Shown here in pieces: positions 1 through 64,000 of a DNA stretch of 64,000 bases. The stretch spans positions 38,153 through 102,152 of the forward strand of contig JADGKB010000048.1 of NCBI GenBank assembly GCA_027604185.1, written 5' to 3'. Both the position numbers and the translations under genes were made by a program. Source of the DNA: Boothiomyces macroporosus (lineage: Eukaryota; Chytridiomycota; Chytridiomycetes; Rhizophydiales; Terramycetaceae). Position 1 is the stretch's first letter; each line of letters opens with the position of its first letter. A model generated the notes under the pieces. That model was given only the letters and a program-made list of their open reading frames with translations. It was not told the origin of the DNA and made no database searches.

Positions 1-91
1 GGAAGAAATATCAAGAATGTCTGGGCAATGGGATACCATGCTAACCTCTTATTGTATATGCGGGTCTAGTAGCTGCTCAAAATCAATATAA
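1..91 (+). CDS. Phytochelatin synthase, 3' end only
   Basis: Bases 2-91 read in frame to a TAA and match the last residues of the complete gene at 33611-34927. The tail holds two closely spaced cysteines (CIC, then SSSC), in keeping with the Cys-rich C-terminal part of phytochelatin synthases. The gene enters from the left window edge, so this is a partial copy caused by the window cut, not a broken gene. See 33611 for domains and catalytic residues. Confidence 0.9.
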   Translation, partial: EEISRMSGQWDTMLTSYCICGSSSCSKSI

Positions 92-222
92 TTTATGTTT
101 AATTTATATTTGTTTCATTCTATTCTTATCGAACCAATGAAATTTTATGGCTGGTGGGTGAATCATCCAGTCACAGTGAACGTGCTAGAGTTTGATTTTT
201 AACAGACAAGCGCAACAATAAT

Positions 223-994
223 ATGGCTATTGACTTGCAGCCTCATAACCCAGAAGATTCCCAAGTTGATTTTAGTATTTTGGAAATATTGCAGAAATCC
301 AGTACCGCAATAAGAAAGGAAGTTGAAAGCAGGAAGAGAGTTGGTCAAAAGAAGAGACATAGAGCTGAAAATGACTCTTTTGCCTCTCACCCGTTTAAAC
401 CAAACAAGAACCCAAACTATATCGAAGAGCAAGATGAAAAACCAGGTTATCCTCCAGCAGGACCAAGTCCATTTATCAATATGGACTCTGATCTTTCTGA
501 TCAGGAAGAAACACAAGCAAGTGAAAAGAACCACAAAGCTGGTAAGCACTATTTAAATTAGGTCCGCATAATTTGACCAGAAACGACAGAAAGTTAAGAC
601 AACATGTCAGGAGATATTCATGCGACGAACCTTTACTTAAAGATTTTGAATATGAAATTAGAAGTTTCATCAAAAAATGTATTTACAAGGAAGAAGAATA
701 CGAACTGGACATGGATATATCCGATGTTGAAATTAATTCCAATAATTCGGAAGAATGGGTTTCATTGACTAGTGCGACTGTTGTAGATGGGTCGGAATTG
801 CATTTGAAAATCACAAATTCCTTCTTGCGACTTCTCGTCCACTCAATGTGTAGATACTACTGCGTTCCTTCTTCAAGTTAAAGTTATTTAATGTAGGCTA
901 TAATAAGGGAGATGATCGTGTGACTGTAATTAAGGCTCCCGATGACCAGTTTGAATTTCCTGATGTTTCTTTTACTGATTATTTTTTGCACTAA
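223..994 (+). CDS. R3H domain protein
   Basis: Exons are 223-541, 562-876 and 897-994, giving 243 aa; both introns are 20 nt. The N-terminal third is basic and charged (a KKRHRAEND stretch) and resembles the R3H-associated N-terminal domain found in some eukaryotic R3H proteins. The C-terminal part carries an R3H core with the Arg-x3-His signature in FLRLLVH, which straddles the second splice region. R3H domains bind single-stranded nucleic acids, so a role in RNA handling is likely but the exact target is unknown. The start is the first ATG after the upstream gene's end. The second intron rests on an in-frame join that continues the domain to a TAA; without it the frame would stop at 879. 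Confidence 0.8.
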
Positions 995-1046
995 TATAAT
1001 TCTTGTTTTAGTAAAGAATTTAGATTTGAATAAATCGAAATGTCGT

Positions 1047-2187
1047 ATGAATCTTGTTCTTTACCAATCGCGGCTAATTGGAGGAGATATATTGTCGTCT
1101 ATTAAGAGTAATCCCATGCTAGGTGTAGTCTCGAGCTCCACTATACCTGTAGCTTCCAAGCGTATGTGATCAGGAAGTAGACTACACACAAAGCCGTCTT
1201 GGTGATCAGGAAATTTTTGAAATGAAATCCGAGTCTACTTTTGAAATCAAGCTGTACGATTTATTAATGCAGGCATCCACTAGCCATTCTCAATATTTCC
1301 GATCACTACACTAGAATGTTACCGCAGAATAAGAGTGAGCGGGTAATTGGTGCGATATTAGGAAATCAAAACGGAAGGGAAATTGAAATCATGAATTCGT
1401 TTGAAATCCCTATAAATGCAAACACTGTAGACAAGGTCTTCTTTTTACAAAAGCAGGAACAATACAAGCAAGTATTCCCAAAGCTTGAATTCTTGGGTTG
1501 GTATTCAACAGGAGGAGACTTGGATGAAGCGGATAATCATATTCACAACCAAGTAAATCATTTTAATTTCAGTTCCTGGATGTTAACGAGTCGCCATTAT
1601 ATCTAAAACTTGATCCAAAAAGTAATACAAAGCAGCTGCCTATTAAAATTTATGAATCGTTCATTGAACCAAACAGCGGTGCAATTCAGTTATTAGAGTC
1701 TTCTTTTATCATTGAAACTGGGGAAGCGGAAAGGATTGCTGTTGATCATGTCGCGCATGTTTCAAACGAAAGTGAAAATGCCTGTATCTTTAGTTAATCT
1801 AGTGGTTGCTCATTTAAAGGGACAAAAGAGTGCCATTCAAATGCTGTATTCAAGAATATTAGTACTATTGGATTATGTGCAGGAAGTACAAAGAGGTACC
1901 AGGTGTTAACCAAGGCGTCCTCCCTAAAGATCACAATCTCTTGCGTCAAATTAGCAGCTTGCTTGCCCGCTTGCCTCTCATTCAAGACTCTGAATTTGAA
2001 CATGATTTCCAAAAAGATTTTAATGACGTTACTTTAATATTACACCTTGCTACCATTACCAAAAATACTGATTCCCTCAATGAAGTAAGCTAGACTAACC
2101 TAGTTGTTGGATAAAATCAAAGTGCTAAATTCAAAGAAAGGCAACAGTAGATGGCAAGGAAAAGAGCCAGCTTCTCATTTCCAATAA
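1047..2187 (+). CDS. CSN6: COP9 signalosome subunit 6 (CSN6)
   Basis: Exons are 1047-1161, 1181-1253, 1273-1552, 1573-1783, 1803-1895, 1915-2084 and 2104-2187, giving 341 aa. Introns are 19, 19, 20, 19, 19 and 19 nt. The MPN domain opens at HPLAILNISDHY and runs through GAILGNQNGREIEIMNSFE and the GWYSTGG stretch. The zinc-binding HxH motif of active JAMM proteases is absent, as is normal for CSN6. The C-terminal region follows the family to its end. CSN6 is a scaffold subunit of the complex that removes NEDD8 from cullins. The first exon is the weakest part: its intron lacks a clear TAAY branch site, and the ATG at 1222 is an alternative start (289 aa). The TAA lies inside an AATAAA at 2183-2188. 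Confidence 0.88.
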
Positions 2188-2341
2188 AGAAATAGTTTAT
2201 CTAAAAGATTCTCGATTTGGATGATATTTGATTCATGGCTTCAAAGTTCCAGTAAAACCGAGTTCCCGTGAAAAAGTTGCATCCTAAAAGGGAACGCCAC
2301 AGGAATCAAAGCAGAAACAGTTTCGAATTTTTCATTTGTAA

Positions 2342-3511
2342 ATGTCAGAACAACAGGACATTGTATTGCTGGTTATGAATGCAGTAGGCAGCAGCCAAAA
2401 GAAAGGGCCTGTGTGCTACTATGTTGCCTCACTTGCCATTCTTAGGCTATTTCCACTGTCCTACTTGAATGAAATTTTTCCGTTTGGAATCCCAGCACCA
2501 TCATTCTTGACAGCACAAGAAGTCAAATTACTGCTATTCACTTCGCTTAGCTCAATGGATTCGGATGATATGCAACCTGTTCCATTGTCCACTCTAAGTG
2601 ACCAAAACAGCCAGTTAAAGGACAGCAGTCAAATGGCAATTGAATTCAACAGTTCAGAATTTTCAGATATCGATGCATACGATGCGGAGCCATCTTTTAA
2701 AACCCTTTTTGAAAGAGTAGACAAATTCGATCCAGAACTTGCAGAGCTAGTTGCACAGAAGGGACTATCAATGAACACTGAAATTGGTTTGTTTAAATAC
2801 TTGGGCAAATATTTCAAGGAATTTGTATCAAAGGAAATGCTCAAGGAAAGCAGCAGCGTTCCTCCTTCTTCCGAGGAAGCCGGGGCAAAGGAATTCATGA
2901 TCTTGAAAGAAGAAATGGAATTATATATTGTACAACAACCTCCTACACAATCCCTTACATCACAGGGTGTTCTGATTCAATCAAAGAATTCTGAATTGAC
3001 CCCTAACGAACTCGCCACAGAATGCAAAACTGCTCTATTAAATCAAGCAGAATCCATTCAATGGGGAGTTGAAAGCTTGATGGATACACAGTGCGGCGCA
3101 ATGCTTAAATACTTTAGAAAAAACAAATATTTGGAAGAGGGGGCTGCTTGGGGACATAGATCGTCAGTCCCAAACAAGAAAACTGTCTTGGGCTACTCTA
3201 TCATTCCACTCAGCAATGTGGTTCACACCGAGGCTCATGTCGAAGACGATGTTCCAATGGACCCTGTAGAAAATGAAATGATTACGCAAGTAGAGGATAC
3301 GCACAATGCAAAATCAATTGAAAACGCGGTGTTGGAGAGACAGGTATTCAAAACATGTTGGTGGCAAAAGGTACCAATCTTGCAGCAATCTGCAAAGGCT
3401 GGTGCAATGATGCCCACTCTCAAACGTAAAAAGACTGAAGACCACAACTTGCAAGTAGGATACCTTTGGATTAGAAGATCATGGAATGTAGAATTCAGTG
3501 TCCACAACTAA
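2342..3511 (+). CDS. Orphan 389-aa protein
   Basis: This is a single open exon with an ATG start and TAA stop, and I do not recognise the family. Residues about 1-65 contain a hydrophobic stretch (CYYVASLAILRLFPL) that could be one membrane helix or a buried core. Residues 70-200 are acidic and Ser-rich. The C-terminal 150 residues are better ordered, with a Lys-rich patch (LKRKKTEDH) and a tryptophan-containing end (YLWIRRSWNVEF). It lacks introns although its neighbours have several. The gene ends 95 bp before the peroxiredoxin ATG, with an AATAAA at 3513-3518 directly after the stop. The length and base bias argue for a real gene; the function is unknown. Confidence 0.75.
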   Translation: MSEQQDIVLLVMNAVGSSQKKGPVCYYVASLAILRLFPLSYLNEIFPFGIPAPSFLTAQEVKLLLFTSLSSMDSDDMQPVPLSTLSDQNSQLKDSSQMAIEFNSSEFSDIDAYDAEPSFKTLFERVDKFDPELAELVAQKGLSMNTEIGLFKYLGKYFKEFVSKEMLKESSSVPPSSEEAGAKEFMILKEEMELYIVQQPPTQSLTSQGVLIQSKNSELTPNELATECKTALLNQAESIQWGVESLMDTQCGAMLKYFRKNKYLEEGAAWGHRSSVPNKKTVLGYSIIPLSNVVHTEAHVEDDVPMDPVENEMITQVEDTHNAKSIENAVLERQVFKTCWWQKVPILQQSAKAGAMMPTLKRKKTEDHNLQVGYLWIRRSWNVEFSVHN

Positions 3512-3542
3512 AAATAAAAATCGATTTTCTCTAATTTTCCAT

Positions 3543-3554
3543 AATCACGTGATT
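3543..3554. promoter_or_regulatory. 12-bp palindrome AATCACGTGATT upstream of peroxiredoxin
   Basis: This is a perfect 12-bp palindrome with a CACGTG E-box core, 52 bp before the peroxiredoxin ATG and 31 bp after the upstream gene's stop. CACGTG is the core site for bHLH and bHLH-zipper regulators (and for plant bZIPs), some of which govern stress and phosphate genes in fungi. Its use here is inference from position and symmetry. The same site recurs at 38379-38390. Confidence 0.45.
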
Positions 3555-3606
3555 TGCCATTTAAGTTGCATTAAAATTCTCTTGAAAATTGTTGTCATCG
3601 TATTCA

Positions 3607-4247
3607 ATGGTTGTCAAAATCCAACAAAAAGCTCCTCACTTCAGCGCACAAGCCGTCGTCAATGGTGAATTCAAAGAAGTTTCTTTGGATGATTACAAGG
3701 GAAAATACTTGGTCTTGTTCTTCTACCCTTTGGACTGGACCTTTGTTTGCCCAACCGAAATCATCGCATTCAGCGAAAAAGCCGCCGAATTCAGAAAGAT
3801 TAACACTGAAGTAGTCGGTGTTTCCATCGATTCCAAATTCTCCCACTTCAACTGGATCAACCAACCAAGAAAGCAAGGTGGTCTCGGAGAAATGCACATC
3901 CCTCTCCTTGCCGATGTCACCAAGAAAATCTCTAGAGATTATGGTGTCTTGATTGAAGAAGGAGGTGATGCCGGTCTAGCTGCTCGCGGTACTTTTATCA
4001 TTGATGACAAACAAAATGTTCGTGTTGCTCAAATTAACGACTTGCCAATCGGCCGTAACATTGACGAAGTTTACCGTCTCGTTGAAGCTATCCAATTCCA
4101 TGCTCAACATGGTGAAGTTTGGTAAGAATCAAGTTAATAATAGCCCTGCTGGATGGAAAAAGGGTGCTCCAACCATGAAGGACAATCCAAAGGATTCAAA
4201 GGCTTACTTTGAAAAGGTATGGCGGCCCTAAAACTTAGGTTAACTAG
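3607..4247 (+). CDS. Typical 2-Cys peroxiredoxin
   Basis: Exons are 3607-4121, 4144-4216 and 4239-4247, giving 198 aa, the usual length for cytosolic Prx1/Prx2-type enzymes; both introns are 22 nt. The peroxidatic Cys48 lies in FVCPTE. The resolving Cys172 in EVCPAGW is created by the first splice, which joins TG to C. Both markers of peroxide-sensitive enzymes are present: GGLG, and a C-terminal YF. The enzyme reduces H2O2 and organic peroxides with thioredoxin as electron donor. The last exon encodes only Val-Asn; reading through that intron instead would end at 4231 with Trp-Arg-Pro. The start is the first ATG in frame with the domain. A CACGTG palindrome lies just upstream. Confidence 0.95.
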
Positions 4248-4400
4248 GTGTACTCACCCTCTGTCAAGCGCAAGAATGAACCATCTTCAAATTCCTCTAA
4301 AAAAGCAAAAAAATAAATCTGGTATCTCATTACTTTTTAATCTATTGCTACTGCGGCGATCCCTACATGGATCATTGTGATCAGATCTGTCAAAGCGCAG

Positions 4401-4408
4401 TATAAAAA
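4401..4408 (+). promoter_or_regulatory. TATA box of the MFS gene
   Basis: TATAAAAA starts 32 bp before the ATG at 4433. If transcription starts the usual 25-30 bp downstream, the 5' untranslated region is only a few bases long. The copy is at 39237-39244. Confidence 0.45.
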
Positions 4409-4432
4409 TCAAGTTGCTTGATAGGGAAAATT

Positions 4433-5965
4433 ATGGAAAGTGATCTATACCAGGAACAAATTAACTTGAGCAACTCCATTCATACAGAAGGTAGAAAGAA
4501 GCCATCGCCGTTCTACATTTGTATTCCAGGATTATTTTATGTCCTGGCAATGTCCATGACTTCTGGGATTATCCAACAATGGCTAATGCTGTATTTGTGT
4601 GCCAGATTTGACCATTTGAATATGTTGGAGGTTAATAATACAGCCATCTATCTGCCTGGATTTTACAATAGCCCAATCATACACAAAGATATGGATTGGA
4701 GCAAATGCAGGACGAATACAGATATTCAAGTACAGAGTACTAATATAGGTATTAGCCGTTCGATGGGTGATGATTATCAGAATATTTTCTGCATTGTCGA
4801 TTGTGGTTGGCCCTCTCTATGGATTTCTGTCTGATCGAATAGGACGAAAGCCCATAATTATCCTTGCACTTACGGCATCCCTGATTAGCTTCACAGCTTA
4901 TATCACTGTTGACTTGTATGGATATGGATTGTGGGTATTATTATTTGCATCATTTGTTGAAGGATGGTTAGGTGGAGTGATTGCGATAATGAATGCGACG
5001 ATCTCATACTTTGCTGATTGCTCCGAGGCAGAAGAAAGAGGTAAAACATTTATAGTTGGCGAAGCGATCTTGTTTGGAGGCATAGCTTTTGGTCCATTAA
5101 TTGGAGGCGCAATATTTAGAACTTTCGACAATGGCTCCCTTCTTGTGTTTTCCAGCTCCATAATCGTTGAACTACTTGTAATAACCTATGCAATCTTCTT
5201 TTTACCAGAGTCTTTGGATTTTGATCAAGTGCCAGAAAATGAAGTCAGTTCAATTTCAGACGTTATATCCTCCGCCGCCAACGTATTTACTAGAGCCAAA
5301 TCAACCTCGTTTATCATACTATTGGTTGTTCATGGAATAATGACACTGGCCCATTCATCCACTTTGTTTTTCCAGTTTGTTTCATTTAAATTTGGATGGG
5401 ATAGCCAAGATGAAGGTAACAAGAGTGTAATTCAGGGCAATATGTGCTCATTTCCGCTGTTAGTAGGATGGTTAACATGGGGCTGTTATACCCATTGATA
5501 CTAAAGATCTGCAAGACAGGCAGTCTCGTTGGGGTTGACAAAGTGAGATGGGATCTTTCCTTGATTAAAATAGGACTGGCCATTATTGTCTCTTCAACCA
5601 TTGGTAAAGCCATAACACCTGTTTCTGGTGTGCTTTACATCCTGACAGTTTTTGATGGGTTTGGAACTTTAGCTGGCCCAACTCTCCGGTCTTTAATTTC
5701 AATCTCAGTGCCATCTGGGTCGCAGGGAACATTATTCTCGGGCATTTCTTTTATGGACCAAATCATCTCTTTATTTGGTGGAATCCTCTATCCAAACATC
5801 TGGCAGTGGACTGTAAAGACATTTCCAGAGTGCTATTTCTTTGTGATGGCATTTTTTTACATTTTGGGGATTTCGCTCGTGTTCATTTTGGATCCAGCCA
5901 GAATTACGAGGGTTTCTGAAAGGGAAGAGTATGTAGGGCTTGAAGATTATATAGATTTGGAATAA
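4433..5965 (+). CDS. MFS transporter
   Basis: Exons are 4433-4729, 4749-5415 and 5436-5965, giving 497 aa with 19-nt and 20-nt introns. The splices join three reading frames into one polytopic protein with roughly twelve hydrophobic segments. The MFS loop 2-3 motif is clear (GFLSDRIGRKP). A long polar loop with Asn and Cys follows the first helix, as in SLC46-like and related fungal MFS carriers, so I favour that branch over sugar porters, without certainty. The substrate cannot be read from the sequence. The start is the ATG 32 bp after a TATA box; a 30-residue polar cytosolic tail precedes helix 1. The TAA stop sits inside AATAAA (5961-5966). Confidence 0.85.
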
Positions 5966-5982
5966 ATTGATTGTATTAAACG

Positions 5983-6084
5983 ATGGCGATTAATGATTTG
6001 ACACAATGGGTGAGCCTCTTTGTGCCGCCATCTGAAACACATCTTAAAAAGTACGCCAATTTGAGGTTCTCGCATAATCAATGA
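5983..6084 (+). CDS. Possible 33-aa upstream ORF overlapping the CH-protein start
   Basis: An ATG-started frame of 33 codons ends with a TGA that overlaps the ATG of the calponin-homology gene (the four bases ATGA at 6081-6084). It could be a regulatory upstream ORF or chance. No splice joins it in frame to the downstream gene, because a TAA precedes 6081 in the CH frame and no AG lies between. The copy is at 40819-40920. Confidence 0.3.
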   Translation: MAINDLTQWVSLFVPPSETHLKKYANLRFSHNQ

Positions 6085-7899
6085 ATCCTGTAGAATTATA
6101 TAAATATGATTTGAAATCGTCAATAATCAGAGAAACCGAGGCAAAGGAATGGATAGAAAGTGTTATTGGCGAAGCAATTGGCGAAGACTTGGCAACTGCT
6201 CTCAATGACGGTATAGTTCTATGCAAATTGTCAAACGCTTTACTTCCCGATAGCCCACCCATCAAATATGCAGTATCTGCTCTGCCGTTCAAGAAAATGG
6301 ACAATATTTCGAAATTCCTGAAGACTCTCCCCAGTTTGGGCCTTTCGTCATTTGAAACTTTTCAGACAGTTGACCTCTTTGAAAAGAAGAATATGAATCA
6401 AGTAATTGCTTCTAATCTAGGTGATTGACTGCCTCTTTGCCATTTCCAGAAATGCAGAAAAGAATGGCTTCCAAGGGCCATTAATCGGAAATAGACACTT
6501 GCGGTCCAGAAATTCAATGAACTCTACTATTTCCAATTCAAGCAGACATTCTGAGCCCTATGTGAACACAAAGTTATCCCAATGTGTAGATGCCCCAGAA
6601 TTGCAAGATTTACCAAATCGTGACAACTATGAAGAAGCTGGTCTTTCTGTTGTAGTTGAAACTAAAGATTCTGATTTAGATTCTTCAAATACTGTGGTGG
6701 AAGCTAATCACGACCTTGGGTATCAGAATCAGGATCCAATTATCGATGACAGTACAAAACAGGATGAGCCTTTGGAGACAGATATGCAAGAAAACAAATT
6801 AGAAACTGAAAACAAAGCTGTACTACTCTCCGAAACCAGTATTGAAGTTGAAGTGAATGGAGATATTGTTCAGAACAAGCATCTGCCGGATGACTTGGAA
6901 ACCAGTAAAGTCGAGGAGGTAAAAGCAAAACATGTGGAGCTTTCAATTGATACAACTGTACTGAAACCGATACACAAAGTGATAGCAGCAAATGTCAGCG
7001 ACTTTGTTCCACCAGTTACTACCACTCATACTGAAGAAGCTTTCTCCACTGATATACTCCAGCCTATTCCAATAAAGAGCCCGCCAAATTTGCAAATGAA
7101 TTTCGCTGTGGATGAACAGTTTGAAGACTCTCCAGACAGCTTAAATTATGTAGAAATGTTGGATGAAAGTAAATACTACCAAACTGATGATTACAATTGC
7201 TTTTCGCCAGCCAGAACTATAATGGAAACAATCGTAGAAGAAAGCGAATGTTCAACCCAGCTAACTACCACTGAAGACCTAAACAGCGAAGCACAATCGG
7301 AGGTAATGGACGAAAATCAACTGAATGGCATCTCAGGCAATGAGCCAGATCCCGAAAATGCGGTTGACCTGAATAACCAATTGCAAGACACCACAGTTAA
7401 CATTCCCCAAGAGCAAGAAACTATAAACACAGATATGGAACAACCCGACGATCAAAATAATGATTGCATAGACAATTTAGGAAAAGTAATCACGGAAAAA
7501 GTACCTGATATTGCTGTTGAAAATTTGTCACCTATTCCCGAAATTGAATCTAATACGGAAAGTGTAGAAAATCTGGGCCAGGATAAAGAATCGAACGAAG
7601 CTGCTCAGGAACCAAAGGTGCTGAACGAGTATCCTTCAAAAGAAGAAATTCGCGAAAAAATACTCAAAAGACAATCTTCAGCTCTCTCAATCTTTAGAGG
7701 ACCAAATGGAAATACAATAATTCCTGATTCACCAAATGATAAACTCACATTTAATCCTGAACTGGTTTTCTTGAAATTGGCGAATCTAGGATACAAGCAG
7801 AACTTTTACTGTTCAAATATTCACACAAAAGACACTTCAGTGGAAAATATCATCAATGTGACCAATGCAAAGCTACAGAACTTGGGGTATCGTTTCTAA
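6081..7899 (+). CDS. Calponin-homology domain protein with long acidic tail
   Basis: Exons are 6081-6401 and 6421-7899 (19-nt intron), giving 599 aa. Residues about 18-125 form a single type-3 CH domain, as in transgelin and calponin: the WIESVIGEAIG opening, DGIVLCKL, the FKKMDNISKFL helix, and NMNQVIDCLFAISR, which is created by the splice. Such domains bind actin. Residues 140-540 are acidic, Asn/Glu/Asp-rich and probably disordered. A short ordered segment closes the protein. It is much longer than transgelin (about 200 aa), so it is likely a cytoskeletal linker rather than a simple actin cross-linker. The TAA is followed directly by TAAA, making an AATAAA at 7898-7903. Confidence 0.85.
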
Positions 7900-7942
7900 T
7901 AAACAATGCGTTAAATACTACGCACAATTTTTCCTTTTGTTT

Positions 7943-10900
7943 ATGGTGAACAATGGACTGCATTATAAAATGCCAAATCATCCTAGTCTCTCTCCAATGA
8001 TTTTTGTAAGGAAACCAATAAAGAAAGATCGGAGTGCGGAATACGCAGCGATTTACCAACGAATCAAAGCAAGTTCAGGCATTGTCCTTATTTTGACAGG
8101 TGGCTGCTTCTAATTATAGTCGTAATCTACTATGCCATACAAACCCAAGTTTATTATTGGGGAGGAAAATCAGTTCAGGAAACTCCAAATGAATATCCTA
8201 CATTTCAGGAATACCCAACCTATTCTAAAGAGCAACAGAAATCAAATATTCGAGATATTTTCTCTAAATATGCATCTGCCAAAGACAGCCAACTGGATTC
8301 AGAAGAATTTAAAGGGGAATTGATGCACGCGATTGAAATGCTCGAGCGTTCTAACTTACCAAAATCGAAAATTGGGCAAAGAAAAGGTTCAAATTGCTAA
8401 TGCCTAGTACACCGAAATACACAATTATTTTCCAACGATTATTTAGCTGGTCGGATCGCAAATAATTTTGCCAATTTTGTTGTAACCATTTTTAAATACA
8501 TTCTGGTAGAGGTTCCAGAATACACTATTTTCAAAGAAGAAAAAGTTGATCATCCGTTAAAAAATGCAATGGAAGGATTTAAAGGGGTTGCCAAAACGAT
8601 GGGAGATATTTTCCTTGTTCCAGAAGAGGGCAAACCCGATGACAGCCTGTCATTTGAAAAACTTGGGACTGGAATCTCCAATCTCGCTTCAACCATAAAA
8701 GATAACCTGCTAGTAGGACTTCCAACCAAAAATACCGAAACTAAAGGAAAGAATTCCGAAAGCAGTCTCCCAACGCCTATTCTTCACACTCTTGATAAAG
8801 TAATCGAGTTTGGAAACACGATTGGAGATTTGCTGCTGGTAAAAGATCCCAAAACTGAAAAGGAGTACCACTCCAAGATAGAATCTTTTGTAGATGACCT
8901 CTTCAAATCATCAAATAACCAAGCATTTTCGAAAGTATTGTTTGCAACACAGTCAATTCTTGATTCATTTATGGACTCGATTTTGATCAAGAATGATGAC
9001 TCTAATAGTCGTTCGTCCACTAGCGAGAGTCCAGTCCGAAAATCTCTAAAGAACTTTGTTGATTATTCGTCCAACCTTGCAAGCTATGTATTGGTAAAGG
9101 ATAATGATGAAGCCAAATATGAAAGAGAAGCCCAAGAGATCTTTGGTCAAATTGCAAAATCTAAACTTGCGCCAGGAACACTAAATGAACTGCTAAAGGA
9201 AGTAATTGCGAAATTTGATGGCTTAGCGAGAGATATTCTTAATCCTACATCAGCAGGAGCTCTTGGTTCATCCAATTCTGAACCAAATGTATTTATCAAG
9301 ATTGCCAACCTTGTTGGGGATCAATTTTCAAATTACGTTTTAGTACCAAAAAGTAACACTGAAAAAACTGATGCTTCAGCCAAATATGACTCTGCTAGTA
9401 TTTACAAATTTGTTTCCGATGGAGTAAAGCAACTTTTGGTTGAGCCAGATGTTCAAGTCCACGAAAGTAAGCCAGTAGAACAATCACCAAAAAATGAAAA
9501 CATTGAGCAGATAAACAAATGGATTCAAGATTACTTGCTAAACAACGATTCCAATGGAGAAGGAAAAAGTCTGGACACTTTAAAAGAAAGTTTCAAACAT
9601 TTGATCAATGATGGACAAAAAGTGCTTGAAGATGTTCTCGTGCAATCAGAACAAATGCCGATCCTAAAGAATAGCGAGAAGGAAACACCCTCCCAAATAT
9701 TTGATGACACTGGGAGTAAAATTGCCGATTTTGTTCTTGCTGGTAGGGAATTGAAAGGAAATGAAAAGCAGCTCAGTTTTGATTATCAGCAATTGGCGAA
9801 AACTTTGTTTAGTGCTATTCAGAACAATTTATTGGTAGATGATAAAGAGCAAAGTAAGGGACCAGAAGCAGTGAGTAAAACTCCAAAAGGGATTTTTGAA
9901 GGAGAAATCGGAAAATACTTACGAGCGTACCTTTTGAATGGGGACAATTACATTTCGGCTGATAGCACGGAAAGTTTAGGATCTATAGCTCAAAAAGTCG
10001 TTTCTAAGAGTAACGTACTTATCAATGAAGTACTTGCTTCACAAGATGATGCATTAGGAACAACTGAAACAAAGAAGAATACTTTTCCGCAAGAAGAAAC
10101 CGCTAGAAGGATGACCACTCATTTCCTCAATAATGACGAGGGTGATCCTGGCTCATTGAAAATAACCGATTCAATTAAAGTCGAAGAGTTTGTTGATTCT
10201 ATGAAAAAATGGATCGATTCAAACTTGCTTGTTCAACCTGAATTAGATAGTGATGGGAAAAATGCAGCTTCAGCTAGTTCTAATTCAGAATGGCTCTTTG
10301 AGAATTATCTCGCACAATATCTTTTAAACAACGGAGAGTCTAAACAAAACTTGAATGGAAATTTAAAAGAATCCTTAATGAGAATATTATCAAACGGAAG
10401 CAAAGTTCTTGATTCAATCCTAGTACCAAATGTTGAAGAATCACCAGGCAATGAAGTTCCTGTTAACAAAGACAAGCAATCCGAAGGGTTCATGGATTTA
10501 GAAAATTCTCCTTTAGTGAAATTCCTTAACGACAATCTATTAAATAACGGACAGGAAGGAAAATCATTTTTCAATTCGATTTCATCTGTACTTGGAAAAT
10601 TGGAAACAAGTGCACCTGTTACCAAACTTGATAAAGTTGAAGAGAGCACCAAGACGTTGCAACAACTATTGAACCTTTACAATTCTGTAGATGATGAAAA
10701 TACAAAAGTAGAACTTTTGAAATTGATGGAGCGAGAAATGCACAAGATTGAAGAAACGTAACTACGACTAATATTAGAGACCCAGCCAATATTGAAAAGC
10801 CTCACGATTCTCAATCTGGGGTTTTAGCTGGATCGAAAGCTCTATTTGACAATATTTTGGTGGAGCCAACCACCAAAGGCACAGAATCTGGTTCTTGGTC

Positions 10901-11134
10901 AAACTTAGTGAATCAATTCTTGGTAACCGATGAACTTCCTAAAAAGCAGGTGATATGTCACTAATCCAAGTCATATTTGCCAATCATTAAAGACTTTTTC
11001 AAGAATATTATAGTTGCTACTGGCGATAACAGCGATTCTTCTGAAAAGGTTTAAATTCATTAATTTAGCAAGAGTATTTTGCTACTATAAAACAAGGATA
11101 TGAATGGCTTGAAAACAATATTCTTGTGAATTAA
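7943..11134 (+). CDS. Single-pass membrane protein with about 23 LLV-box repeats
   Basis: Exons are 7943-8099, 8120-8386, 8408-10757, 10778-10949, 10971-11048 and 11069-11134, giving 1029 aa; introns are 20, 21, 20, 21 and 20 nt. I do not recognise a family. One transmembrane helix lies at about residues 46-61 (GIVLILTVVIYYAI, completed by the first splice). The rest is a degenerate repeat of 30-50 residues. Each unit is an amphipathic helix ending in a box such as GDLLLVKD, DNLLVG, SYVLVKD, DYLLNND, DSILVPN or NNLLVDD. The last repeat (NNILVN) ends the protein. The intron at 8387-8407 is what ties the membrane segment to the long repeat exon. It is convergent with ECM29, with only 8 bp between stop codons. 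Confidence 0.8.
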
Positions 11135-11142
11135 ATTTATTT

Positions 11143-14100
11143 TCAATCAAATAGATTATACGTGTTTTGCAACACCGATTGTATTGGCCCATCTCTTTCA
11201 TTTTCCGCATAAGGCTTCAATTGAGCTTTGATAAACGCTGTTAAAAGTGGATCTACATTAACCACGAATACCTTTTTTGCAGGTTTCGAACAGCAGGTTT
11301 GCAGCGAGTTCTCGAACAATTTTGAACTAATCGTTAGCACACAACTACTTTGCCGTCGTCCAAACACTGAAGCAACCCTTTTAGGATATCTCGCAACAAC
11401 CCATCGGAAAATTGGTTCAAGTTGCCTAATTTTTCAAACACTCTCTTCAATGCACCCAGTACACTAACTCGAATGTTCCATACATTATTGACCAAATTTC
11501 TTTCCAAAAATTGTCCAACTGGGGGAATATATTCACCTGGCATTAAATCAAGTATACCATTATTTGAAGAAGGGAAACATCCGCCGACAGCTTTAAATGC
11601 GCTTGCTCTAATGGAAAGAATGAGAGGCTTGCTGATACTTTCATCCACATCATCATCCATATCGACATCTTTCTCTTCTGCACAATTTGCTAAATACTCA
11701 AAGACGTCTCCGAATCGATGGCAATTTAGTTCATCAAACACTATTCCCATGTATTCGATACTAAATCTTTTGTATTGCATGTTCTTTTTTTGTGCTTCCC
11801 TGATGAATATTGCTTCAATCTTTCCAAGTTCTTCCTTGCGTGTGCCGAAATAATCCTTCCCAGCAATACAAACGCTCATCAACGCTTCTAACAATGCTTC
11901 TTTTCCAGACCAAGTTCTACCAGATAATGAATCTATCAGTAGTGCAAGACACGCCGGCATTATTTCCAGAATATCTGAATCAAGGGATTTTGAAAAATCA
12001 ACCAAAGCCTTCCCAACCTGTTTTTTCATATCCCAAGATGGATTGTTAACTAAAATTGATTTGCAGGATTCAAAAATCTCCAACTTCCATTTTTTAATTG
12101 CCAAGCTGGAACCTCCAGTATTTTCATCCCAGATATTTTTCCATACCTCTGAAATTGCTTGCTGACTTTTGTCACGACTACCCATAAAAGCCAAAGGAAT
12201 GATTAGTCCATGGAAATCTTGAATTGCGGACGGAGAATGTCTGGAAATTTCCAAATAAGTCACTGGGGCAACCATCCTACCCTCTTCATCATTTGCTTCT
12301 AAATACTTTGAATTAATTTGATTGATGATCTTTTCCAACACTGAAAACTCTACTAATTTCGCAAGGTAGCCAAACGCAGTAGAGAATGATTTTCGAACTA
12401 CCGGCGATCGATCATAAATTGCAACTGACAGTGCTTTGATTAACGGTTCAGAAACGGCTCTTAGTTCGTTTGGCACACTCTGGACTAAAGTATAGATGAA
12501 TCTTGCAGCACCTGCTCTAGTTGGCAGACCAACCCCTTTTCGTACAATGACCGCCAATTTAGGAGACAGTTCAGCAAGGATTTCAGCATCAATAAATGGC
12601 ACGCATCTATCAATCGCCTCCATAATGGGAGAGCTCTTTGCAGCAGTCATTCTTGACGTTTCTAAATCACTTTGACTGATATTGTACGACGAAGCGTGGA
12701 ATGCTAGATAATCTAATGTTAAAAATATCTACTCATTGATTGAGGCTCCAAGCTGCTAAGGGCTTCCATCAGTGTACATACCAACTCCACAATGTGTGGC
12801 TTTAATAGCACACCACCTGTCTTTGTCAATTTGAGAATAGTTGACAAAGAGTATGCCTTTACTTCTTCCGAGTTGTTTACTAAACCTTTTTGCAATAAGA
12901 AGGGCATCATTTCATTCATAATCTTCTGGCTCTTTGAAGGAGAGTGGTACACTGGATCGCAATAACGAACGGTAATGTTCATCAGAGTCTTTGCCGCCAA
13001 AAAGGCTGCTTTACGAACCGATTCTTTAATATCATCCAAAGCCCGAAAAGACATTGTCCACAATTCCGTCATAAACGGCTCCAACTGTTCAATCGTTTTG
13101 CCACTGAGTAAATCTGTAAGGGCAGCCGAGCTGGCTTCTCTTGTTCTCCACATTCTGTCTCCCATTCCCTTCAGAACTTCGTTCATGATTTCAACAAAAT
13201 ATTTGTCAATTGTTTTTGCTGGCTCTTTAACCAAAGAGTTCCAAATATTTTTCATTCCTGGGTTAATTATTCTTACCTTGCGCTGTCTTTGGATGTGGGT
13301 CAAATGAATAACGATAAAGTCTAGGAACAAGGGAAGGAAGAATAGGCTCTAAATCCTTTTCAGCCTGCATAGCAATTGAACTAAAACCTAAACTAGCCCC
13401 TCTTCTTGAGTTCCAGATTGCGTGGTGGGACGCAAGTGACATGAACTTGTACACCAAATCAGGTCTAAGATTAAAAGAGTGTTACTGATTCATATCAGCG
13501 GCCAAAGACAAGATATCTTGATATGTGCTAATGTTTGATCCATCTGGAGTTCCCCCAAGTGCGGCATTTGGCAGCAACTCTGTAGTTCCAGAAACACTCT
13601 GTGGAGCCAATTTCTTGCCAGCAGTAAAAGTAGATACTAGCGATGACACCAACTCTTTTTTCATATCTGCATCTCCAATTTCATAGATCAGCCCAATACC
13701 TTTGGAAGCAATTTCCTGAGTAAAGTCTAGATTAGAAGAGATTACCGTCTTTGTCATTCAACAAGTCGGAAAAGTTTTGATGAAGTTGAAGCAGATTTTT
13801 CTGAATGAATGGGGTGTTTTTTCCATACTTTGTGATACAGAGAAGCCAGATACAACCCGCCTTTTTGTTGATTGCGTTTTGAGCTGGTGCAACGAGAGCA
13901 AATATTTTGTTCATGTACTCTTCGAGTAGAGCTTCATTCACCTTGTAGGCCTGGAATTCATTTGGAGGAAATGTGACATCCGCAATATCAAGGTATCGAA
14001 GCATATTTAAAGAATGGAATTTGAAGAGTAAAGAGCAGAGCGCTTCCCCAATGTTAAATTGCAATTCGACGTGCTTTGCAAGAAGACTAGGCAATGTAAG

Positions 14101-16833
14101 CATCAGGTCTAAAACCGGTTTAGCAATAAACTCTGTTCCAAGAGCTAAATGACTCAATGAAAATATTGCCATTTCTTGTACTTTTGGTTCCTTGTATTTA
14201 ATTAAATCGGATAATTTGTCTTGGAAGTGTTGCAGTTGAGCCTTTAATGATTCGTCTAAAGAGGTAAATGTACCATATCGACCCATTTCCGCAATCGCAA
14301 TGCATCCACCAAGAATAAGTGATATATTGTCAGACCCAAGCGCCGCAAAGACACTTTCCAGAACTTTTGACAATAGCTGAGTGGAGATAATATTCTTGAA
14401 GGTTGTAGAGTATCGGTAAACCAATCTGCCAACACAGTATCCAAGAACAGCAATGGAGCCATGGCGATATTCAAAGTTCTATAATTATTCAAAGCTTACA
14501 TTTTTGGATAAATCATTTGCAGTTGAAATATAACGCTCCAATCGTTTCGCGAAATCTGCTTTCTTTTCTGGAGAGCTCAATCCAGCAGTAGAAAGGATTC
14601 CGACAATATGCGCCATTGAAATCCTAGTTTCATACTTTGAGCTTTTCAAAAGGTTCTGATTTAGTACAAATTACATCTGCCCAGTCTATTTTCGACTCGA
14701 ATGCTTTTGAAATAGCTTCGGGAGATATTGAAATGAGTTCCAACAAATTAGAAGCAGCCAATGAAAGTAAAAGTCCATCTAAATAAGTTTAAAGTACCAG
14801 CTTCTTTGGCGTCAAGTGCTTTTTCCAAGAAAGTAATGTATCCTTTCAGCCCTTTTTGAGTGTCCTCATTTCTCCAGAGTGACGATAATGATTCCAATAT
14901 TTTCTTGCTGGAAGGTACATTTTCTCTTTCTGTTGAATCAATTGAAATTTTCCCCAGATCCAACTCACTATCCAATATCCTAAACAAAATCTGTCTCAAA
15001 AATGCCAGTGCAAAAGAAAAGGTAGTGACAGTTAAATTCCCAATCCAAGAAACTCCTGCAGACGATACCGCTTTAATAGTCCTCTTGCTAGAATAATTTT
15101 GAATAGAGTCAACTAAATCCGCCAAAAAGCCACCATCAATTGAATCCATTGAGTCTTTTGTAGGTAATTCCAACCCTTTAAAAGACAATTCTCTTATTTC
15201 TAATTTGCTATCCGCGGTAGCCAAGAGCGAAATGTATCTGGCAGTAACATCCGTGAAATCATAAATTTCGATTGCATACTTTAGTGAAATATATCTGGAC
15301 TGGTGTTCTGGACTATCAATATTTTCCAATAATAATATCTGTAATTCTTTCTTCAATTCTTCTGAAATGCCTCTGTATGCTGGTAGCAAAGAAACGAGAG
15401 CATCTTGCAAAGAAACTCTAACATTTGGTGACTCAAGTGGAATTGAGGTTAAAAATCTCTTGGCAATCTCCAAATCGTTTTGAAACAGCTCTGGAACTAT
15501 AATTAATACAAATCACCTTTTTTTGAAATCATTCCTATAGATTCATAAGTAAGACCTCTAATGTTTTCCAAACCAGCATCCTGCTGTTCATCCAATAATT
15601 TGGATATTCCTTCAATCAATAACTTTCCAATGGGTTTCATAATTTCGTTTCTAGTCATTTTAGCCATCCAATAAACAAATGCCATACCATTGGAGCGTAA
15701 TTTTGGTGTGGAATGTGGATTGTAGAGAGCATCAAAAGACATGTTAATCATGAATGGCACTTTGTTTGCAGCAAGCACAGATTTCAACATGTAATCGACA
15801 ATCCTATTCTTCAACAATACACTGGCTGGCTGTCTTGAAGCACCTAAATCAAATTAAAAAAGTACTGGGGTCTTTCGGATCGTTGTGTCCTAGATACAAC
15901 AAGTATAAGCGATTGATCAAGTATTCATTTTCCATATCTGGCTTTGCATACCTTCGTAAACCATCTTCTCCCACAAACTGAACTTCATGGAAAGGATCAA
16001 CAGAAGCTACAAGGAAAACCAGGAATTTCTCAATAACCAAAGAGTCTTTTGGCACTAATCGTTCAATCATCAAGAATTTCGCTATTCCTACTTTAAGGTC
16101 TTTCAAAGCAGTAGAATTCATTGTCCAAGTAGCCGTTACTTCATTGGTAATAAAGTTAACTGCTGATTTGGATAAACCAGCAGGCAAGGCATCCAAAGGA
16201 GAAATAGGAGGCAGTGCTGCTCTATAATTAAGCTTGATTACAATTCAGCAGCATTTAAAGCGGTGATTTTCCTTCCAGATTGAGGAACAGAGTACAGCAT
16301 AAAATCCAAGAATTTTGAAACCAGATATTTGACATCTGCTTCTTCAAATACAATCGAATGCTTTTCTACAAACATAATATTGTAGTTTGCCAGGATTGGG
16401 AGAGCAATAGAAAATAAAACCATTTGTTGTGGAGTTGGTTTCTTTGAAATTCCTTTTAGTATTCCTGGTAATTTCAACATTTGATCCTGAATTAGTACAA
16501 GATACTGTTTCATTTAAAGTAGTGAATCCTTTCTTTAGGTAAATTATTGCAAATGCCCGAGATGTTGGGCCACTGGAGTGATAAAACTCAATCAGCTTGT
16601 CCACTGGTAAATTAATGTTCCCAGAATTGCATCTCTTATTGATATGGCTACAGACAGCCATTGCTTTAGTTTTAACTTGTTGGTGGGGACTATCCAGTTT
16701 TGCCAAGATGGGACAGAGCAACGTGGTGATCTGAGATTCAAAGCTGGATTCATCCGATGCTAGAGCCAATCTTAGCTCTACTTTTTCCAGTAGCTCTTTG
16801 AATTATTTAAAAAATACCAATTTCTTTTTCCAT
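11143..16833 (-). CDS. ECM29: ECM29 proteasome adaptor (HEAT-repeat)
   Basis: There are fifteen exons, 5' to 3' on the minus strand: 16833-16818, 16795-16506, 16486-16242, 16221-15866, 15843-15517, 15496-14798, 14778-14675, 14655-14500, 14478-13746, 13726-13486, 13464-13277, 13257-12733, 12712-11349, 11326-11272, 11252-11143. This gives 1802 aa, close to yeast and human ECM29 (about 1850). All 14 introns are 19-22 nt. Diagnostic stretches are VELRLALA and SHINKR near the N-terminus, the [14 protein letters not shown] region, [22 protein letters not shown] and [12 protein letters not shown]29 ties the 19S regulatory particle to the 20S proteasome core and links proteasomes to motors and membranes. 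The 16-nt first exon follows from the splice that restores the family N-terminus. An AATAAA starts 2 nt after the TGA. Confidence 0.95.
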
Positions 16834-17197
16834 TTTTTTTGATTAGCTATTTGGAAGCAAGGGTTGAGCAAGGGGTTCGTAAACACACCTCCATTTGGCG
16901 CATGAGGGTGGGCAATGTTGAGACCTAATTACTAGAAATGAGGGCGGGTAATGTTGGAAGCGAAGGACTCTAATTACTATAGCACTTGTTAACCGCTGGA
17001 AAAGAGAATAGATAAACCCCAGCTTATTTAGTCTCTCTAATAAATGGGAGCATAAAATATTTTGAAAATAAACTTTTTAAAAAAACACGCTTGGATGAAC
17101 AGAATCAGAGAATTTGGAATTGCATGGATACATTCCAGTTACACAGCAATAGAAAAATTAGTAAAATATCTCTTTCCGCACTTTTCCGTTAGACTAA
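16834..17197. other. 364-bp gap between divergent ECM29 and TMEM17-like genes
   Basis: This stretch holds the shared promoter region, an imperfect direct repeat (16902-16934 and 16938-16979) and the start of a 43-codon ORF (17095-17226) that overlaps the TMEM17-like start in another frame. I see no tRNA or other RNA gene here. The copy spans 51670-52033 and looks identical by eye. Confidence 0.5.
16902..16979 (+). repeat. Imperfect direct repeat in the ECM29/TMEM17 promoter gap
   Basis: ATGAGGGTGGGCAATGTTG at 16902-16920 is repeated as ATGAGGGCGGGTAATGTTG at 16938-16956. Each is followed by CTAATTACTA (16925-16934 and 16970-16979). The two halves differ in spacing (4 and 13 bp). Paired sites of this kind could bind a regulator of either divergent gene. 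Confidence 0.5.
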
Positions 17198-17226
17198 ATG
17201 AAAACTTTTCCGGTAATTATCTCTAA
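17095..17226 (+). CDS. Possible 43-aa ORF overlapping the TMEM17-like start
   Basis: An ATG-started frame ends in TAA at 17226, 26 bp past the ATG of the TMEM17-like gene and in a different frame. It could be an upstream ORF that lowers translation of the downstream gene, or chance. I see no family. The copy is at 51931-52062. Confidence 0.2.
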   Translation: MNRIREFGIAWIHSSYTAIEKLVKYLFPHFSVRLNENFSGNYL

Positions 17227-17719
17227 TCCAGACCAAGAAATTGATGGCTACCTGCCATTTCAAGTTTTGATTTATTTCAACATTTATTTGTATATATTTT
17301 GGTTATACGGGGAATATATTACGATAAATTGGAAAATTACTTGGTTTAATCCGTCAGGCTGGACAAAGTTTCAAACATGGATCATATTCTACTTGTTTGC
17401 GTTGATAGAGCCTCTGCGATTATATTTAGGATTCTTTGGAAATCTAAAAGAACGAGCCCCGGATATCGCTGGATGTGTATTACTGACAGTGTTTCCCCAG
17501 ATGGTGCTGTCATTTGCTTTTATTGCTCTTCAACGTAAGATGTAACTAACATTTGAAATATTTGGAGGCGGGTTTATGACACCTTATGAATTTGCACATA
17601 ATCTGCTGTATTTCTTTTTCTTGATTGCTGAAGCGTTTATTGGATATTACGCGATCAAAAGGATGGTGTTGTCCCAGTCGACTCTGTATTTCACCAATTT
17701 TGATAAAAAGATAATATAG
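17198..17719 (+). CDS. TMEM17/TMEM216-family transition-zone protein
   Basis: Exons are 17198-17534 and 17568-17719, giving 162 aa with four hydrophobic segments, the size and topology of TMEM17 and TMEM216. The first helix follows LPFQVLIYFN. The family signature LRLYLGFFGNLKER lies between helices 2 and 3, and the last helix is in the second exon. These proteins act with MKS/B9 and tectonic proteins in the ciliary transition zone gate, so the gene implies a cilium or flagellum. The intron (33 nt, with a CTAAC 18 nt before its AG) is longer than all others in this window. The join is in phase and the intron contains an in-frame stop, but it is less certain than the 18-23-nt ones. It is convergent with the arsenate reductase gene, 18 bp apart. 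Confidence 0.8.
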
Positions 17720-17737
17720 CGGTGCTCGGAATTGAAT

Positions 17738-18079
17738 TTATTTGAACATATCATAAATGCGTTCAAGTGGTCTGCCAACTACCGCTTTTTTCTTTTCATA
17801 GTCAACTAAAATTGGTCTTTGCATAATGAGGGGGTCTTGGAGCAATTCGGCCAATGCGTTTAATTCTGTTGGGACTTGTCCTTTGAAGTCGTCCCTTCTC
17901 ACTACCAAATCCAAGTCTTCCTTGTCCATCAGGGAAATGACTTCCAGAATCTTTTCCTTCTTCAATTGGGTTGTAGTGTAGTCGATCGTCTCAAATTGAT
18001 TTGGAATCTTTTCAGTTAAAAAAGCAAGGATTGTCTTGCATTTCGAACAGGTGGGTTTTTGGAGGAACAGGAATCGCAT
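17738..18079 (-). CDS. ArsC-type (glutaredoxin-linked) arsenate reductase-like protein
   Basis: A single exon of 113 aa with an ATG start at 18079. The thioredoxin-like fold opens with FLQKPTCSKCK; Cys11 sits where ArsC has its catalytic cysteine. Family-typical arginines follow in VVRRDDF, MQRPILVD and VVGRPLERI. ArsC enzymes reduce arsenate to arsenite with glutathione and glutaredoxin; Spx and YffB relatives share the fold, so activity is likely but not certain. The family is mainly bacterial, so transfer into this eukaryote is possible. Base use looks like the neighbours. The two repeat copies differ at residue 31 (Thr here, Ala in copy 2), at residue 35 (Thr here, Asn in copy 2) and at one silent site. 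Its TAA lies inside AATAAA, and its ATG is 24 bp from the divergent Nup58 ATG. Confidence 0.8.
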   Translation of the reverse strand: MRFLFLQKPTCSKCKTILAFLTEKIPNQFETIDYTTTQLKKEKILEVISLMDKEDLDLVVRRDDFKGQVPTELNALAELLQDPLIMQRPILVDYEKKKAVVGRPLERIYDMFK

Positions 18080-18103
18080 TTTAATTTTTTTCAAAGATCT
18101 CGA
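18080..18103. promoter_or_regulatory. 24-bp bidirectional promoter between ArsC-like and Nup58 genes
   Basis: Only 24 bp, T-rich on the plus strand with an AAAGATCT stretch, separate the two divergent ATG codons. Core promoter elements of each gene must therefore overlap the other's 5' region or coding sequence. The copy is at 52916-52939. Confidence 0.55.
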
Positions 18104-19588
18104 ATGTTTGGTCAGCAAAATCAACAGACAGGATTTGGTCAACCTGCACAAAATACATTTGGATTTGGACAGCAAAATCAAAATACTGGTGCAGGAGGTA
18201 ACGCGACTTTAGGATTTGGAACTCAACCAGCGGGAGGCTTTGGAAATACTACCCAACCGACTGGAGGCTTTGGAAATACTACTAACCAACCTACTGGTGG
18301 ATTATTTGGAAATACCAATACAACAGCTCAACCAGCAGCAAAAGGGTTATTTGGCAACACTAGTACAACAACTGCGCAACCTACTACTGGCGGATTGTTT
18401 GGCAACACTGGTACCTCTCAACCTACTACTGGCGGGCTATTTGGAAACGCTACTACAAACACATCTCAGCCAGCAGCTGGAGGATTGTTTGGAAACACTA
18501 ATACCAGCACTACTCAACCGTCAAACATGTTTGGAAGTACTACCAACACTGCTGGAGGATTATTTGGTCAGAAAAGTACCACACAACCTGGATTTGGACA
18601 AGCCCAAACATCAGCGCCGTAATTATTAGACTAAAGTAGAATTACTCTGTCTACAAAATACTCTGAGCTTCCGCCGGATATTCAATCTCAATTGGATACA
18701 ATTGAAAAGTTCATCAACTCCCAATCTGGTGTTTCAACTTCTATTTCAAATCTCACGTTAGAAAAAGATTTACAAGAAATTGTAAAGGAAACTGAAGAGA
18801 CTTCCAGAGTACTACATCTTTAATGTAGAAATTAAGCGGATTAAAGACAATACTACAGAGAGATGTTTATGTCATTGATCAACTAAAGAGTCTAGTTGCA
18901 AAAGAACTCCGGAATACTGACTTGGTGGCGAGGTTCATTGAATCTTCTCCAACTAGCGACTTCAACAAAGGAATTCAAACCAATGACGCATATTCAAAGT
19001 AATTTTAGTCTTAAATTTAGTTACTTTCTCAACTTCACTAACGATCTTGAAATGCGCATGAATCAATGTAGACAAAATATCGAAGAACTGGAATTAAATC
19101 TACGAAGTTCGCATACTCCAAAGATCAATGCCACTGGTACTTTATCATTAAATCAAGTCATCCAAGAAATCATCAAGAATCAATACCAGTCGTTCATGTC
19201 TATTGCGGGTAAAGTAGCCCAAGTTCATGATACCATTACTAAAGCGAAAGATATTTATATTCAATTTCATGAAAAATACTATGGTAATGTTACTCCAGAA
19301 AATAATCGAGAATCATATTCACAACTTGCTCAGTATCTACAGCCTACAGTGCAACAACCTGTCCCACAACAGCTGAATCAATCTCAATTTGGACAATCAC
19401 AATTTGGAACACAGTCGCTCTTTGGAGCCAAACCAGCAGACACAAAGCCCGCCTTTGCGCTGTCTTCTAAACCAGCAACAGCTGCAGCTCCTACTTTGAA
19501 TACCAGTTTGTTTGGAAATCCAATTGGTGGAGTAGGAATGAAACGTAGTAATAGTTTAGGCGGAGCAGAGACAAAGAAACTGTTTTAA
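18104..19588 (+). CDS. NUP58: Nucleoporin Nup58 (FG nucleoporin)
   Basis: Exons are 18104-18618, 18640-18808, 18829-18998 and 19021-19588, giving 473 aa; introns are 21, 20 and 22 nt. Residues 1-172 form an FG domain built from repeated GGLFGN and GFGN units spaced by Thr/Gln/Pro. The middle part is the Nup58/Nup45 coiled coil, beginning with KYSELPPDIQ. It includes the family segment YFLNFTNDLE with QCRQNIEELE, restored by the third splice. A second FG patch (SQFGQSQFG, SLFGAKP) closes the protein. Nup58 forms the central channel trimer with Nup62 and Nup54. The start is the first ATG, 24 bp from the divergent gene. The TAA is followed by TAAA, giving an AATAAA at 19587-19592. Confidence 0.92.
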
Positions 19589-19754
19589 TAAACCCCTTAA
19601 CCAAATCGTGGATTGCGTGTTTTAGGCTCTGGCAGTAATCCGTTTCAGAACTTTTAAAAAACTGATTGTTTCATATCAAAAGTAATGCTGTGGTTGTATC
19701 GCAGGGGATCTCTAACTAGTTGCGTTGGCTTTAACAGAAACATCGCCATCTTTC

Positions 19755-19762
19755 TATAAATA
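19755..19762 (+). promoter_or_regulatory. TATA box of secreted protein A
   Basis: TATAAATA lies 33 bp before the ATG at 19788, the same spacing as at other genes in this window. The copy is at 54591-54598. Confidence 0.5.
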
Positions 19763-19787
19763 CCAATTAAATTTACTCAATGCAATC

Positions 19788-20423
19788 ATGAAGTTCACTA
19801 TAATCTTCTCAATTGCCCTCATCTTTGCTGCTCCAGCTCCAAAACCTGATATTGAAGAAATGTTGTTGGCACATACTAATCCTCTCGAATTCGCTAATGT
19901 GCATACTATTGGGCTGTTAGATATGGATCTGTTGTTGGCTGCTCATACTCCATCAAGTCCAAATCCACCAAACTCAATGGCTAGCGAACTGAATAAAGAT
20001 GCTGGTAAGTTAGTCAATGGAATTTCTGCTGTTGAAGGCGGATCAAGTTCTGAATGCACATCTAGTTCTTGCTGTGATTCATCGTGTTCAACGCAAAAGC
20101 GTGCTGTCAATCTACAATCGTTGTTCAATGGGCCTCCAAAGAATGGGCAACTAAATGCAGCTGGTTTGGCTGCTGCCAATCGTGCCAAAAACATGTTGCA
20201 AGATATGGTAAAGAAGCATCCAAATAACCTAAAGTTGAAGGATGGTTTGACCCAAATGAATGACTTTTTAGCAAAGCAAAAGCACCAAGTCTGTAAAATA
20301 AAGCATTTTCAAAGAGATCTGTTGGAATTCTATCCATTATTCTTGCGAGTTGGTGCAAGCGATATCTTAATATATTCATTGGCCATTGTGCATAGGACCC
20401 TTGAAGGAGATTTCTCATACTGA
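19788..20423 (+). CDS. Secreted propeptide protein A (kexin-type site), C-terminally extended
   Basis: A single exon of 211 aa, chosen from the ATG that starts a classic signal peptide (MKFTIIFSIALIFAAP). A propeptide follows with LLAHTN, EFANVH and AAHTPSSPNPPNS, then a Ser/Cys-rich patch, then Lys-Arg at 104-105, a likely kexin cleavage site. The predicted mature part begins AVNLQSLF and contains GQLNAAGLAAANRA. The paralogue at 20932 has the same signal peptide, the same Lys-Arg position and ends at residue 167. Here residue 167 is the matching Gln, but the frame runs on for 44 more residues that look unlike the family. I do not recognise the family. It is probably an abundant secreted or surface product. 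Confidence 0.75.
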   Translation: MKFTIIFSIALIFAAPAPKPDIEEMLLAHTNPLEFANVHTIGLLDMDLLLAAHTPSSPNPPNSMASELNKDAGKLVNGISAVEGGSSSECTSSSCCDSSCSTQKRAVNLQSLFNGPPKNGQLNAAGLAAANRAKNMLQDMVKKHPNNLKLKDGLTQMNDFLAKQKHQVCKIKHFQRDLLEFYPLFLRVGASDILIYSLAIVHRTLEGDFSY

Positions 20424-20931
20424 TTTCATAGTATATCTATGACAAAGTACTCATTACAAAAAATGACCACGAAAAGCCACCATATCCCTTTTCTTTCGCA
20501 ATCTTTGACTGTCTTTATCAGATTTGTTCTTTCATTCTTTCATCACTTTTTGCGTTTCTCCAATCGCGATAATACCTCCAGGGCTCTATTGGGTTGTGGA
20601 AATTCAAAGGACCAAATTTCAACGGGTACTCGGAAAAAGTACAAAATCAACATGAACGCAAAAGTACAGCCTACCGTTTTGTAATCTGTGATAAAATATA
20701 TCGGCTGTTGGCGCCTTTGCCAGAGAAAATGAATATCTCGTTTGATACTGTCATTTTCAAAACTTGTTTCAATTGTCACCCCTCCCGTGAGCCATCACAT
20801 CGCGACGTATAGGCTTTCAAAGGGATGCCTAATATGTACACTGGCTGATTTTGGTAGGATATGATGAAGTCAGAAGCGGAGTTTTTCTGGCGAGCATAAA
20901 TAGAGGGTCCAAATCTGTCAACCCATCAACA
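20424..20931. other. 508-bp gap between the two secreted-protein paralogues
   Basis: It contains short frames with no protein-like features and the promoter of secreted protein B. An AATAAA at 20297-20302, inside the upstream frame, may be the relic transcript end of gene A. I see no RNA gene. The copy spans 55260-55767. Confidence 0.4.
20895..20902 (+). promoter_or_regulatory. TATA-like box of secreted protein B
   Basis: CATAAATA lies 37 bp before the ATG at 20932. The copy is at 55731-55738. Confidence 0.4.
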
Positions 20932-21435
20932 ATGAAATTCACTCTTGTCTTATCTGCTCTATCCTTTGTATTTACCGCTCCAGTTGCCAACCCAGATACT
21001 AAAGAAATTCTATTAGCACATACCAATGCTGGCGAATTCAAAAATGTACACTCTATCCAAGGATTGACCGATAAAAATCTGTTCCTTGCTGCACACACAC
21101 CAAATGCGCCAAACCCACCAAACTCTTTAGCTGCTCAACAAGCTGCAGGAGGTGCAGGTGCTGCTGCTGGCGGAGCCGCTGGAGGGGCAGCTGGTGGTCT
21201 AGGAGGTGGTCTTGGAAAGATTCTGGGAGGACTACTTGGAAAGCGTGCAGTTCAGTATGAAGATCTTTTTGACGGCCCAGTGGAAAATGGCCAGTTAAAT
21301 GCTGCTGGTTTAGCCGCTGCTAACAGAGCTATGGGCATGCTGCAAAGTATGGCTGCTCAAAACCCAGATGATGCAGATCTCCAGCAAGGTTTAACTGATT
21401 TGCAAGCAATGCTGGATAACCAAAATTCTCAATAA
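20932..21435 (+). CDS. Secreted propeptide protein B (kexin-type site)
   Basis: A single exon of 167 aa, paralogous to the protein at 19788. The signal peptide is MKFTLVLSALSFVFTAP. Shared blocks are LLAHTN, EFKNVH, AAHTPNAPNPPNS, Lys-Arg at residues 104-105 and GQLNAAGLAAANRA. Between the Pro-rich block and the Lys-Arg lies a Gly/Ala-rich spacer (residues about 72-98) where paralogue A has a Ser/Cys-rich one. Cleavage would release a 62-residue, acidic, Ala-rich mature peptide. The frame starts at the ATG of the signal peptide, although it is open further upstream. The TAA is inside AATAAA (21431-21436). Function is unknown; a secreted or wall-associated role is inferred only from the leader and processing site. 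Confidence 0.8.
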   Translation: MKFTLVLSALSFVFTAPVANPDTKEILLAHTNAGEFKNVHSIQGLTDKNLFLAAHTPNAPNPPNSLAAQQAAGGAGAAAGGAAGGAAGGLGGGLGKILGGLLGKRAVQYEDLFDGPVENGQLNAAGLAAANRAMGMLQSMAAQNPDDADLQQGLTDLQAMLDNQNSQ

Positions 21436-21445
21436 ATTGTATAAT

Positions 21446-21823
21446 ATGTTTAAACTCTTGCTACTTTGGAGATTCTTCCTGACACGCGATTCTAAGTTTC
21501 AGGTTGAACCCATTGTTCCCAGATGTTTATATTGGCGCAAGAAAGAACAGCAATTCATGTATGTTTGTACTGTGGTTGCTTCGTTCTTGATATTGCTACA
21601 ACTAACAACAGGAAGGTTGGCAAATGTTCAAATACTGATGAAATGCATACCAAGAAGGCTACCACTAGCCCAACCAGCGTTATACCCAACCAAAGTCATT
21701 AGATGCGATACTGGACCAGCAGAAGTCGAAATGCAAGAACCAATTCAAGTGCCACTATCAAAAAAGTTTACGACAAAGAGCTACGAAGTGCTTGCTGCCA
21801 TTACAGAAAAATCACTTTACTAA
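21446..21823 (+). CDS. Small membrane protein, hypothetical
   Basis: A 125-aa frame from the ATG at 21446, 10 bp after the stop of secreted protein B. It has one hydrophobic segment (VCTVVASFLILLQL) flanked by basic residues, then a Pro-rich part. I do not recognise it. An alternative model removes a 19-nt GT-AG segment (21795-21813) and continues in another frame for about 36 codons to a TGA at 21924, just 8 bp before the next ATG. That segment lacks the usual TAAY branch site, so I keep the unspliced form. The unspliced TAA is followed by TAAA, forming AATAAA (21822-21827), which favours ending here. Confidence 0.45.
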   Translation: MFKLLLLWRFFLTRDSKFQVEPIVPRCLYWRKKEQQFMYVCTVVASFLILLQLTTGRLANVQILMKCIPRRLPLAQPALYPTKVIRCDTGPAEVEMQEPIQVPLSKKFTTKSYEVLAAITEKSLY

Positions 21824-21901
21824 TAAAGAATTATCTCGATTAGTCTGTGTTATACGGGAAATTGTCTTGTGCCAGCTGCGTTCCCTTGAAATTCCAAATT
21901 G

Positions 21902-21926
21902 GTTTCGTGAAAAGTTTCACTGAAAC
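21902..21926. promoter_or_regulatory. Imperfect inverted repeat before the Cys-rich surface protein gene
   Basis: GTTTCGTGAAA at 21902-21912 pairs with TTTCACTGAAAC at 21915-21926, with one extra base in the right arm. It ends 6 bp before the ATG at 21933. It could be an operator-like site or a hairpin in the 5' end of the transcript. The copy is at 56738-56762. Confidence 0.4.
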
Positions 21927-21932
21927 ACTAGA

Positions 21933-22634
21933 ATGATTGCGTTGTTAGTAAGCACCGTCGCTTCCCAATTAGTCCCTTCAACCTTGTCCCCAACAATTAG
22001 TGCAAAGTGCAATACTACATTGGGCTATCAAGGACAAATCCTCAACAGTGCTTGTTTCCCAAACTACAATGTAACCAATCCGCCAACGTCAACTGGAGAC
22101 ATTATTTCAGTGTATAAATCAAATATTCCTAGCATATGCTCTCCAAACTGTGTTAAAGCTATCAATTACTTTCACTCTGCCGTAATGTATGCTTGTCAAG
22201 GCGAGCAAGCGTTTCAAAATTCCAATATCACCCTGCCAGATTTTGCAGTCATCAATTTGATTTCCACTGCTGCATCTTGCGTCCAAGACAGCAACAGCAA
22301 TTACTGTGTCATTGATCAATTGAACATGGCCAGCTCATTTGGTGTTGACATGTCTCAATCATTTGCCGTTGGTGCCTCTGTCGTTCAAAAAGCAATCACC
22401 ACTGCCACTCTCAAGCAAGGTTTGATTTGCTCCAATTGCGCAAAGAATCAATTGGCCGCAATCTCCAACTTGGATGGTGTTGTTGGTCCTTTCTATGACG
22501 CCGTCGTGCAATTGAACAATACCTTCAACAGCAACTGCACTGCATCCAACTTGCAAAAAGATGCTGGCAGTTACGGAGACAAGGCGGTTTTGTCAATTGG
22601 TGCAGTCTTGCTCACACTTGCCATTGCAGTCTAA
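21933..22634 (+). CDS. Cys-rich secreted protein, probably GPI-anchored
   Basis: A single exon of 233 aa. A short hydrophobic N-terminus (MIALLVSTVASQL) acts as a signal peptide. The body has ten or so cysteines, several in pairs such as CSPNC and CSNC, and many Asn-x-Ser/Thr sites suited to N-glycosylation. The C-terminus is a hydrophobic stretch (LSIGAVLLTLAIAV) after a small-residue region, as in GPI-anchor signals. The overall plan resembles Cys-rich GPI proteins of fungal surfaces, but I cannot assign a family. It is convergent with TSR2, 30 bp apart. Confidence 0.7.
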   Translation: MIALLVSTVASQLVPSTLSPTISAKCNTTLGYQGQILNSACFPNYNVTNPPTSTGDIISVYKSNIPSICSPNCVKAINYFHSAVMYACQGEQAFQNSNITLPDFAVINLISTAASCVQDSNSNYCVIDQLNMASSFGVDMSQSFAVGASVVQKAITTATLKQGLICSNCAKNQLAAISNLDGVVGPFYDAVVQLNNTFNSNCTASNLQKDAGSYGDKAVLSIGAVLLTLAIAV

Positions 22635-22664
22635 ATAGAAATATAAATACTTTATTTTCGAATT

Positions 22665-23195
22665 TCATTTTCTTCCCTTCTTTTTTCTAACTACTAATTC
22701 AAATCCGTCTTCATCAATAATCGGCTCTGGCTTTGTGTACACTGGAGTATCCACTTGCATTTCAACATCCATATTTTCGTCATTTTCCATATCAGAATCA
22801 GAAGCCCCTTCATCAACAACTACCTTTGATACTACTTTCTTTCCACGCTTTAGCGCATCTCTCATGGATTGCAAAGATGTCAAATCCGAGTTTATGACAA
22901 TTTCACCAAAGAGTTTCAGCAGGTGGACAGATACTTGATACGGAGAATTATCTTCACAAAAACAATCCAACTGCTCTTCCATGAAACTTTCAAAGTTGTT
23001 TGATAGTTCGTCAGCATGAATTTGTCCATTATGTTCTTTGAAAAATTCCAAGGTTCCTTCCAGCAAGTCCTTTTGTGGAGTCTGTCCAGTGTATGGAGAG
23101 TTGTCGATTGCGATTTGAAGTGCTGTCCATTTGGTAAATACTATATCGACTGCTTCTTGGAAGAGTGTCCACCTTTCACTAACAAGTAATGCCAT
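22665..23195 (-). CDS. TSR2: Pre-rRNA-processing protein TSR2
   Basis: A single exon of 176 aa. The TSR2 family core is present: the segment FTKWTALQIAIDN near residue 20 (WGG-motif region), an acidic middle, and the C-terminal DEDGFELVVRKKKGRK. TSR2 escorts ribosomal protein eS26 to pre-40S particles. The start is the first ATG of the domain frame. No introns are seen. Plus-strand coding potential begins directly beyond its start (see 23199). Confidence 0.88.
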   Translation of the reverse strand: MALLVSERWTLFQEAVDIVFTKWTALQIAIDNSPYTGQTPQKDLLEGTLEFFKEHNGQIHADELSNNFESFMEEQLDCFCEDNSPYQVSVHLLKLFGEIVINSDLTSLQSMRDALKRGKKVVSKVVVDEGASDSDMENDENMDVEMQVDTPVYTKPEPIIDEDGFELVVRKKKGRK

Positions 23196-23198
23196 TGA

Positions 23199-23399
23199 AA
23201 AAAAAAAGAAAAAAAGTGTAGTTTCATCAATGCCTCAATCCTATGGAATATCTCTTTAAAAGAATTACTACTAGAACCAACCTTTGATGTACTGAATGAC
23301 TTTGTGCTTGATGTAAATCAAATTATTGAAGGGGCAATGGATGTTGACTGCCTCACCAATGCATTCGCTATTAAAGGCGGATATTTATTTGCTAATTAA
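23199..23399 (+). other. Unresolved open frame without ATG after a poly-A tract
   Basis: A frame of about 66 codons with protein-like content (ASILWNISLKELLLEP, then DVLNDFVLDVNQIIEG) ends in TAA at 23399. It has no usable early ATG. An ATG at 23189, antisense inside the start of TSR2, is followed by a run of ten A, a G and seven A in the wrong frame; one A fewer would join the two. An alternative 19-nt GT-AG segment within the frame would shift it to a different end near 23430. I do not recognise a family. The copy is at 58035-58235. Confidence 0.3.
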
Positions 23400-23483
23400 T
23401 TTGAACTGGGATGATAATTCATCCAAACCCAAGTGAATAGTAATTATCGAGTCAGAGTGGCGCACAGAAAAAGTTTTCTAAAA

Positions 23484-23918
23484 ATGCCAAAGAACAAGGG
23501 AAAAGGAGGTAAAAATCACAAGAGAGGAAAGAACGACAGTGAAGGAGACAAGAGAGAACTGGTATTCAAAGAAGATGGACAAGAATACGCTGTTGTTGAA
23601 AAGATGTTGGGTAACGGATGGTTAGCAGCTGCTTGTGCAGATGGTGAAAAGAGGATGGCACACATTAGAGGAGCATTCAGAAAGAAAGTCTGGATCAACG
23701 TCGGAGATGTTATATTATTGGGTCTAAGAGATTATCAAGAAGAGAAAGCTGATGTTATATTGAAATATACTCCGGACGAAGCCCGTCTATTAAAGAGTTA
23801 CGGTGAATTGGCAGATAGCGTAAAGATTAATGAAAATGACGAAGGGGAAGGAGAAGAAGAAGGTAGCGTATTATTAACCATAGATGTTGATGTTGAATTT
23901 GATATCGATGACATTTAA
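23484..23918 (+). CDS. Translation initiation factor eIF1A
   Basis: A single exon of 144 aa, the same length as animal and fungal eIF1A. The basic N-terminal tail [16 protein letters not shown] is diagnostic. The OB fold carries [13 protein letters not shown] and the [10 protein letters not shown] strand, and the acidic C-terminal tail ends FDIDDI. eIF1A binds the 40S A site and, with eIF1, supports scanning and start-codon choice. The start is the ATG of the conserved tail, although the frame is open 51 bp further upstream. An AATAAA follows the stop by about a dozen bases. Confidence 0.95.
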
Positions 23919-24083
23919 AATGTTTTTAATAAACCAATTCTGTGAGCTTTTCTGTATTTACATCAGTGGTTTCAACGAGGGCTTTCAGAATAATTATGAA
24001 CATCAGCAAAGGTGTCTACTCTAGTTCAGAGCAATTTATATGGTGTATCCAATGGCACTCGCATTTTTCTTTGCCACTTGAAA

Positions 24084-25244
24084 ATGAATTTTTCAGCAGC
24101 ACTATCTCAATATTACGGAGAATACTTGATTCTAACATTAATTGTACTCGCAGGATTGCCAATTACCGGTTTGTTGGGTGTAATTTTGAACTGGAAGCTG
24201 TCGCTGTCTTACAACCAGAAATCTGTCAGTAAAAAAGTACGAGGAAAGCACTGCTTGGTAACTGGTGCTTCCCAAGGGCTTGGAAAAGCCACTGCGATTG
24301 AATTGGTTAAAGCTGGGGCTCACGTAACCATTATTGCGAGAGGAAAGAAAGATCCAAAAACTGGCATATCCTCATTGGACTCTGTAGTAAAGGAATTGGA
24401 ATTGTCCAAAGTAAACCCAGATCAAATTATTCAGTTCTTTGCAGTAGACTTGACTGTATACGATAAAGTAGTAGAAATGTTTGAAAAGCTGTTTGAACAA
24501 GGACACAACCCAGAATTCTTGTTTTGCAATGCTGGATCAGCGACACCTGGATTATTCATTGACCAGTTACCGGTTCAAAACAAGGAAAAGTATGAAGAGG
24601 GCGAGCACGAATGGATGATGAAATCAAACTATTTCACTCATGTCAATGTAATCCGTGCATTGTTGCAAGTAGCTAGAAAGGGAGAATCAACTGAAGAAGA
24701 TTCTATTTGCGGGATATCTTCAAAGATAGCAATTAAATTGCCAAAATCTATCATTTTGGTTGGTAGCGTTCTTTCCACTCTGTCTTTTGTTGGATTTTCT
24801 GCCTATTCGGCAAGGTATTCCCAATTAATGATAGTAAATATGCAATCAGAGGATTTGCAGATGCAATGAGAAGCGAAATGAAACCATTAGGAGTACACGT
24901 TGGCATTTACTACCCAGGTAATATGGCAACTCCAGGTTTTGAAATAGAAAATGAAACCAAGCCAAAGATCACTGCCAAGATTGAAGGTTCAAGTGAAACC
25001 GTTTCTGCAAAGAGTGCAGCAGAGTCATTACTAGCTGGGTTTGACCGCAACTTGTTTTATTACTCTAACGACTTGTTGGGTGAATTGGCACGCGTATCTG
25101 TTAACGGTGGTAATCCAAGACCCTATCCTGTTGTCGAAGTAATATTATTTAACATAGATTTTGGCTACTCCTCTATTAGCTACCATTTTCACTGTTTGGG
25201 CTGCAATCACTGACATGGAAATCAAGTCATTCTACAAGAAATAA
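24084..25244 (+). CDS. 3-ketodihydrosphingosine reductase (KDSR/TSC10)
   Basis: Exons are 24084-24814, 24835-25138 and 25158-25244, giving 373 aa with 20-nt and 19-nt introns. An N-terminal transmembrane helix lies at about residues 12-36. The SDR cofactor motif TGASQGLG follows the helix, then the CNAG segment. The catalytic YSASK is built across the first splice (its Ser codon is split). The C-terminal exon adds a second hydrophobic stretch. The enzyme makes dihydrosphingosine in the ER, the second step of sphingolipid synthesis. The start is the first ATG of the membrane helix frame. The TAA is inside AATAAA (25240-25245). It is convergent with UNC119. Confidence 0.92.
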
Positions 25245-25301
25245 ACGCTTGCAAATAACACTTGCAAATAATAGTTGAATTTCTTTATTACAGTACTGCT
25301 G

Positions 25302-25924
25302 TTACACGTAAGAGTAGCTAGCTTTGTTTTGCAGTACCAACTTGTTGTCTATAAAATAAAACGAATCCGAAACAACATTTCCATCTCTAATCATTTCATT
25401 TTCTACATTAAATACAAAAACTTGTATCTACATCCAATTCCGGCATATCATAGACACTTTCCCATGTATTAACTGTATTCGGAATACAAAATCCAAAAGT
25501 AAAGTCGTACGATCTAAGCAGTTTATCTTTGAAATAGTGACGTTCAATCATTCTCAAGCTCTTGATTTCTTTTGGTCCGACTGCAAACACCAGTCTTGTT
25601 AATCAATATTACTTTGTTTGGATTTCTTTGGCGTCAAGGAAATCTTGAGGGAATTGATAAGATATTACTCGTGCTTCAGTTTCATTTGTATCATTGTCTT
25701 CCCATTGGATAGCGTCTGGTCGTTTGACATGAAACAATGTCTGGTTTTTCGTCTTGTTTTTGATTTGGAATTCAATAAACTAGGATTAAATAAGAATACC
25801 AAGAATGATTTGTAGCCTATATCAGAGCAGATGAACTGGGTTAGTAAGTAGTACGTCTGCGGTTGGTTTATTGAATCTAGATTAATAGATTGTACGATAA
25901 GACTGTTTCTGGCGTAATGTTCAT
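25302..25924 (-). CDS. UNC119 lipid-binding chaperone
   Basis: Six exons, 5' to 3': 25924-25896, 25876-25855, 25835-25800, 25779-25613, 25594-25422, 25402-25302, giving 175 aa. Introns are 19, 19, 20, 18 and 19 nt; the 18-nt one is the shortest in the window. The whole UNC119 fold is recovered only after splicing: NITPETVLSFNKPT, SYQFPQDFL, RMIERHYFKDKLL, FGFCIPN and SDSFYFIDNKLV. UNC119 extracts myristoylated proteins from membranes and releases them in cilia under ARL3 control. With the TMEM17-like gene it points to a ciliated organism. Exons of 29, 22 and 36 nt are unusually small. Confidence 0.93.
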
Positions 25925-26036
25925 TCAAACGCGTATAATTTTCAAAATTTTTAAATAGACAATAGTTTAGAGTTATTTTAAACGTGTGGAAAAACAAAAA
26001 ACAAATCCATTATTTACCAAATATCATGGATGGCAC

Positions 26037-26044
26037 TATAAATA
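26037..26044 (+). promoter_or_regulatory. TATA box of the 116-aa orphan gene
   Basis: TATAAATA lies 29 bp before the ATG at 26066. This spacing supports that ATG as the real start. The copy is at 60873-60880. Confidence 0.45.
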
Positions 26045-26065
26045 CTACTAGATAAGAAGCTCTTT

Positions 26066-26416
26066 ATGAAAGAACCGCCTTATAAATACAGTTTTAAACC
26101 AAAGAGAAATCTGCTACCAGAAATACAATCAATCTATTTGCCAAAAAAGCAAAAAAAGGAAGTCAAAGAACTAAATCATCAGCCAATAAGAGTAAAGTCG
26201 GTAGAGCCTCAGACTAGAATTAAAATTAAAGAATTAAGGAATCTTGAAGGTGCGTATCCCACAAAAAAATTTGTTGAAAATCCTGTTGTTGTTAAAAAGT
26301 GGCCATTGAATAGAGATGAAGAGTTGTTTATTCGGGCAAGAGCCAATAGACAGCACGGGATGCAGAGCGAGCATCTCGCACAAGCAGCGCTGGATATAGT
26401 TCACTCAAGAACATAA
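26066..26416 (+). CDS. Orphan 116-aa basic protein
   Basis: A single exon from the ATG 29 bp downstream of a TATA box. The protein is basic, with Lys/Arg-rich stretches (KPKRN, KKQKKEVKE) and a recurring Pro/Tyr pattern (PPYKYSF, GAYPTKKF). The C-terminal third is helical and mixed in charge (DEELFIRARANRQHG). There is no signal peptide or membrane segment. Short basic proteins of this look include microtubule-associated ciliary proteins, but I have no family match, so that is only a thought. The copy is identical. Confidence 0.6.
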   Translation: MKEPPYKYSFKPKRNLLPEIQSIYLPKKQKKEVKELNHQPIRVKSVEPQTRIKIKELRNLEGAYPTKKFVENPVVVKKWPLNRDEELFIRARANRQHGMQSEHLAQAALDIVHSRT

Positions 26417-26659
26417 AAAAATTCGTTGTTTTCTATTTATTCGTGTGTTTCTGTTAGTATTTGGAAAGAGTTTGTTTGCTTGTACCATATTTCTCTGCAA
26501 AAAAGTTTTTAACCTTACACCAACTGGAGTAATCCGAAGGATATACATACTCTGCGCTACTGTACAACCTTGGAATGCTGTGGACCTCTAAAAATGTGAC
26601 TCAAGGACAGCAATAATTAAAATTTTGCTTAAAATTTTTTTGCCAAATTTTGAAACGAA

Positions 26660-27598
26660 ATGGCGCAGTTATTAGAAGTCAAGACAGCACTGACAGCACT
26701 ACAGGAAGAAATTAATGAAGCAAAGGAAGATATGAAAAAAGCGAAAATACAGTTGGAGAAAGCTATTGAAGAAGGAAAACCCGAATCTATTCTTGCAAGT
26801 CTCAAAAGTCTTTATGAAGGAGCTGTATCAAACCTCACCCGTTTGGGTCAAGAGAAAACAGAATTACTTAAAGAAAAACAAATGATTTTTTCAACCATAA
26901 ACAACGCAACAGAGTTGACAACACCAAGGAAAAGAACTCGTTCCGCATCCAGCGGCGTTAGCGTAAAATCCAACAAATCCGAACTTACTCAGGATGCATT
27001 CAAAAAGAGAGTTCGTTCGAGAGACGATAATTGTTGTGTTTTTACTAGAAAGGGTGTAATGGAATCCGATGCTTGCCATATTGTCGGAAAGGAATTTTTC
27101 CAGAAAAATGATTTCCAACAAACAATTATTAGTGATAAAATATTTGATATGGCTTTTCCAGAAAGTTGTGCAATAATGGAGCATCGTATAATGGACGTCC
27201 GCAACGGTATTTTGATGTGGAAACCTCTGCATGAAGCGTTTGATAGTTATTACTTCACAATTGTCAAAGGAGATGACTGCACGTATTCTGTTATAACCCT
27301 ACCCACTTATTTAATTGATTCTGATAATAAGGAATTACAATTAGAAGTTGAAAAATTATCAAACAGAAAGTTTTCATACAGTGATGAGAAGAAAGAGCAA
27401 GCACCAGGAGAAAAGTTTTTAAAGTTTCACAACTATATTTTTGAAAAGAACAAGTTGCGTCTTCAAGCAAAGGCTGAGGACATGGAATTGGAAGATGAAG
27501 ATTCTGTTCAGACAATTGCCATGGAGATTGCAGAAAGTAAGGAGAAGATTGCCTTTTTTGAGACTTTGTCCTCTCAAACAGTAAATAAAATTATTTAA
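26660..27598 (+). CDS. Coiled-coil protein with HNH_2-type endonuclease domain
   Basis: A single exon of 312 aa. Residues about 7-77 form a coiled coil rich in Glu and Lys. A basic, Ser-rich linker (TPRKRTRSASS) follows. From about residue 112 an HNH-like domain appears: FKKRVRSRDDNCC, the DACHIV histidine motif, and RNGILMWKPLHEAFDSYYF, which carries the Asn, second His and FD of the HNH_2 pattern. HNH domains usually cut DNA. In fungi and oomycetes such domains occur in expanded families, including mobile-element and secreted effector proteins; I see no signal peptide here. The gene lacks introns, unlike most neighbours, which could reflect recent arrival. Confidence 0.75.
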   Translation: MAQLLEVKTALTALQEEINEAKEDMKKAKIQLEKAIEEGKPESILASLKSLYEGAVSNLTRLGQEKTELLKEKQMIFSTINNATELTTPRKRTRSASSGVSVKSNKSELTQDAFKKRVRSRDDNCCVFTRKGVMESDACHIVGKEFFQKNDFQQTIISDKIFDMAFPESCAIMEHRIMDVRNGILMWKPLHEAFDSYYFTIVKGDDCTYSVITLPTYLIDSDNKELQLEVEKLSNRKFSYSDEKKEQAPGEKFLKFHNYIFEKNKLRLQAKAEDMELEDEDSVQTIAMEIAESKEKIAFFETLSSQTVNKII

Positions 27599-28212
27599 TG
27601 CCTATAAATGTCAAGTACGTTTTATGTAATGAAATATTTAACCGACAAGAATACTAGAGAATATGAGAAAATTATGTAATATTCGTGCTGTTACAAAGGA
27701 TTCTTCTGGTCAATTTAATAACTCATCAATTGTATCAGACTCTTATATCTATGGTTCAAGATATCCGAGAAATAAGCTAATTACATCTACCCCAGAAACC
27801 ATCTACCAACAACCAGTAACTACTTAGGCTTTATCATACGATGCAGTATTCAATGTTTGATTAGAGAGTGTAATCTTGCAAGTACCAGATTTTCAAGGGG
27901 TTTGAATTGAGGGGTAAAAAGAGAAAGTTGCTACAACCCCATTGTTTTTCGAAGGTAAATGGCTAGTGCAAAAGCAAAGGAACAAGTTTTTGAAAAGTTT
28001 GTAAATGTAATTGTGTTTGGAAGGCGTTGTGGGGTGCATTTCCTAACTATCTCTGAAGTAGTACACGCTGCATATTGCTGCCTATTCCTTGGAATAAATA
28101 TTTAAATAGAAAGGTAAATTAGTTTACTTTGATCACAAATAACACTAGAGATTTGTAAACCCAAATTGTCCCTGCTGTATCAAGTGGCTGATTGTGGCTA
28201 AAAATTTCTTTC
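27599..28212. other. 614-bp stretch with only short frames
   Basis: It holds an ATG frame of 54 codons at 27663-27827 with no recognisable features, and the possible microprotein at 27959-28105. The remainder is AT-rich with no repeat or RNA gene that I can identify. The copy spans 62435-63048. Confidence 0.4.
27959..28105 (+). CDS. Possible single-helix microprotein (48 or 37 aa)
   Basis: An ATG frame encodes a Lys-rich start (MASAKAKEQVFEKF) and a hydrophobic end (HAAYCCLFLGI). Removing a 33-nt GT-AG segment with a CTAAC (28026-28058) keeps the frame and gives 37 aa with a helix loosely like mitochondrial Tom7 or other tail-anchored microproteins. That segment has no in-frame stop, unlike every trusted 3n intron here, so splicing is doubtful. 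The assignment is very tentative. Confidence 0.25.
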   Translation: MASAKAKEQVFEKFVNVIVFGRRCGVHFLTISEVVHAAYCCLFLGINI

Positions 28213-28938
28213 ATGGCAAAAGAATTACTAAAGCAAGAACTGCTCTTGTTGAAAGAAAAGACTGAATTCAAGCTCTCAAAACAAAATGATCAATTCCACT
28301 TGTTGCTAAAGATTTTCAAAGACACTCAATTCGACCTACAAGAATTAAATCTCTTGTTAATGATAAATGTAGATCCAATAGAAATACAATTGGATTTACC
28401 ATTGGATAAAAACAATATACCGATGGAGCTGAAAACCAAAATCCTGGATAAAATCGAACCGTTTTACTTTAATTTATTGGGGAAATTCAGTGGATGGAAA
28501 CTAGTACAGTTTTACGATTATCTATTCAACAATTTCACTGAATTGCTCTCTCTTGAACCATCTTGTCTGGAAATGTACTTGGGAACATCGTCGACTGGTG
28601 AATCACAACGAAGATACACTATAATCAACACTACACTAGAAATCATTCAAGGAAGCGAATCGGAACCAGAGAGCGATGAAGAGTACTGGCAGCGACAAAA
28701 AGAGTTGGAATTAGAAAGACAGGAAAGGGAGCTAAAGATGCTTGGAGAACAGAGAAAGAATGAGGCAATGAATGATCCTGGATTGTACACCAAAGAGCGA
28801 ATCTTGAGTAGAAAAGAAAGAGAAGAATTAAAAAAGGCAAAGAACAAGCAAGGAGTGAGGATGAGAAAGACTGGTAAATTGTTTTTGATTCTAGGTCCAA
28901 AGAGAAAGAAGTACGTTCCTCCATCTGAAGAGAAATAA
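28213..28938 (+). CDS. Orphan 241-aa protein with basic coiled-coil tail
   Basis: The frame runs from the ATG at 28213 to TAA at 28938. The N-terminal half is helical and Leu-rich (ELLLLKEKTEFKL, ELNLLLMINVDP). An acidic hinge (SESEPESDEEYW) leads to a long charged coiled coil (QKELELERQEREL) and a basic end (GPKRKKYVPPSEEK). It could be a nuclear or RNA-processing factor, but I have no family. A 21-nt stretch (28874-28894) has intron-like ends GTAAAT and TTCTAG, is a multiple of three and has no in-frame stop, so it may be spliced (234 aa) or translated. Confidence 0.65.
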   Translation: MAKELLKQELLLLKEKTEFKLSKQNDQFHLLLKIFKDTQFDLQELNLLLMINVDPIEIQLDLPLDKNNIPMELKTKILDKIEPFYFNLLGKFSGWKLVQFYDYLFNNFTELLSLEPSCLEMYLGTSSTGESQRRYTIINTTLEIIQGSESEPESDEEYWQRQKELELERQERELKMLGEQRKNEAMNDPGLYTKERILSRKEREELKKAKNKQGVRMRKTGKLFLILGPKRKKYVPPSEEK

Positions 28939-29058
28939 TAATTTTAATTCACTTTTTTTAATGGTTGAGTAAATACCAGAGTTAAAAGTTACTGTGTAAA
29001 GAGTAAGCGAGTTGAAGTAGTAGTAATTATTGCTTTTAATCAGAGTCTATGGGGGGTT

Positions 29059-31747
29059 TCAAAGCTGAACAAATTTAAAAATGCACAACAAAAAAATTGC
29101 TGACATGTCTAATTTCTCTCCTTTAAATCCCACCCATAATTGGGCAGTAAAGGAAGGGCAGACCACTTTCTCAACTAAATTGGAAACTTCTGCTTCATAT
29201 TTCTCCTTTAAATTATAAAGTTGAGTTTCTCCAGCAACAATCAGTTGTTGTTTACGCAGAATGCTCATATTTAATTTTGTAATCAACGAGTTTCGATCAA
29301 ATATATCCTTCTGCAACACTGTCTTTGCAATTTCACAGTCCTTAGTTATCTTTTTCATTCTATTTATCCTTTGTAGAAATACTTGCTGTTCTTTTTTCTG
29401 GTCTCTAACGCAATTTCGGATTTCCAATTCAAGATTATTGATTTTGGTCATTAAATCCTCTGTAATATTAACATACTTCTGTTCAATTTTCTCTGCTTCC
29501 ATTAGAACCTTGGTCAAAAGTACTTTCGGAGTATCTTGAAGTAACCTTAATTTTTCGACAGCCTTTTGCAGTGATTCGTTCAATAATCTGTTTTTCTCTT
29601 CTATTTTCTAGATATGAGTGCTTATCTACCGTTATATTATTTCTTTGCATCTCACATTTGTTTTTTAGAGAGGAAATCTTTTCAGCAGATTTATGCAGTT
29701 TAAGATCCTTTTCTATCACATTGCAACTGCTTTCATCAAGAGAGGCTTTCAAAGTTGCGGTTAATAAATTTAAGCCCTCAATTTTGCTTTCCAGTGTACA
29801 CTTGACATTGTCCAGTTCCTCCTTGTTGGCAATTTGTTGCAAACAAAAATATTTTTCTTTTTCAACCAAGTTTCCTTCTAACTGTAAAACTCTATTTGTT
29901 TGGTCACTCAGTTTTGATTTTAAATCTTCCACAACGCTTTTCATGTAATCTTTATCTTTTTGAGAAGCAGCAAGTTGTTTAACGGTGTTTTCCAGCTCCT
30001 TCTCCAATTTTTCATTCATCTTTTTTGATTCCTCCAGATTACAATTAATAGTGTTCAAGCAATCTTTCAAGTTTTCATACTCATTGTGTAGATCTTGCAA
30101 TTCTTCCAGTGTTTGAAATAATCTTAAACGAACATTGAAATAATGTTTCTTGAAGTGGTCTCTTTCAATTTTGAATCGGCTATTAGTATATTTTAATTGC
30201 TCAATCTTTTTGCGAAGTTTCGTATTGAATGACGCTGCTGTTGCTAGCTGTTTTTCTAAAGCTTGAATAACAAGTGCATATTCTCTCACTGTGTGTCTAC
30301 GATTAATAATTGTGCAATTGTTATTTGTTGCAATGTAGTCACATTTGTTGAACGAGCCATAGAAATTTTGGAGATCTGTCTTAAAAGTTGAAGCATCTGT
30401 AATAGAAACATTGATTTTCCCTCTGTATAACTCACATTTCTTTTGGTTAACTTTGCCAATAATAATTAATTTTCCAGTGGCAATTTGGACAGTTGCAGTC
30501 CATTCAGTCTCTTGCTCTGCATGAAGTATTTTTGGGGTGCAATCACTTGATTGTTGTGAAGTCATAATCTCGCAATTTGCGTCCAATGTATCAAGAGGGT
30601 GTTCTTCATGGATATTGAAAGTTGAAATATCTTCCATTGGGGTTTCAACTGTTAATCCCAATGAAATTAACCTTCCTGAGGGTTCCAAACTACTCTCACT
30701 CCTTATTTCTGTTTCATTTTCATTATCACTCATGGCCCCAACGTAATTCATATCCATTTCAATAGATGGTCTTGAGCTCTCTTCAGTTGTACAACCATCT
30801 GGAGGGAAAATACCTTTCTGATGTTCTTTGGCTGTCTCTATTTCTTTTTCAATGTCTTCTGATTCCATCAAAAGTGTATCAGATAGTTCAACATCTTGGT
30901 GGTATTCATAATCTTTCTGATCTGATTCTACATTATTCGTGTCTTCATTAATTTCCATGGCTAGTGTATCCGATTTGTTCTCTGAATGCCCAAATTCAGA
31001 TATTAGTTGAGCTTCATCATCAATCTCGTTTTCCTCAATTTGAGGTTCAGGAGATTCCAAATAATCACTTTCGTTGATATCAATTGGACTAGCAGCAGTT
31101 TCACCATTTTCATGACTAGTAGCATCATGTTCAGCAGTATCGCCAATTTCATAATAAGTGTCATTTTCATATTTGGTCAGGCTAGTTTCTTCAGTGGGAG
31201 TTAATTCAACCACGTCTTTTTCAGTGTCAAATTTATCGGCAGCAAATTCGCCATGGGTATCAGGGTTTTCATGTGCAATAATACTGGATACTTCAGAGGT
31301 ATCTTCATTTTCATCTTCCTTTTCAATCGATAAAGCACTGTAATCGGTGTCATTTGGGTGTTCATCCAAGATTTGGTCTTGATGATCAAAGTCATTTTCA
31401 TTTGCATCGTCTGAAACTTTTGCAATATTGCTATCACTAGTATAGTCAAAGTAGATGTCCAAGTTTGCCTCGGAGATTTTTTCTGGCTCTATGGTAGACT
31501 GTTCAGGTGGGTTCTTTTCTTCATTCACCCCTTTTAAATTGCCATCCAAAGTATTAGACGAGCCAAGAGTAGTATCAGAGTCTGCCGTAATCATTTGTTT
31601 TCTTTTCATAGTTAATTTTCCGTCTATATCAATTTATGCGGTACCATTAGTTATGGAATTGGTAATCAATTCAAGGAATGCAGAAGCAGGTCCAAGAATC
31701 CCCTTTTCTTTATGTTCATAGCCAAGTACACTAAGAATAGATTTCAT
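29059..31747 (-). CDS. Large acidic coiled-coil protein
   Basis: Exons, 5' to 3': 31747-31645, 31623-29630, 29607-29059, giving 881 aa with 21-nt and 22-nt introns. The first 34 residues (MKSILSVLGYEHKEKG) sit in a separate exon. Residues about 40-370 are strongly acidic and low in complexity. A compact segment with WTATVQIATGKLIIIGKV follows. From about residue 440 to the end it is a long coiled coil (EALVIQ-type heptads, then LQKAVEKLRLLQ after the last splice). No family is recognised; the plan resembles cytoskeletal, centrosomal or kinetochore scaffolds. It lies 37 bp downstream of NUF2 on the same strand. The last 20 residues may be altered if a further intron exists near 29110. Copy 2 is cut by the window end. 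Confidence 0.7.
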
Positions 31748-31784
31748 AATTATAGTAAAAATTTGATTACGTCAAAAAATATAT

Positions 31785-33207
31785 TTAGATCTTTGAAGCC
31801 TGAATAGTATTTTGGAAAGCTTCAATACCCAAAATCAAGTTATTATAGTGAAGGTTAAGTGAGTTAATTTCGCATTCAACAGTATTTTGGTAAGTTTCAG
31901 TCTGAATTAATATGAATTTACCTTTTCTTCATATTCTGCAGCCTGATTTTCATTTTCTTGGGCTTTGGCAACACTTGATTGATGCTGTCTTACTACTTCC
32001 TCATATTCCTCCTTAAGTTTGATAAATTTCTGTTCATTAGCAGACTCTCTTTGGCTATGGTGCTGTTCGAGTCTAACTATTTTCGAATTTGCACTTTCGA
32101 GTTGTCTAAGAAGTTGCTGTCATTAAGATGGTTTACCTGTTCTCTCATAGTCAATTCGCGCAACTCTTCCTGCTTTCTTTGTAAACTTTCTGCATCTTTT
32201 TGATAGCGAGCTTGTTCATCTCGTTTCTTTTTTCTTTCTTGTTCAGCTTCTAATAATAGATCGCAACAATTTTCAATGTCCTGCCAATTAGAAACATTTA
32301 CTGCTTCAACAGAATCCATAGTTTCAATACGCACCTGTAACTCTCTGCTCTTCTTTTCCGAAGCAGCGACATTCGCCTTTTCGATCTTGACTGATGCAAT
32401 CATATCATCTATTGCCAATTTCAGTTTTTCAGGATTAGTAATAATTCTAGATTGTAATCGGGCACATTCTTGCTTTAGATTGGTAATGAGAAAAGTGTTG
32501 TTGTTCATTTTCTCAGTCAATTGAGATTTCTCGAGCTTTAGAGCATCAATTTCACCACCAATATTGGTTTGGATCTTTTTCAATTCTCGCAAATCGGCAG
32601 TCAACAAGCTTACTACCTCCCTCTTTTTTTCCACCATAGGAGTTTCTGCTACTCTTGAAGCCCTATAATAAGCCATATCGTACTTGTAGGAATTAACCTT
32701 TTCGGTTAGATCATCCAATTTTGCTTGAAGGGATACTTTTTGATTGGCTAATGCCTCCTGAGATTAATTCGTGTTACAGCTTGTTCTGAGCACTGTTCAT
32801 ATATCTGCATTTTGTCCTCTCTAAATTTACAGAAATTAATAATTGCACTAAGAATATATCTAACACGCTTTACTGAAGGCGTCAACAAATCCCGCAAGCT
32901 AAAGTTTTCAACTCCCGCTTGAGTAACTATTTTCAACCTAAATTAATCAAAAGTACAATTGGCGATAGAATCCCATCAAAGCAATCGAATCTTGTTGAAG
33001 ATCTGGCGTTTCCAGAAGAGTGCTAAAGTCAGGTACTGCCAGATTTCTGGTTGAACCAAGCAGCAATTCCGTAAATTTTTCGTAAATTTGGAGCATCTTG
33101 TGCATCGTCGGTTTCTTTAGATCTTCTTCGGTGCATGGTATTGACAATTCTATCAGTATCTGCAAAATTTCCTTGGTGTCCAAGTTGGGAAATGTGAGTT
33201 CGCTCAT
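31785..33207 (-). CDS. NUF2: Kinetochore protein NUF2
   Basis: Exons, 5' to 3': 33207-32957, 32937-32778, 32757-32137, 32116-31922, 31901-31785, giving 447 aa, the family's usual length. Introns are 19, 20, 20 and 20 nt. The N-terminal calponin-like head carries the family pattern FPNLDTKEILQILIELSIP, then VENFSLRDLLTPSVKRVRYILSA-like residues across the first splice, followed by CKFREDK. The remainder is the coiled coil that pairs with NDC80. NUF2 is part of the NDC80 complex, which attaches kinetochores to microtubules. Only one copy lies in this window. Confidence 0.93.
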
Positions 33208-33610
33208 TTAGATTTAGAAAAAGTTCAACCTCCTGGACGAAAAATATTTACAAACGTCAAACAATATTAAGAAAAATGATCCGCTTTATTCAAGAATATG
33301 AATTCTAAATCCGCTTCTTTACCGTCCAGCTGGTATCTTGATTTCAAAGGAAAAACGCCGAAACTCCTTTCTTATGGATGTCTGGCATTTTCACAATTCT
33401 GGATAGGATGCACTTGGATTCCAGCAAGGAATAATTTCAACTTCATCTTATTGTATTGGAAAGTTCTGCTTGGTGATTTGAAAATTCCGATATAGTAGAT
33501 TTCATTCCAGCACAACCCCTCCAATTTCAATTCTGCAGCATGATTGTTCAATCTCCATCGGAATGATTCCGATTGAAGGGATAATAATTGAAACCCGCAA
33601 AAAAAAGTTT
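33208..33610. other. 403-bp stretch with unresolved coding potential
   Basis: A plus-strand ATG frame (33298-33495, 65 aa) has one possible 23-nt intron (33473-33495) that would add about 23 residues in another frame. On the minus strand a frame of about 75 codons (33390-33612) contains protein-like text such as WNEIYYIGIFKSPSRTF but lacks an ATG and hits a TAA. I cannot choose a model and recognise no family. It may be a small gene, a decayed gene, or the promoter region of phytochelatin synthase and NUF2. Confidence 0.3.
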
Positions 33611-34927
33611 ATGTTTAAAATTCTAAAGCGATTGCTAACCACAAATCCAATTCAAAATACTTTCTATCGAAGAGAACTTCCAAATGTAATCAGTATTGTT
33701 AATCCCAGAATTTATCTTCCTTCACATCGCTGCAAGGGAAGGAATTATTTAGAAAAGCGCTTGGAGAAGGATACGCTGAAATATTCTTTTCGTTATCTGG
33801 TAATTTTACAATGCAGAGTGAGCCAGCATTTTGCGGGTTAGGGTCATTGGCGATGGTATTGAATGCGCTATCAGTGGATCCTGGAAAGAGATGGAAGGGT
33901 GTTTGGAGATGGTATGCGGATGATATGTTGGAATGTTGTGCCTCTTTAGAAGATATTAAAAAAGATGGATTGAATTTTGTACAATTAGCAGCTACTGCTA
34001 GGGGAAATGGGTTAAATGTAGAAACAAAACGATTTGATCAAACCTCATACAATGAATTTATCCATGACTTGAAGAGGGTTACCAGCTCGTCAGATACACA
34101 CATGGTTGTATCTTTCAGCAGAAAGACTTTGAATCAGACTGGCGATGGTCATTTCTCTCCAATTGGGGCATATTGTGCCTCCAAGAACCAAGTTTTGGTT
34201 ATGGATACAGCCAGATTTAAATATCCCAGTTATTTTGTTGATGCAAGTCTATTATACAAAGCCATGGAGCCTGTTGATGGAACCACAGGATTACCGAGAG
34301 GATATTTCATACTTACCAGAGGTTATAACTCGATTGACAATAGGGGATTCTAAACCATTACCTCTCTGTAAAATATCCGCTCAGCGACTGGAATGGCAGG
34401 TGCTAACAAGATTATTTTGGCAAGTAATACCAGAAGAATTAAAGACAGAAAGCAATCCAATTAAAGCGATAATTAACAATATCCCCGACAAGCATAACTT
34501 CTACACGACTTTGGCTGACGGTGGTTTTGATTTAGCTGGGTCAGTTGATGGAAACAGACAATTAGCGGATGATCTAAAGAATGAATTTGAATCCCTTATG
34601 AACCAAGTGAAAAACCATGTAATGTACCATGCAGTTTGCGAAGCTTTGGCACCTTGTGAATCCACTTGCGAAAACAAAATTCATGTTCAACTAGGAAAGA
34701 ATTCAGTTGAACAATTGGCCACTCTATTTCTGCTGTCCTTGCCTCGAGAGCTCTTGACAAATTTTCCACAAGCGTCCTTTCAAACTATACAGAGCTTAAG
34801 GGCTGATAGTACTTTTCAGTCTCTGCCTCTGCTGAAGGAAGAAATATCAAGAATGTCTGGGCAATGGGATACCATGCTAACCTCTTATTGTATATGCGGG
34901 TCTAGTAGCTGCTCAAAATCAATATAA
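33611..34927 (+). CDS. Phytochelatin synthase
   Basis: Exons are 33611-33685, 33709-34321 and 34344-34927, giving 423 aa; introns are 23 and 22 nt. The papain-like catalytic domain is complete: Cys67 in SEPAFCG, His173 in GDGHFSPIG and Asp191 in LVMDTARF. The spacing is 106 and 18 residues, as in plant PCS1. KRWKGVWRW and the FYRRELP start are also typical. The C-terminal half is the variable phytochelatin C domain with several Cys pairs. The enzyme polymerises glutathione into phytochelatins that bind cadmium and arsenite. The start at 33611 gives a short N-terminus; an in-frame ATG at 33563 is possible. The gene crosses the repeat-unit join without any change. Confidence 0.95.
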
Positions 34928-35058
34928 TTTATGTTTAATTTATATTTGTTTCATTCTATTCTTATCGAACCAATGAAATTTTATGGCTGGTGGGTGAATC
35001 ATCCAGTCACAGTGAACGTGCTAGAGTTTGATTTTTAACAGACAAGCGCAACAATAAT

Positions 35059-35830
35059 ATGGCTATTGACTTGCAGCCTCATAACCCAGAAGATTCCCAA
35101 GTTGATTTTAGTATTTTGGAAATATTGCAGAAATCCAGTACCGCAATAAGAAAGGAAGTTGAAAGCAGGAAGAGAGTTGGTCAAAAGAAGAGACATAGAG
35201 CTGAAAATGACTCTTTTGCCTCTCACCCGTTTAAACCAAACAAGAACCCAAACTATATCGAAGAGCAAGATGAAAAACCAGGTTATCCTCCAGCAGGACC
35301 AAGTCCATTTATCAATATGGACTCTGATCTTTCTGATCAGGAAGAAACACAAGCAAGTGAAAAGAACCACAAAGCTGGTAAGCACTATTTAAATTAGGTC
35401 CGCATAATTTGACCAGAAACGACAGAAAGTTAAGACAACATGTCAGGAGATATTCATGCGACGAACCTTTACTTAAAGATTTTGAATATGAAATTAGAAG
35501 TTTCATCAAAAAATGTATTTACAAGGAAGAAGAATACGAACTGGACATGGATATATCCGATGTTGAAATTAATTCCAATAATTCGGAAGAATGGGTTTCA
35601 TTGACTAGTGCGACTGTTGTAGATGGGTCGGAATTGCATTTGAAAATCACAAATTCCTTCTTGCGACTTCTCGTCCACTCAATGTGTAGATACTACTGCG
35701 TTCCTTCTTCAAGTTAAAGTTATTTAATGTAGGCTATAATAAGGGAGATGATCGTGTGACTGTAATTAAGGCTCCCGATGACCAGTTTGAATTTCCTGAT
35801 GTTTCTTTTACTGATTATTTTTTGCACTAA
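35059..35830 (+). CDS. R3H domain protein, copy 2
   Basis: Second copy of the gene at 223-994, with exons 35059-35377, 35398-35712 and 35733-35830. The predicted protein is identical. Confidence 0.8.
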
Positions 35831-35882
35831 TATAATTCTTGTTTTAGTAAAGAATTTAGATTTGAATAAATCGAAATGTCGT

Positions 35883-37023
35883 ATGAATCTTGTTCTTTAC
35901 CAATCGCGGCTAATTGGAGGAGATATATTGTCGTCTATTAAGAGTAATCCCATGCTAGGTGTAGTCTCGAGCTCCACTATACCTGTAGCTTCCAAGCGTA
36001 TGTGATCAGGAAGTAGACTACACACAAAGCCGTCTTGGTGATCAGGAAATTTTTGAAATGAAATCCGAGTCTACTTTTGAAATCAAGCTGTACGATTTAT
36101 TAATGCAGGCATCCACTAGCCATTCTCAATATTTCCGATCACTACACTAGAATGTTACCGCAGAATAAGAGTGAGCGGGTAATTGGTGCGATATTAGGAA
36201 ATCAAAACGGAAGGGAAATTGAAATCATGAATTCGTTTGAAATCCCTATAAATGCAAACACTGTAGACAAGGTCTTCTTTTTACAAAAGCAGGAACAATA
36301 CAAGCAAGTATTCCCAAAGCTTGAATTCTTGGGTTGGTATTCAACAGGAGGAGACTTGGATGAAGCGGATAATCATATTCACAACCAAGTAAATCATTTT
36401 AATTTCAGTTCCTGGATGTTAACGAGTCGCCATTATATCTAAAACTTGATCCAAAAAGTAATACAAAGCAGCTGCCTATTAAAATTTATGAATCGTTCAT
36501 TGAACCAAACAGCGGTGCAATTCAGTTATTAGAGTCTTCTTTTATCATTGAAACTGGGGAAGCGGAAAGGATTGCTGTTGATCATGTCGCGCATGTTTCA
36601 AACGAAAGTGAAAATGCCTGTATCTTTAGTTAATCTAGTGGTTGCTCATTTAAAGGGACAAAAGAGTGCCATTCAAATGCTGTATTCAAGAATATTAGTA
36701 CTATTGGATTATGTGCAGGAAGTACAAAGAGGTACCAGGTGTTAACCAAGGCGTCCTCCCTAAAGATCACAATCTCTTGCGTCAAATTAGCAGCTTGCTT
36801 GCCCGCTTGCCTCTCATTCAAGACTCTGAATTTGAACATGATTTCCAAAAAGATTTTAATGACGTTACTTTAATATTACACCTTGCTACCATTACCAAAA
36901 ATACTGATTCCCTCAATGAAGTAAGCTAGACTAACCTAGTTGTTGGATAAAATCAAAGTGCTAAATTCAAAGAAAGGCAACAGTAGATGGCAAGGAAAAG
37001 AGCCAGCTTCTCATTTCCAATAA
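35883..37023 (+). CDS. CSN6: COP9 signalosome subunit 6, copy 2
   Basis: Second copy of the gene at 1047-2187, with exons 35883-35997, 36017-36089, 36109-36388, 36409-36619, 36639-36731, 36751-36920 and 36940-37023. I saw no sequence change. Confidence 0.88.
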
Positions 37024-37177
37024 AGAAATAGTTTATCTAAAAGATTCTCGATTTGGATGATATTTGATTCATGGCTTCAAAGTTCCAGTAAAACCGAGTT
37101 CCCGTGAAAAAGTTGCATCCTAAAAGGGAACGCCACAGGAATCAAAGCAGAAACAGTTTCGAATTTTTCATTTGTAA

Positions 37178-38347
37178 ATGTCAGAACAACAGGACATTGT
37201 ATTGCTGGTTATGAATGCAGTAGGCAGCAGCCAAAAGAAAGGGCCTGTGTGCTACTATGTTGCCTCACTTGCCATTCTTAGGCTATTTCCACTGTCCTAC
37301 TTGAATGAAATTTTTCCGTTTGGAATCCCAGCACCATCATTCTTGACAGCACAAGAAGTCAAATTACTGCTATTCACTTCGCTTAGCTCAATGGATTCGG
37401 ATGATATGCAACCTGTTCCATTGTCCACTCTAAGTGACCAAAACAGCCAGTTAAAGGACAGCAGTCAAATGGCAATTGAATTCAACAGTTCAGAATTTTC
37501 AGATATCGATGCATACGATGCGGAGCCATCTTTTAAAACCCTTTTTGAAAGAGTAGACAAATTCGATCCAGAACTTGCAGAGCTAGTTGCACAGAAGGGA
37601 CTATCAATGAACACTGAAATTGGTTTGTTTAAATACTTGGGCAAATATTTCAAGGAATTTGTATCAAAGGAAATGCTCAAGGAAAGCAGCAGCGTTCCTC
37701 CTTCTTCCGAGGAAGCCGGGGCAAAGGAATTCATGATCTTGAAAGAAGAAATGGAATTATATATTGTACAACAACCTCCTACACAATCCCTTACATCACA
37801 GGGTGTTCTGATTCAATCAAAGAATTCTGAATTGACCCCTAACGAACTCGCCACAGAATGCAAAACTGCTCTATTAAATCAAGCAGAATCCATTCAATGG
37901 GGAGTTGAAAGCTTGATGGATACACAGTGCGGCGCAATGCTTAAATACTTTAGAAAAAACAAATATTTGGAAGAGGGGGCTGCTTGGGGACATAGATCGT
38001 CAGTCCCAAACAAGAAAACTGTCTTGGGCTACTCTATCATTCCACTCAGCAATGTGGTTCACACCGAGGCTCATGTCGAAGACGATGTTCCAATGGACCC
38101 TGTAGAAAATGAAATGATTACGCAAGTAGAGGATACGCACAATGCAAAATCAATTGAAAACGCGGTGTTGGAGAGACAGGTATTCAAAACATGTTGGTGG
38201 CAAAAGGTACCAATCTTGCAGCAATCTGCAAAGGCTGGTGCAATGATGCCCACTCTCAAACGTAAAAAGACTGAAGACCACAACTTGCAAGTAGGATACC
38301 TTTGGATTAGAAGATCATGGAATGTAGAATTCAGTGTCCACAACTAA
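37178..38347 (+). CDS. Orphan 389-aa protein, copy 2
   Basis: Second copy of the gene at 2342-3511, identical in predicted protein. It has no introns and no recognised family. Confidence 0.75.
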   Translation: MSEQQDIVLLVMNAVGSSQKKGPVCYYVASLAILRLFPLSYLNEIFPFGIPAPSFLTAQEVKLLLFTSLSSMDSDDMQPVPLSTLSDQNSQLKDSSQMAIEFNSSEFSDIDAYDAEPSFKTLFERVDKFDPELAELVAQKGLSMNTEIGLFKYLGKYFKEFVSKEMLKESSSVPPSSEEAGAKEFMILKEEMELYIVQQPPTQSLTSQGVLIQSKNSELTPNELATECKTALLNQAESIQWGVESLMDTQCGAMLKYFRKNKYLEEGAAWGHRSSVPNKKTVLGYSIIPLSNVVHTEAHVEDDVPMDPVENEMITQVEDTHNAKSIENAVLERQVFKTCWWQKVPILQQSAKAGAMMPTLKRKKTEDHNLQVGYLWIRRSWNVEFSVHN

Positions 38348-38442
38348 AAATAAAAATCGATTTTCTCTAATTTTCCATAATCACGTGATTTGCCATTTAA
38401 GTTGCATTAAAATTCTCTTGAAAATTGTTGTCATCGTATTCA

Positions 38443-39083
38443 ATGGTTGTCAAAATCCAACAAAAAGCTCCTCACTTCAGCGCACAAGCCGTCGTCAATG
38501 GTGAATTCAAAGAAGTTTCTTTGGATGATTACAAGGGAAAATACTTGGTCTTGTTCTTCTACCCTTTGGACTGGACCTTTGTTTGCCCAACCGAAATCAT
38601 CGCATTCAGCGAAAAAGCCGCCGAATTCAGAAAGATTAACACTGAAGTAGTCGGTGTTTCCATCGATTCCAAATTCTCCCACTTCAACTGGATCAACCAA
38701 CCAAGAAAGCAAGGTGGTCTCGGAGAAATGCACATCCCTCTCCTTGCCGATGTCACCAAGAAAATCTCTAGAGATTATGGTGTCTTGATTGAAGAAGGAG
38801 GTGATGCCGGTCTAGCTGCTCGCGGTACTTTTATCATTGATGACAAACAAAATGTTCGTGTTGCTCAAATTAACGACTTGCCAATCGGCCGTAACATTGA
38901 CGAAGTTTACCGTCTCGTTGAAGCTATCCAATTCCATGCTCAACATGGTGAAGTTTGGTAAGAATCAAGTTAATAATAGCCCTGCTGGATGGAAAAAGGG
39001 TGCTCCAACCATGAAGGACAATCCAAAGGATTCAAAGGCTTACTTTGAAAAGGTATGGCGGCCCTAAAACTTAGGTTAACTAG
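38443..39083 (+). CDS. 2-Cys peroxiredoxin, copy 2
   Basis: Second copy of the gene at 3607-4247, with exons 38443-38957, 38980-39052 and 39075-39083. The catalytic cysteines and the upstream CACGTG palindrome (38379-38390) are retained. Confidence 0.95.
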
Positions 39084-39268
39084 GTGTACTCACCCTCTGT
39101 CAAGCGCAAGAATGAACCATCTTCAAATTCCTCTAAAAAAGCAAAAAAATAAATCTGGTATCTCATTACTTTTTAATCTATTGCTACTGCGGCGATCCCT
39201 ACATGGATCATTGTGATCAGATCTGTCAAAGCGCAGTATAAAAATCAAGTTGCTTGATAGGGAAAATT

Positions 39269-40801
39269 ATGGAAAGTGATCTATACCAGGAACAAATTAA
39301 CTTGAGCAACTCCATTCATACAGAAGGTAGAAAGAAGCCATCGCCGTTCTACATTTGTATTCCAGGATTATTTTATGTCCTGGCAATGTCCATGACTTCT
39401 GGGATTATCCAACAATGGCTAATGCTGTATTTGTGTGCCAGATTTGACCATTTGAATATGTTGGAGGTTAATAATACAGCCATCTATCTGCCTGGATTTT
39501 ACAATAGCCCAATCATACACAAAGATATGGATTGGAGCAAATGCAGGACGAATACAGATATTCAAGTACAGAGTACTAATATAGGTATTAGCCGTTCGAT
39601 GGGTGATGATTATCAGAATATTTTCTGCATTGTCGATTGTGGTTGGCCCTCTCTATGGATTTCTGTCTGATCGAATAGGACGAAAGCCCATAATTATCCT
39701 TGCACTTACGGCATCCCTGATTAGCTTCACAGCTTATATCACTGTTGACTTGTATGGATATGGATTGTGGGTATTATTATTTGCATCATTTGTTGAAGGA
39801 TGGTTAGGTGGAGTGATTGCGATAATGAATGCGACGATCTCATACTTTGCTGATTGCTCCGAGGCAGAAGAAAGAGGTAAAACATTTATAGTTGGCGAAG
39901 CGATCTTGTTTGGAGGCATAGCTTTTGGTCCATTAATTGGAGGCGCAATATTTAGAACTTTCGACAATGGCTCCCTTCTTGTGTTTTCCAGCTCCATAAT
40001 CGTTGAACTACTTGTAATAACCTATGCAATCTTCTTTTTACCAGAGTCTTTGGATTTTGATCAAGTGCCAGAAAATGAAGTCAGTTCAATTTCAGACGTT
40101 ATATCCTCCGCCGCCAACGTATTTACTAGAGCCAAATCAACCTCGTTTATCATACTATTGGTTGTTCATGGAATAATGACACTGGCCCATTCATCCACTT
40201 TGTTTTTCCAGTTTGTTTCATTTAAATTTGGATGGGATAGCCAAGATGAAGGTAACAAGAGTGTAATTCAGGGCAATATGTGCTCATTTCCGCTGTTAGT
40301 AGGATGGTTAACATGGGGCTGTTATACCCATTGATACTAAAGATCTGCAAGACAGGCAGTCTCGTTGGGGTTGACAAAGTGAGATGGGATCTTTCCTTGA
40401 TTAAAATAGGACTGGCCATTATTGTCTCTTCAACCATTGGTAAAGCCATAACACCTGTTTCTGGTGTGCTTTACATCCTGACAGTTTTTGATGGGTTTGG
40501 AACTTTAGCTGGCCCAACTCTCCGGTCTTTAATTTCAATCTCAGTGCCATCTGGGTCGCAGGGAACATTATTCTCGGGCATTTCTTTTATGGACCAAATC
40601 ATCTCTTTATTTGGTGGAATCCTCTATCCAAACATCTGGCAGTGGACTGTAAAGACATTTCCAGAGTGCTATTTCTTTGTGATGGCATTTTTTTACATTT
40701 TGGGGATTTCGCTCGTGTTCATTTTGGATCCAGCCAGAATTACGAGGGTTTCTGAAAGGGAAGAGTATGTAGGGCTTGAAGATTATATAGATTTGGAATA
40801 A
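39269..40801 (+). CDS. MFS transporter, copy 2
   Basis: Second copy of the gene at 4433-5965, with exons 39269-39565, 39585-40251 and 40272-40801. The predicted protein is identical. Confidence 0.85.
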
Positions 40802-40916
40802 ATTGATTGTATTAAACGATGGCGATTAATGATTTGACACAATGGGTGAGCCTCTTTGTGCCGCCATCTGAAACACATCTTAAAAAGTACGCCAATTTGA
40901 GGTTCTCGCATAATCA

Positions 40917-42735
40917 ATGAATCCTGTAGAATTATATAAATATGATTTGAAATCGTCAATAATCAGAGAAACCGAGGCAAAGGAATGGATAGAAAGTGTT
41001 ATTGGCGAAGCAATTGGCGAAGACTTGGCAACTGCTCTCAATGACGGTATAGTTCTATGCAAATTGTCAAACGCTTTACTTCCCGATAGCCCACCCATCA
41101 AATATGCAGTATCTGCTCTGCCGTTCAAGAAAATGGACAATATTTCGAAATTCCTGAAGACTCTCCCCAGTTTGGGCCTTTCGTCATTTGAAACTTTTCA
41201 GACAGTTGACCTCTTTGAAAAGAAGAATATGAATCAAGTAATTGCTTCTAATCTAGGTGATTGACTGCCTCTTTGCCATTTCCAGAAATGCAGAAAAGAA
41301 TGGCTTCCAAGGGCCATTAATCGGAAATAGACACTTGCGGTCCAGAAATTCAATGAACTCTACTATTTCCAATTCAAGCAGACATTCTGAGCCCTATGTG
41401 AACACAAAGTTATCCCAATGTGTAGATGCCCCAGAATTGCAAGATTTACCAAATCGTGACAACTATGAAGAAGCTGGTCTTTCTGTTGTAGTTGAAACTA
41501 AAGATTCTGATTTAGATTCTTCAAATACTGTGGTGGAAGCTAATCACGACCTTGGGTATCAGAATCAGGATCCAATTATCGATGACAGTACAAAACAGGA
41601 TGAGCCTTTGGAGACAGATATGCAAGAAAACAAATTAGAAACTGAAAACAAAGCTGTACTACTCTCCGAAACCAGTATTGAAGTTGAAGTGAATGGAGAT
41701 ATTGTTCAGAACAAGCATCTGCCGGATGACTTGGAAACCAGTAAAGTCGAGGAGGTAAAAGCAAAACATGTGGAGCTTTCAATTGATACAACTGTACTGA
41801 AACCGATACACAAAGTGATAGCAGCAAATGTCAGCGACTTTGTTCCACCAGTTACTACCACTCATACTGAAGAAGCTTTCTCCACTGATATACTCCAGCC
41901 TATTCCAATAAAGAGCCCGCCAAATTTGCAAATGAATTTCGCTGTGGATGAACAGTTTGAAGACTCTCCAGACAGCTTAAATTATGTAGAAATGTTGGAT
42001 GAAAGTAAATACTACCAAACTGATGATTACAATTGCTTTTCGCCAGCCAGAACTATAATGGAAACAATCGTAGAAGAAAGCGAATGTTCAACCCAGCTAA
42101 CTACCACTGAAGACCTAAACAGCGAAGCACAATCGGAGGTAATGGACGAAAATCAACTGAATGGCATCTCAGGCAATGAGCCAGATCCCGAAAATGCGGT
42201 TGACCTGAATAACCAATTGCAAGACACCACAGTTAACATTCCCCAAGAGCAAGAAACTATAAACACAGATATGGAACAACCCGACGATCAAAATAATGAT
42301 TGCATAGACAATTTAGGAAAAGTAATCACGGAAAAAGTACCTGATATTGCTGTTGAAAATTTGTCACCTATTCCCGAAATTGAATCTAATACGGAAAGTG
42401 TAGAAAATCTGGGCCAGGATAAAGAATCGAACGAAGCTGCTCAGGAACCAAAGGTGCTGAACGAGTATCCTTCAAAAGAAGAAATTCGCGAAAAAATACT
42501 CAAAAGACAATCTTCAGCTCTCTCAATCTTTAGAGGACCAAATGGAAATACAATAATTCCTGATTCACCAAATGATAAACTCACATTTAATCCTGAACTG
42601 GTTTTCTTGAAATTGGCGAATCTAGGATACAAGCAGAACTTTTACTGTTCAAATATTCACACAAAAGACACTTCAGTGGAAAATATCATCAATGTGACCA
42701 ATGCAAAGCTACAGAACTTGGGGTATCGTTTCTAA
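40917..42735 (+). CDS. Calponin-homology protein, copy 2
   Basis: Second copy of the gene at 6081-7899, with exons 40917-41237 and 41257-42735. The overlapping upstream ORF recurs at 40819-40920. Confidence 0.85.
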
Positions 42736-42778
42736 TAAACAATGCGTTAAATACTACGCACAATTTTTCCTTTTGTTT

Positions 42779-45700
42779 ATGGTGAACAATGGACTGCATT
42801 ATAAAATGCCAAATCATCCTAGTCTCTCTCCAATGATTTTTGTAAGGAAACCAATAAAGAAAGATCGGAGTGCGGAATACGCAGCGATTTACCAACGAAT
42901 CAAAGCAAGTTCAGGCATTGTCCTTATTTTGACAGGTGGCTGCTTCTAATTATAGTCGTAATCTACTATGCCATACAAACCCAAGTTTATTATTGGGGAG
43001 GAAAATCAGTTCAGGAAACTCCAAATGAATATCCTACATTTCAGGAATACCCAACCTATTCTAAAGAGCAACAGAAATCAAATATTCGAGATATTTTCTC
43101 TAAATATGCATCTGCCAAAGACAGCCAACTGGATTCAGAAGAATTTAAAGGGGAATTGATGCACGCGATTGAAATGCTCGAGCGTTCTAACTTACCAAAA
43201 TCGAAAATTGGGCAAAGAAAAGGTTCAAATTGCTAATGCCTAGTACACCGAAATACACAATTATTTTCCAACGATTATTTAGCTGGTCGGATCGCAAATA
43301 ATTTTGCCAATTTTGTTGTAACCATTTTTAAATACATTCTGGTAGAGGTTCCAGAATACACTATTTTCAAAGAAGAAAAAGTTGATCATCCGTTAAAAAA
43401 TGCAATGGAAGGATTTAAAGGGGTTGCCAAAACGATGGGAGATATTTTCCTTGTTCCAGAAGAGGGCAAACCCGATGACAGCCTGTCATTTGAAAAACTT
43501 GGGACTGGAATCTCCAATCTCGCTTCAACCATAAAAGATAACCTGCTAGTAGGACTTCCAACCAAAAATACCGAAACTAAAGGAAAGAATTCCGAAAGCA
43601 GTCTCCCAACGCCTATTCTTCACACTCTTGATAAAGTAATCGAGTTTGGAAACACGATTGGAGATTTGCTGCTGGTAAAAGATCCCAAAACTGAAAAGGA
43701 GTACCACTCCAAGATAGAATCTTTTGTAGATGACCTCTTCAAATCATCAAATAACCAAGCATTTTCGAAAGTATTGTTTGCAACACAGTCAATTCTTGAT
43801 TCATTTATGGACTCGATTTTGATCAAGAATGATGACTCTAATAGTCGTTCGTCCACTAGCGAGAGTCCAGTCCGAAAATCTCTAAAGAACTTTGTTGATT
43901 ATTCGTCCAACCTTGCAAGCTATGTATTGGTAAAGGATAATGATGAAGCCAAATATGAAAGAGAAGCCCAAGAGATCTTTGGTCAAATTGCAAAATCTAA
44001 ACTTGCGCCAGGAACACTAAATGAACTGCTAAAGGAAGTAATTGCGAAATTTGATGGCTTAGCGAGAGATATTCTTAATCCTACATCAGCAGGAGCTCTT
44101 GGTTCATCCAATTCTGAACCAAATGTATTTATCAAGATTGCCAACCTTGTTGGGGATCAATTTTCAAATTACGTTTTAGTACCAAAAAGTAACACTGAAA
44201 AAACTGATGCTTCAGCCAAATATGACTCTGCTAGTATTTACAAATTTGTTTCCGATGGAGTAAAGCAACTTTTGGTTGAGCCAGATGTTCAAGTCCACGA
44301 AAGTAAGCCAGTAGAACAATCACCAAAAAATGAAAACATTGAGCAGATAAACAAATGGATTCAAGATTACTTGCTAAACAACGATTCCAATGGAGAAGGA
44401 AAAAGTCTGGACACTTTAAAAGAAAGTTTCAAACATTTGATCAATGATGGACAAAAAGTGCTTGAAGATGTTCTCGTGCAATCAGAACAAATGCCGATCC
44501 TAAAGAATAGCGAGAAGGAAACACCCTCCCAAATATTTGATGACACTGGGAGTAAAATTGCCGATTTTGTTCTTGCTGGTAGGGAATTGAAAGGAAATGA
44601 AAAGCAGCTCAGTTTTGATTATCAGCAATTGGCGAAAACTTTGTTTAGTGCTATTCAGAACAATTTATTGGTAGATGATAAAGAGCAAAGTAAGGGACCA
44701 GAAGCAGTGAGTAAAACTCCAAAAGGGATTTTTGAAGGAGAAATCGGAAAATACTTACGAGCGTACCTTTTGAATGGGGACAATTACATTTCGGCTGATA
44801 GCACGGAAAGTTTAGGATCTATAGCTCAAAAAGTCGTTTCTAAGAGTAACGTACTTATCAATGAAGTACTTGCTTCACAAGATGATGCATTAGGAACAAC
44901 TGAAACAAAGAAGAATACTTTTCCGCAAGAAGAAACCGCTAGAAGGATGACCACTCATTTCCTCAATAATGACGAGGGTGATCCTGGCTCATTGAAAATA
45001 ACCGATTCAATTAAAGTCGAAGAGTTTGTTGATTCTATGAAAAAATGGATCGATTCAAACTTGCTTGTTCAACCTGAATTAGATAGTGATGGGAAAAATG
45101 CAGCTTCAGCTAGTTCTAATTCAGAATGGCTCTTTGAGAATTATCTCGCACAATATCTTTTAAACAACGGAGAGTCTAAACAAAACTTGAATGGAAATTT
45201 AAAAGAATCCTTAATGAGAATATTATCAAACGGAAGCAAAGTTCTTGATTCAATCCTAGTACCAAATGTTGAAGAATCACCAGGCAATGAAGTTCCTGTT
45301 AACAAAGACAAGCAATCCGAAGGGTTCATGGATTTAGAAAATTCTCCTTTAGTGAAATTCCTTAACGACAATCTATTAAATAACGGACAGGAAGGAAAAT
45401 CATTTTTCAATTCGATTTCATCTGTACTTGGAAAATTGGAAACAAGTGCACCTGTTACCAAACTTGATAAAGTTGAAGAGAGCACCAAGACGTTGCAACA
45501 ACTATTGAACCTTTACAATTCTGTAGATGATGAAAATACAAAAGTAGAACTTTTGAAATTGATGGAGCGAGAAATGCACAAGATTGAAGAAACGTAACTA
45601 CGACTAATATTAGAGACCCAGCCAATATTGAAAAGCCTCACGATTCTCAATCTGGGGTTTTAGCTGGATCGAAAGCTCTATTTGACAATATTTTGGTGGA

Positions 45701-45970
45701 GCCAACCACCAAAGGCACAGAATCTGGTTCTTGGTCAAACTTAGTGAATCAATTCTTGGTAACCGATGAACTTCCTAAAAAGCAGGTGATATGTCACTAA
45801 TCCAAGTCATATTTGCCAATCATTAAAGACTTTTTCAAGAATATTATAGTTGCTACTGGCGATAACAGCGATTCTTCTGAAAAGGTTTAAATTCATTAAT
45901 TTAGCAAGAGTATTTTGCTACTATAAAACAAGGATATGAATGGCTTGAAAACAATATTCTTGTGAATTAA
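42779..45970 (+). CDS. LLV-box repeat membrane protein, copy 2
   Basis: Second copy of the gene at 7943-11134, with exons 42779-42935, 42956-43222, 43244-45593, 45614-45785, 45807-45884 and 45905-45970. The long repeat exon is unchanged. Confidence 0.8.
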
Positions 45971-45978
45971 ATTTATTT

Positions 45979-48900
45979 TCAATCAAATAGATTATACGTG
46001 TTTTGCAACACCGATTGTATTGGCCCATCTCTTTCATTTTCCGCATAAGGCTTCAATTGAGCTTTGATAAACGCTGTTAAAAGTGGATCTACATTAACCA
46101 CGAATACCTTTTTTGCAGGTTTCGAACAGCAGGTTTGCAGCGAGTTCTCGAACAATTTTGAACTAATCGTTAGCACACAACTACTTTGCCGTCGTCCAAA
46201 CACTGAAGCAACCCTTTTAGGATATCTCGCAACAACCCATCGGAAAATTGGTTCAAGTTGCCTAATTTTTCAAACACTCTCTTCAATGCACCCAGTACAC
46301 TAACTCGAATGTTCCATACATTATTGACCAAATTTCTTTCCAAAAATTGTCCAACTGGGGGAATATATTCACCTGGCATTAAATCAAGTATACCATTATT
46401 TGAAGAAGGGAAACATCCGCCGACAGCTTTAAATGCGCTTGCTCTAATGGAAAGAATGAGAGGCTTGCTGATACTTTCATCCACATCATCATCCATATCG
46501 ACATCTTTCTCTTCTGCACAATTTGCTAAATACTCAAAGACGTCTCCGAATCGATGGCAATTTAGTTCATCAAACACTATTCCCATGTATTCGATACTAA
46601 ATCTTTTGTATTGCATGTTCTTTTTTTGTGCTTCCCTGATGAATATTGCTTCAATCTTTCCAAGTTCTTCCTTGCGTGTGCCGAAATAATCCTTCCCAGC
46701 AATACAAACGCTCATCAACGCTTCTAACAATGCTTCTTTTCCAGACCAAGTTCTACCAGATAATGAATCTATCAGTAGTGCAAGACACGCCGGCATTATT
46801 TCCAGAATATCTGAATCAAGGGATTTTGAAAAATCAACCAAAGCCTTCCCAACCTGTTTTTTCATATCCCAAGATGGATTGTTAACTAAAATTGATTTGC
46901 AGGATTCAAAAATCTCCAACTTCCATTTTTTAATTGCCAAGCTGGAACCTCCAGTATTTTCATCCCAGATATTTTTCCATACCTCTGAAATTGCTTGCTG
47001 ACTTTTGTCACGACTACCCATAAAAGCCAAAGGAATGATTAGTCCATGGAAATCTTGAATTGCGGACGGAGAATGTCTGGAAATTTCCAAATAAGTCACT
47101 GGGGCAACCATCCTACCCTCTTCATCATTTGCTTCTAAATACTTTGAATTAATTTGATTGATGATCTTTTCCAACACTGAAAACTCTACTAATTTCGCAA
47201 GGTAGCCAAACGCAGTAGAGAATGATTTTCGAACTACCGGCGATCGATCATAAATTGCAACTGACAGTGCTTTGATTAACGGTTCAGAAACGGCTCTTAG
47301 TTCGTTTGGCACACTCTGGACTAAAGTATAGATGAATCTTGCAGCACCTGCTCTAGTTGGCAGACCAACCCCTTTTCGTACAATGACCGCCAATTTAGGA
47401 GACAGTTCAGCAAGGATTTCAGCATCAATAAATGGCACGCATCTATCAATCGCCTCCATAATGGGAGAGCTCTTTGCAGCAGTCATTCTTGACGTTTCTA
47501 AATCACTTTGACTGATATTGTACGACGAAGCGTGGAATGCTAGATAATCTAATGTTAAAAATATCTACTCATTGATTGAGGCTCCAAGCTGCTAAGGGCT
47601 TCCATCAGTGTACATACCAACTCCACAATGTGTGGCTTTAATAGCACACCACCTGTCTTTGTCAATTTGAGAATAGTTGACAAAGAGTATGCCTTTACTT
47701 CTTCCGAGTTGTTTACTAAACCTTTTTGCAATAAGAAGGGCATCATTTCATTCATAATCTTCTGGCTCTTTGAAGGAGAGTGGTACACTGGATCGCAATA
47801 ACGAACGGTAATGTTCATCAGAGTCTTTGCCGCCAAAAAGGCTGCTTTACGAACCGATTCTTTAATATCATCCAAAGCCCGAAAAGACATTGTCCACAAT
47901 TCCGTCATAAACGGCTCCAACTGTTCAATCGTTTTGCCACTGAGTAAATCTGTAAGGGCAGCCGAGCTGGCTTCTCTTGTTCTCCACATTCTGTCTCCCA
48001 TTCCCTTCAGAACTTCGTTCATGATTTCAACAAAATATTTGTCAATTGTTTTTGCTGGCTCTTTAACCAAAGAGTTCCAAATATTTTTCATTCCTGGGTT
48101 AATTATTCTTACCTTGCGCTGTCTTTGGATGTGGGTCAAATGAATAACGATAAAGTCTAGGAACAAGGGAAGGAAGAATAGGCTCTAAATCCTTTTCAGC
48201 CTGCATAGCAATTGAACTAAAACCTAAACTAGCCCCTCTTCTTGAGTTCCAGATTGCGTGGTGGGACGCAAGTGACATGAACTTGTACACCAAATCAGGT
48301 CTAAGATTAAAAGAGTGTTACTGATTCATATCAGCGGCCAAAGACAAGATATCTTGATATGTGCTAATGTTTGATCCATCTGGAGTTCCCCCAAGTGCGG
48401 CATTTGGCAGCAACTCTGTAGTTCCAGAAACACTCTGTGGAGCCAATTTCTTGCCAGCAGTAAAAGTAGATACTAGCGATGACACCAACTCTTTTTTCAT
48501 ATCTGCATCTCCAATTTCATAGATCAGCCCAATACCTTTGGAAGCAATTTCCTGAGTAAAGTCTAGATTAGAAGAGATTACCGTCTTTGTCATTCAACAA
48601 GTCGGAAAAGTTTTGATGAAGTTGAAGCAGATTTTTCTGAATGAATGGGGTGTTTTTTCCATACTTTGTGATACAGAGAAGCCAGATACAACCCGCCTTT
48701 TTGTTGATTGCGTTTTGAGCTGGTGCAACGAGAGCAAATATTTTGTTCATGTACTCTTCGAGTAGAGCTTCATTCACCTTGTAGGCCTGGAATTCATTTG
48801 GAGGAAATGTGACATCCGCAATATCAAGGTATCGAAGCATATTTAAAGAATGGAATTTGAAGAGTAAAGAGCAGAGCGCTTCCCCAATGTTAAATTGCAA

Positions 48901-51669
48901 TTCGACGTGCTTTGCAAGAAGACTAGGCAATGTAAGCATCAGGTCTAAAACCGGTTTAGCAATAAACTCTGTTCCAAGAGCTAAATGACTCAATGAAAAT
49001 ATTGCCATTTCTTGTACTTTTGGTTCCTTGTATTTAATTAAATCGGATAATTTGTCTTGGAAGTGTTGCAGTTGAGCCTTTAATGATTCGTCTAAAGAGG
49101 TAAATGTACCATATCGACCCATTTCCGCAATCGCAATGCATCCACCAAGAATAAGTGATATATTGTCAGACCCAAGCGCCGCAAAGACACTTTCCAGAAC
49201 TTTTGACAATAGCTGAGTGGAGATAATATTCTTGAAGGTTGTAGAGTATCGGTAAACCAATCTGCCAACACAGTATCCAAGAACAGCAATGGAGCCATGG
49301 CGATATTCAAAGTTCTATAATTATTCAAAGCTTACATTTTTGGATAAATCATTTGCAGTTGAAATATAACGCTCCAATCGTTTCGCGAAATCTGCTTTCT
49401 TTTCTGGAGAGCTCAATCCAGCAGTAGAAAGGATTCCGACAATATGCGCCATTGAAATCCTAGTTTCATACTTTGAGCTTTTCAAAAGGTTCTGATTTAG
49501 TACAAATTACATCTGCCCAGTCTATTTTCGACTCGAATGCTTTTGAAATAGCTTCGGGAGATATTGAAATGAGTTCCAACAAATTAGAAGCAGCCAATGA
49601 AAGTAAAAGTCCATCTAAATAAGTTTAAAGTACCAGCTTCTTTGGCGTCAAGTGCTTTTTCCAAGAAAGTAATGTATCCTTTCAGCCCTTTTTGAGTGTC
49701 CTCATTTCTCCAGAGTGACGATAATGATTCCAATATTTTCTTGCTGGAAGGTACATTTTCTCTTTCTGTTGAATCAATTGAAATTTTCCCCAGATCCAAC
49801 TCACTATCCAATATCCTAAACAAAATCTGTCTCAAAAATGCCAGTGCAAAAGAAAAGGTAGTGACAGTTAAATTCCCAATCCAAGAAACTCCTGCAGACG
49901 ATACCGCTTTAATAGTCCTCTTGCTAGAATAATTTTGAATAGAGTCAACTAAATCCGCCAAAAAGCCACCATCAATTGAATCCATTGAGTCTTTTGTAGG
50001 TAATTCCAACCCTTTAAAAGACAATTCTCTTATTTCTAATTTGCTATCCGCGGTAGCCAAGAGCGAAATGTATCTGGCAGTAACATCCGTGAAATCATAA
50101 ATTTCGATTGCATACTTTAGTGAAATATATCTGGACTGGTGTTCTGGACTATCAATATTTTCCAATAATAATATCTGTAATTCTTTCTTCAATTCTTCTG
50201 AAATGCCTCTGTATGCTGGTAGCAAAGAAACGAGAGCATCTTGCAAAGAAACTCTAACATTTGGTGACTCAAGTGGAATTGAGGTTAAAAATCTCTTGGC
50301 AATCTCCAAATCGTTTTGAAACAGCTCTGGAACTATAATTAATACAAATCACCTTTTTTTGAAATCATTCCTATAGATTCATAAGTAAGACCTCTAATGT
50401 TTTCCAAACCAGCATCCTGCTGTTCATCCAATAATTTGGATATTCCTTCAATCAATAACTTTCCAATGGGTTTCATAATTTCGTTTCTAGTCATTTTAGC
50501 CATCCAATAAACAAATGCCATACCATTGGAGCGTAATTTTGGTGTGGAATGTGGATTGTAGAGAGCATCAAAAGACATGTTAATCATGAATGGCACTTTG
50601 TTTGCAGCAAGCACAGATTTCAACATGTAATCGACAATCCTATTCTTCAACAATACACTGGCTGGCTGTCTTGAAGCACCTAAATCAAATTAAAAAAGTA
50701 CTGGGGTCTTTCGGATCGTTGTGTCCTAGATACAACAAGTATAAGCGATTGATCAAGTATTCATTTTCCATATCTGGCTTTGCATACCTTCGTAAACCAT
50801 CTTCTCCCACAAACTGAACTTCATGGAAAGGATCAACAGAAGCTACAAGGAAAACCAGGAATTTCTCAATAACCAAAGAGTCTTTTGGCACTAATCGTTC
50901 AATCATCAAGAATTTCGCTATTCCTACTTTAAGGTCTTTCAAAGCAGTAGAATTCATTGTCCAAGTAGCCGTTACTTCATTGGTAATAAAGTTAACTGCT
51001 GATTTGGATAAACCAGCAGGCAAGGCATCCAAAGGAGAAATAGGAGGCAGTGCTGCTCTATAATTAAGCTTGATTACAATTCAGCAGCATTTAAAGCAGT
51101 GATTTTCCTTCCAGATTGAGGAACAGAGTACAGCATAAAATCCAAGAATTTTGAAACCAGATATTTGACATCTGCTTCTTCAAATACAATCGAATGCTTT
51201 TCTACAAATATAATATTGTAGTTTGCCAGGATTGGGAGAGCAATAGAAAATAAAACCATTTGTTGTGGAGTTGGTTTCTTTGAAATTCCTTTTAGTATTC
51301 CTGGTAATTTCAACATTTGATCCTGAATTAGTACAAGATACTGTTTCATTTAAAGTAGTGAATCCTTTCTTTAGGTAAATTATTGCAAATGCCCGAGATG
51401 TTGGGCCACTGGAGTGATAAAACTCAATCAGCTTGTCCACTGGTAAATTAATGTTCCCAGAATTGCATCTCTTATTGATATGGCTACAGACAGCCATTGC
51501 TTTAGTTTTAACTTGTTGGTGGGGACTATCCAGTTTTGCCAAGATGGGACAGAGCAACGTGGTGATCTGAGATTCAAAGCTGGATTCATCCGATGCTAGA
51601 GCCAATCTTAGCTCTACTTTTTCCAGTAGCTCTTTGAATTATTTAAAAAATACCAATTTCTTTTTCCAT
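45979..51669 (-). CDS. ECM29: ECM29 proteasome adaptor, copy 2
   Basis: Second copy of the gene at 11143-16833, with the same 15-exon structure shifted by 34,836. It differs at two bases: 51098 (silent) and 51209, which changes a Met codon to Ile in the third exon, within the NYNI-x-FVEK segment. Confidence 0.95.
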
Positions 51670-52033
51670 TTTTTTTGATTAGCTATTTGGAAGCAAGGGT
51701 TGAGCAAGGGGTTCGTAAACACACCTCCATTTGGCGCATGAGGGTGGGCAATGTTGAGACCTAATTACTAGAAATGAGGGCGGGTAATGTTGGAAGCGAA
51801 GGACTCTAATTACTATAGCACTTGTTAACCGCTGGAAAAGAGAATAGATAAACCCCAGCTTATTTAGTCTCTCTAATAAATGGGAGCATAAAATATTTTG
51901 AAAATAAACTTTTTAAAAAAACACGCTTGGATGAACAGAATCAGAGAATTTGGAATTGCATGGATACATTCCAGTTACACAGCAATAGAAAAATTAGTAA
52001 AATATCTCTTTCCGCACTTTTCCGTTAGACTAA
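51670..52033. other. ECM29/TMEM17 promoter gap, copy 2
   Basis: Identical by eye to 16834-17197, including the imperfect direct repeat, here at 51738-51815. Confidence 0.5.
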
Positions 52034-52555
52034 ATGAAAACTTTTCCGGTAATTATCTCTAATCCAGACCAAGAAATTGATGGCTACCTGCCATTTCAAG
52101 TTTTGATTTATTTCAACATTTATTTGTATATATTTTGGTTATACGGGGAATATATTACGATAAATTGGAAAATTACTTGGTTTAATCCGTCAGGCTGGAC
52201 AAAGTTTCAAACATGGATCATATTCTACTTGTTTGCGTTGATAGAGCCTCTGCGATTATATTTAGGATTCTTTGGAAATCTAAAAGAACGAGCCCCGGAT
52301 ATCGCTGGTTGTGTATTACTGACAGTGTTTCCCCAGATGGTGCTGTCATTTGCTTTTATTGCTCTTCAACGTAAGATGTAACTAACATTTGAAATATTTG
52401 GAGGCGGGTTTATGACACCTTATGAATTTGCACATAATCTGCTGTATTTCTTTTTCTTGATTGCTGAAGCGTTTATTGGATATTACGCGATCAAAAGGAT
52501 GGTGCTGTCCCAGTCGACTCTGTATTTCACCAATTTTGATAAAAAGATAATATAG
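52034..52555 (+). CDS. TMEM17/TMEM216-family protein, copy 2
   Basis: Second copy of the gene at 17198-17719, with exons 52034-52370 and 52404-52555. There are two silent changes, at 52309 (Gly) and 52505 (Leu). The 33-nt intron is unchanged. Confidence 0.8.
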
Positions 52556-52573
52556 CGGTGCTCGGAATTGAAT

Positions 52574-52915
52574 TTATTTGAACATATCATAAATGCGTTC
52601 AAGTGGTCTGCCAACTACCGCTTTTTTCTTTTCATAGTCAACTAAAATTGGTCTTTGCATAATGAGGGGGTCTTGGAGCAATTCGGCCAATGCGTTTAAT
52701 TCTGTTGGGACTTGTCCTTTGAAGTCGTCCCTTCTCACTACCAAATCCAAGTCTTCCTTGTCCATCAGGGAAATGACTTCCAGAATCTTTTCCTTCTTCA
52801 ATTGGGTTGTATTGTAGTCGATCGCCTCAAATTGATTTGGAATCTTTTCAGTTAAAAAAGCAAGGATTGTCTTGCATTTCGAACAGGTGGGTTTTTGTAG
52901 GAACAGGAATCGCAT
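52574..52915 (-). CDS. ArsC-type arsenate reductase-like protein, copy 2
   Basis: Second copy of the gene at 17738-18079. Three bases differ: 52812 gives Asn instead of Thr at residue 35, 52825 gives Ala instead of Thr at residue 31, and 52898 is silent. The catalytic Cys11 and the arginines are kept. Confidence 0.8.
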   Translation of the reverse strand: MRFLFLQKPTCSKCKTILAFLTEKIPNQFEAIDYNTTQLKKEKILEVISLMDKEDLDLVVRRDDFKGQVPTELNALAELLQDPLIMQRPILVDYEKKKAVVGRPLERIYDMFK

Positions 52916-52939
52916 TTTAATTTTTTTCAAAGATCTCGA

Positions 52940-54424
52940 ATGTTTGGTCAGCAAAATCAACAGACAGGATTTGGTCAACCTGCACAAAATACATTTGGAT
53001 TTGGACAGCAAAATCAAAATACTGGTGCAGGAGGTAACGCGACTTTAGGATTTGGAACTCAACCAGCGGGAGGCTTTGGAAATACTACCCAACCGACTGG
53101 AGGCTTTGGAAATACTACTAACCAACCTACTGGTGGATTATTTGGAAATACCAACACAACAGCTCAACCAGCAGCAAAAGGGTTATTTGGCAACACTAGT
53201 ACAACAACTGCGCAACCTACTACTGGCGGATTGTTTGGCAACACTGGTACCTCTCAACCTACTACTGGCGGGCTATTTGGAAACGCTACTACAAACACAT
53301 CTCAGCCAGCAGCTGGAGGATTGTTTGGAAACACTAATACCAGCACTACTCAACCGTCAAACATGTTTGGAAGTACTACCAACACTGCTGGAGGATTATT
53401 TGGTCAGAAAAGTACCACACAACCTGGATTTGGACAAGCCCAAACATCAGCGCCGTAATTATTAGACTAAAGTAGAATTACTCTGTCTACAAAATACTCT
53501 GAGCTTCCGCCGGATATTCAATCTCAATTGGATACAATTGAAAAGTTCATCAACTCCCAATCTGGTGTTTCAACTTCTATTTCAAATCTCACGTTAGAAA
53601 AAGATTTACAAGAAATTGTAAAGGAAACTGAAGAGACTTCCAGAGTACTACATCTTTAATGTAGAAATTAAGCGGATTAAAGACAATACTACAGAGAGAT
53701 GTTTATGTCATTGATCAACTAAAGAGTCTAGTTGCAAAAGAACTCCGGAATACTGACTTGGTGGCGAGGTTCATTGAATCTTCTCCAACTAGCGACTTCA
53801 ACAAAGGAATTCAAACCAATGACGCATATTCAAAGTAATTTTAGTCTTAAATTTAGTTACTTTCTCAACTTCACTAACGATCTTGAAATGCGCATGAATC
53901 AATGTAGACAAAATATCGAAGAACTGGAATTAAATCTACGAAGTTCGCATACTCCAAAGATCAATGCCACTGGTACTTTATCATTAAATCAAGTCATCCA
54001 AGAAATCATCAAGAATCAATACCAGTCGTTCATGTCTATTGCGGGTAAAGTAGCCCAAGTTCATGATACCATTACTAAAGCGAAAGATATTTATATTCAA
54101 TTTCATGAAAAATACTATGGTAATGTTACTCCAGAAAATAATCGAGAATCATATTCACAACTTGCTCAGTATCTACAGCCTACAGTGCAACAACCTGTCC
54201 CACAACAGCTGAATCAATCTCAATTTGGACAATCACAATTTGGAACACAGTCGCTCTTTGGAGCCAAACCAGCAGACACAAAGCCCGCCTTTGCGCTGTC
54301 TTCTAAACCAGCAACAGCTGCAGCTCCTACTTTGAATACCAGTTTGTTTGGAAATCCAATTGGTGGAGTAGGAATGAAACGTAGTAATAGTTTAGGCGGA
54401 GCAGAGACAAAGAAACTGTTTTAA
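52940..54424 (+). CDS. NUP58: Nucleoporin Nup58, copy 2
   Basis: Second copy of the gene at 18104-19588, with exons 52940-53454, 53476-53644, 53665-53834 and 53857-54424. One silent change is at 53155. Confidence 0.92.
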
Positions 54425-54623
54425 TAAACCCCTTAACCAAATCGTGGATTGCGTGTTTTAGGCTCTGGCAGTAATCCGTTTCAGAACTTTTAAAAAACTG
54501 ATTGTTTCATATCAAAAGTAATGCTGTGGTTGTATCGCAGGGGATCTCTAACTAGTTGCGTTGGCTTTAACAGAAACATCGCCATCTTTCTATAAATACC
54601 AATTAAATTTACTCAATGCAATC

Positions 54624-55259
54624 ATGAAGTTCACTATAATCTTCTCAATTGCCCTCATCTTTGCTGCTCCAGCTCCAAAACCTGATATTGAAGAAATGTT
54701 GTTGGCACATACTAATCCTCTCGAATTCGCTAATGTGCATACTATTGGGCTGTTAGATATGGATCTGTTGTTGGCTGCTCATACTCCATCAAGTCCAAAT
54801 CCACCAAACTCAATGGCTAGCGAACTGAATAAAGATGCTGGTAAGTTAGTCAATGGAATTTCTGCTGTTGAAGGCGGATCAAGTTCTGAATGCACATCTA
54901 GTTCTTGCTGTGATTCATCGTGTTCAACGCAAAAGCGTGCTGTCAATCTACAATCGTTGTTCAATGGGCCTCCAAAGAATGGGCAACTAAATGCAGCTGG
55001 TTTGGCTGCTGCCAATCGTGCCAAAAACATGTTGCAAGATATGGTAAAGAAGCATCCAAATAACCTAAAGTTGAAGGATGGTTTGACCCAAATGAATGAC
55101 TTTTTAGCAAAGCAAAAGCACCAAGTCTGTAAAATAAAGCATTTTCAAAGAGATCTGTTGGAATTCTATCCATTATTCTTGCGAGTTGGTGCAAGCGATA
55201 TCTTAATATATTCATTGGCCATTGTGCATAGGACCCTTGAAGGAGATTTCTCATACTGA
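54624..55259 (+). CDS. Secreted propeptide protein A, copy 2
   Basis: Second copy of the gene at 19788-20423, identical, including the 44-residue C-terminal extension past residue 167. Confidence 0.75.
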   Translation: MKFTIIFSIALIFAAPAPKPDIEEMLLAHTNPLEFANVHTIGLLDMDLLLAAHTPSSPNPPNSMASELNKDAGKLVNGISAVEGGSSSECTSSSCCDSSCSTQKRAVNLQSLFNGPPKNGQLNAAGLAAANRAKNMLQDMVKKHPNNLKLKDGLTQMNDFLAKQKHQVCKIKHFQRDLLEFYPLFLRVGASDILIYSLAIVHRTLEGDFSY

Positions 55260-55767
55260 TTTCATAGTATATCTATGACAAAGTACTCATTACAAAAAAT
55301 GACCACGAAAAGCCACCATATCCCTTTTCTTTCGCAATCTTTGACTGTCTTTATCAGATTTGTTCTTTCATTCTTTCATCACTTTTTGCGTTTCTCCAAT
55401 CGCGATAATACCTCCAGGGCTCTATTGGGTTGTGGAAATTCAAAGGACCAAATTTCAACGGGTACTCGGAAAAAGTACAAAATCAACATGAACGCAAAAG
55501 TACAGCCTACCGTTTTGTAATCTGTGATAAAATATATCGGCTGTTGGCGCCTTTGCCAGAGAAAATGAATATCTCGTTTGATACTGTCATTTTCAAAACT
55601 TGTTTCAATTGTCACCCCTCCCGTGAGCCATCACATCGCGACGTATAGGCTTTCAAAGGGATGCCTAATATGTACACTGGCTGATTTTGGTAGGATATGA
55701 TGAAGTCAGAAGCGGAGTTTTTCTGGCGAGCATAAATAGAGGGTCCAAATCTGTCAACCCATCAACA
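55260..55767. other. Gap between secreted-protein paralogues, copy 2
   Basis: Counterpart of 20424-20931. No gene or RNA is seen. Confidence 0.4.
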
Positions 55768-56271
55768 ATGAAATTCACTCTTGTCTTATCTGCTCTATCC
55801 TTTGTATTTACCGCTCCAGTTGCCAACCCAGATACTAAAGAAATTCTATTAGCACATACCAATGCTGGCGAATTCAAAAATGTACACTCTATCCAAGGAT
55901 TGACCGATAAAAATCTGTTCCTTGCTGCACACACACCAAATGCGCCAAACCCACCAAACTCTTTAGCTGCTCAACAAGCTGCAGGAGGTGCAGGTGCTGC
56001 TGCTGGCGGAGCCGCTGGAGGGGCAGCTGGTGGTCTAGGAGGTGGTCTTGGAAAGATTCTGGGAGGACTACTTGGAAAGCGTGCAGTTCAGTATGAAGAT
56101 CTTTTTGACGGCCCAGTGGAAAATGGCCAGTTAAATGCTGCTGGTTTAGCCGCTGCTAACAGAGCTATGGGCATGCTGCAAAGTATGGCTGCTCAAAACC
56201 CAGATGATGCAGATCTCCAGCAAGGTTTAACTGATTTGCAAGCAATGCTGGATAACCAAAATTCTCAATAA
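55768..56271 (+). CDS. Secreted propeptide protein B, copy 2
   Basis: Second copy of the gene at 20932-21435; the predicted protein is identical. Confidence 0.8.
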   Translation: MKFTLVLSALSFVFTAPVANPDTKEILLAHTNAGEFKNVHSIQGLTDKNLFLAAHTPNAPNPPNSLAAQQAAGGAGAAAGGAAGGAAGGLGGGLGKILGGLLGKRAVQYEDLFDGPVENGQLNAAGLAAANRAMGMLQSMAAQNPDDADLQQGLTDLQAMLDNQNSQ

Positions 56272-56281
56272 ATTGTATAAT

Positions 56282-56659
56282 ATGTTTAAACTCTTGCTAC
56301 TTTGGAGATTCTTCCTGACACGCGATTCTAAGTTTCAGGTTGAACCCATTGTTCCCAGATGTTTATATTGGCGCAAGAAAGAACAGCAATTCATGTATGT
56401 TTGTACTGTGGTTGCTTCGTTCTTGATATTGCTACAACTAACAACAGGAAGGTTGGCAAATGTTCAAATACTGATGAAATGCATACCAAGAAGGCTACCA
56501 CTAGCCCAACCAGCGTTATACCCAACCAAAGTCATTAGATGCGATACTGGACCAGCAGAAGTCGAAATGCAAGAACCAATTCAAGTGCCACTATCAAAAA
56601 AGTTTACGACAAAGAGCTACGAAGTGCTTGCTGCCATTACAGAAAAATCACTTTACTAA
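56282..56659 (+). CDS. Small membrane protein, copy 2
   Basis: Second copy of the frame at 21446-21823, with the same alternative splice question. Confidence 0.45.
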   Translation: MFKLLLLWRFFLTRDSKFQVEPIVPRCLYWRKKEQQFMYVCTVVASFLILLQLTTGRLANVQILMKCIPRRLPLAQPALYPTKVIRCDTGPAEVEMQEPIQVPLSKKFTTKSYEVLAAITEKSLY

Positions 56660-56768
56660 TAAAGAATTATCTCGATTAGTCTGTGTTATACGGGAAATTG
56701 TCTTGTGCCAGCTGCGTTCCCTTGAAATTCCAAATTGGTTTCGTGAAAAGTTTCACTGAAACACTAGA

Positions 56769-57470
56769 ATGATTGCGTTGTTAGTAAGCACCGTCGCTTC
56801 CCAATTAGTCCCTTCAACCTTGTCCCCAACAATTAGTGCAAAGTGCAATACTACATTGGGCTATCAAGGACAAATCCTCAACAGTGCTTGTTTCCCAAAC
56901 TACAATGTAACCAATCCGCCAACGTCAACTGGAGACATTATTTCAGTGTATAAATCAAATATTCCTAGCATATGCTCTCCAAACTGTGTTAAAGCTATCA
57001 ATTACTTTCACTCTGCCGTAATGTATGCTTGTCAAGGCGAGCAAGCGTTTCAAAATTCCAATATCACCCTGCCAGATTTTGCAGTCATCAATTTGATTTC
57101 CACTGCTGCATCTTGCGTCCAAGACAGCAACAGCAATTACTGTGTCATTGATCAATTGAACATGGCCAGCTCATTTGGTGTTGACATGTCTCAATCATTT
57201 GCCGTTGGTGCCTCTGTCGTTCAAAAAGCAATCACCACTGCCACTCTCAAGCAAGGTTTGATTTGCTCCAATTGCGCAAAGAATCAATTGGCCGCAATCT
57301 CCAACTTGGATGGTGTTGTTGGTCCTTTCTATGACGCCGTCGTGCAATTGAACAATACCTTCAACAGCAACTGCACTGCATCCAACTTGCAAAAAGATGC
57401 TGGCAGTTACGGAGACAAGGCGGTTTTGTCAATTGGTGCAGTCTTGCTCACACTTGCCATTGCAGTCTAA
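56769..57470 (+). CDS. Cys-rich probable GPI protein, copy 2
   Basis: Second copy of the gene at 21933-22634, identical. The inverted repeat before its ATG recurs at 56738-56762. Confidence 0.7.
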   Translation: MIALLVSTVASQLVPSTLSPTISAKCNTTLGYQGQILNSACFPNYNVTNPPTSTGDIISVYKSNIPSICSPNCVKAINYFHSAVMYACQGEQAFQNSNITLPDFAVINLISTAASCVQDSNSNYCVIDQLNMASSFGVDMSQSFAVGASVVQKAITTATLKQGLICSNCAKNQLAAISNLDGVVGPFYDAVVQLNNTFNSNCTASNLQKDAGSYGDKAVLSIGAVLLTLAIAV

Positions 57471-57500
57471 ATAGAAATATAAATACTTTATTTTCGAATT

Positions 57501-58031
57501 TCATTTTCTTCCCTTCTTTTTTCTAACTACTAATTCAAATCCGTCTTCATCAATAATCGGCTCTGGCTTTGTGTACACTGGAGTATCCACTTGCATTTCA
57601 ACATCCATATTTTCGTCATTTTCCATATCAGAATCAGAAGCCCCTTCATCAACAACTACCTTTGATACTACTTTCTTTCCACGCTTTAGCGCATCTCTCA
57701 TGGATTGCAAAGATGTCAAATCCGAGTTTATGACAATTTCACCAAAGAGTTTCAGCAGGTGGACAGATACTTGATACGGAGAATTATCTTCACAAAAACA
57801 ATCCAACTGCTCTTCCATGAAACTTTCAAAGTTGTTTGATAGTTCGTCAGCATGAATTTGTCCATTATGTTCTTTGAAAAATTCCAAGGTTCCTTCCAGC
57901 AAGTCCTTTTGTGGAGTCTGTCCAGTGTATGGAGAGTTGTCGATTGCGATTTGAAGTGCTGTCCATTTGGTAAATACTATATCGACTGCTTCTTGGAAGA
58001 GTGTCCACCTTTCACTAACAAGTAATGCCAT
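57501..58031 (-). CDS. TSR2: Pre-rRNA-processing protein TSR2, copy 2
   Basis: Second copy of the gene at 22665-23195; the predicted protein is identical. Confidence 0.88.
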   Translation of the reverse strand: MALLVSERWTLFQEAVDIVFTKWTALQIAIDNSPYTGQTPQKDLLEGTLEFFKEHNGQIHADELSNNFESFMEEQLDCFCEDNSPYQVSVHLLKLFGEIVINSDLTSLQSMRDALKRGKKVVSKVVVDEGASDSDMENDENMDVEMQVDTPVYTKPEPIIDEDGFELVVRKKKGRK

Positions 58032-58319
58032 TGAAAAAAAAAAGAAAAAAAGTGTAGTTTCATCAATGCCTCAATCCTATGGAATATCTCTTTAAAAGAA
58101 TTACTACTAGAACCAACCTTTGATGTACTGAATGACTTTGTGCTTGATGTAAATCAAATTATTGAAGGGGCAATGGATGTTGACTGCCTCACCAATGCAT
58201 TCGCTATTAAAGGCGGATATTTATTTGCTAATTAATTTGAACTGGGATGATAATTCATCCAAACCCAAGTGAATAGTAATTATCGAGTCAGAGTGGCGCA
58301 CAGAAAAAGTTTTCTAAAA

Positions 58320-58754
58320 ATGCCAAAGAACAAGGGAAAAGGAGGTAAAAATCACAAGAGAGGAAAGAACGACAGTGAAGGAGACAAGAGAGAACTGGTA
58401 TTCAAAGAAGATGGACAAGAATACGCTGTTGTTGAAAAGATGTTGGGTAACGGATGGTTAGCAGCTGCTTGTGCAGATGGTGAAAAGAGGATGGCACACA
58501 TTAGAGGAGCATTCAGAAAGAAAGTCTGGATCAACGTCGGAGATGTTATATTATTGGGTCTAAGAGATTATCAAGAAGAGAAAGCTGATGTTATATTGAA
58601 ATATACTCCGGACGAAGCCCGTCTATTAAAGAGTTACGGTGAATTGGCAGATAGCGTAAAGATTAATGAAAATGACGAAGGGGAAGGAGAAGAAGAAGGT
58701 AGCGTATTATTAACCATAGATGTTGATGTTGAATTTGATATCGATGACATTTAA
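58320..58754 (+). CDS. Translation initiation factor eIF1A, copy 2
   Basis: Second copy of the gene at 23484-23918; the predicted protein is identical. Confidence 0.95.
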
Positions 58755-58919
58755 AATGTTTTTAATAAACCAATTCTGTGAGCTTTTCTGTATTTACATC
58801 AGTGGTTTCAACGAGGGCTTTCAGAATAATTATGAACATCAGCAAAGGTGTCTACTCTAGTTCAGAGCAATTTATATGGTGTATCCAATGGCACTCGCAT
58901 TTTTCTTTGCCACTTGAAA

Positions 58920-60080
58920 ATGAATTTTTCAGCAGCACTATCTCAATATTACGGAGAATACTTGATTCTAACATTAATTGTACTCGCAGGATTGCCAATT
59001 ACCGGTTTGTTGGGTGTAATTTTGAACTGGAAGCTGTCGCTGTCTTACAACCAGAAATCTGTCAGTAAAAAAGTACGAGGAAAGCACTGCTTGGTAACTG
59101 GTGCTTCCCAAGGGCTTGGAAAAGCCACTGCGATTGAATTGGTTAAAGCTGGGGCTCACGTAACCATTATTGCGAGAGGAAAGAAAGATCCAAAAACTGG
59201 CATATCCTCATTGGACTCTGTAGTAAAGGAATTGGAATTGTCCAAAGTAAACCCAGATCAAATTATTCAGTTCTTTGCAGTAGACTTGACTGTATACGAT
59301 AAAGTAGTAGAAATGTTTGAAAAGCTGTTTGAACAAGGACACAACCCAGAATTCTTGTTTTGCAATGCTGGATCAGCGACACCTGGATTATTCATTGACC
59401 AGTTACCGGTTCAAAACAAGGAAAAGTATGAAGAGGGCGAGCACGAATGGATGATGAAATCAAACTATTTCACTCATGTCAATGTAATCCGTGCATTGTT
59501 GCAAGTAGCTAGAAAGGGAGAATCAACTGAAGAAGATTCTATTTGCGGGATATCTTCAAAGATAGCAATTAAATTGCCAAAATCTATCATTTTGGTTGGT
59601 AGCGTTCTTTCCACTCTGTCTTTTGTTGGATTTTCTGCCTATTCGGCAAGGTATTCCCAATTAATGATAGTAAATATGCAATCAGAGGATTTGCAGATGC
59701 AATGAGAAGCGAAATGAAACCATTAGGAGTACACGTTGGCATTTACTACCCAGGTAATATGGCAACTCCAGGTTTTGAAATAGAAAATGAAACCAAGCCA
59801 AAGATCACTGCCAAGATTGAAGGTTCAAGTGAAACCGTTTCTGCAAAGAGTGCAGCAGAGTCATTACTAGCTGGGTTTGACCGCAACTTGTTTTATTACT
59901 CTAACGACTTGTTGGGTGAATTGGCACGCGTATCTGTTAACGGTGGTAATCCAAGACCCTATCCTGTTGTCGAAGTAATATTATTTAACATAGATTTTGG
60001 CTACTCCTCTATTAGCTACCATTTTCACTGTTTGGGCTGCAATCACTGACATGGAAATCAAGTCATTCTACAAGAAATAA
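58920..60080 (+). CDS. 3-ketodihydrosphingosine reductase, copy 2
   Basis: Second copy of the gene at 24084-25244, with exons 58920-59650, 59671-59974 and 59994-60080. Confidence 0.92.
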
Positions 60081-60137
60081 ACGCTTGCAAATAACACTTG
60101 CAAATAATAGTTGAATTTCTTTATTACAGTACTGCTG

Positions 60138-60760
60138 TTACACGTAAGAGTAGCTAGCTTTGTTTTGCAGTACCAACTTGTTGTCTATAAAATAAAACGA
60201 ATCCGAAACAACATTTCCATCTCTAATCATTTCATTTTCTACATTAAATACAAAAACTTGTATCTACATCCAATTCCGGCATATCATAGACACTTTCCCA
60301 TGTATTAACTGTATTCGGAATACAAAATCCAAAAGTAAAGTCGTACGATCTAAGCAGTTTATCTTTGAAATAGTGACGTTCAATCATTCTCAAGCTCTTG
60401 ATTTCTTTTGGTCCGACTGCAAACACCAGTCTTGTTAATCAATATTACTTTGTTTGGATTTCTTTGGCGTCAAGGAAATCTTGAGGGAATTGATAAGATA
60501 TTACTCGTGCTTCAGTTTCATTTGTATCATTGTCTTCCCATTGGATAGCGTCTGGTCGTTTGACATGAAACAATGTCTGGTTTTTCGTCTTGTTTTTGAT
60601 TTGGAATTCAATAAACTAGGATTAAATAAGAATACCAAGAATGATTTGTAGCCTATATCAGAGCAGATGAACTGGGTTAGTAAGTAGTACGTCTGCGGTT
60701 GGTTTATTGAATCTAGATTAATAGATTGTACGATAAGACTGTTTCTGGCGTAATGTTCAT
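60138..60760 (-). CDS. UNC119 chaperone, copy 2
   Basis: Second copy of the gene at 25302-25924, with exons 60760-60732, 60712-60691, 60671-60636, 60615-60449, 60430-60258 and 60238-60138. Confidence 0.93.
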
Positions 60761-60901
60761 TCAAACGCGTATAATTTTCAAAATTTTTAAATAGACAATA
60801 GTTTAGAGTTATTTTAAACGTGTGGAAAAACAAAAAACAAATCCATTATTTACCAAATATCATGGATGGCACTATAAATACTACTAGATAAGAAGCTCTT
60901 T

Positions 60902-61252
60902 ATGAAAGAACCGCCTTATAAATACAGTTTTAAACCAAAGAGAAATCTGCTACCAGAAATACAATCAATCTATTTGCCAAAAAAGCAAAAAAAGGAAGTC
61001 AAAGAACTAAATCATCAGCCAATAAGAGTAAAGTCGGTAGAGCCTCAGACTAGAATTAAAATTAAAGAATTAAGGAATCTTGAAGGTGCGTATCCCACAA
61101 AAAAATTTGTTGAAAATCCTGTTGTTGTTAAAAAGTGGCCATTGAATAGAGATGAAGAGTTGTTTATTCGGGCAAGAGCCAATAGACAGCACGGGATGCA
61201 GAGCGAGCATCTCGCACAAGCAGCGCTGGATATAGTTCACTCAAGAACATAA
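60902..61252 (+). CDS. Orphan 116-aa basic protein, copy 2
   Basis: Second copy of the gene at 26066-26416; the predicted protein is identical. Confidence 0.6.
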   Translation: MKEPPYKYSFKPKRNLLPEIQSIYLPKKQKKEVKELNHQPIRVKSVEPQTRIKIKELRNLEGAYPTKKFVENPVVVKKWPLNRDEELFIRARANRQHGMQSEHLAQAALDIVHSRT

Positions 61253-61495
61253 AAAAATTCGTTGTTTTCTATTTATTCGTGTGTTTCTGTTAGTATTTGG
61301 AAAGAGTTTGTTTGCTTGTACCATATTTCTCTGCAAAAAAGTTTTTAACCTTACACCAACTGGAGTAATCCGAAGGATATACATACTCTGCGCTACTGTA
61401 CAACCTTGGAATGCTGTGGACCTCTAAAAATGTGACTCAAGGACAGCAATAATTAAAATTTTGCTTAAAATTTTTTTGCCAAATTTTGAAACGAA

Positions 61496-62434
61496 ATGGC
61501 GCAGTTATTAGAAGTCAAGACAGCACTGACAGCACTACAGGAAGAAATTAATGAAGCAAAGGAAGATATGAAAAAAGCGAAAATACAGTTGGAGAAAGCT
61601 ATTGAAGAAGGAAAACCCGAATCTATTCTTGCAAGTCTCAAAAGTCTTTATGAAGGAGCTGTATCAAACCTCACCCGTTTGGGTCAAGAGAAAACAGAAT
61701 TACTTAAAGAAAAACAAATGATTTTTTCAACCATAAACAACGCAACAGAGTTGACAACACCAAGGAAAAGAACTCGTTCCGCATCCAGCGGCGTTAGCGT
61801 AAAATCCAACAAATCCGAACTTACTCAGGATGCATTCAAAAAGAGAGTTCGTTCGAGAGACGATAATTGTTGTGTTTTTACTAGAAAGGGTGTAATGGAA
61901 TCCGATGCTTGCCATATTGTCGGAAAGGAATTTTTCCAGAAAAATGATTTCCAACAAACAATTATTAGTGATAAAATATTTGATATGGCTTTTCCAGAAA
62001 GTTGTGCAATAATGGAGCATCGTATAATGGACGTCCGCAACGGTATTTTGATGTGGAAACCTCTGCATGAAGCGTTTGATAGTTATTACTTCACAATTGT
62101 CAAAGGAGATGACTGCACGTATTCTGTTATAACCCTACCCACTTATTTAATTGATTCTGATAATAAGGAATTACAATTAGAAGTTGAAAAATTATCAAAC
62201 AGAAAGTTTTCATACAGTGATGAGAAGAAAGAGCAAGCACCAGGAGAAAAGTTTTTAAAGTTTCACAACTATATTTTTGAAAAGAACAAGTTGCGTCTTC
62301 AAGCAAAGGCTGAGGACATGGAATTGGAAGATGAAGATTCTGTTCAGACAATTGCCATGGAGATTGCAGAAAGTAAGGAGAAGATTGCCTTTTTTGAGAC
62401 TTTGTCCTCTCAAACAGTAAATAAAATTATTTAA
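61496..62434 (+). CDS. Coiled-coil HNH_2-type protein, copy 2
   Basis: Second copy of the gene at 26660-27598; the predicted protein is identical. Confidence 0.75.
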   Translation: MAQLLEVKTALTALQEEINEAKEDMKKAKIQLEKAIEEGKPESILASLKSLYEGAVSNLTRLGQEKTELLKEKQMIFSTINNATELTTPRKRTRSASSGVSVKSNKSELTQDAFKKRVRSRDDNCCVFTRKGVMESDACHIVGKEFFQKNDFQQTIISDKIFDMAFPESCAIMEHRIMDVRNGILMWKPLHEAFDSYYFTIVKGDDCTYSVITLPTYLIDSDNKELQLEVEKLSNRKFSYSDEKKEQAPGEKFLKFHNYIFEKNKLRLQAKAEDMELEDEDSVQTIAMEIAESKEKIAFFETLSSQTVNKII

Positions 62435-63048
62435 TGCCTATAAATGTCAAGTACGTTTTATGTAATGAAATATTTAACCGACAAGAATACTAGAGAATAT
62501 GAGAAAATTATGTAATATTCGTGCTGTTACAAAGGATTCTTCTGGTCAATTTAATAACTCATCAATTGTATCAGACTCTTATATCTATGGTTCAAGATAT
62601 CCGAGAAATAAGCTAATTACATCTACCCCAGAAACCATCTACCAACAACCAGTAACTACTTAGGCTTTATCATACGATGCAGTATTCAATGTTTGATTAG
62701 AGAGTGTAATCTTGCAAGTACCAGATTTTCAAGGGGTTTGAATTGAGGGGTAAAAAGAGAAAGTTGCTACAACCCCATTGTTTTTCGAAGGTAAATGGCT
62801 AGTGCAAAAGCAAAGGAACAAGTTTTTGAAAAGTTTGTAAATGTAATTGTGTTTGGAAGGCGTTGTGGGGTGCATTTCCTAACTATCTCTGAAGTAGTAC
62901 ACGCTGCATATTGCTGCCTATTCCTTGGAATAAATATTTAAATAGAAAGGTAAATTAGTTTACTTTGATCACAAATAACACTAGAGATTTGTAAACCCAA
63001 ATTGTCCCTGCTGTATCAAGTGGCTGATTGTGGCTAAAAATTTCTTTC
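62435..63048. other. 614-bp stretch with only short frames, copy 2
   Basis: Counterpart of 27599-28212. The possible microprotein recurs at 62795-62941. Confidence 0.4.
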
Positions 63049-63774
63049 ATGGCAAAAGAATTACTAAAGCAAGAACTGCTCTTGTTGAAAGAAAAGACTG
63101 AATTCAAGCTCTCAAAACAAAATGATCAATTCCACTTGTTGCTAAAGATTTTCAAAGACACTCAATTCGACCTACAAGAATTAAATCTCTTGTTAATGAT
63201 AAATGTAGATCCAATAGAAATACAATTGGATTTACCATTGGATAAAAACAATATACCGATGGAGCTGAAAACCAAAATCCTGGATAAAATCGAACCGTTT
63301 TACTTTAATTTATTGGGGAAATTCAGTGGATGGAAACTAGTACAGTTTTACGATTATCTATTCAACAATTTCACTGAATTGCTCTCTCTTGAACCATCTT
63401 GTCTGGAAATGTACTTGGGAACATCGTCGACTGGTGAATCACAACGAAGATACACTATAATCAACACTACACTAGAAATCATTCAAGGAAGCGAATCGGA
63501 ACCAGAGAGCGATGAAGAGTACTGGCAGCGACAAAAAGAGTTGGAATTAGAAAGACAGGAAAGGGAGCTAAAGATGCTTGGAGAACAGAGAAAGAATGAG
63601 GCAATGAATGATCCTGGATTGTACACCAAAGAGCGAATCTTGAGTAGAAAAGAAAGAGAAGAATTAAAAAAGGCAAAGAACAAGCAAGGAGTGAGGATGA
63701 GAAAGACTGGTAAATTGTTTTTGATTCTAGGTCCAAAGAGAAAGAAGTACGTTCCTCCATCTGAAGAGAAATAA
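63049..63774 (+). CDS. Orphan 241-aa protein, copy 2
   Basis: Second copy of the gene at 28213-28938, including the stopless 21-nt intron-like stretch, here at 63710-63730. Confidence 0.65.
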   Translation: MAKELLKQELLLLKEKTEFKLSKQNDQFHLLLKIFKDTQFDLQELNLLLMINVDPIEIQLDLPLDKNNIPMELKTKILDKIEPFYFNLLGKFSGWKLVQFYDYLFNNFTELLSLEPSCLEMYLGTSSTGESQRRYTIINTTLEIIQGSESEPESDEEYWQRQKELELERQERELKMLGEQRKNEAMNDPGLYTKERILSRKEREELKKAKNKQGVRMRKTGKLFLILGPKRKKYVPPSEEK

Positions 63775-63894
63775 TAATTTTAATTCACTTTTTTTAATGG
63801 TTGAGTAAATACCAGAGTTAAAAGTTACTGTGTAAAGAGTAAGCGAGTTGAAGTAGTAGTAATTATTGCTTTTAATCAGAGTCTATGGGGGGTT

Positions 63895-64000
63895 TCAAAG
63901 CTGAACAAATTTAAAAATGCACAACAAAAAAATTGCTGACATGTCTAATTTCTCTCCTTTAAATCCCACCCATAATTGGGCAGTAAAGGAAGGGCAGACC
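63895..64000 (-). CDS. Acidic coiled-coil protein, copy 2, 3' end only
   Basis: Holds the last 106 bases of the second copy of the gene at 29059-31747, including its stop codon. The rest lies beyond the window end. Confidence 0.75.
   Translation of the reverse strand, partial: VCPSFTAQLWVGFKGEKLDMSAIFLLCIFKFVQL

Follow-up and report, generated by a model that had tools for sequence, protein, structure and literature searches.

Numerous introns of about 20 nucleotides predicted in the chytrid fungus Boothiomyces macroporosus

Extremely short introns have been reported from several kinds of genome, and the following figures are those of the sections of the cited papers drawn on here. The introns of chlorarachniophyte nucleomorphs are 18-21 bp in length, and more than 800 of them occur in about 300 genes (PMC10245619). 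Those of Stentor coeruleus are 15-16 nt; all snRNAs were reported to be present, neither Slu7 nor Prp18 was found, and Cwc25 lacks its glycine plug (PMC9505925). In mikrocytids, which live as parasites and whose reduced spliceosome has 17-19 identified proteins, introns are 16-17 nt, with 224 predicted in Mikrocytos mackini (PMC10245619). Encephalitozoon cuniculi, a microsporidian related to fungi, has 37 GT-AG introns of 22-76 nt with strict motifs (PMC3629993), while the ultra-short introns of Paramecium and Nyctotherus are about 25 bp (PMC5014332).

The window, a stretch of 64,000 nucleotides analysed here at its full length, comes from Boothiomyces macroporosus (Chytridiomycota), and its ECM29 is 100% identical to the NCBI protein HK103_005242. 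A search for 5.8S rRNA gave no match, and the species assignment is based on proteins. The original prediction had placed introns of nucleomorph or Stentor size in an ordinary ciliated nuclear genome. The organism is indeed zoosporic and flagellated but is a chytrid fungus and not a ciliate, and the nucleomorphs and Stentor named as precedents are valid ones, to which the mikrocytids (16-17 nt, PMC10245619) can be added. As far as the cited sections go, the Boothiomyces introns resemble those of nucleomorphs in length range and narrow distribution, but a nucleomorph is a relict endosymbiont nucleus, whereas Boothiomyces has an ordinary 15.2-Mb fungal assembly. They are numerous, uniform and tiny like those of mikrocytids, parasitic organisms in which the spliceosome is reduced. 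E. cuniculi shares the GT-AG ends and the strict motifs but is an intracellular parasite with a wider length range and a reduced spliceosome. In Paramecium and Nyctotherus, introns are short genome-wide and the hosts are not reduced parasites, but the introns are longer and the hosts are ciliates. In a literature search of titles, abstract openings and some passages, with few subscription papers or preprints, such introns were not found described in chytrids.

Are the tiny introns real? I performed a model-free test, counting segments that restore the frame between two open stretches, each at least 60 codons long, on both strands of 234.8 kb of unique DNA and for 96 boundary-dinucleotide pairs. 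A clear excess at 19, 20, 22 and 23 nt was found for GT-AG only (209 observed against 109 expected from longer lengths, a ratio of 1.92), while the best ratio among the other 95 pairs was 1.21. At 21 nt, GT-AG gave 34 against 11.8, and from 12 to 18 nt this test found no GT-AG excess. An unsupervised gene model, whose initial intron lengths were flat over 10-200 and which had no site model at the outset, was applied to 23 stretches totalling 241 kb, or about 1.6% of the genome, namely the window's 34.8 kb and another 206.4 kb. It converged on 230 introns, 222 of which are 19-25 nt in length with a peak at 20. Thus, nearly all introns called in the 241 kb lie below about 25 nt, a narrow range that fits a tiny-intron genome. 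No intron was called in reversed DNA or in DNA from which the called introns had been cut out, and letter-shuffling of the introns left 16 calls of 18-23 nt versus 221 in the real DNA. By extrapolation, the assembly would hold about 14,000 tiny introns.

The remaining eight calls are 44-144 nt in length. Those of 118, 135, 138 and 144 nt end, by eye, in a unit like a tiny intron, and one of 47 nt may too. A second class of longer introns was not adopted: judged by eye, these four, and possibly the fifth, are tiny introns fused into one call or calls with a wrong donor; rare longer introns may exist besides the tiny ones. The model recovered 295 of 301 test introns of 21 nt with a stop but 13 of 206 stopless ones, so the 21-nt class and probably the 18-nt class are under-counted. 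An in-frame stop is present in 45 of the 48 called 21-nt introns. This matches the recovery bias of the model, and no selection against translatable 3n introns, as in Paramecium, was inferred from it. A site-matrix scan of exons (score at least 12) gave 10 sense candidates of 21 nt and 0-5 at the remaining sense lengths between 16 and 27 nt; at the same threshold, the antisense strand gave 4 at 21 nt within a range of 0-7.

Within the part of the window covered by the original count, 40 introns were placed in 12 genes (one of 18 nt, 15 of 19, 14 of 20, five of 21 and five of 22). The tiny size and high number originally predicted are confirmed, but the count of 50 introns in 13 genes is not, and ECM29 has 12 placed introns instead of 14; the earlier list lacked intron coordinates, so that the two lists are not matchable one by one. 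Because of a 29-kb near-identical repeat, the window holds no more than 34.8 kb of independent sequence, and the duplicated part was counted once in the gene-model work and in the final frame test. The features are listed below. Introns were called by the strict model unless another basis is given. The first ten ECM29 introns are also supported by homologs and the NCBI model, all UNC119 introns by alignment to UNC119A, and the NUF2 introns by the match of the spliced protein to Nuf2 families.

542..561, +, 20-nt intron, gene 223-994 (R3H-like; match of 26.7 bits, just below the 26.8 cut-off)
877..896, +, 20-nt intron, gene 223-994
1254..1272, +, 19-nt intron, CSN6-like (COP9 signalosome subunit 6); spliced protein aligns to CSN6 chains
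1553..1572, +, 20-nt intron, CSN6-like; CSN6 chain alignment
1784..1802, +, 19-nt intron, CSN6-like; CSN6 alignment, homologs with one extra residue nearby
1896..1914, +, 19-nt intron, CSN6-like; relaxed model only
2085..2103, +, 19-nt intron, CSN6-like; relaxed model only
4122..4143, +, 22-nt intron, 2-Cys peroxiredoxin; relaxed model, AhpC-TSA match; removal restores GEVCPAGWK, presumably the 2-Cys peroxiredoxin motif
5416..5435, +, 20-nt intron, MFS transporter; family match
6402..6420, +, 19-nt intron, gene 6081-7899
10758..10777, +, 20-nt intron, gene 8569-11054
10950..10970, +, 21-nt intron, gene 8569-11054
12713..12732, -, 20-nt intron, ECM29
13258..13276, -, 19-nt intron, ECM29
13465..13485, -, 21-nt intron, ECM29
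13727..13745, -, 19-nt intron, ECM29
14479..14499, -, 21-nt intron, ECM29
14656..14674, -, 19-nt intron, ECM29
14779..14797, -, 19-nt intron, ECM29
15497..15516, -, 20-nt intron, ECM29
15844..15865, -, 22-nt intron, ECM29, stretch variable in distant homologs
16222..16241, -, 20-nt intron, ECM29, stretch variable in distant homologs
16487..16505, -, 19-nt intron, ECM29; mapped from NCBI model P0121, missed by the strict model
16796..16817, -, 22-nt intron, first codons of ECM29; start of P0121 read against the DNA
18619..18639, +, 21-nt intron, gene 18104-19588 (FG-repeat protein by eye)
18809..18828, +, 20-nt intron, gene 18104-19588
18999..19020, +, 22-nt intron, gene 18104-19588
24815..24834, +, 20-nt intron, 3-dehydrosphinganine reductase (KDSR); same splice in NCBI protein P0001 from a congener
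25139..25157, +, 19-nt intron, KDSR; homologs P0002 and P0003 continuous, P0001 splices elsewhere
25403..25421, -, 19-nt intron, UNC119
25595..25612, -, 18-nt intron (GTAATATTGATTAACAAG), UNC119, the shortest placed; by eye, not called by the model
25780..25799, -, 20-nt intron, UNC119; relaxed model
25836..25854, -, 19-nt intron, UNC119; relaxed model
25877..25895, -, 19-nt intron, UNC119; relaxed model
29608..29629, -, 22-nt intron, gene 29059-31747 (coiled coil by eye)
31624..31644, -, 21-nt intron, gene 29059-31747; relaxed model only
31902..31921, -, 20-nt intron, NUF2
32117..32136, -, 20-nt intron, NUF2
32758..32777, -, 20-nt intron, NUF2
32938..32956, -, 19-nt intron, NUF2
34837..64000, +, near-identical second copy of window 1-29164 (8 mismatches in 29164), features recurring at +34836

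Homologs back the junctions in ECM29, UNC119, CSN6 and KDSR. All 10 strict-model junctions of ECM29 are continuous in a congener's model (P0122) and mostly so in five more distant homologs; two of them, following residues 79 and 198 of my model, fall where the sequence varies and distant homologs show small indels. The Terramyces model (P0123) lacks five blocks of at least 7 residues and is non-contiguous at 4 of the 10 junctions. The deposited NCBI model of ECM29 already includes its tiny introns: it shares all 10 and has 16487-16505 in addition, and its first residues, as read here, also imply 16796-16817. NCBI models, those of congeners included, may themselves be computational, so agreement with them is not fully independent. 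With the five predicted introns (19, 19, 20, 18 and 19 nt) removed, UNC119 aligns without gaps at the junctions to the UNC119A chains of PDB. Near the third CSN6 junction, the homologs carry one additional residue, and P0001 from a congener fuses KDSR to downstream sequence.

The anatomy of the tiny introns is rigid, with a GTA donor (203 of 222) and a YTAAY-like branch box in nearly all and a TAG or CAG acceptor in most (203 of 222). Among the first-pass calls, made before any site model had been learned, those of 19-23 nt carried the box in 27 of 34 cases, against a background of 118 in 780 GT-AG 20-mers at large; first-pass calls of other lengths were also above background (19/50). In 218 scored introns, the putative branch A lies at position 14, 15 or 16 in 93, 79 and 26 cases, respectively (198 in total), at position 13 in none and at position 12 in one, and it is followed by 5-6 nt in 197. 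Thus, 13-15 nt precede the branch base; the short spacing originally described is seen, slightly longer than the 11-13 nt given there. According to the part of the Stentor report used here, the GTA start and the fixed branch A are common to both organisms and the tail is 5 nt there, but the branch A is at position 10-11.

Very likely, these segments are U2-type spliceosomal introns of the ordinary kind, reduced almost to the minimum size. The GT-AG signal beyond chance is unique among the 96 boundary pairs, a YTNAY box stands at a set distance from the acceptor, and U1, U2 and U6 RNA genes with canonical recognition sequences were found in the genome. The donor would be read by U1 (5′ end AUACUUACCUG; 68.8 bits, just below the gathering score of 69.5) and by U6, which carries ACAGAGA, and the branch box by U2, which carries GUAGUA. 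Branching would form a lariat loop of mostly 14-16 nt and leave a tail of 5-6 nt ending in the acceptor AG, with the length variation mostly in the donor-to-branch spacer. Genes for SF1, Slu7, Prp18, Cwc25 and Isy1 are present, as is a U2AF-large-like protein (230.7 bits, under the 310.3 cut-off). Introns of 19-24 nt were called inside the gene models of Slu7, SF1, the U2AF-large-like protein and Cwc25 themselves, and none in those of Prp18 and one tubulin. Judged by the snRNAs and proteins named here, introns of about 20 nt would thus be handled by a fungal spliceosome that is not reduced.

Did the tiny introns need a remodelling of the branching and second-step factors of the kind proposed for Stentor? 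I give this a minor chance. In yeast, Slu7 and Prp18 matter mainly at longer branch-to-acceptor distances, and a loss of second-step factors was considered in view of the 5-6 nt tail; both are present, unlike in the cited part of the Stentor report. Cwc25 begins MGGGDLNLKKSWHP, and its residues 1-14 are identical to PDB chain 5yzg_X, which I take to be human; the glycine plug missing in Stentor is canonical here, and a Stentor-like change of Cwc25 was rejected. The remodelling would find its support in Isy1. The usual Isy1 start is M-A/S-R-N-x-E/D-K-A, and the mushroom Isy1 (P0138) starts MARNEEKA, but the predicted N-terminus is MAPKTLAQKQEANILKK in both my model and NCBI P0133 from a congener. 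The Isy1 N-terminus is also reported to be non-conserved in Stentor, in the section of PMC9505925 used here. On the other hand, the Isy1 of Gorgonomyces (P0141) lacks the usual start as well, so that this may be a lineage trait. Gorgonomyces is presumably also a chytrid. Moreover, the first exon of the Isy1 model is uncertain, its first intron being an odd 49-nt call; besides introns of 20 and 19 nt, the model has a 189-nt call that removes residues present in P0133.

It is highly improbable that the segments are removed without the major spliceosome, as U12-type introns, as tRNA-type or bypass elements, or through elimination of DNA. The size is far under that of usual fungal introns and only 56 of 222 have G at +5, but the branch box and YAG agree with U2-type signals and with the canonical U1, U2 and U6. 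By the criteria of an RTATCC donor and a TTCCTTAAC-like branch, a U12 type is not indicated, with GTATCC donors in 0 and CCTTAA in 1 of 222 (AT-AC donors being outside the model). It is hardly credible that the segments are assembly indels or pseudogenes resembling frame-restoring gaps: the 29-kb repeat does show that the assembly is not faultless in this part of the contig, but the excess is confined to GT-AG and to 19-23 nt, the segments have the branch box in common, protein conservation continues on both sides of them, and the spread of the tiny introns, with 30 of the 222 in the 34.8 kb from the window and 192 in the remaining 206.4 kb, is not that of a local fault.

Spliceosomal introns of U2 type and about 20 nt thus remain the preferred reading, and annotators should be warned, as the deposited P0001 has exons merged at tiny introns. 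In the parts of the sources used here, tiny-intron genomes are recorded from ciliates, from a relict nucleus and from reduced parasites, and in the cases examined tiny introns go together with spliceosomes that are odd or reduced. A fungus with introns of about 20 nt and a near-standard spliceosome, as far as tested, uncouples small size from an odd spliceosome. Boothiomyces is saprobic. Its genus was named in a culture-collection paper, in the part of it used here (PMC7537106), so experiments should be possible. I tentatively speculate that practically all introns of this free-living fungus, perhaps 14,000, have come down to the lower size limit of splicing by an unmodified spliceosome; no genome of this kind would have been described in Fungi before. 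The sharp floor (19 nt in total, with one intron of 18; branch A at 14 in 93/218) may then be the minimum lariat loop for a canonical Cwc25 with Slu7 and Prp18, while the 10 of Stentor would need a changed active-site plug and the loss of second-step factors. Boothiomyces would permit a direct test of the minimum lariat size for a canonical spliceosome.

As shown by the 100% identity of its ECM29 to the NCBI protein HK103_005242, the window (positions 38153-102152 of contig C48; assembly G000, 15.2 Mb in 216 contigs) comes from Boothiomyces macroporosus, which NCBI taxonomy places in Terramycetaceae, Rhizophydiales, Chytridiomycota. Thus, the "ciliated" organism of the original prediction is instead a zoosporic fungus. 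Window positions 1-29164 recur at 34837-64000 as a near-identical direct repeat (offset, 34,836) whose second copy reaches the window end, and the eight mismatches between the copies all lie within 16262-18319. Searched at the DNA level with ECM29, the genome gave matches in the two repeat copies only. A tandem duplication, merged haplotypes, or a circular or looped assembly could account for the repeat. Positions 19788-21435 encode two adjacent similar small proteins with an MKFT start, a signal-like N-terminus, and a common LLAHTN segment.

In the unique 34.8 kb of the window, 40 introns were placed in 12 genes: 30 by the strict model (a converged unsupervised gene model), 7 more by the relaxed model (a later, looser run), and the remaining 3 by protein mapping or visual inspection. 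The original prediction, which had 50 introns in 13 genes, holds for its size class of 18-23 nt and gave a higher count; its introns cannot be matched one by one to the placed set, because they came without coordinates. The ECM29 model of a congener (P0122, 85% identical) is continuous across all ten strict-model junctions with no leftover residues. The ECM29 proteins of Globomyces, Lobulomyces, Haplosporangium, and Chlamydoabsidia are continuous across most of the ten, and small indels occur in homologs near the first two. The Terramyces ECM29 model (P0123) has gaps at four of the ten, and three of its five gaps begin or end at, or at most two residues from, Boothiomyces intron positions, a weak hint that the two genera have ECM29 introns in common. 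The ECM29 introns of the window are already present in NCBI's own model, whose twelve introns comprise the ten, one that was mapped exactly, and one in the first codons, recognized by reading that model against the DNA. UNC119 has five introns (19, 19, 20, 18, and 19 nt), and its spliced protein aligns with UNC119A (PDB 5l7k; 141 bits), the junctions being free of gaps. The alignment of the CSN6-like protein extends along CSN6. Removal of 4122-4143 from the peroxiredoxin gene restores the motif GEVCPAGWK. Such introns can mislead annotation: in Boothiomyces sp. JEL0838, the deposited 3-dehydrosphinganine reductase (P0001) is joined at the second tiny intron to sequence that lies downstream.

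The gene model was trained iteratively on 241,220 bases (about 1.6% of the genome; 167.6 kb called coding), starting from a flat intron length of 10-200 and no site model. Introns of 19-23 nt made up 34 of the 84 called at the first pass, and after convergence 222 of 230 fell within 19-25 nt (19, 47; 20, 98; 21, 48; 22, 24; 23, 4; 25, 1), and 93 of 158 called genes had at least one of these tiny introns. No introns were called by the model in reversed DNA or in DNA with the called introns excised, and letter-shuffled introns gave 16 calls of 18-23 nt. Extrapolation gives about 14,000 tiny introns genome-wide, probably an underestimate, since stopless introns of 3n length escape the model.

I also counted, without any gene model, segments whose excision connects two open reads (minimum, 60 codons) where the unspliced read runs into a stop, using 96 boundary pairs on both strands of 234.8 kb of unique DNA. 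GT-AG at 19, 20, 22, and 23 nt was the sole outlier (209 observed vs 109 expected; ratio, 1.92), the next-best pair having a ratio of 1.21. GT-AG segments of 21 nt numbered 34 against 11.8 expected, and those of 12-18 nt showed no excess over background in the same DNA.

Of the 222 tiny introns, 203 start with GTA, only 56 have G at +5, and the acceptors are TAG (164), CAG (39), AAG (17), and GAG (2). A YTAAY-like branch box scored above the limit in 218, with its adenosine at position 14 (93 introns), 15 (79), or 16 (26) and followed by five (103) or six (94) nucleotides. Six others lie at 17-19, and 14 assignments at 7-12 are probably wrong. The layout is 14+5 in 46 of 47 introns of 19 nt, and 14+6 or 15+5 in 89 of 95 of 20 nt. 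Before any site model, the box was present in 27 of 34 first-pass calls of 19-23 nt vs 118 of 780 GT-AG 20-mers at large; it occurred in 19 of 50 calls of other lengths, perhaps because some share their acceptor with a genuine tiny intron. Taken with the length scan, the branch positions suggest a size floor near 19 nt. By eye, the lone 18-nt intron (UNC119) keeps its branch adenosine at 14 and has a shortened tail.

The genome has U6 with ACAGAGA, U1 with ATACTTACCTG, and two copies of U2, GTAGTA being present in the one copy read. By eye, a predicted secreted-protein gene next to U6 is repeated in inverted orientation (locus L003, 1-500 vs about 900-1400), followed by a CYP51-like P450. No match to 5.8S rRNA was found in the whole genome, and rDNA may be missing from the assembly. 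Genes for SF1, Slu7, Prp18, Cwc25, and Isy1 were found; the U2AF-large-like protein, the best of 25 matches (230.7 bits), lies below the family cut-off. The Slu7, SF1, U2AF-large-like, and Cwc25 models are themselves broken by introns of 19-24 nt, and no introns were called in Prp18 and one tubulin model. In Isy1, introns of 20 and 19 nt are accompanied by two doubtful calls, of 189 nt and 49 nt; the latter, the first intron, holds, by eye, two successive tiny-intron-like units of 20 and 18 nt. Cwc25 starts with MGGGDLNLKKSWHP, and its first 14 residues are the same as those of PDB 5yzg_X (human). The Cwc25 prediction is identical on contigs C49 and C100, which suggests that the two contigs are duplicates or that haplotypes were left unmerged. 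The usual M-A/S-R-N is missing from the predicted start of Isy1 both in my gene model and in the congener's NCBI protein (P0133), which has the same start; the motif is also absent in Gorgonomyces and is present in a mushroom.

Stentor, whose introns measure 15-16 nt with the branch adenosine at 10-11, is reported to lack the Cwc25 glycine plug and to have a nonconserved Isy1 N-terminus, and neither Slu7 nor Prp18 was found in it (PMC9505925). In contrast, Boothiomyces has both Slu7 and Prp18 and a predicted branch adenosine mostly at 14-16. Mikrocytids combine a reduced spliceosome with introns of 16-17 nt, nucleomorph introns are 18-21 bp (PMC10245619), and those of E. cuniculi are 22-76 nt (PMC3629993); the tiny size class is not reported in the relevant section of a survey covering 644 fungal genomes (PMC8476143). 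Judging from the sequence, the tiny introns are real, U2-type, and pervasive within the sample, which covers about 1.6% of the genome; for a fungus they are unusual. Boothiomyces would join the tiny-intron genomes already known in other organisms. The interest lies in a predicted lariat loop of ~14 nt combined with a mostly canonical set among the tested branching and second-step factors.
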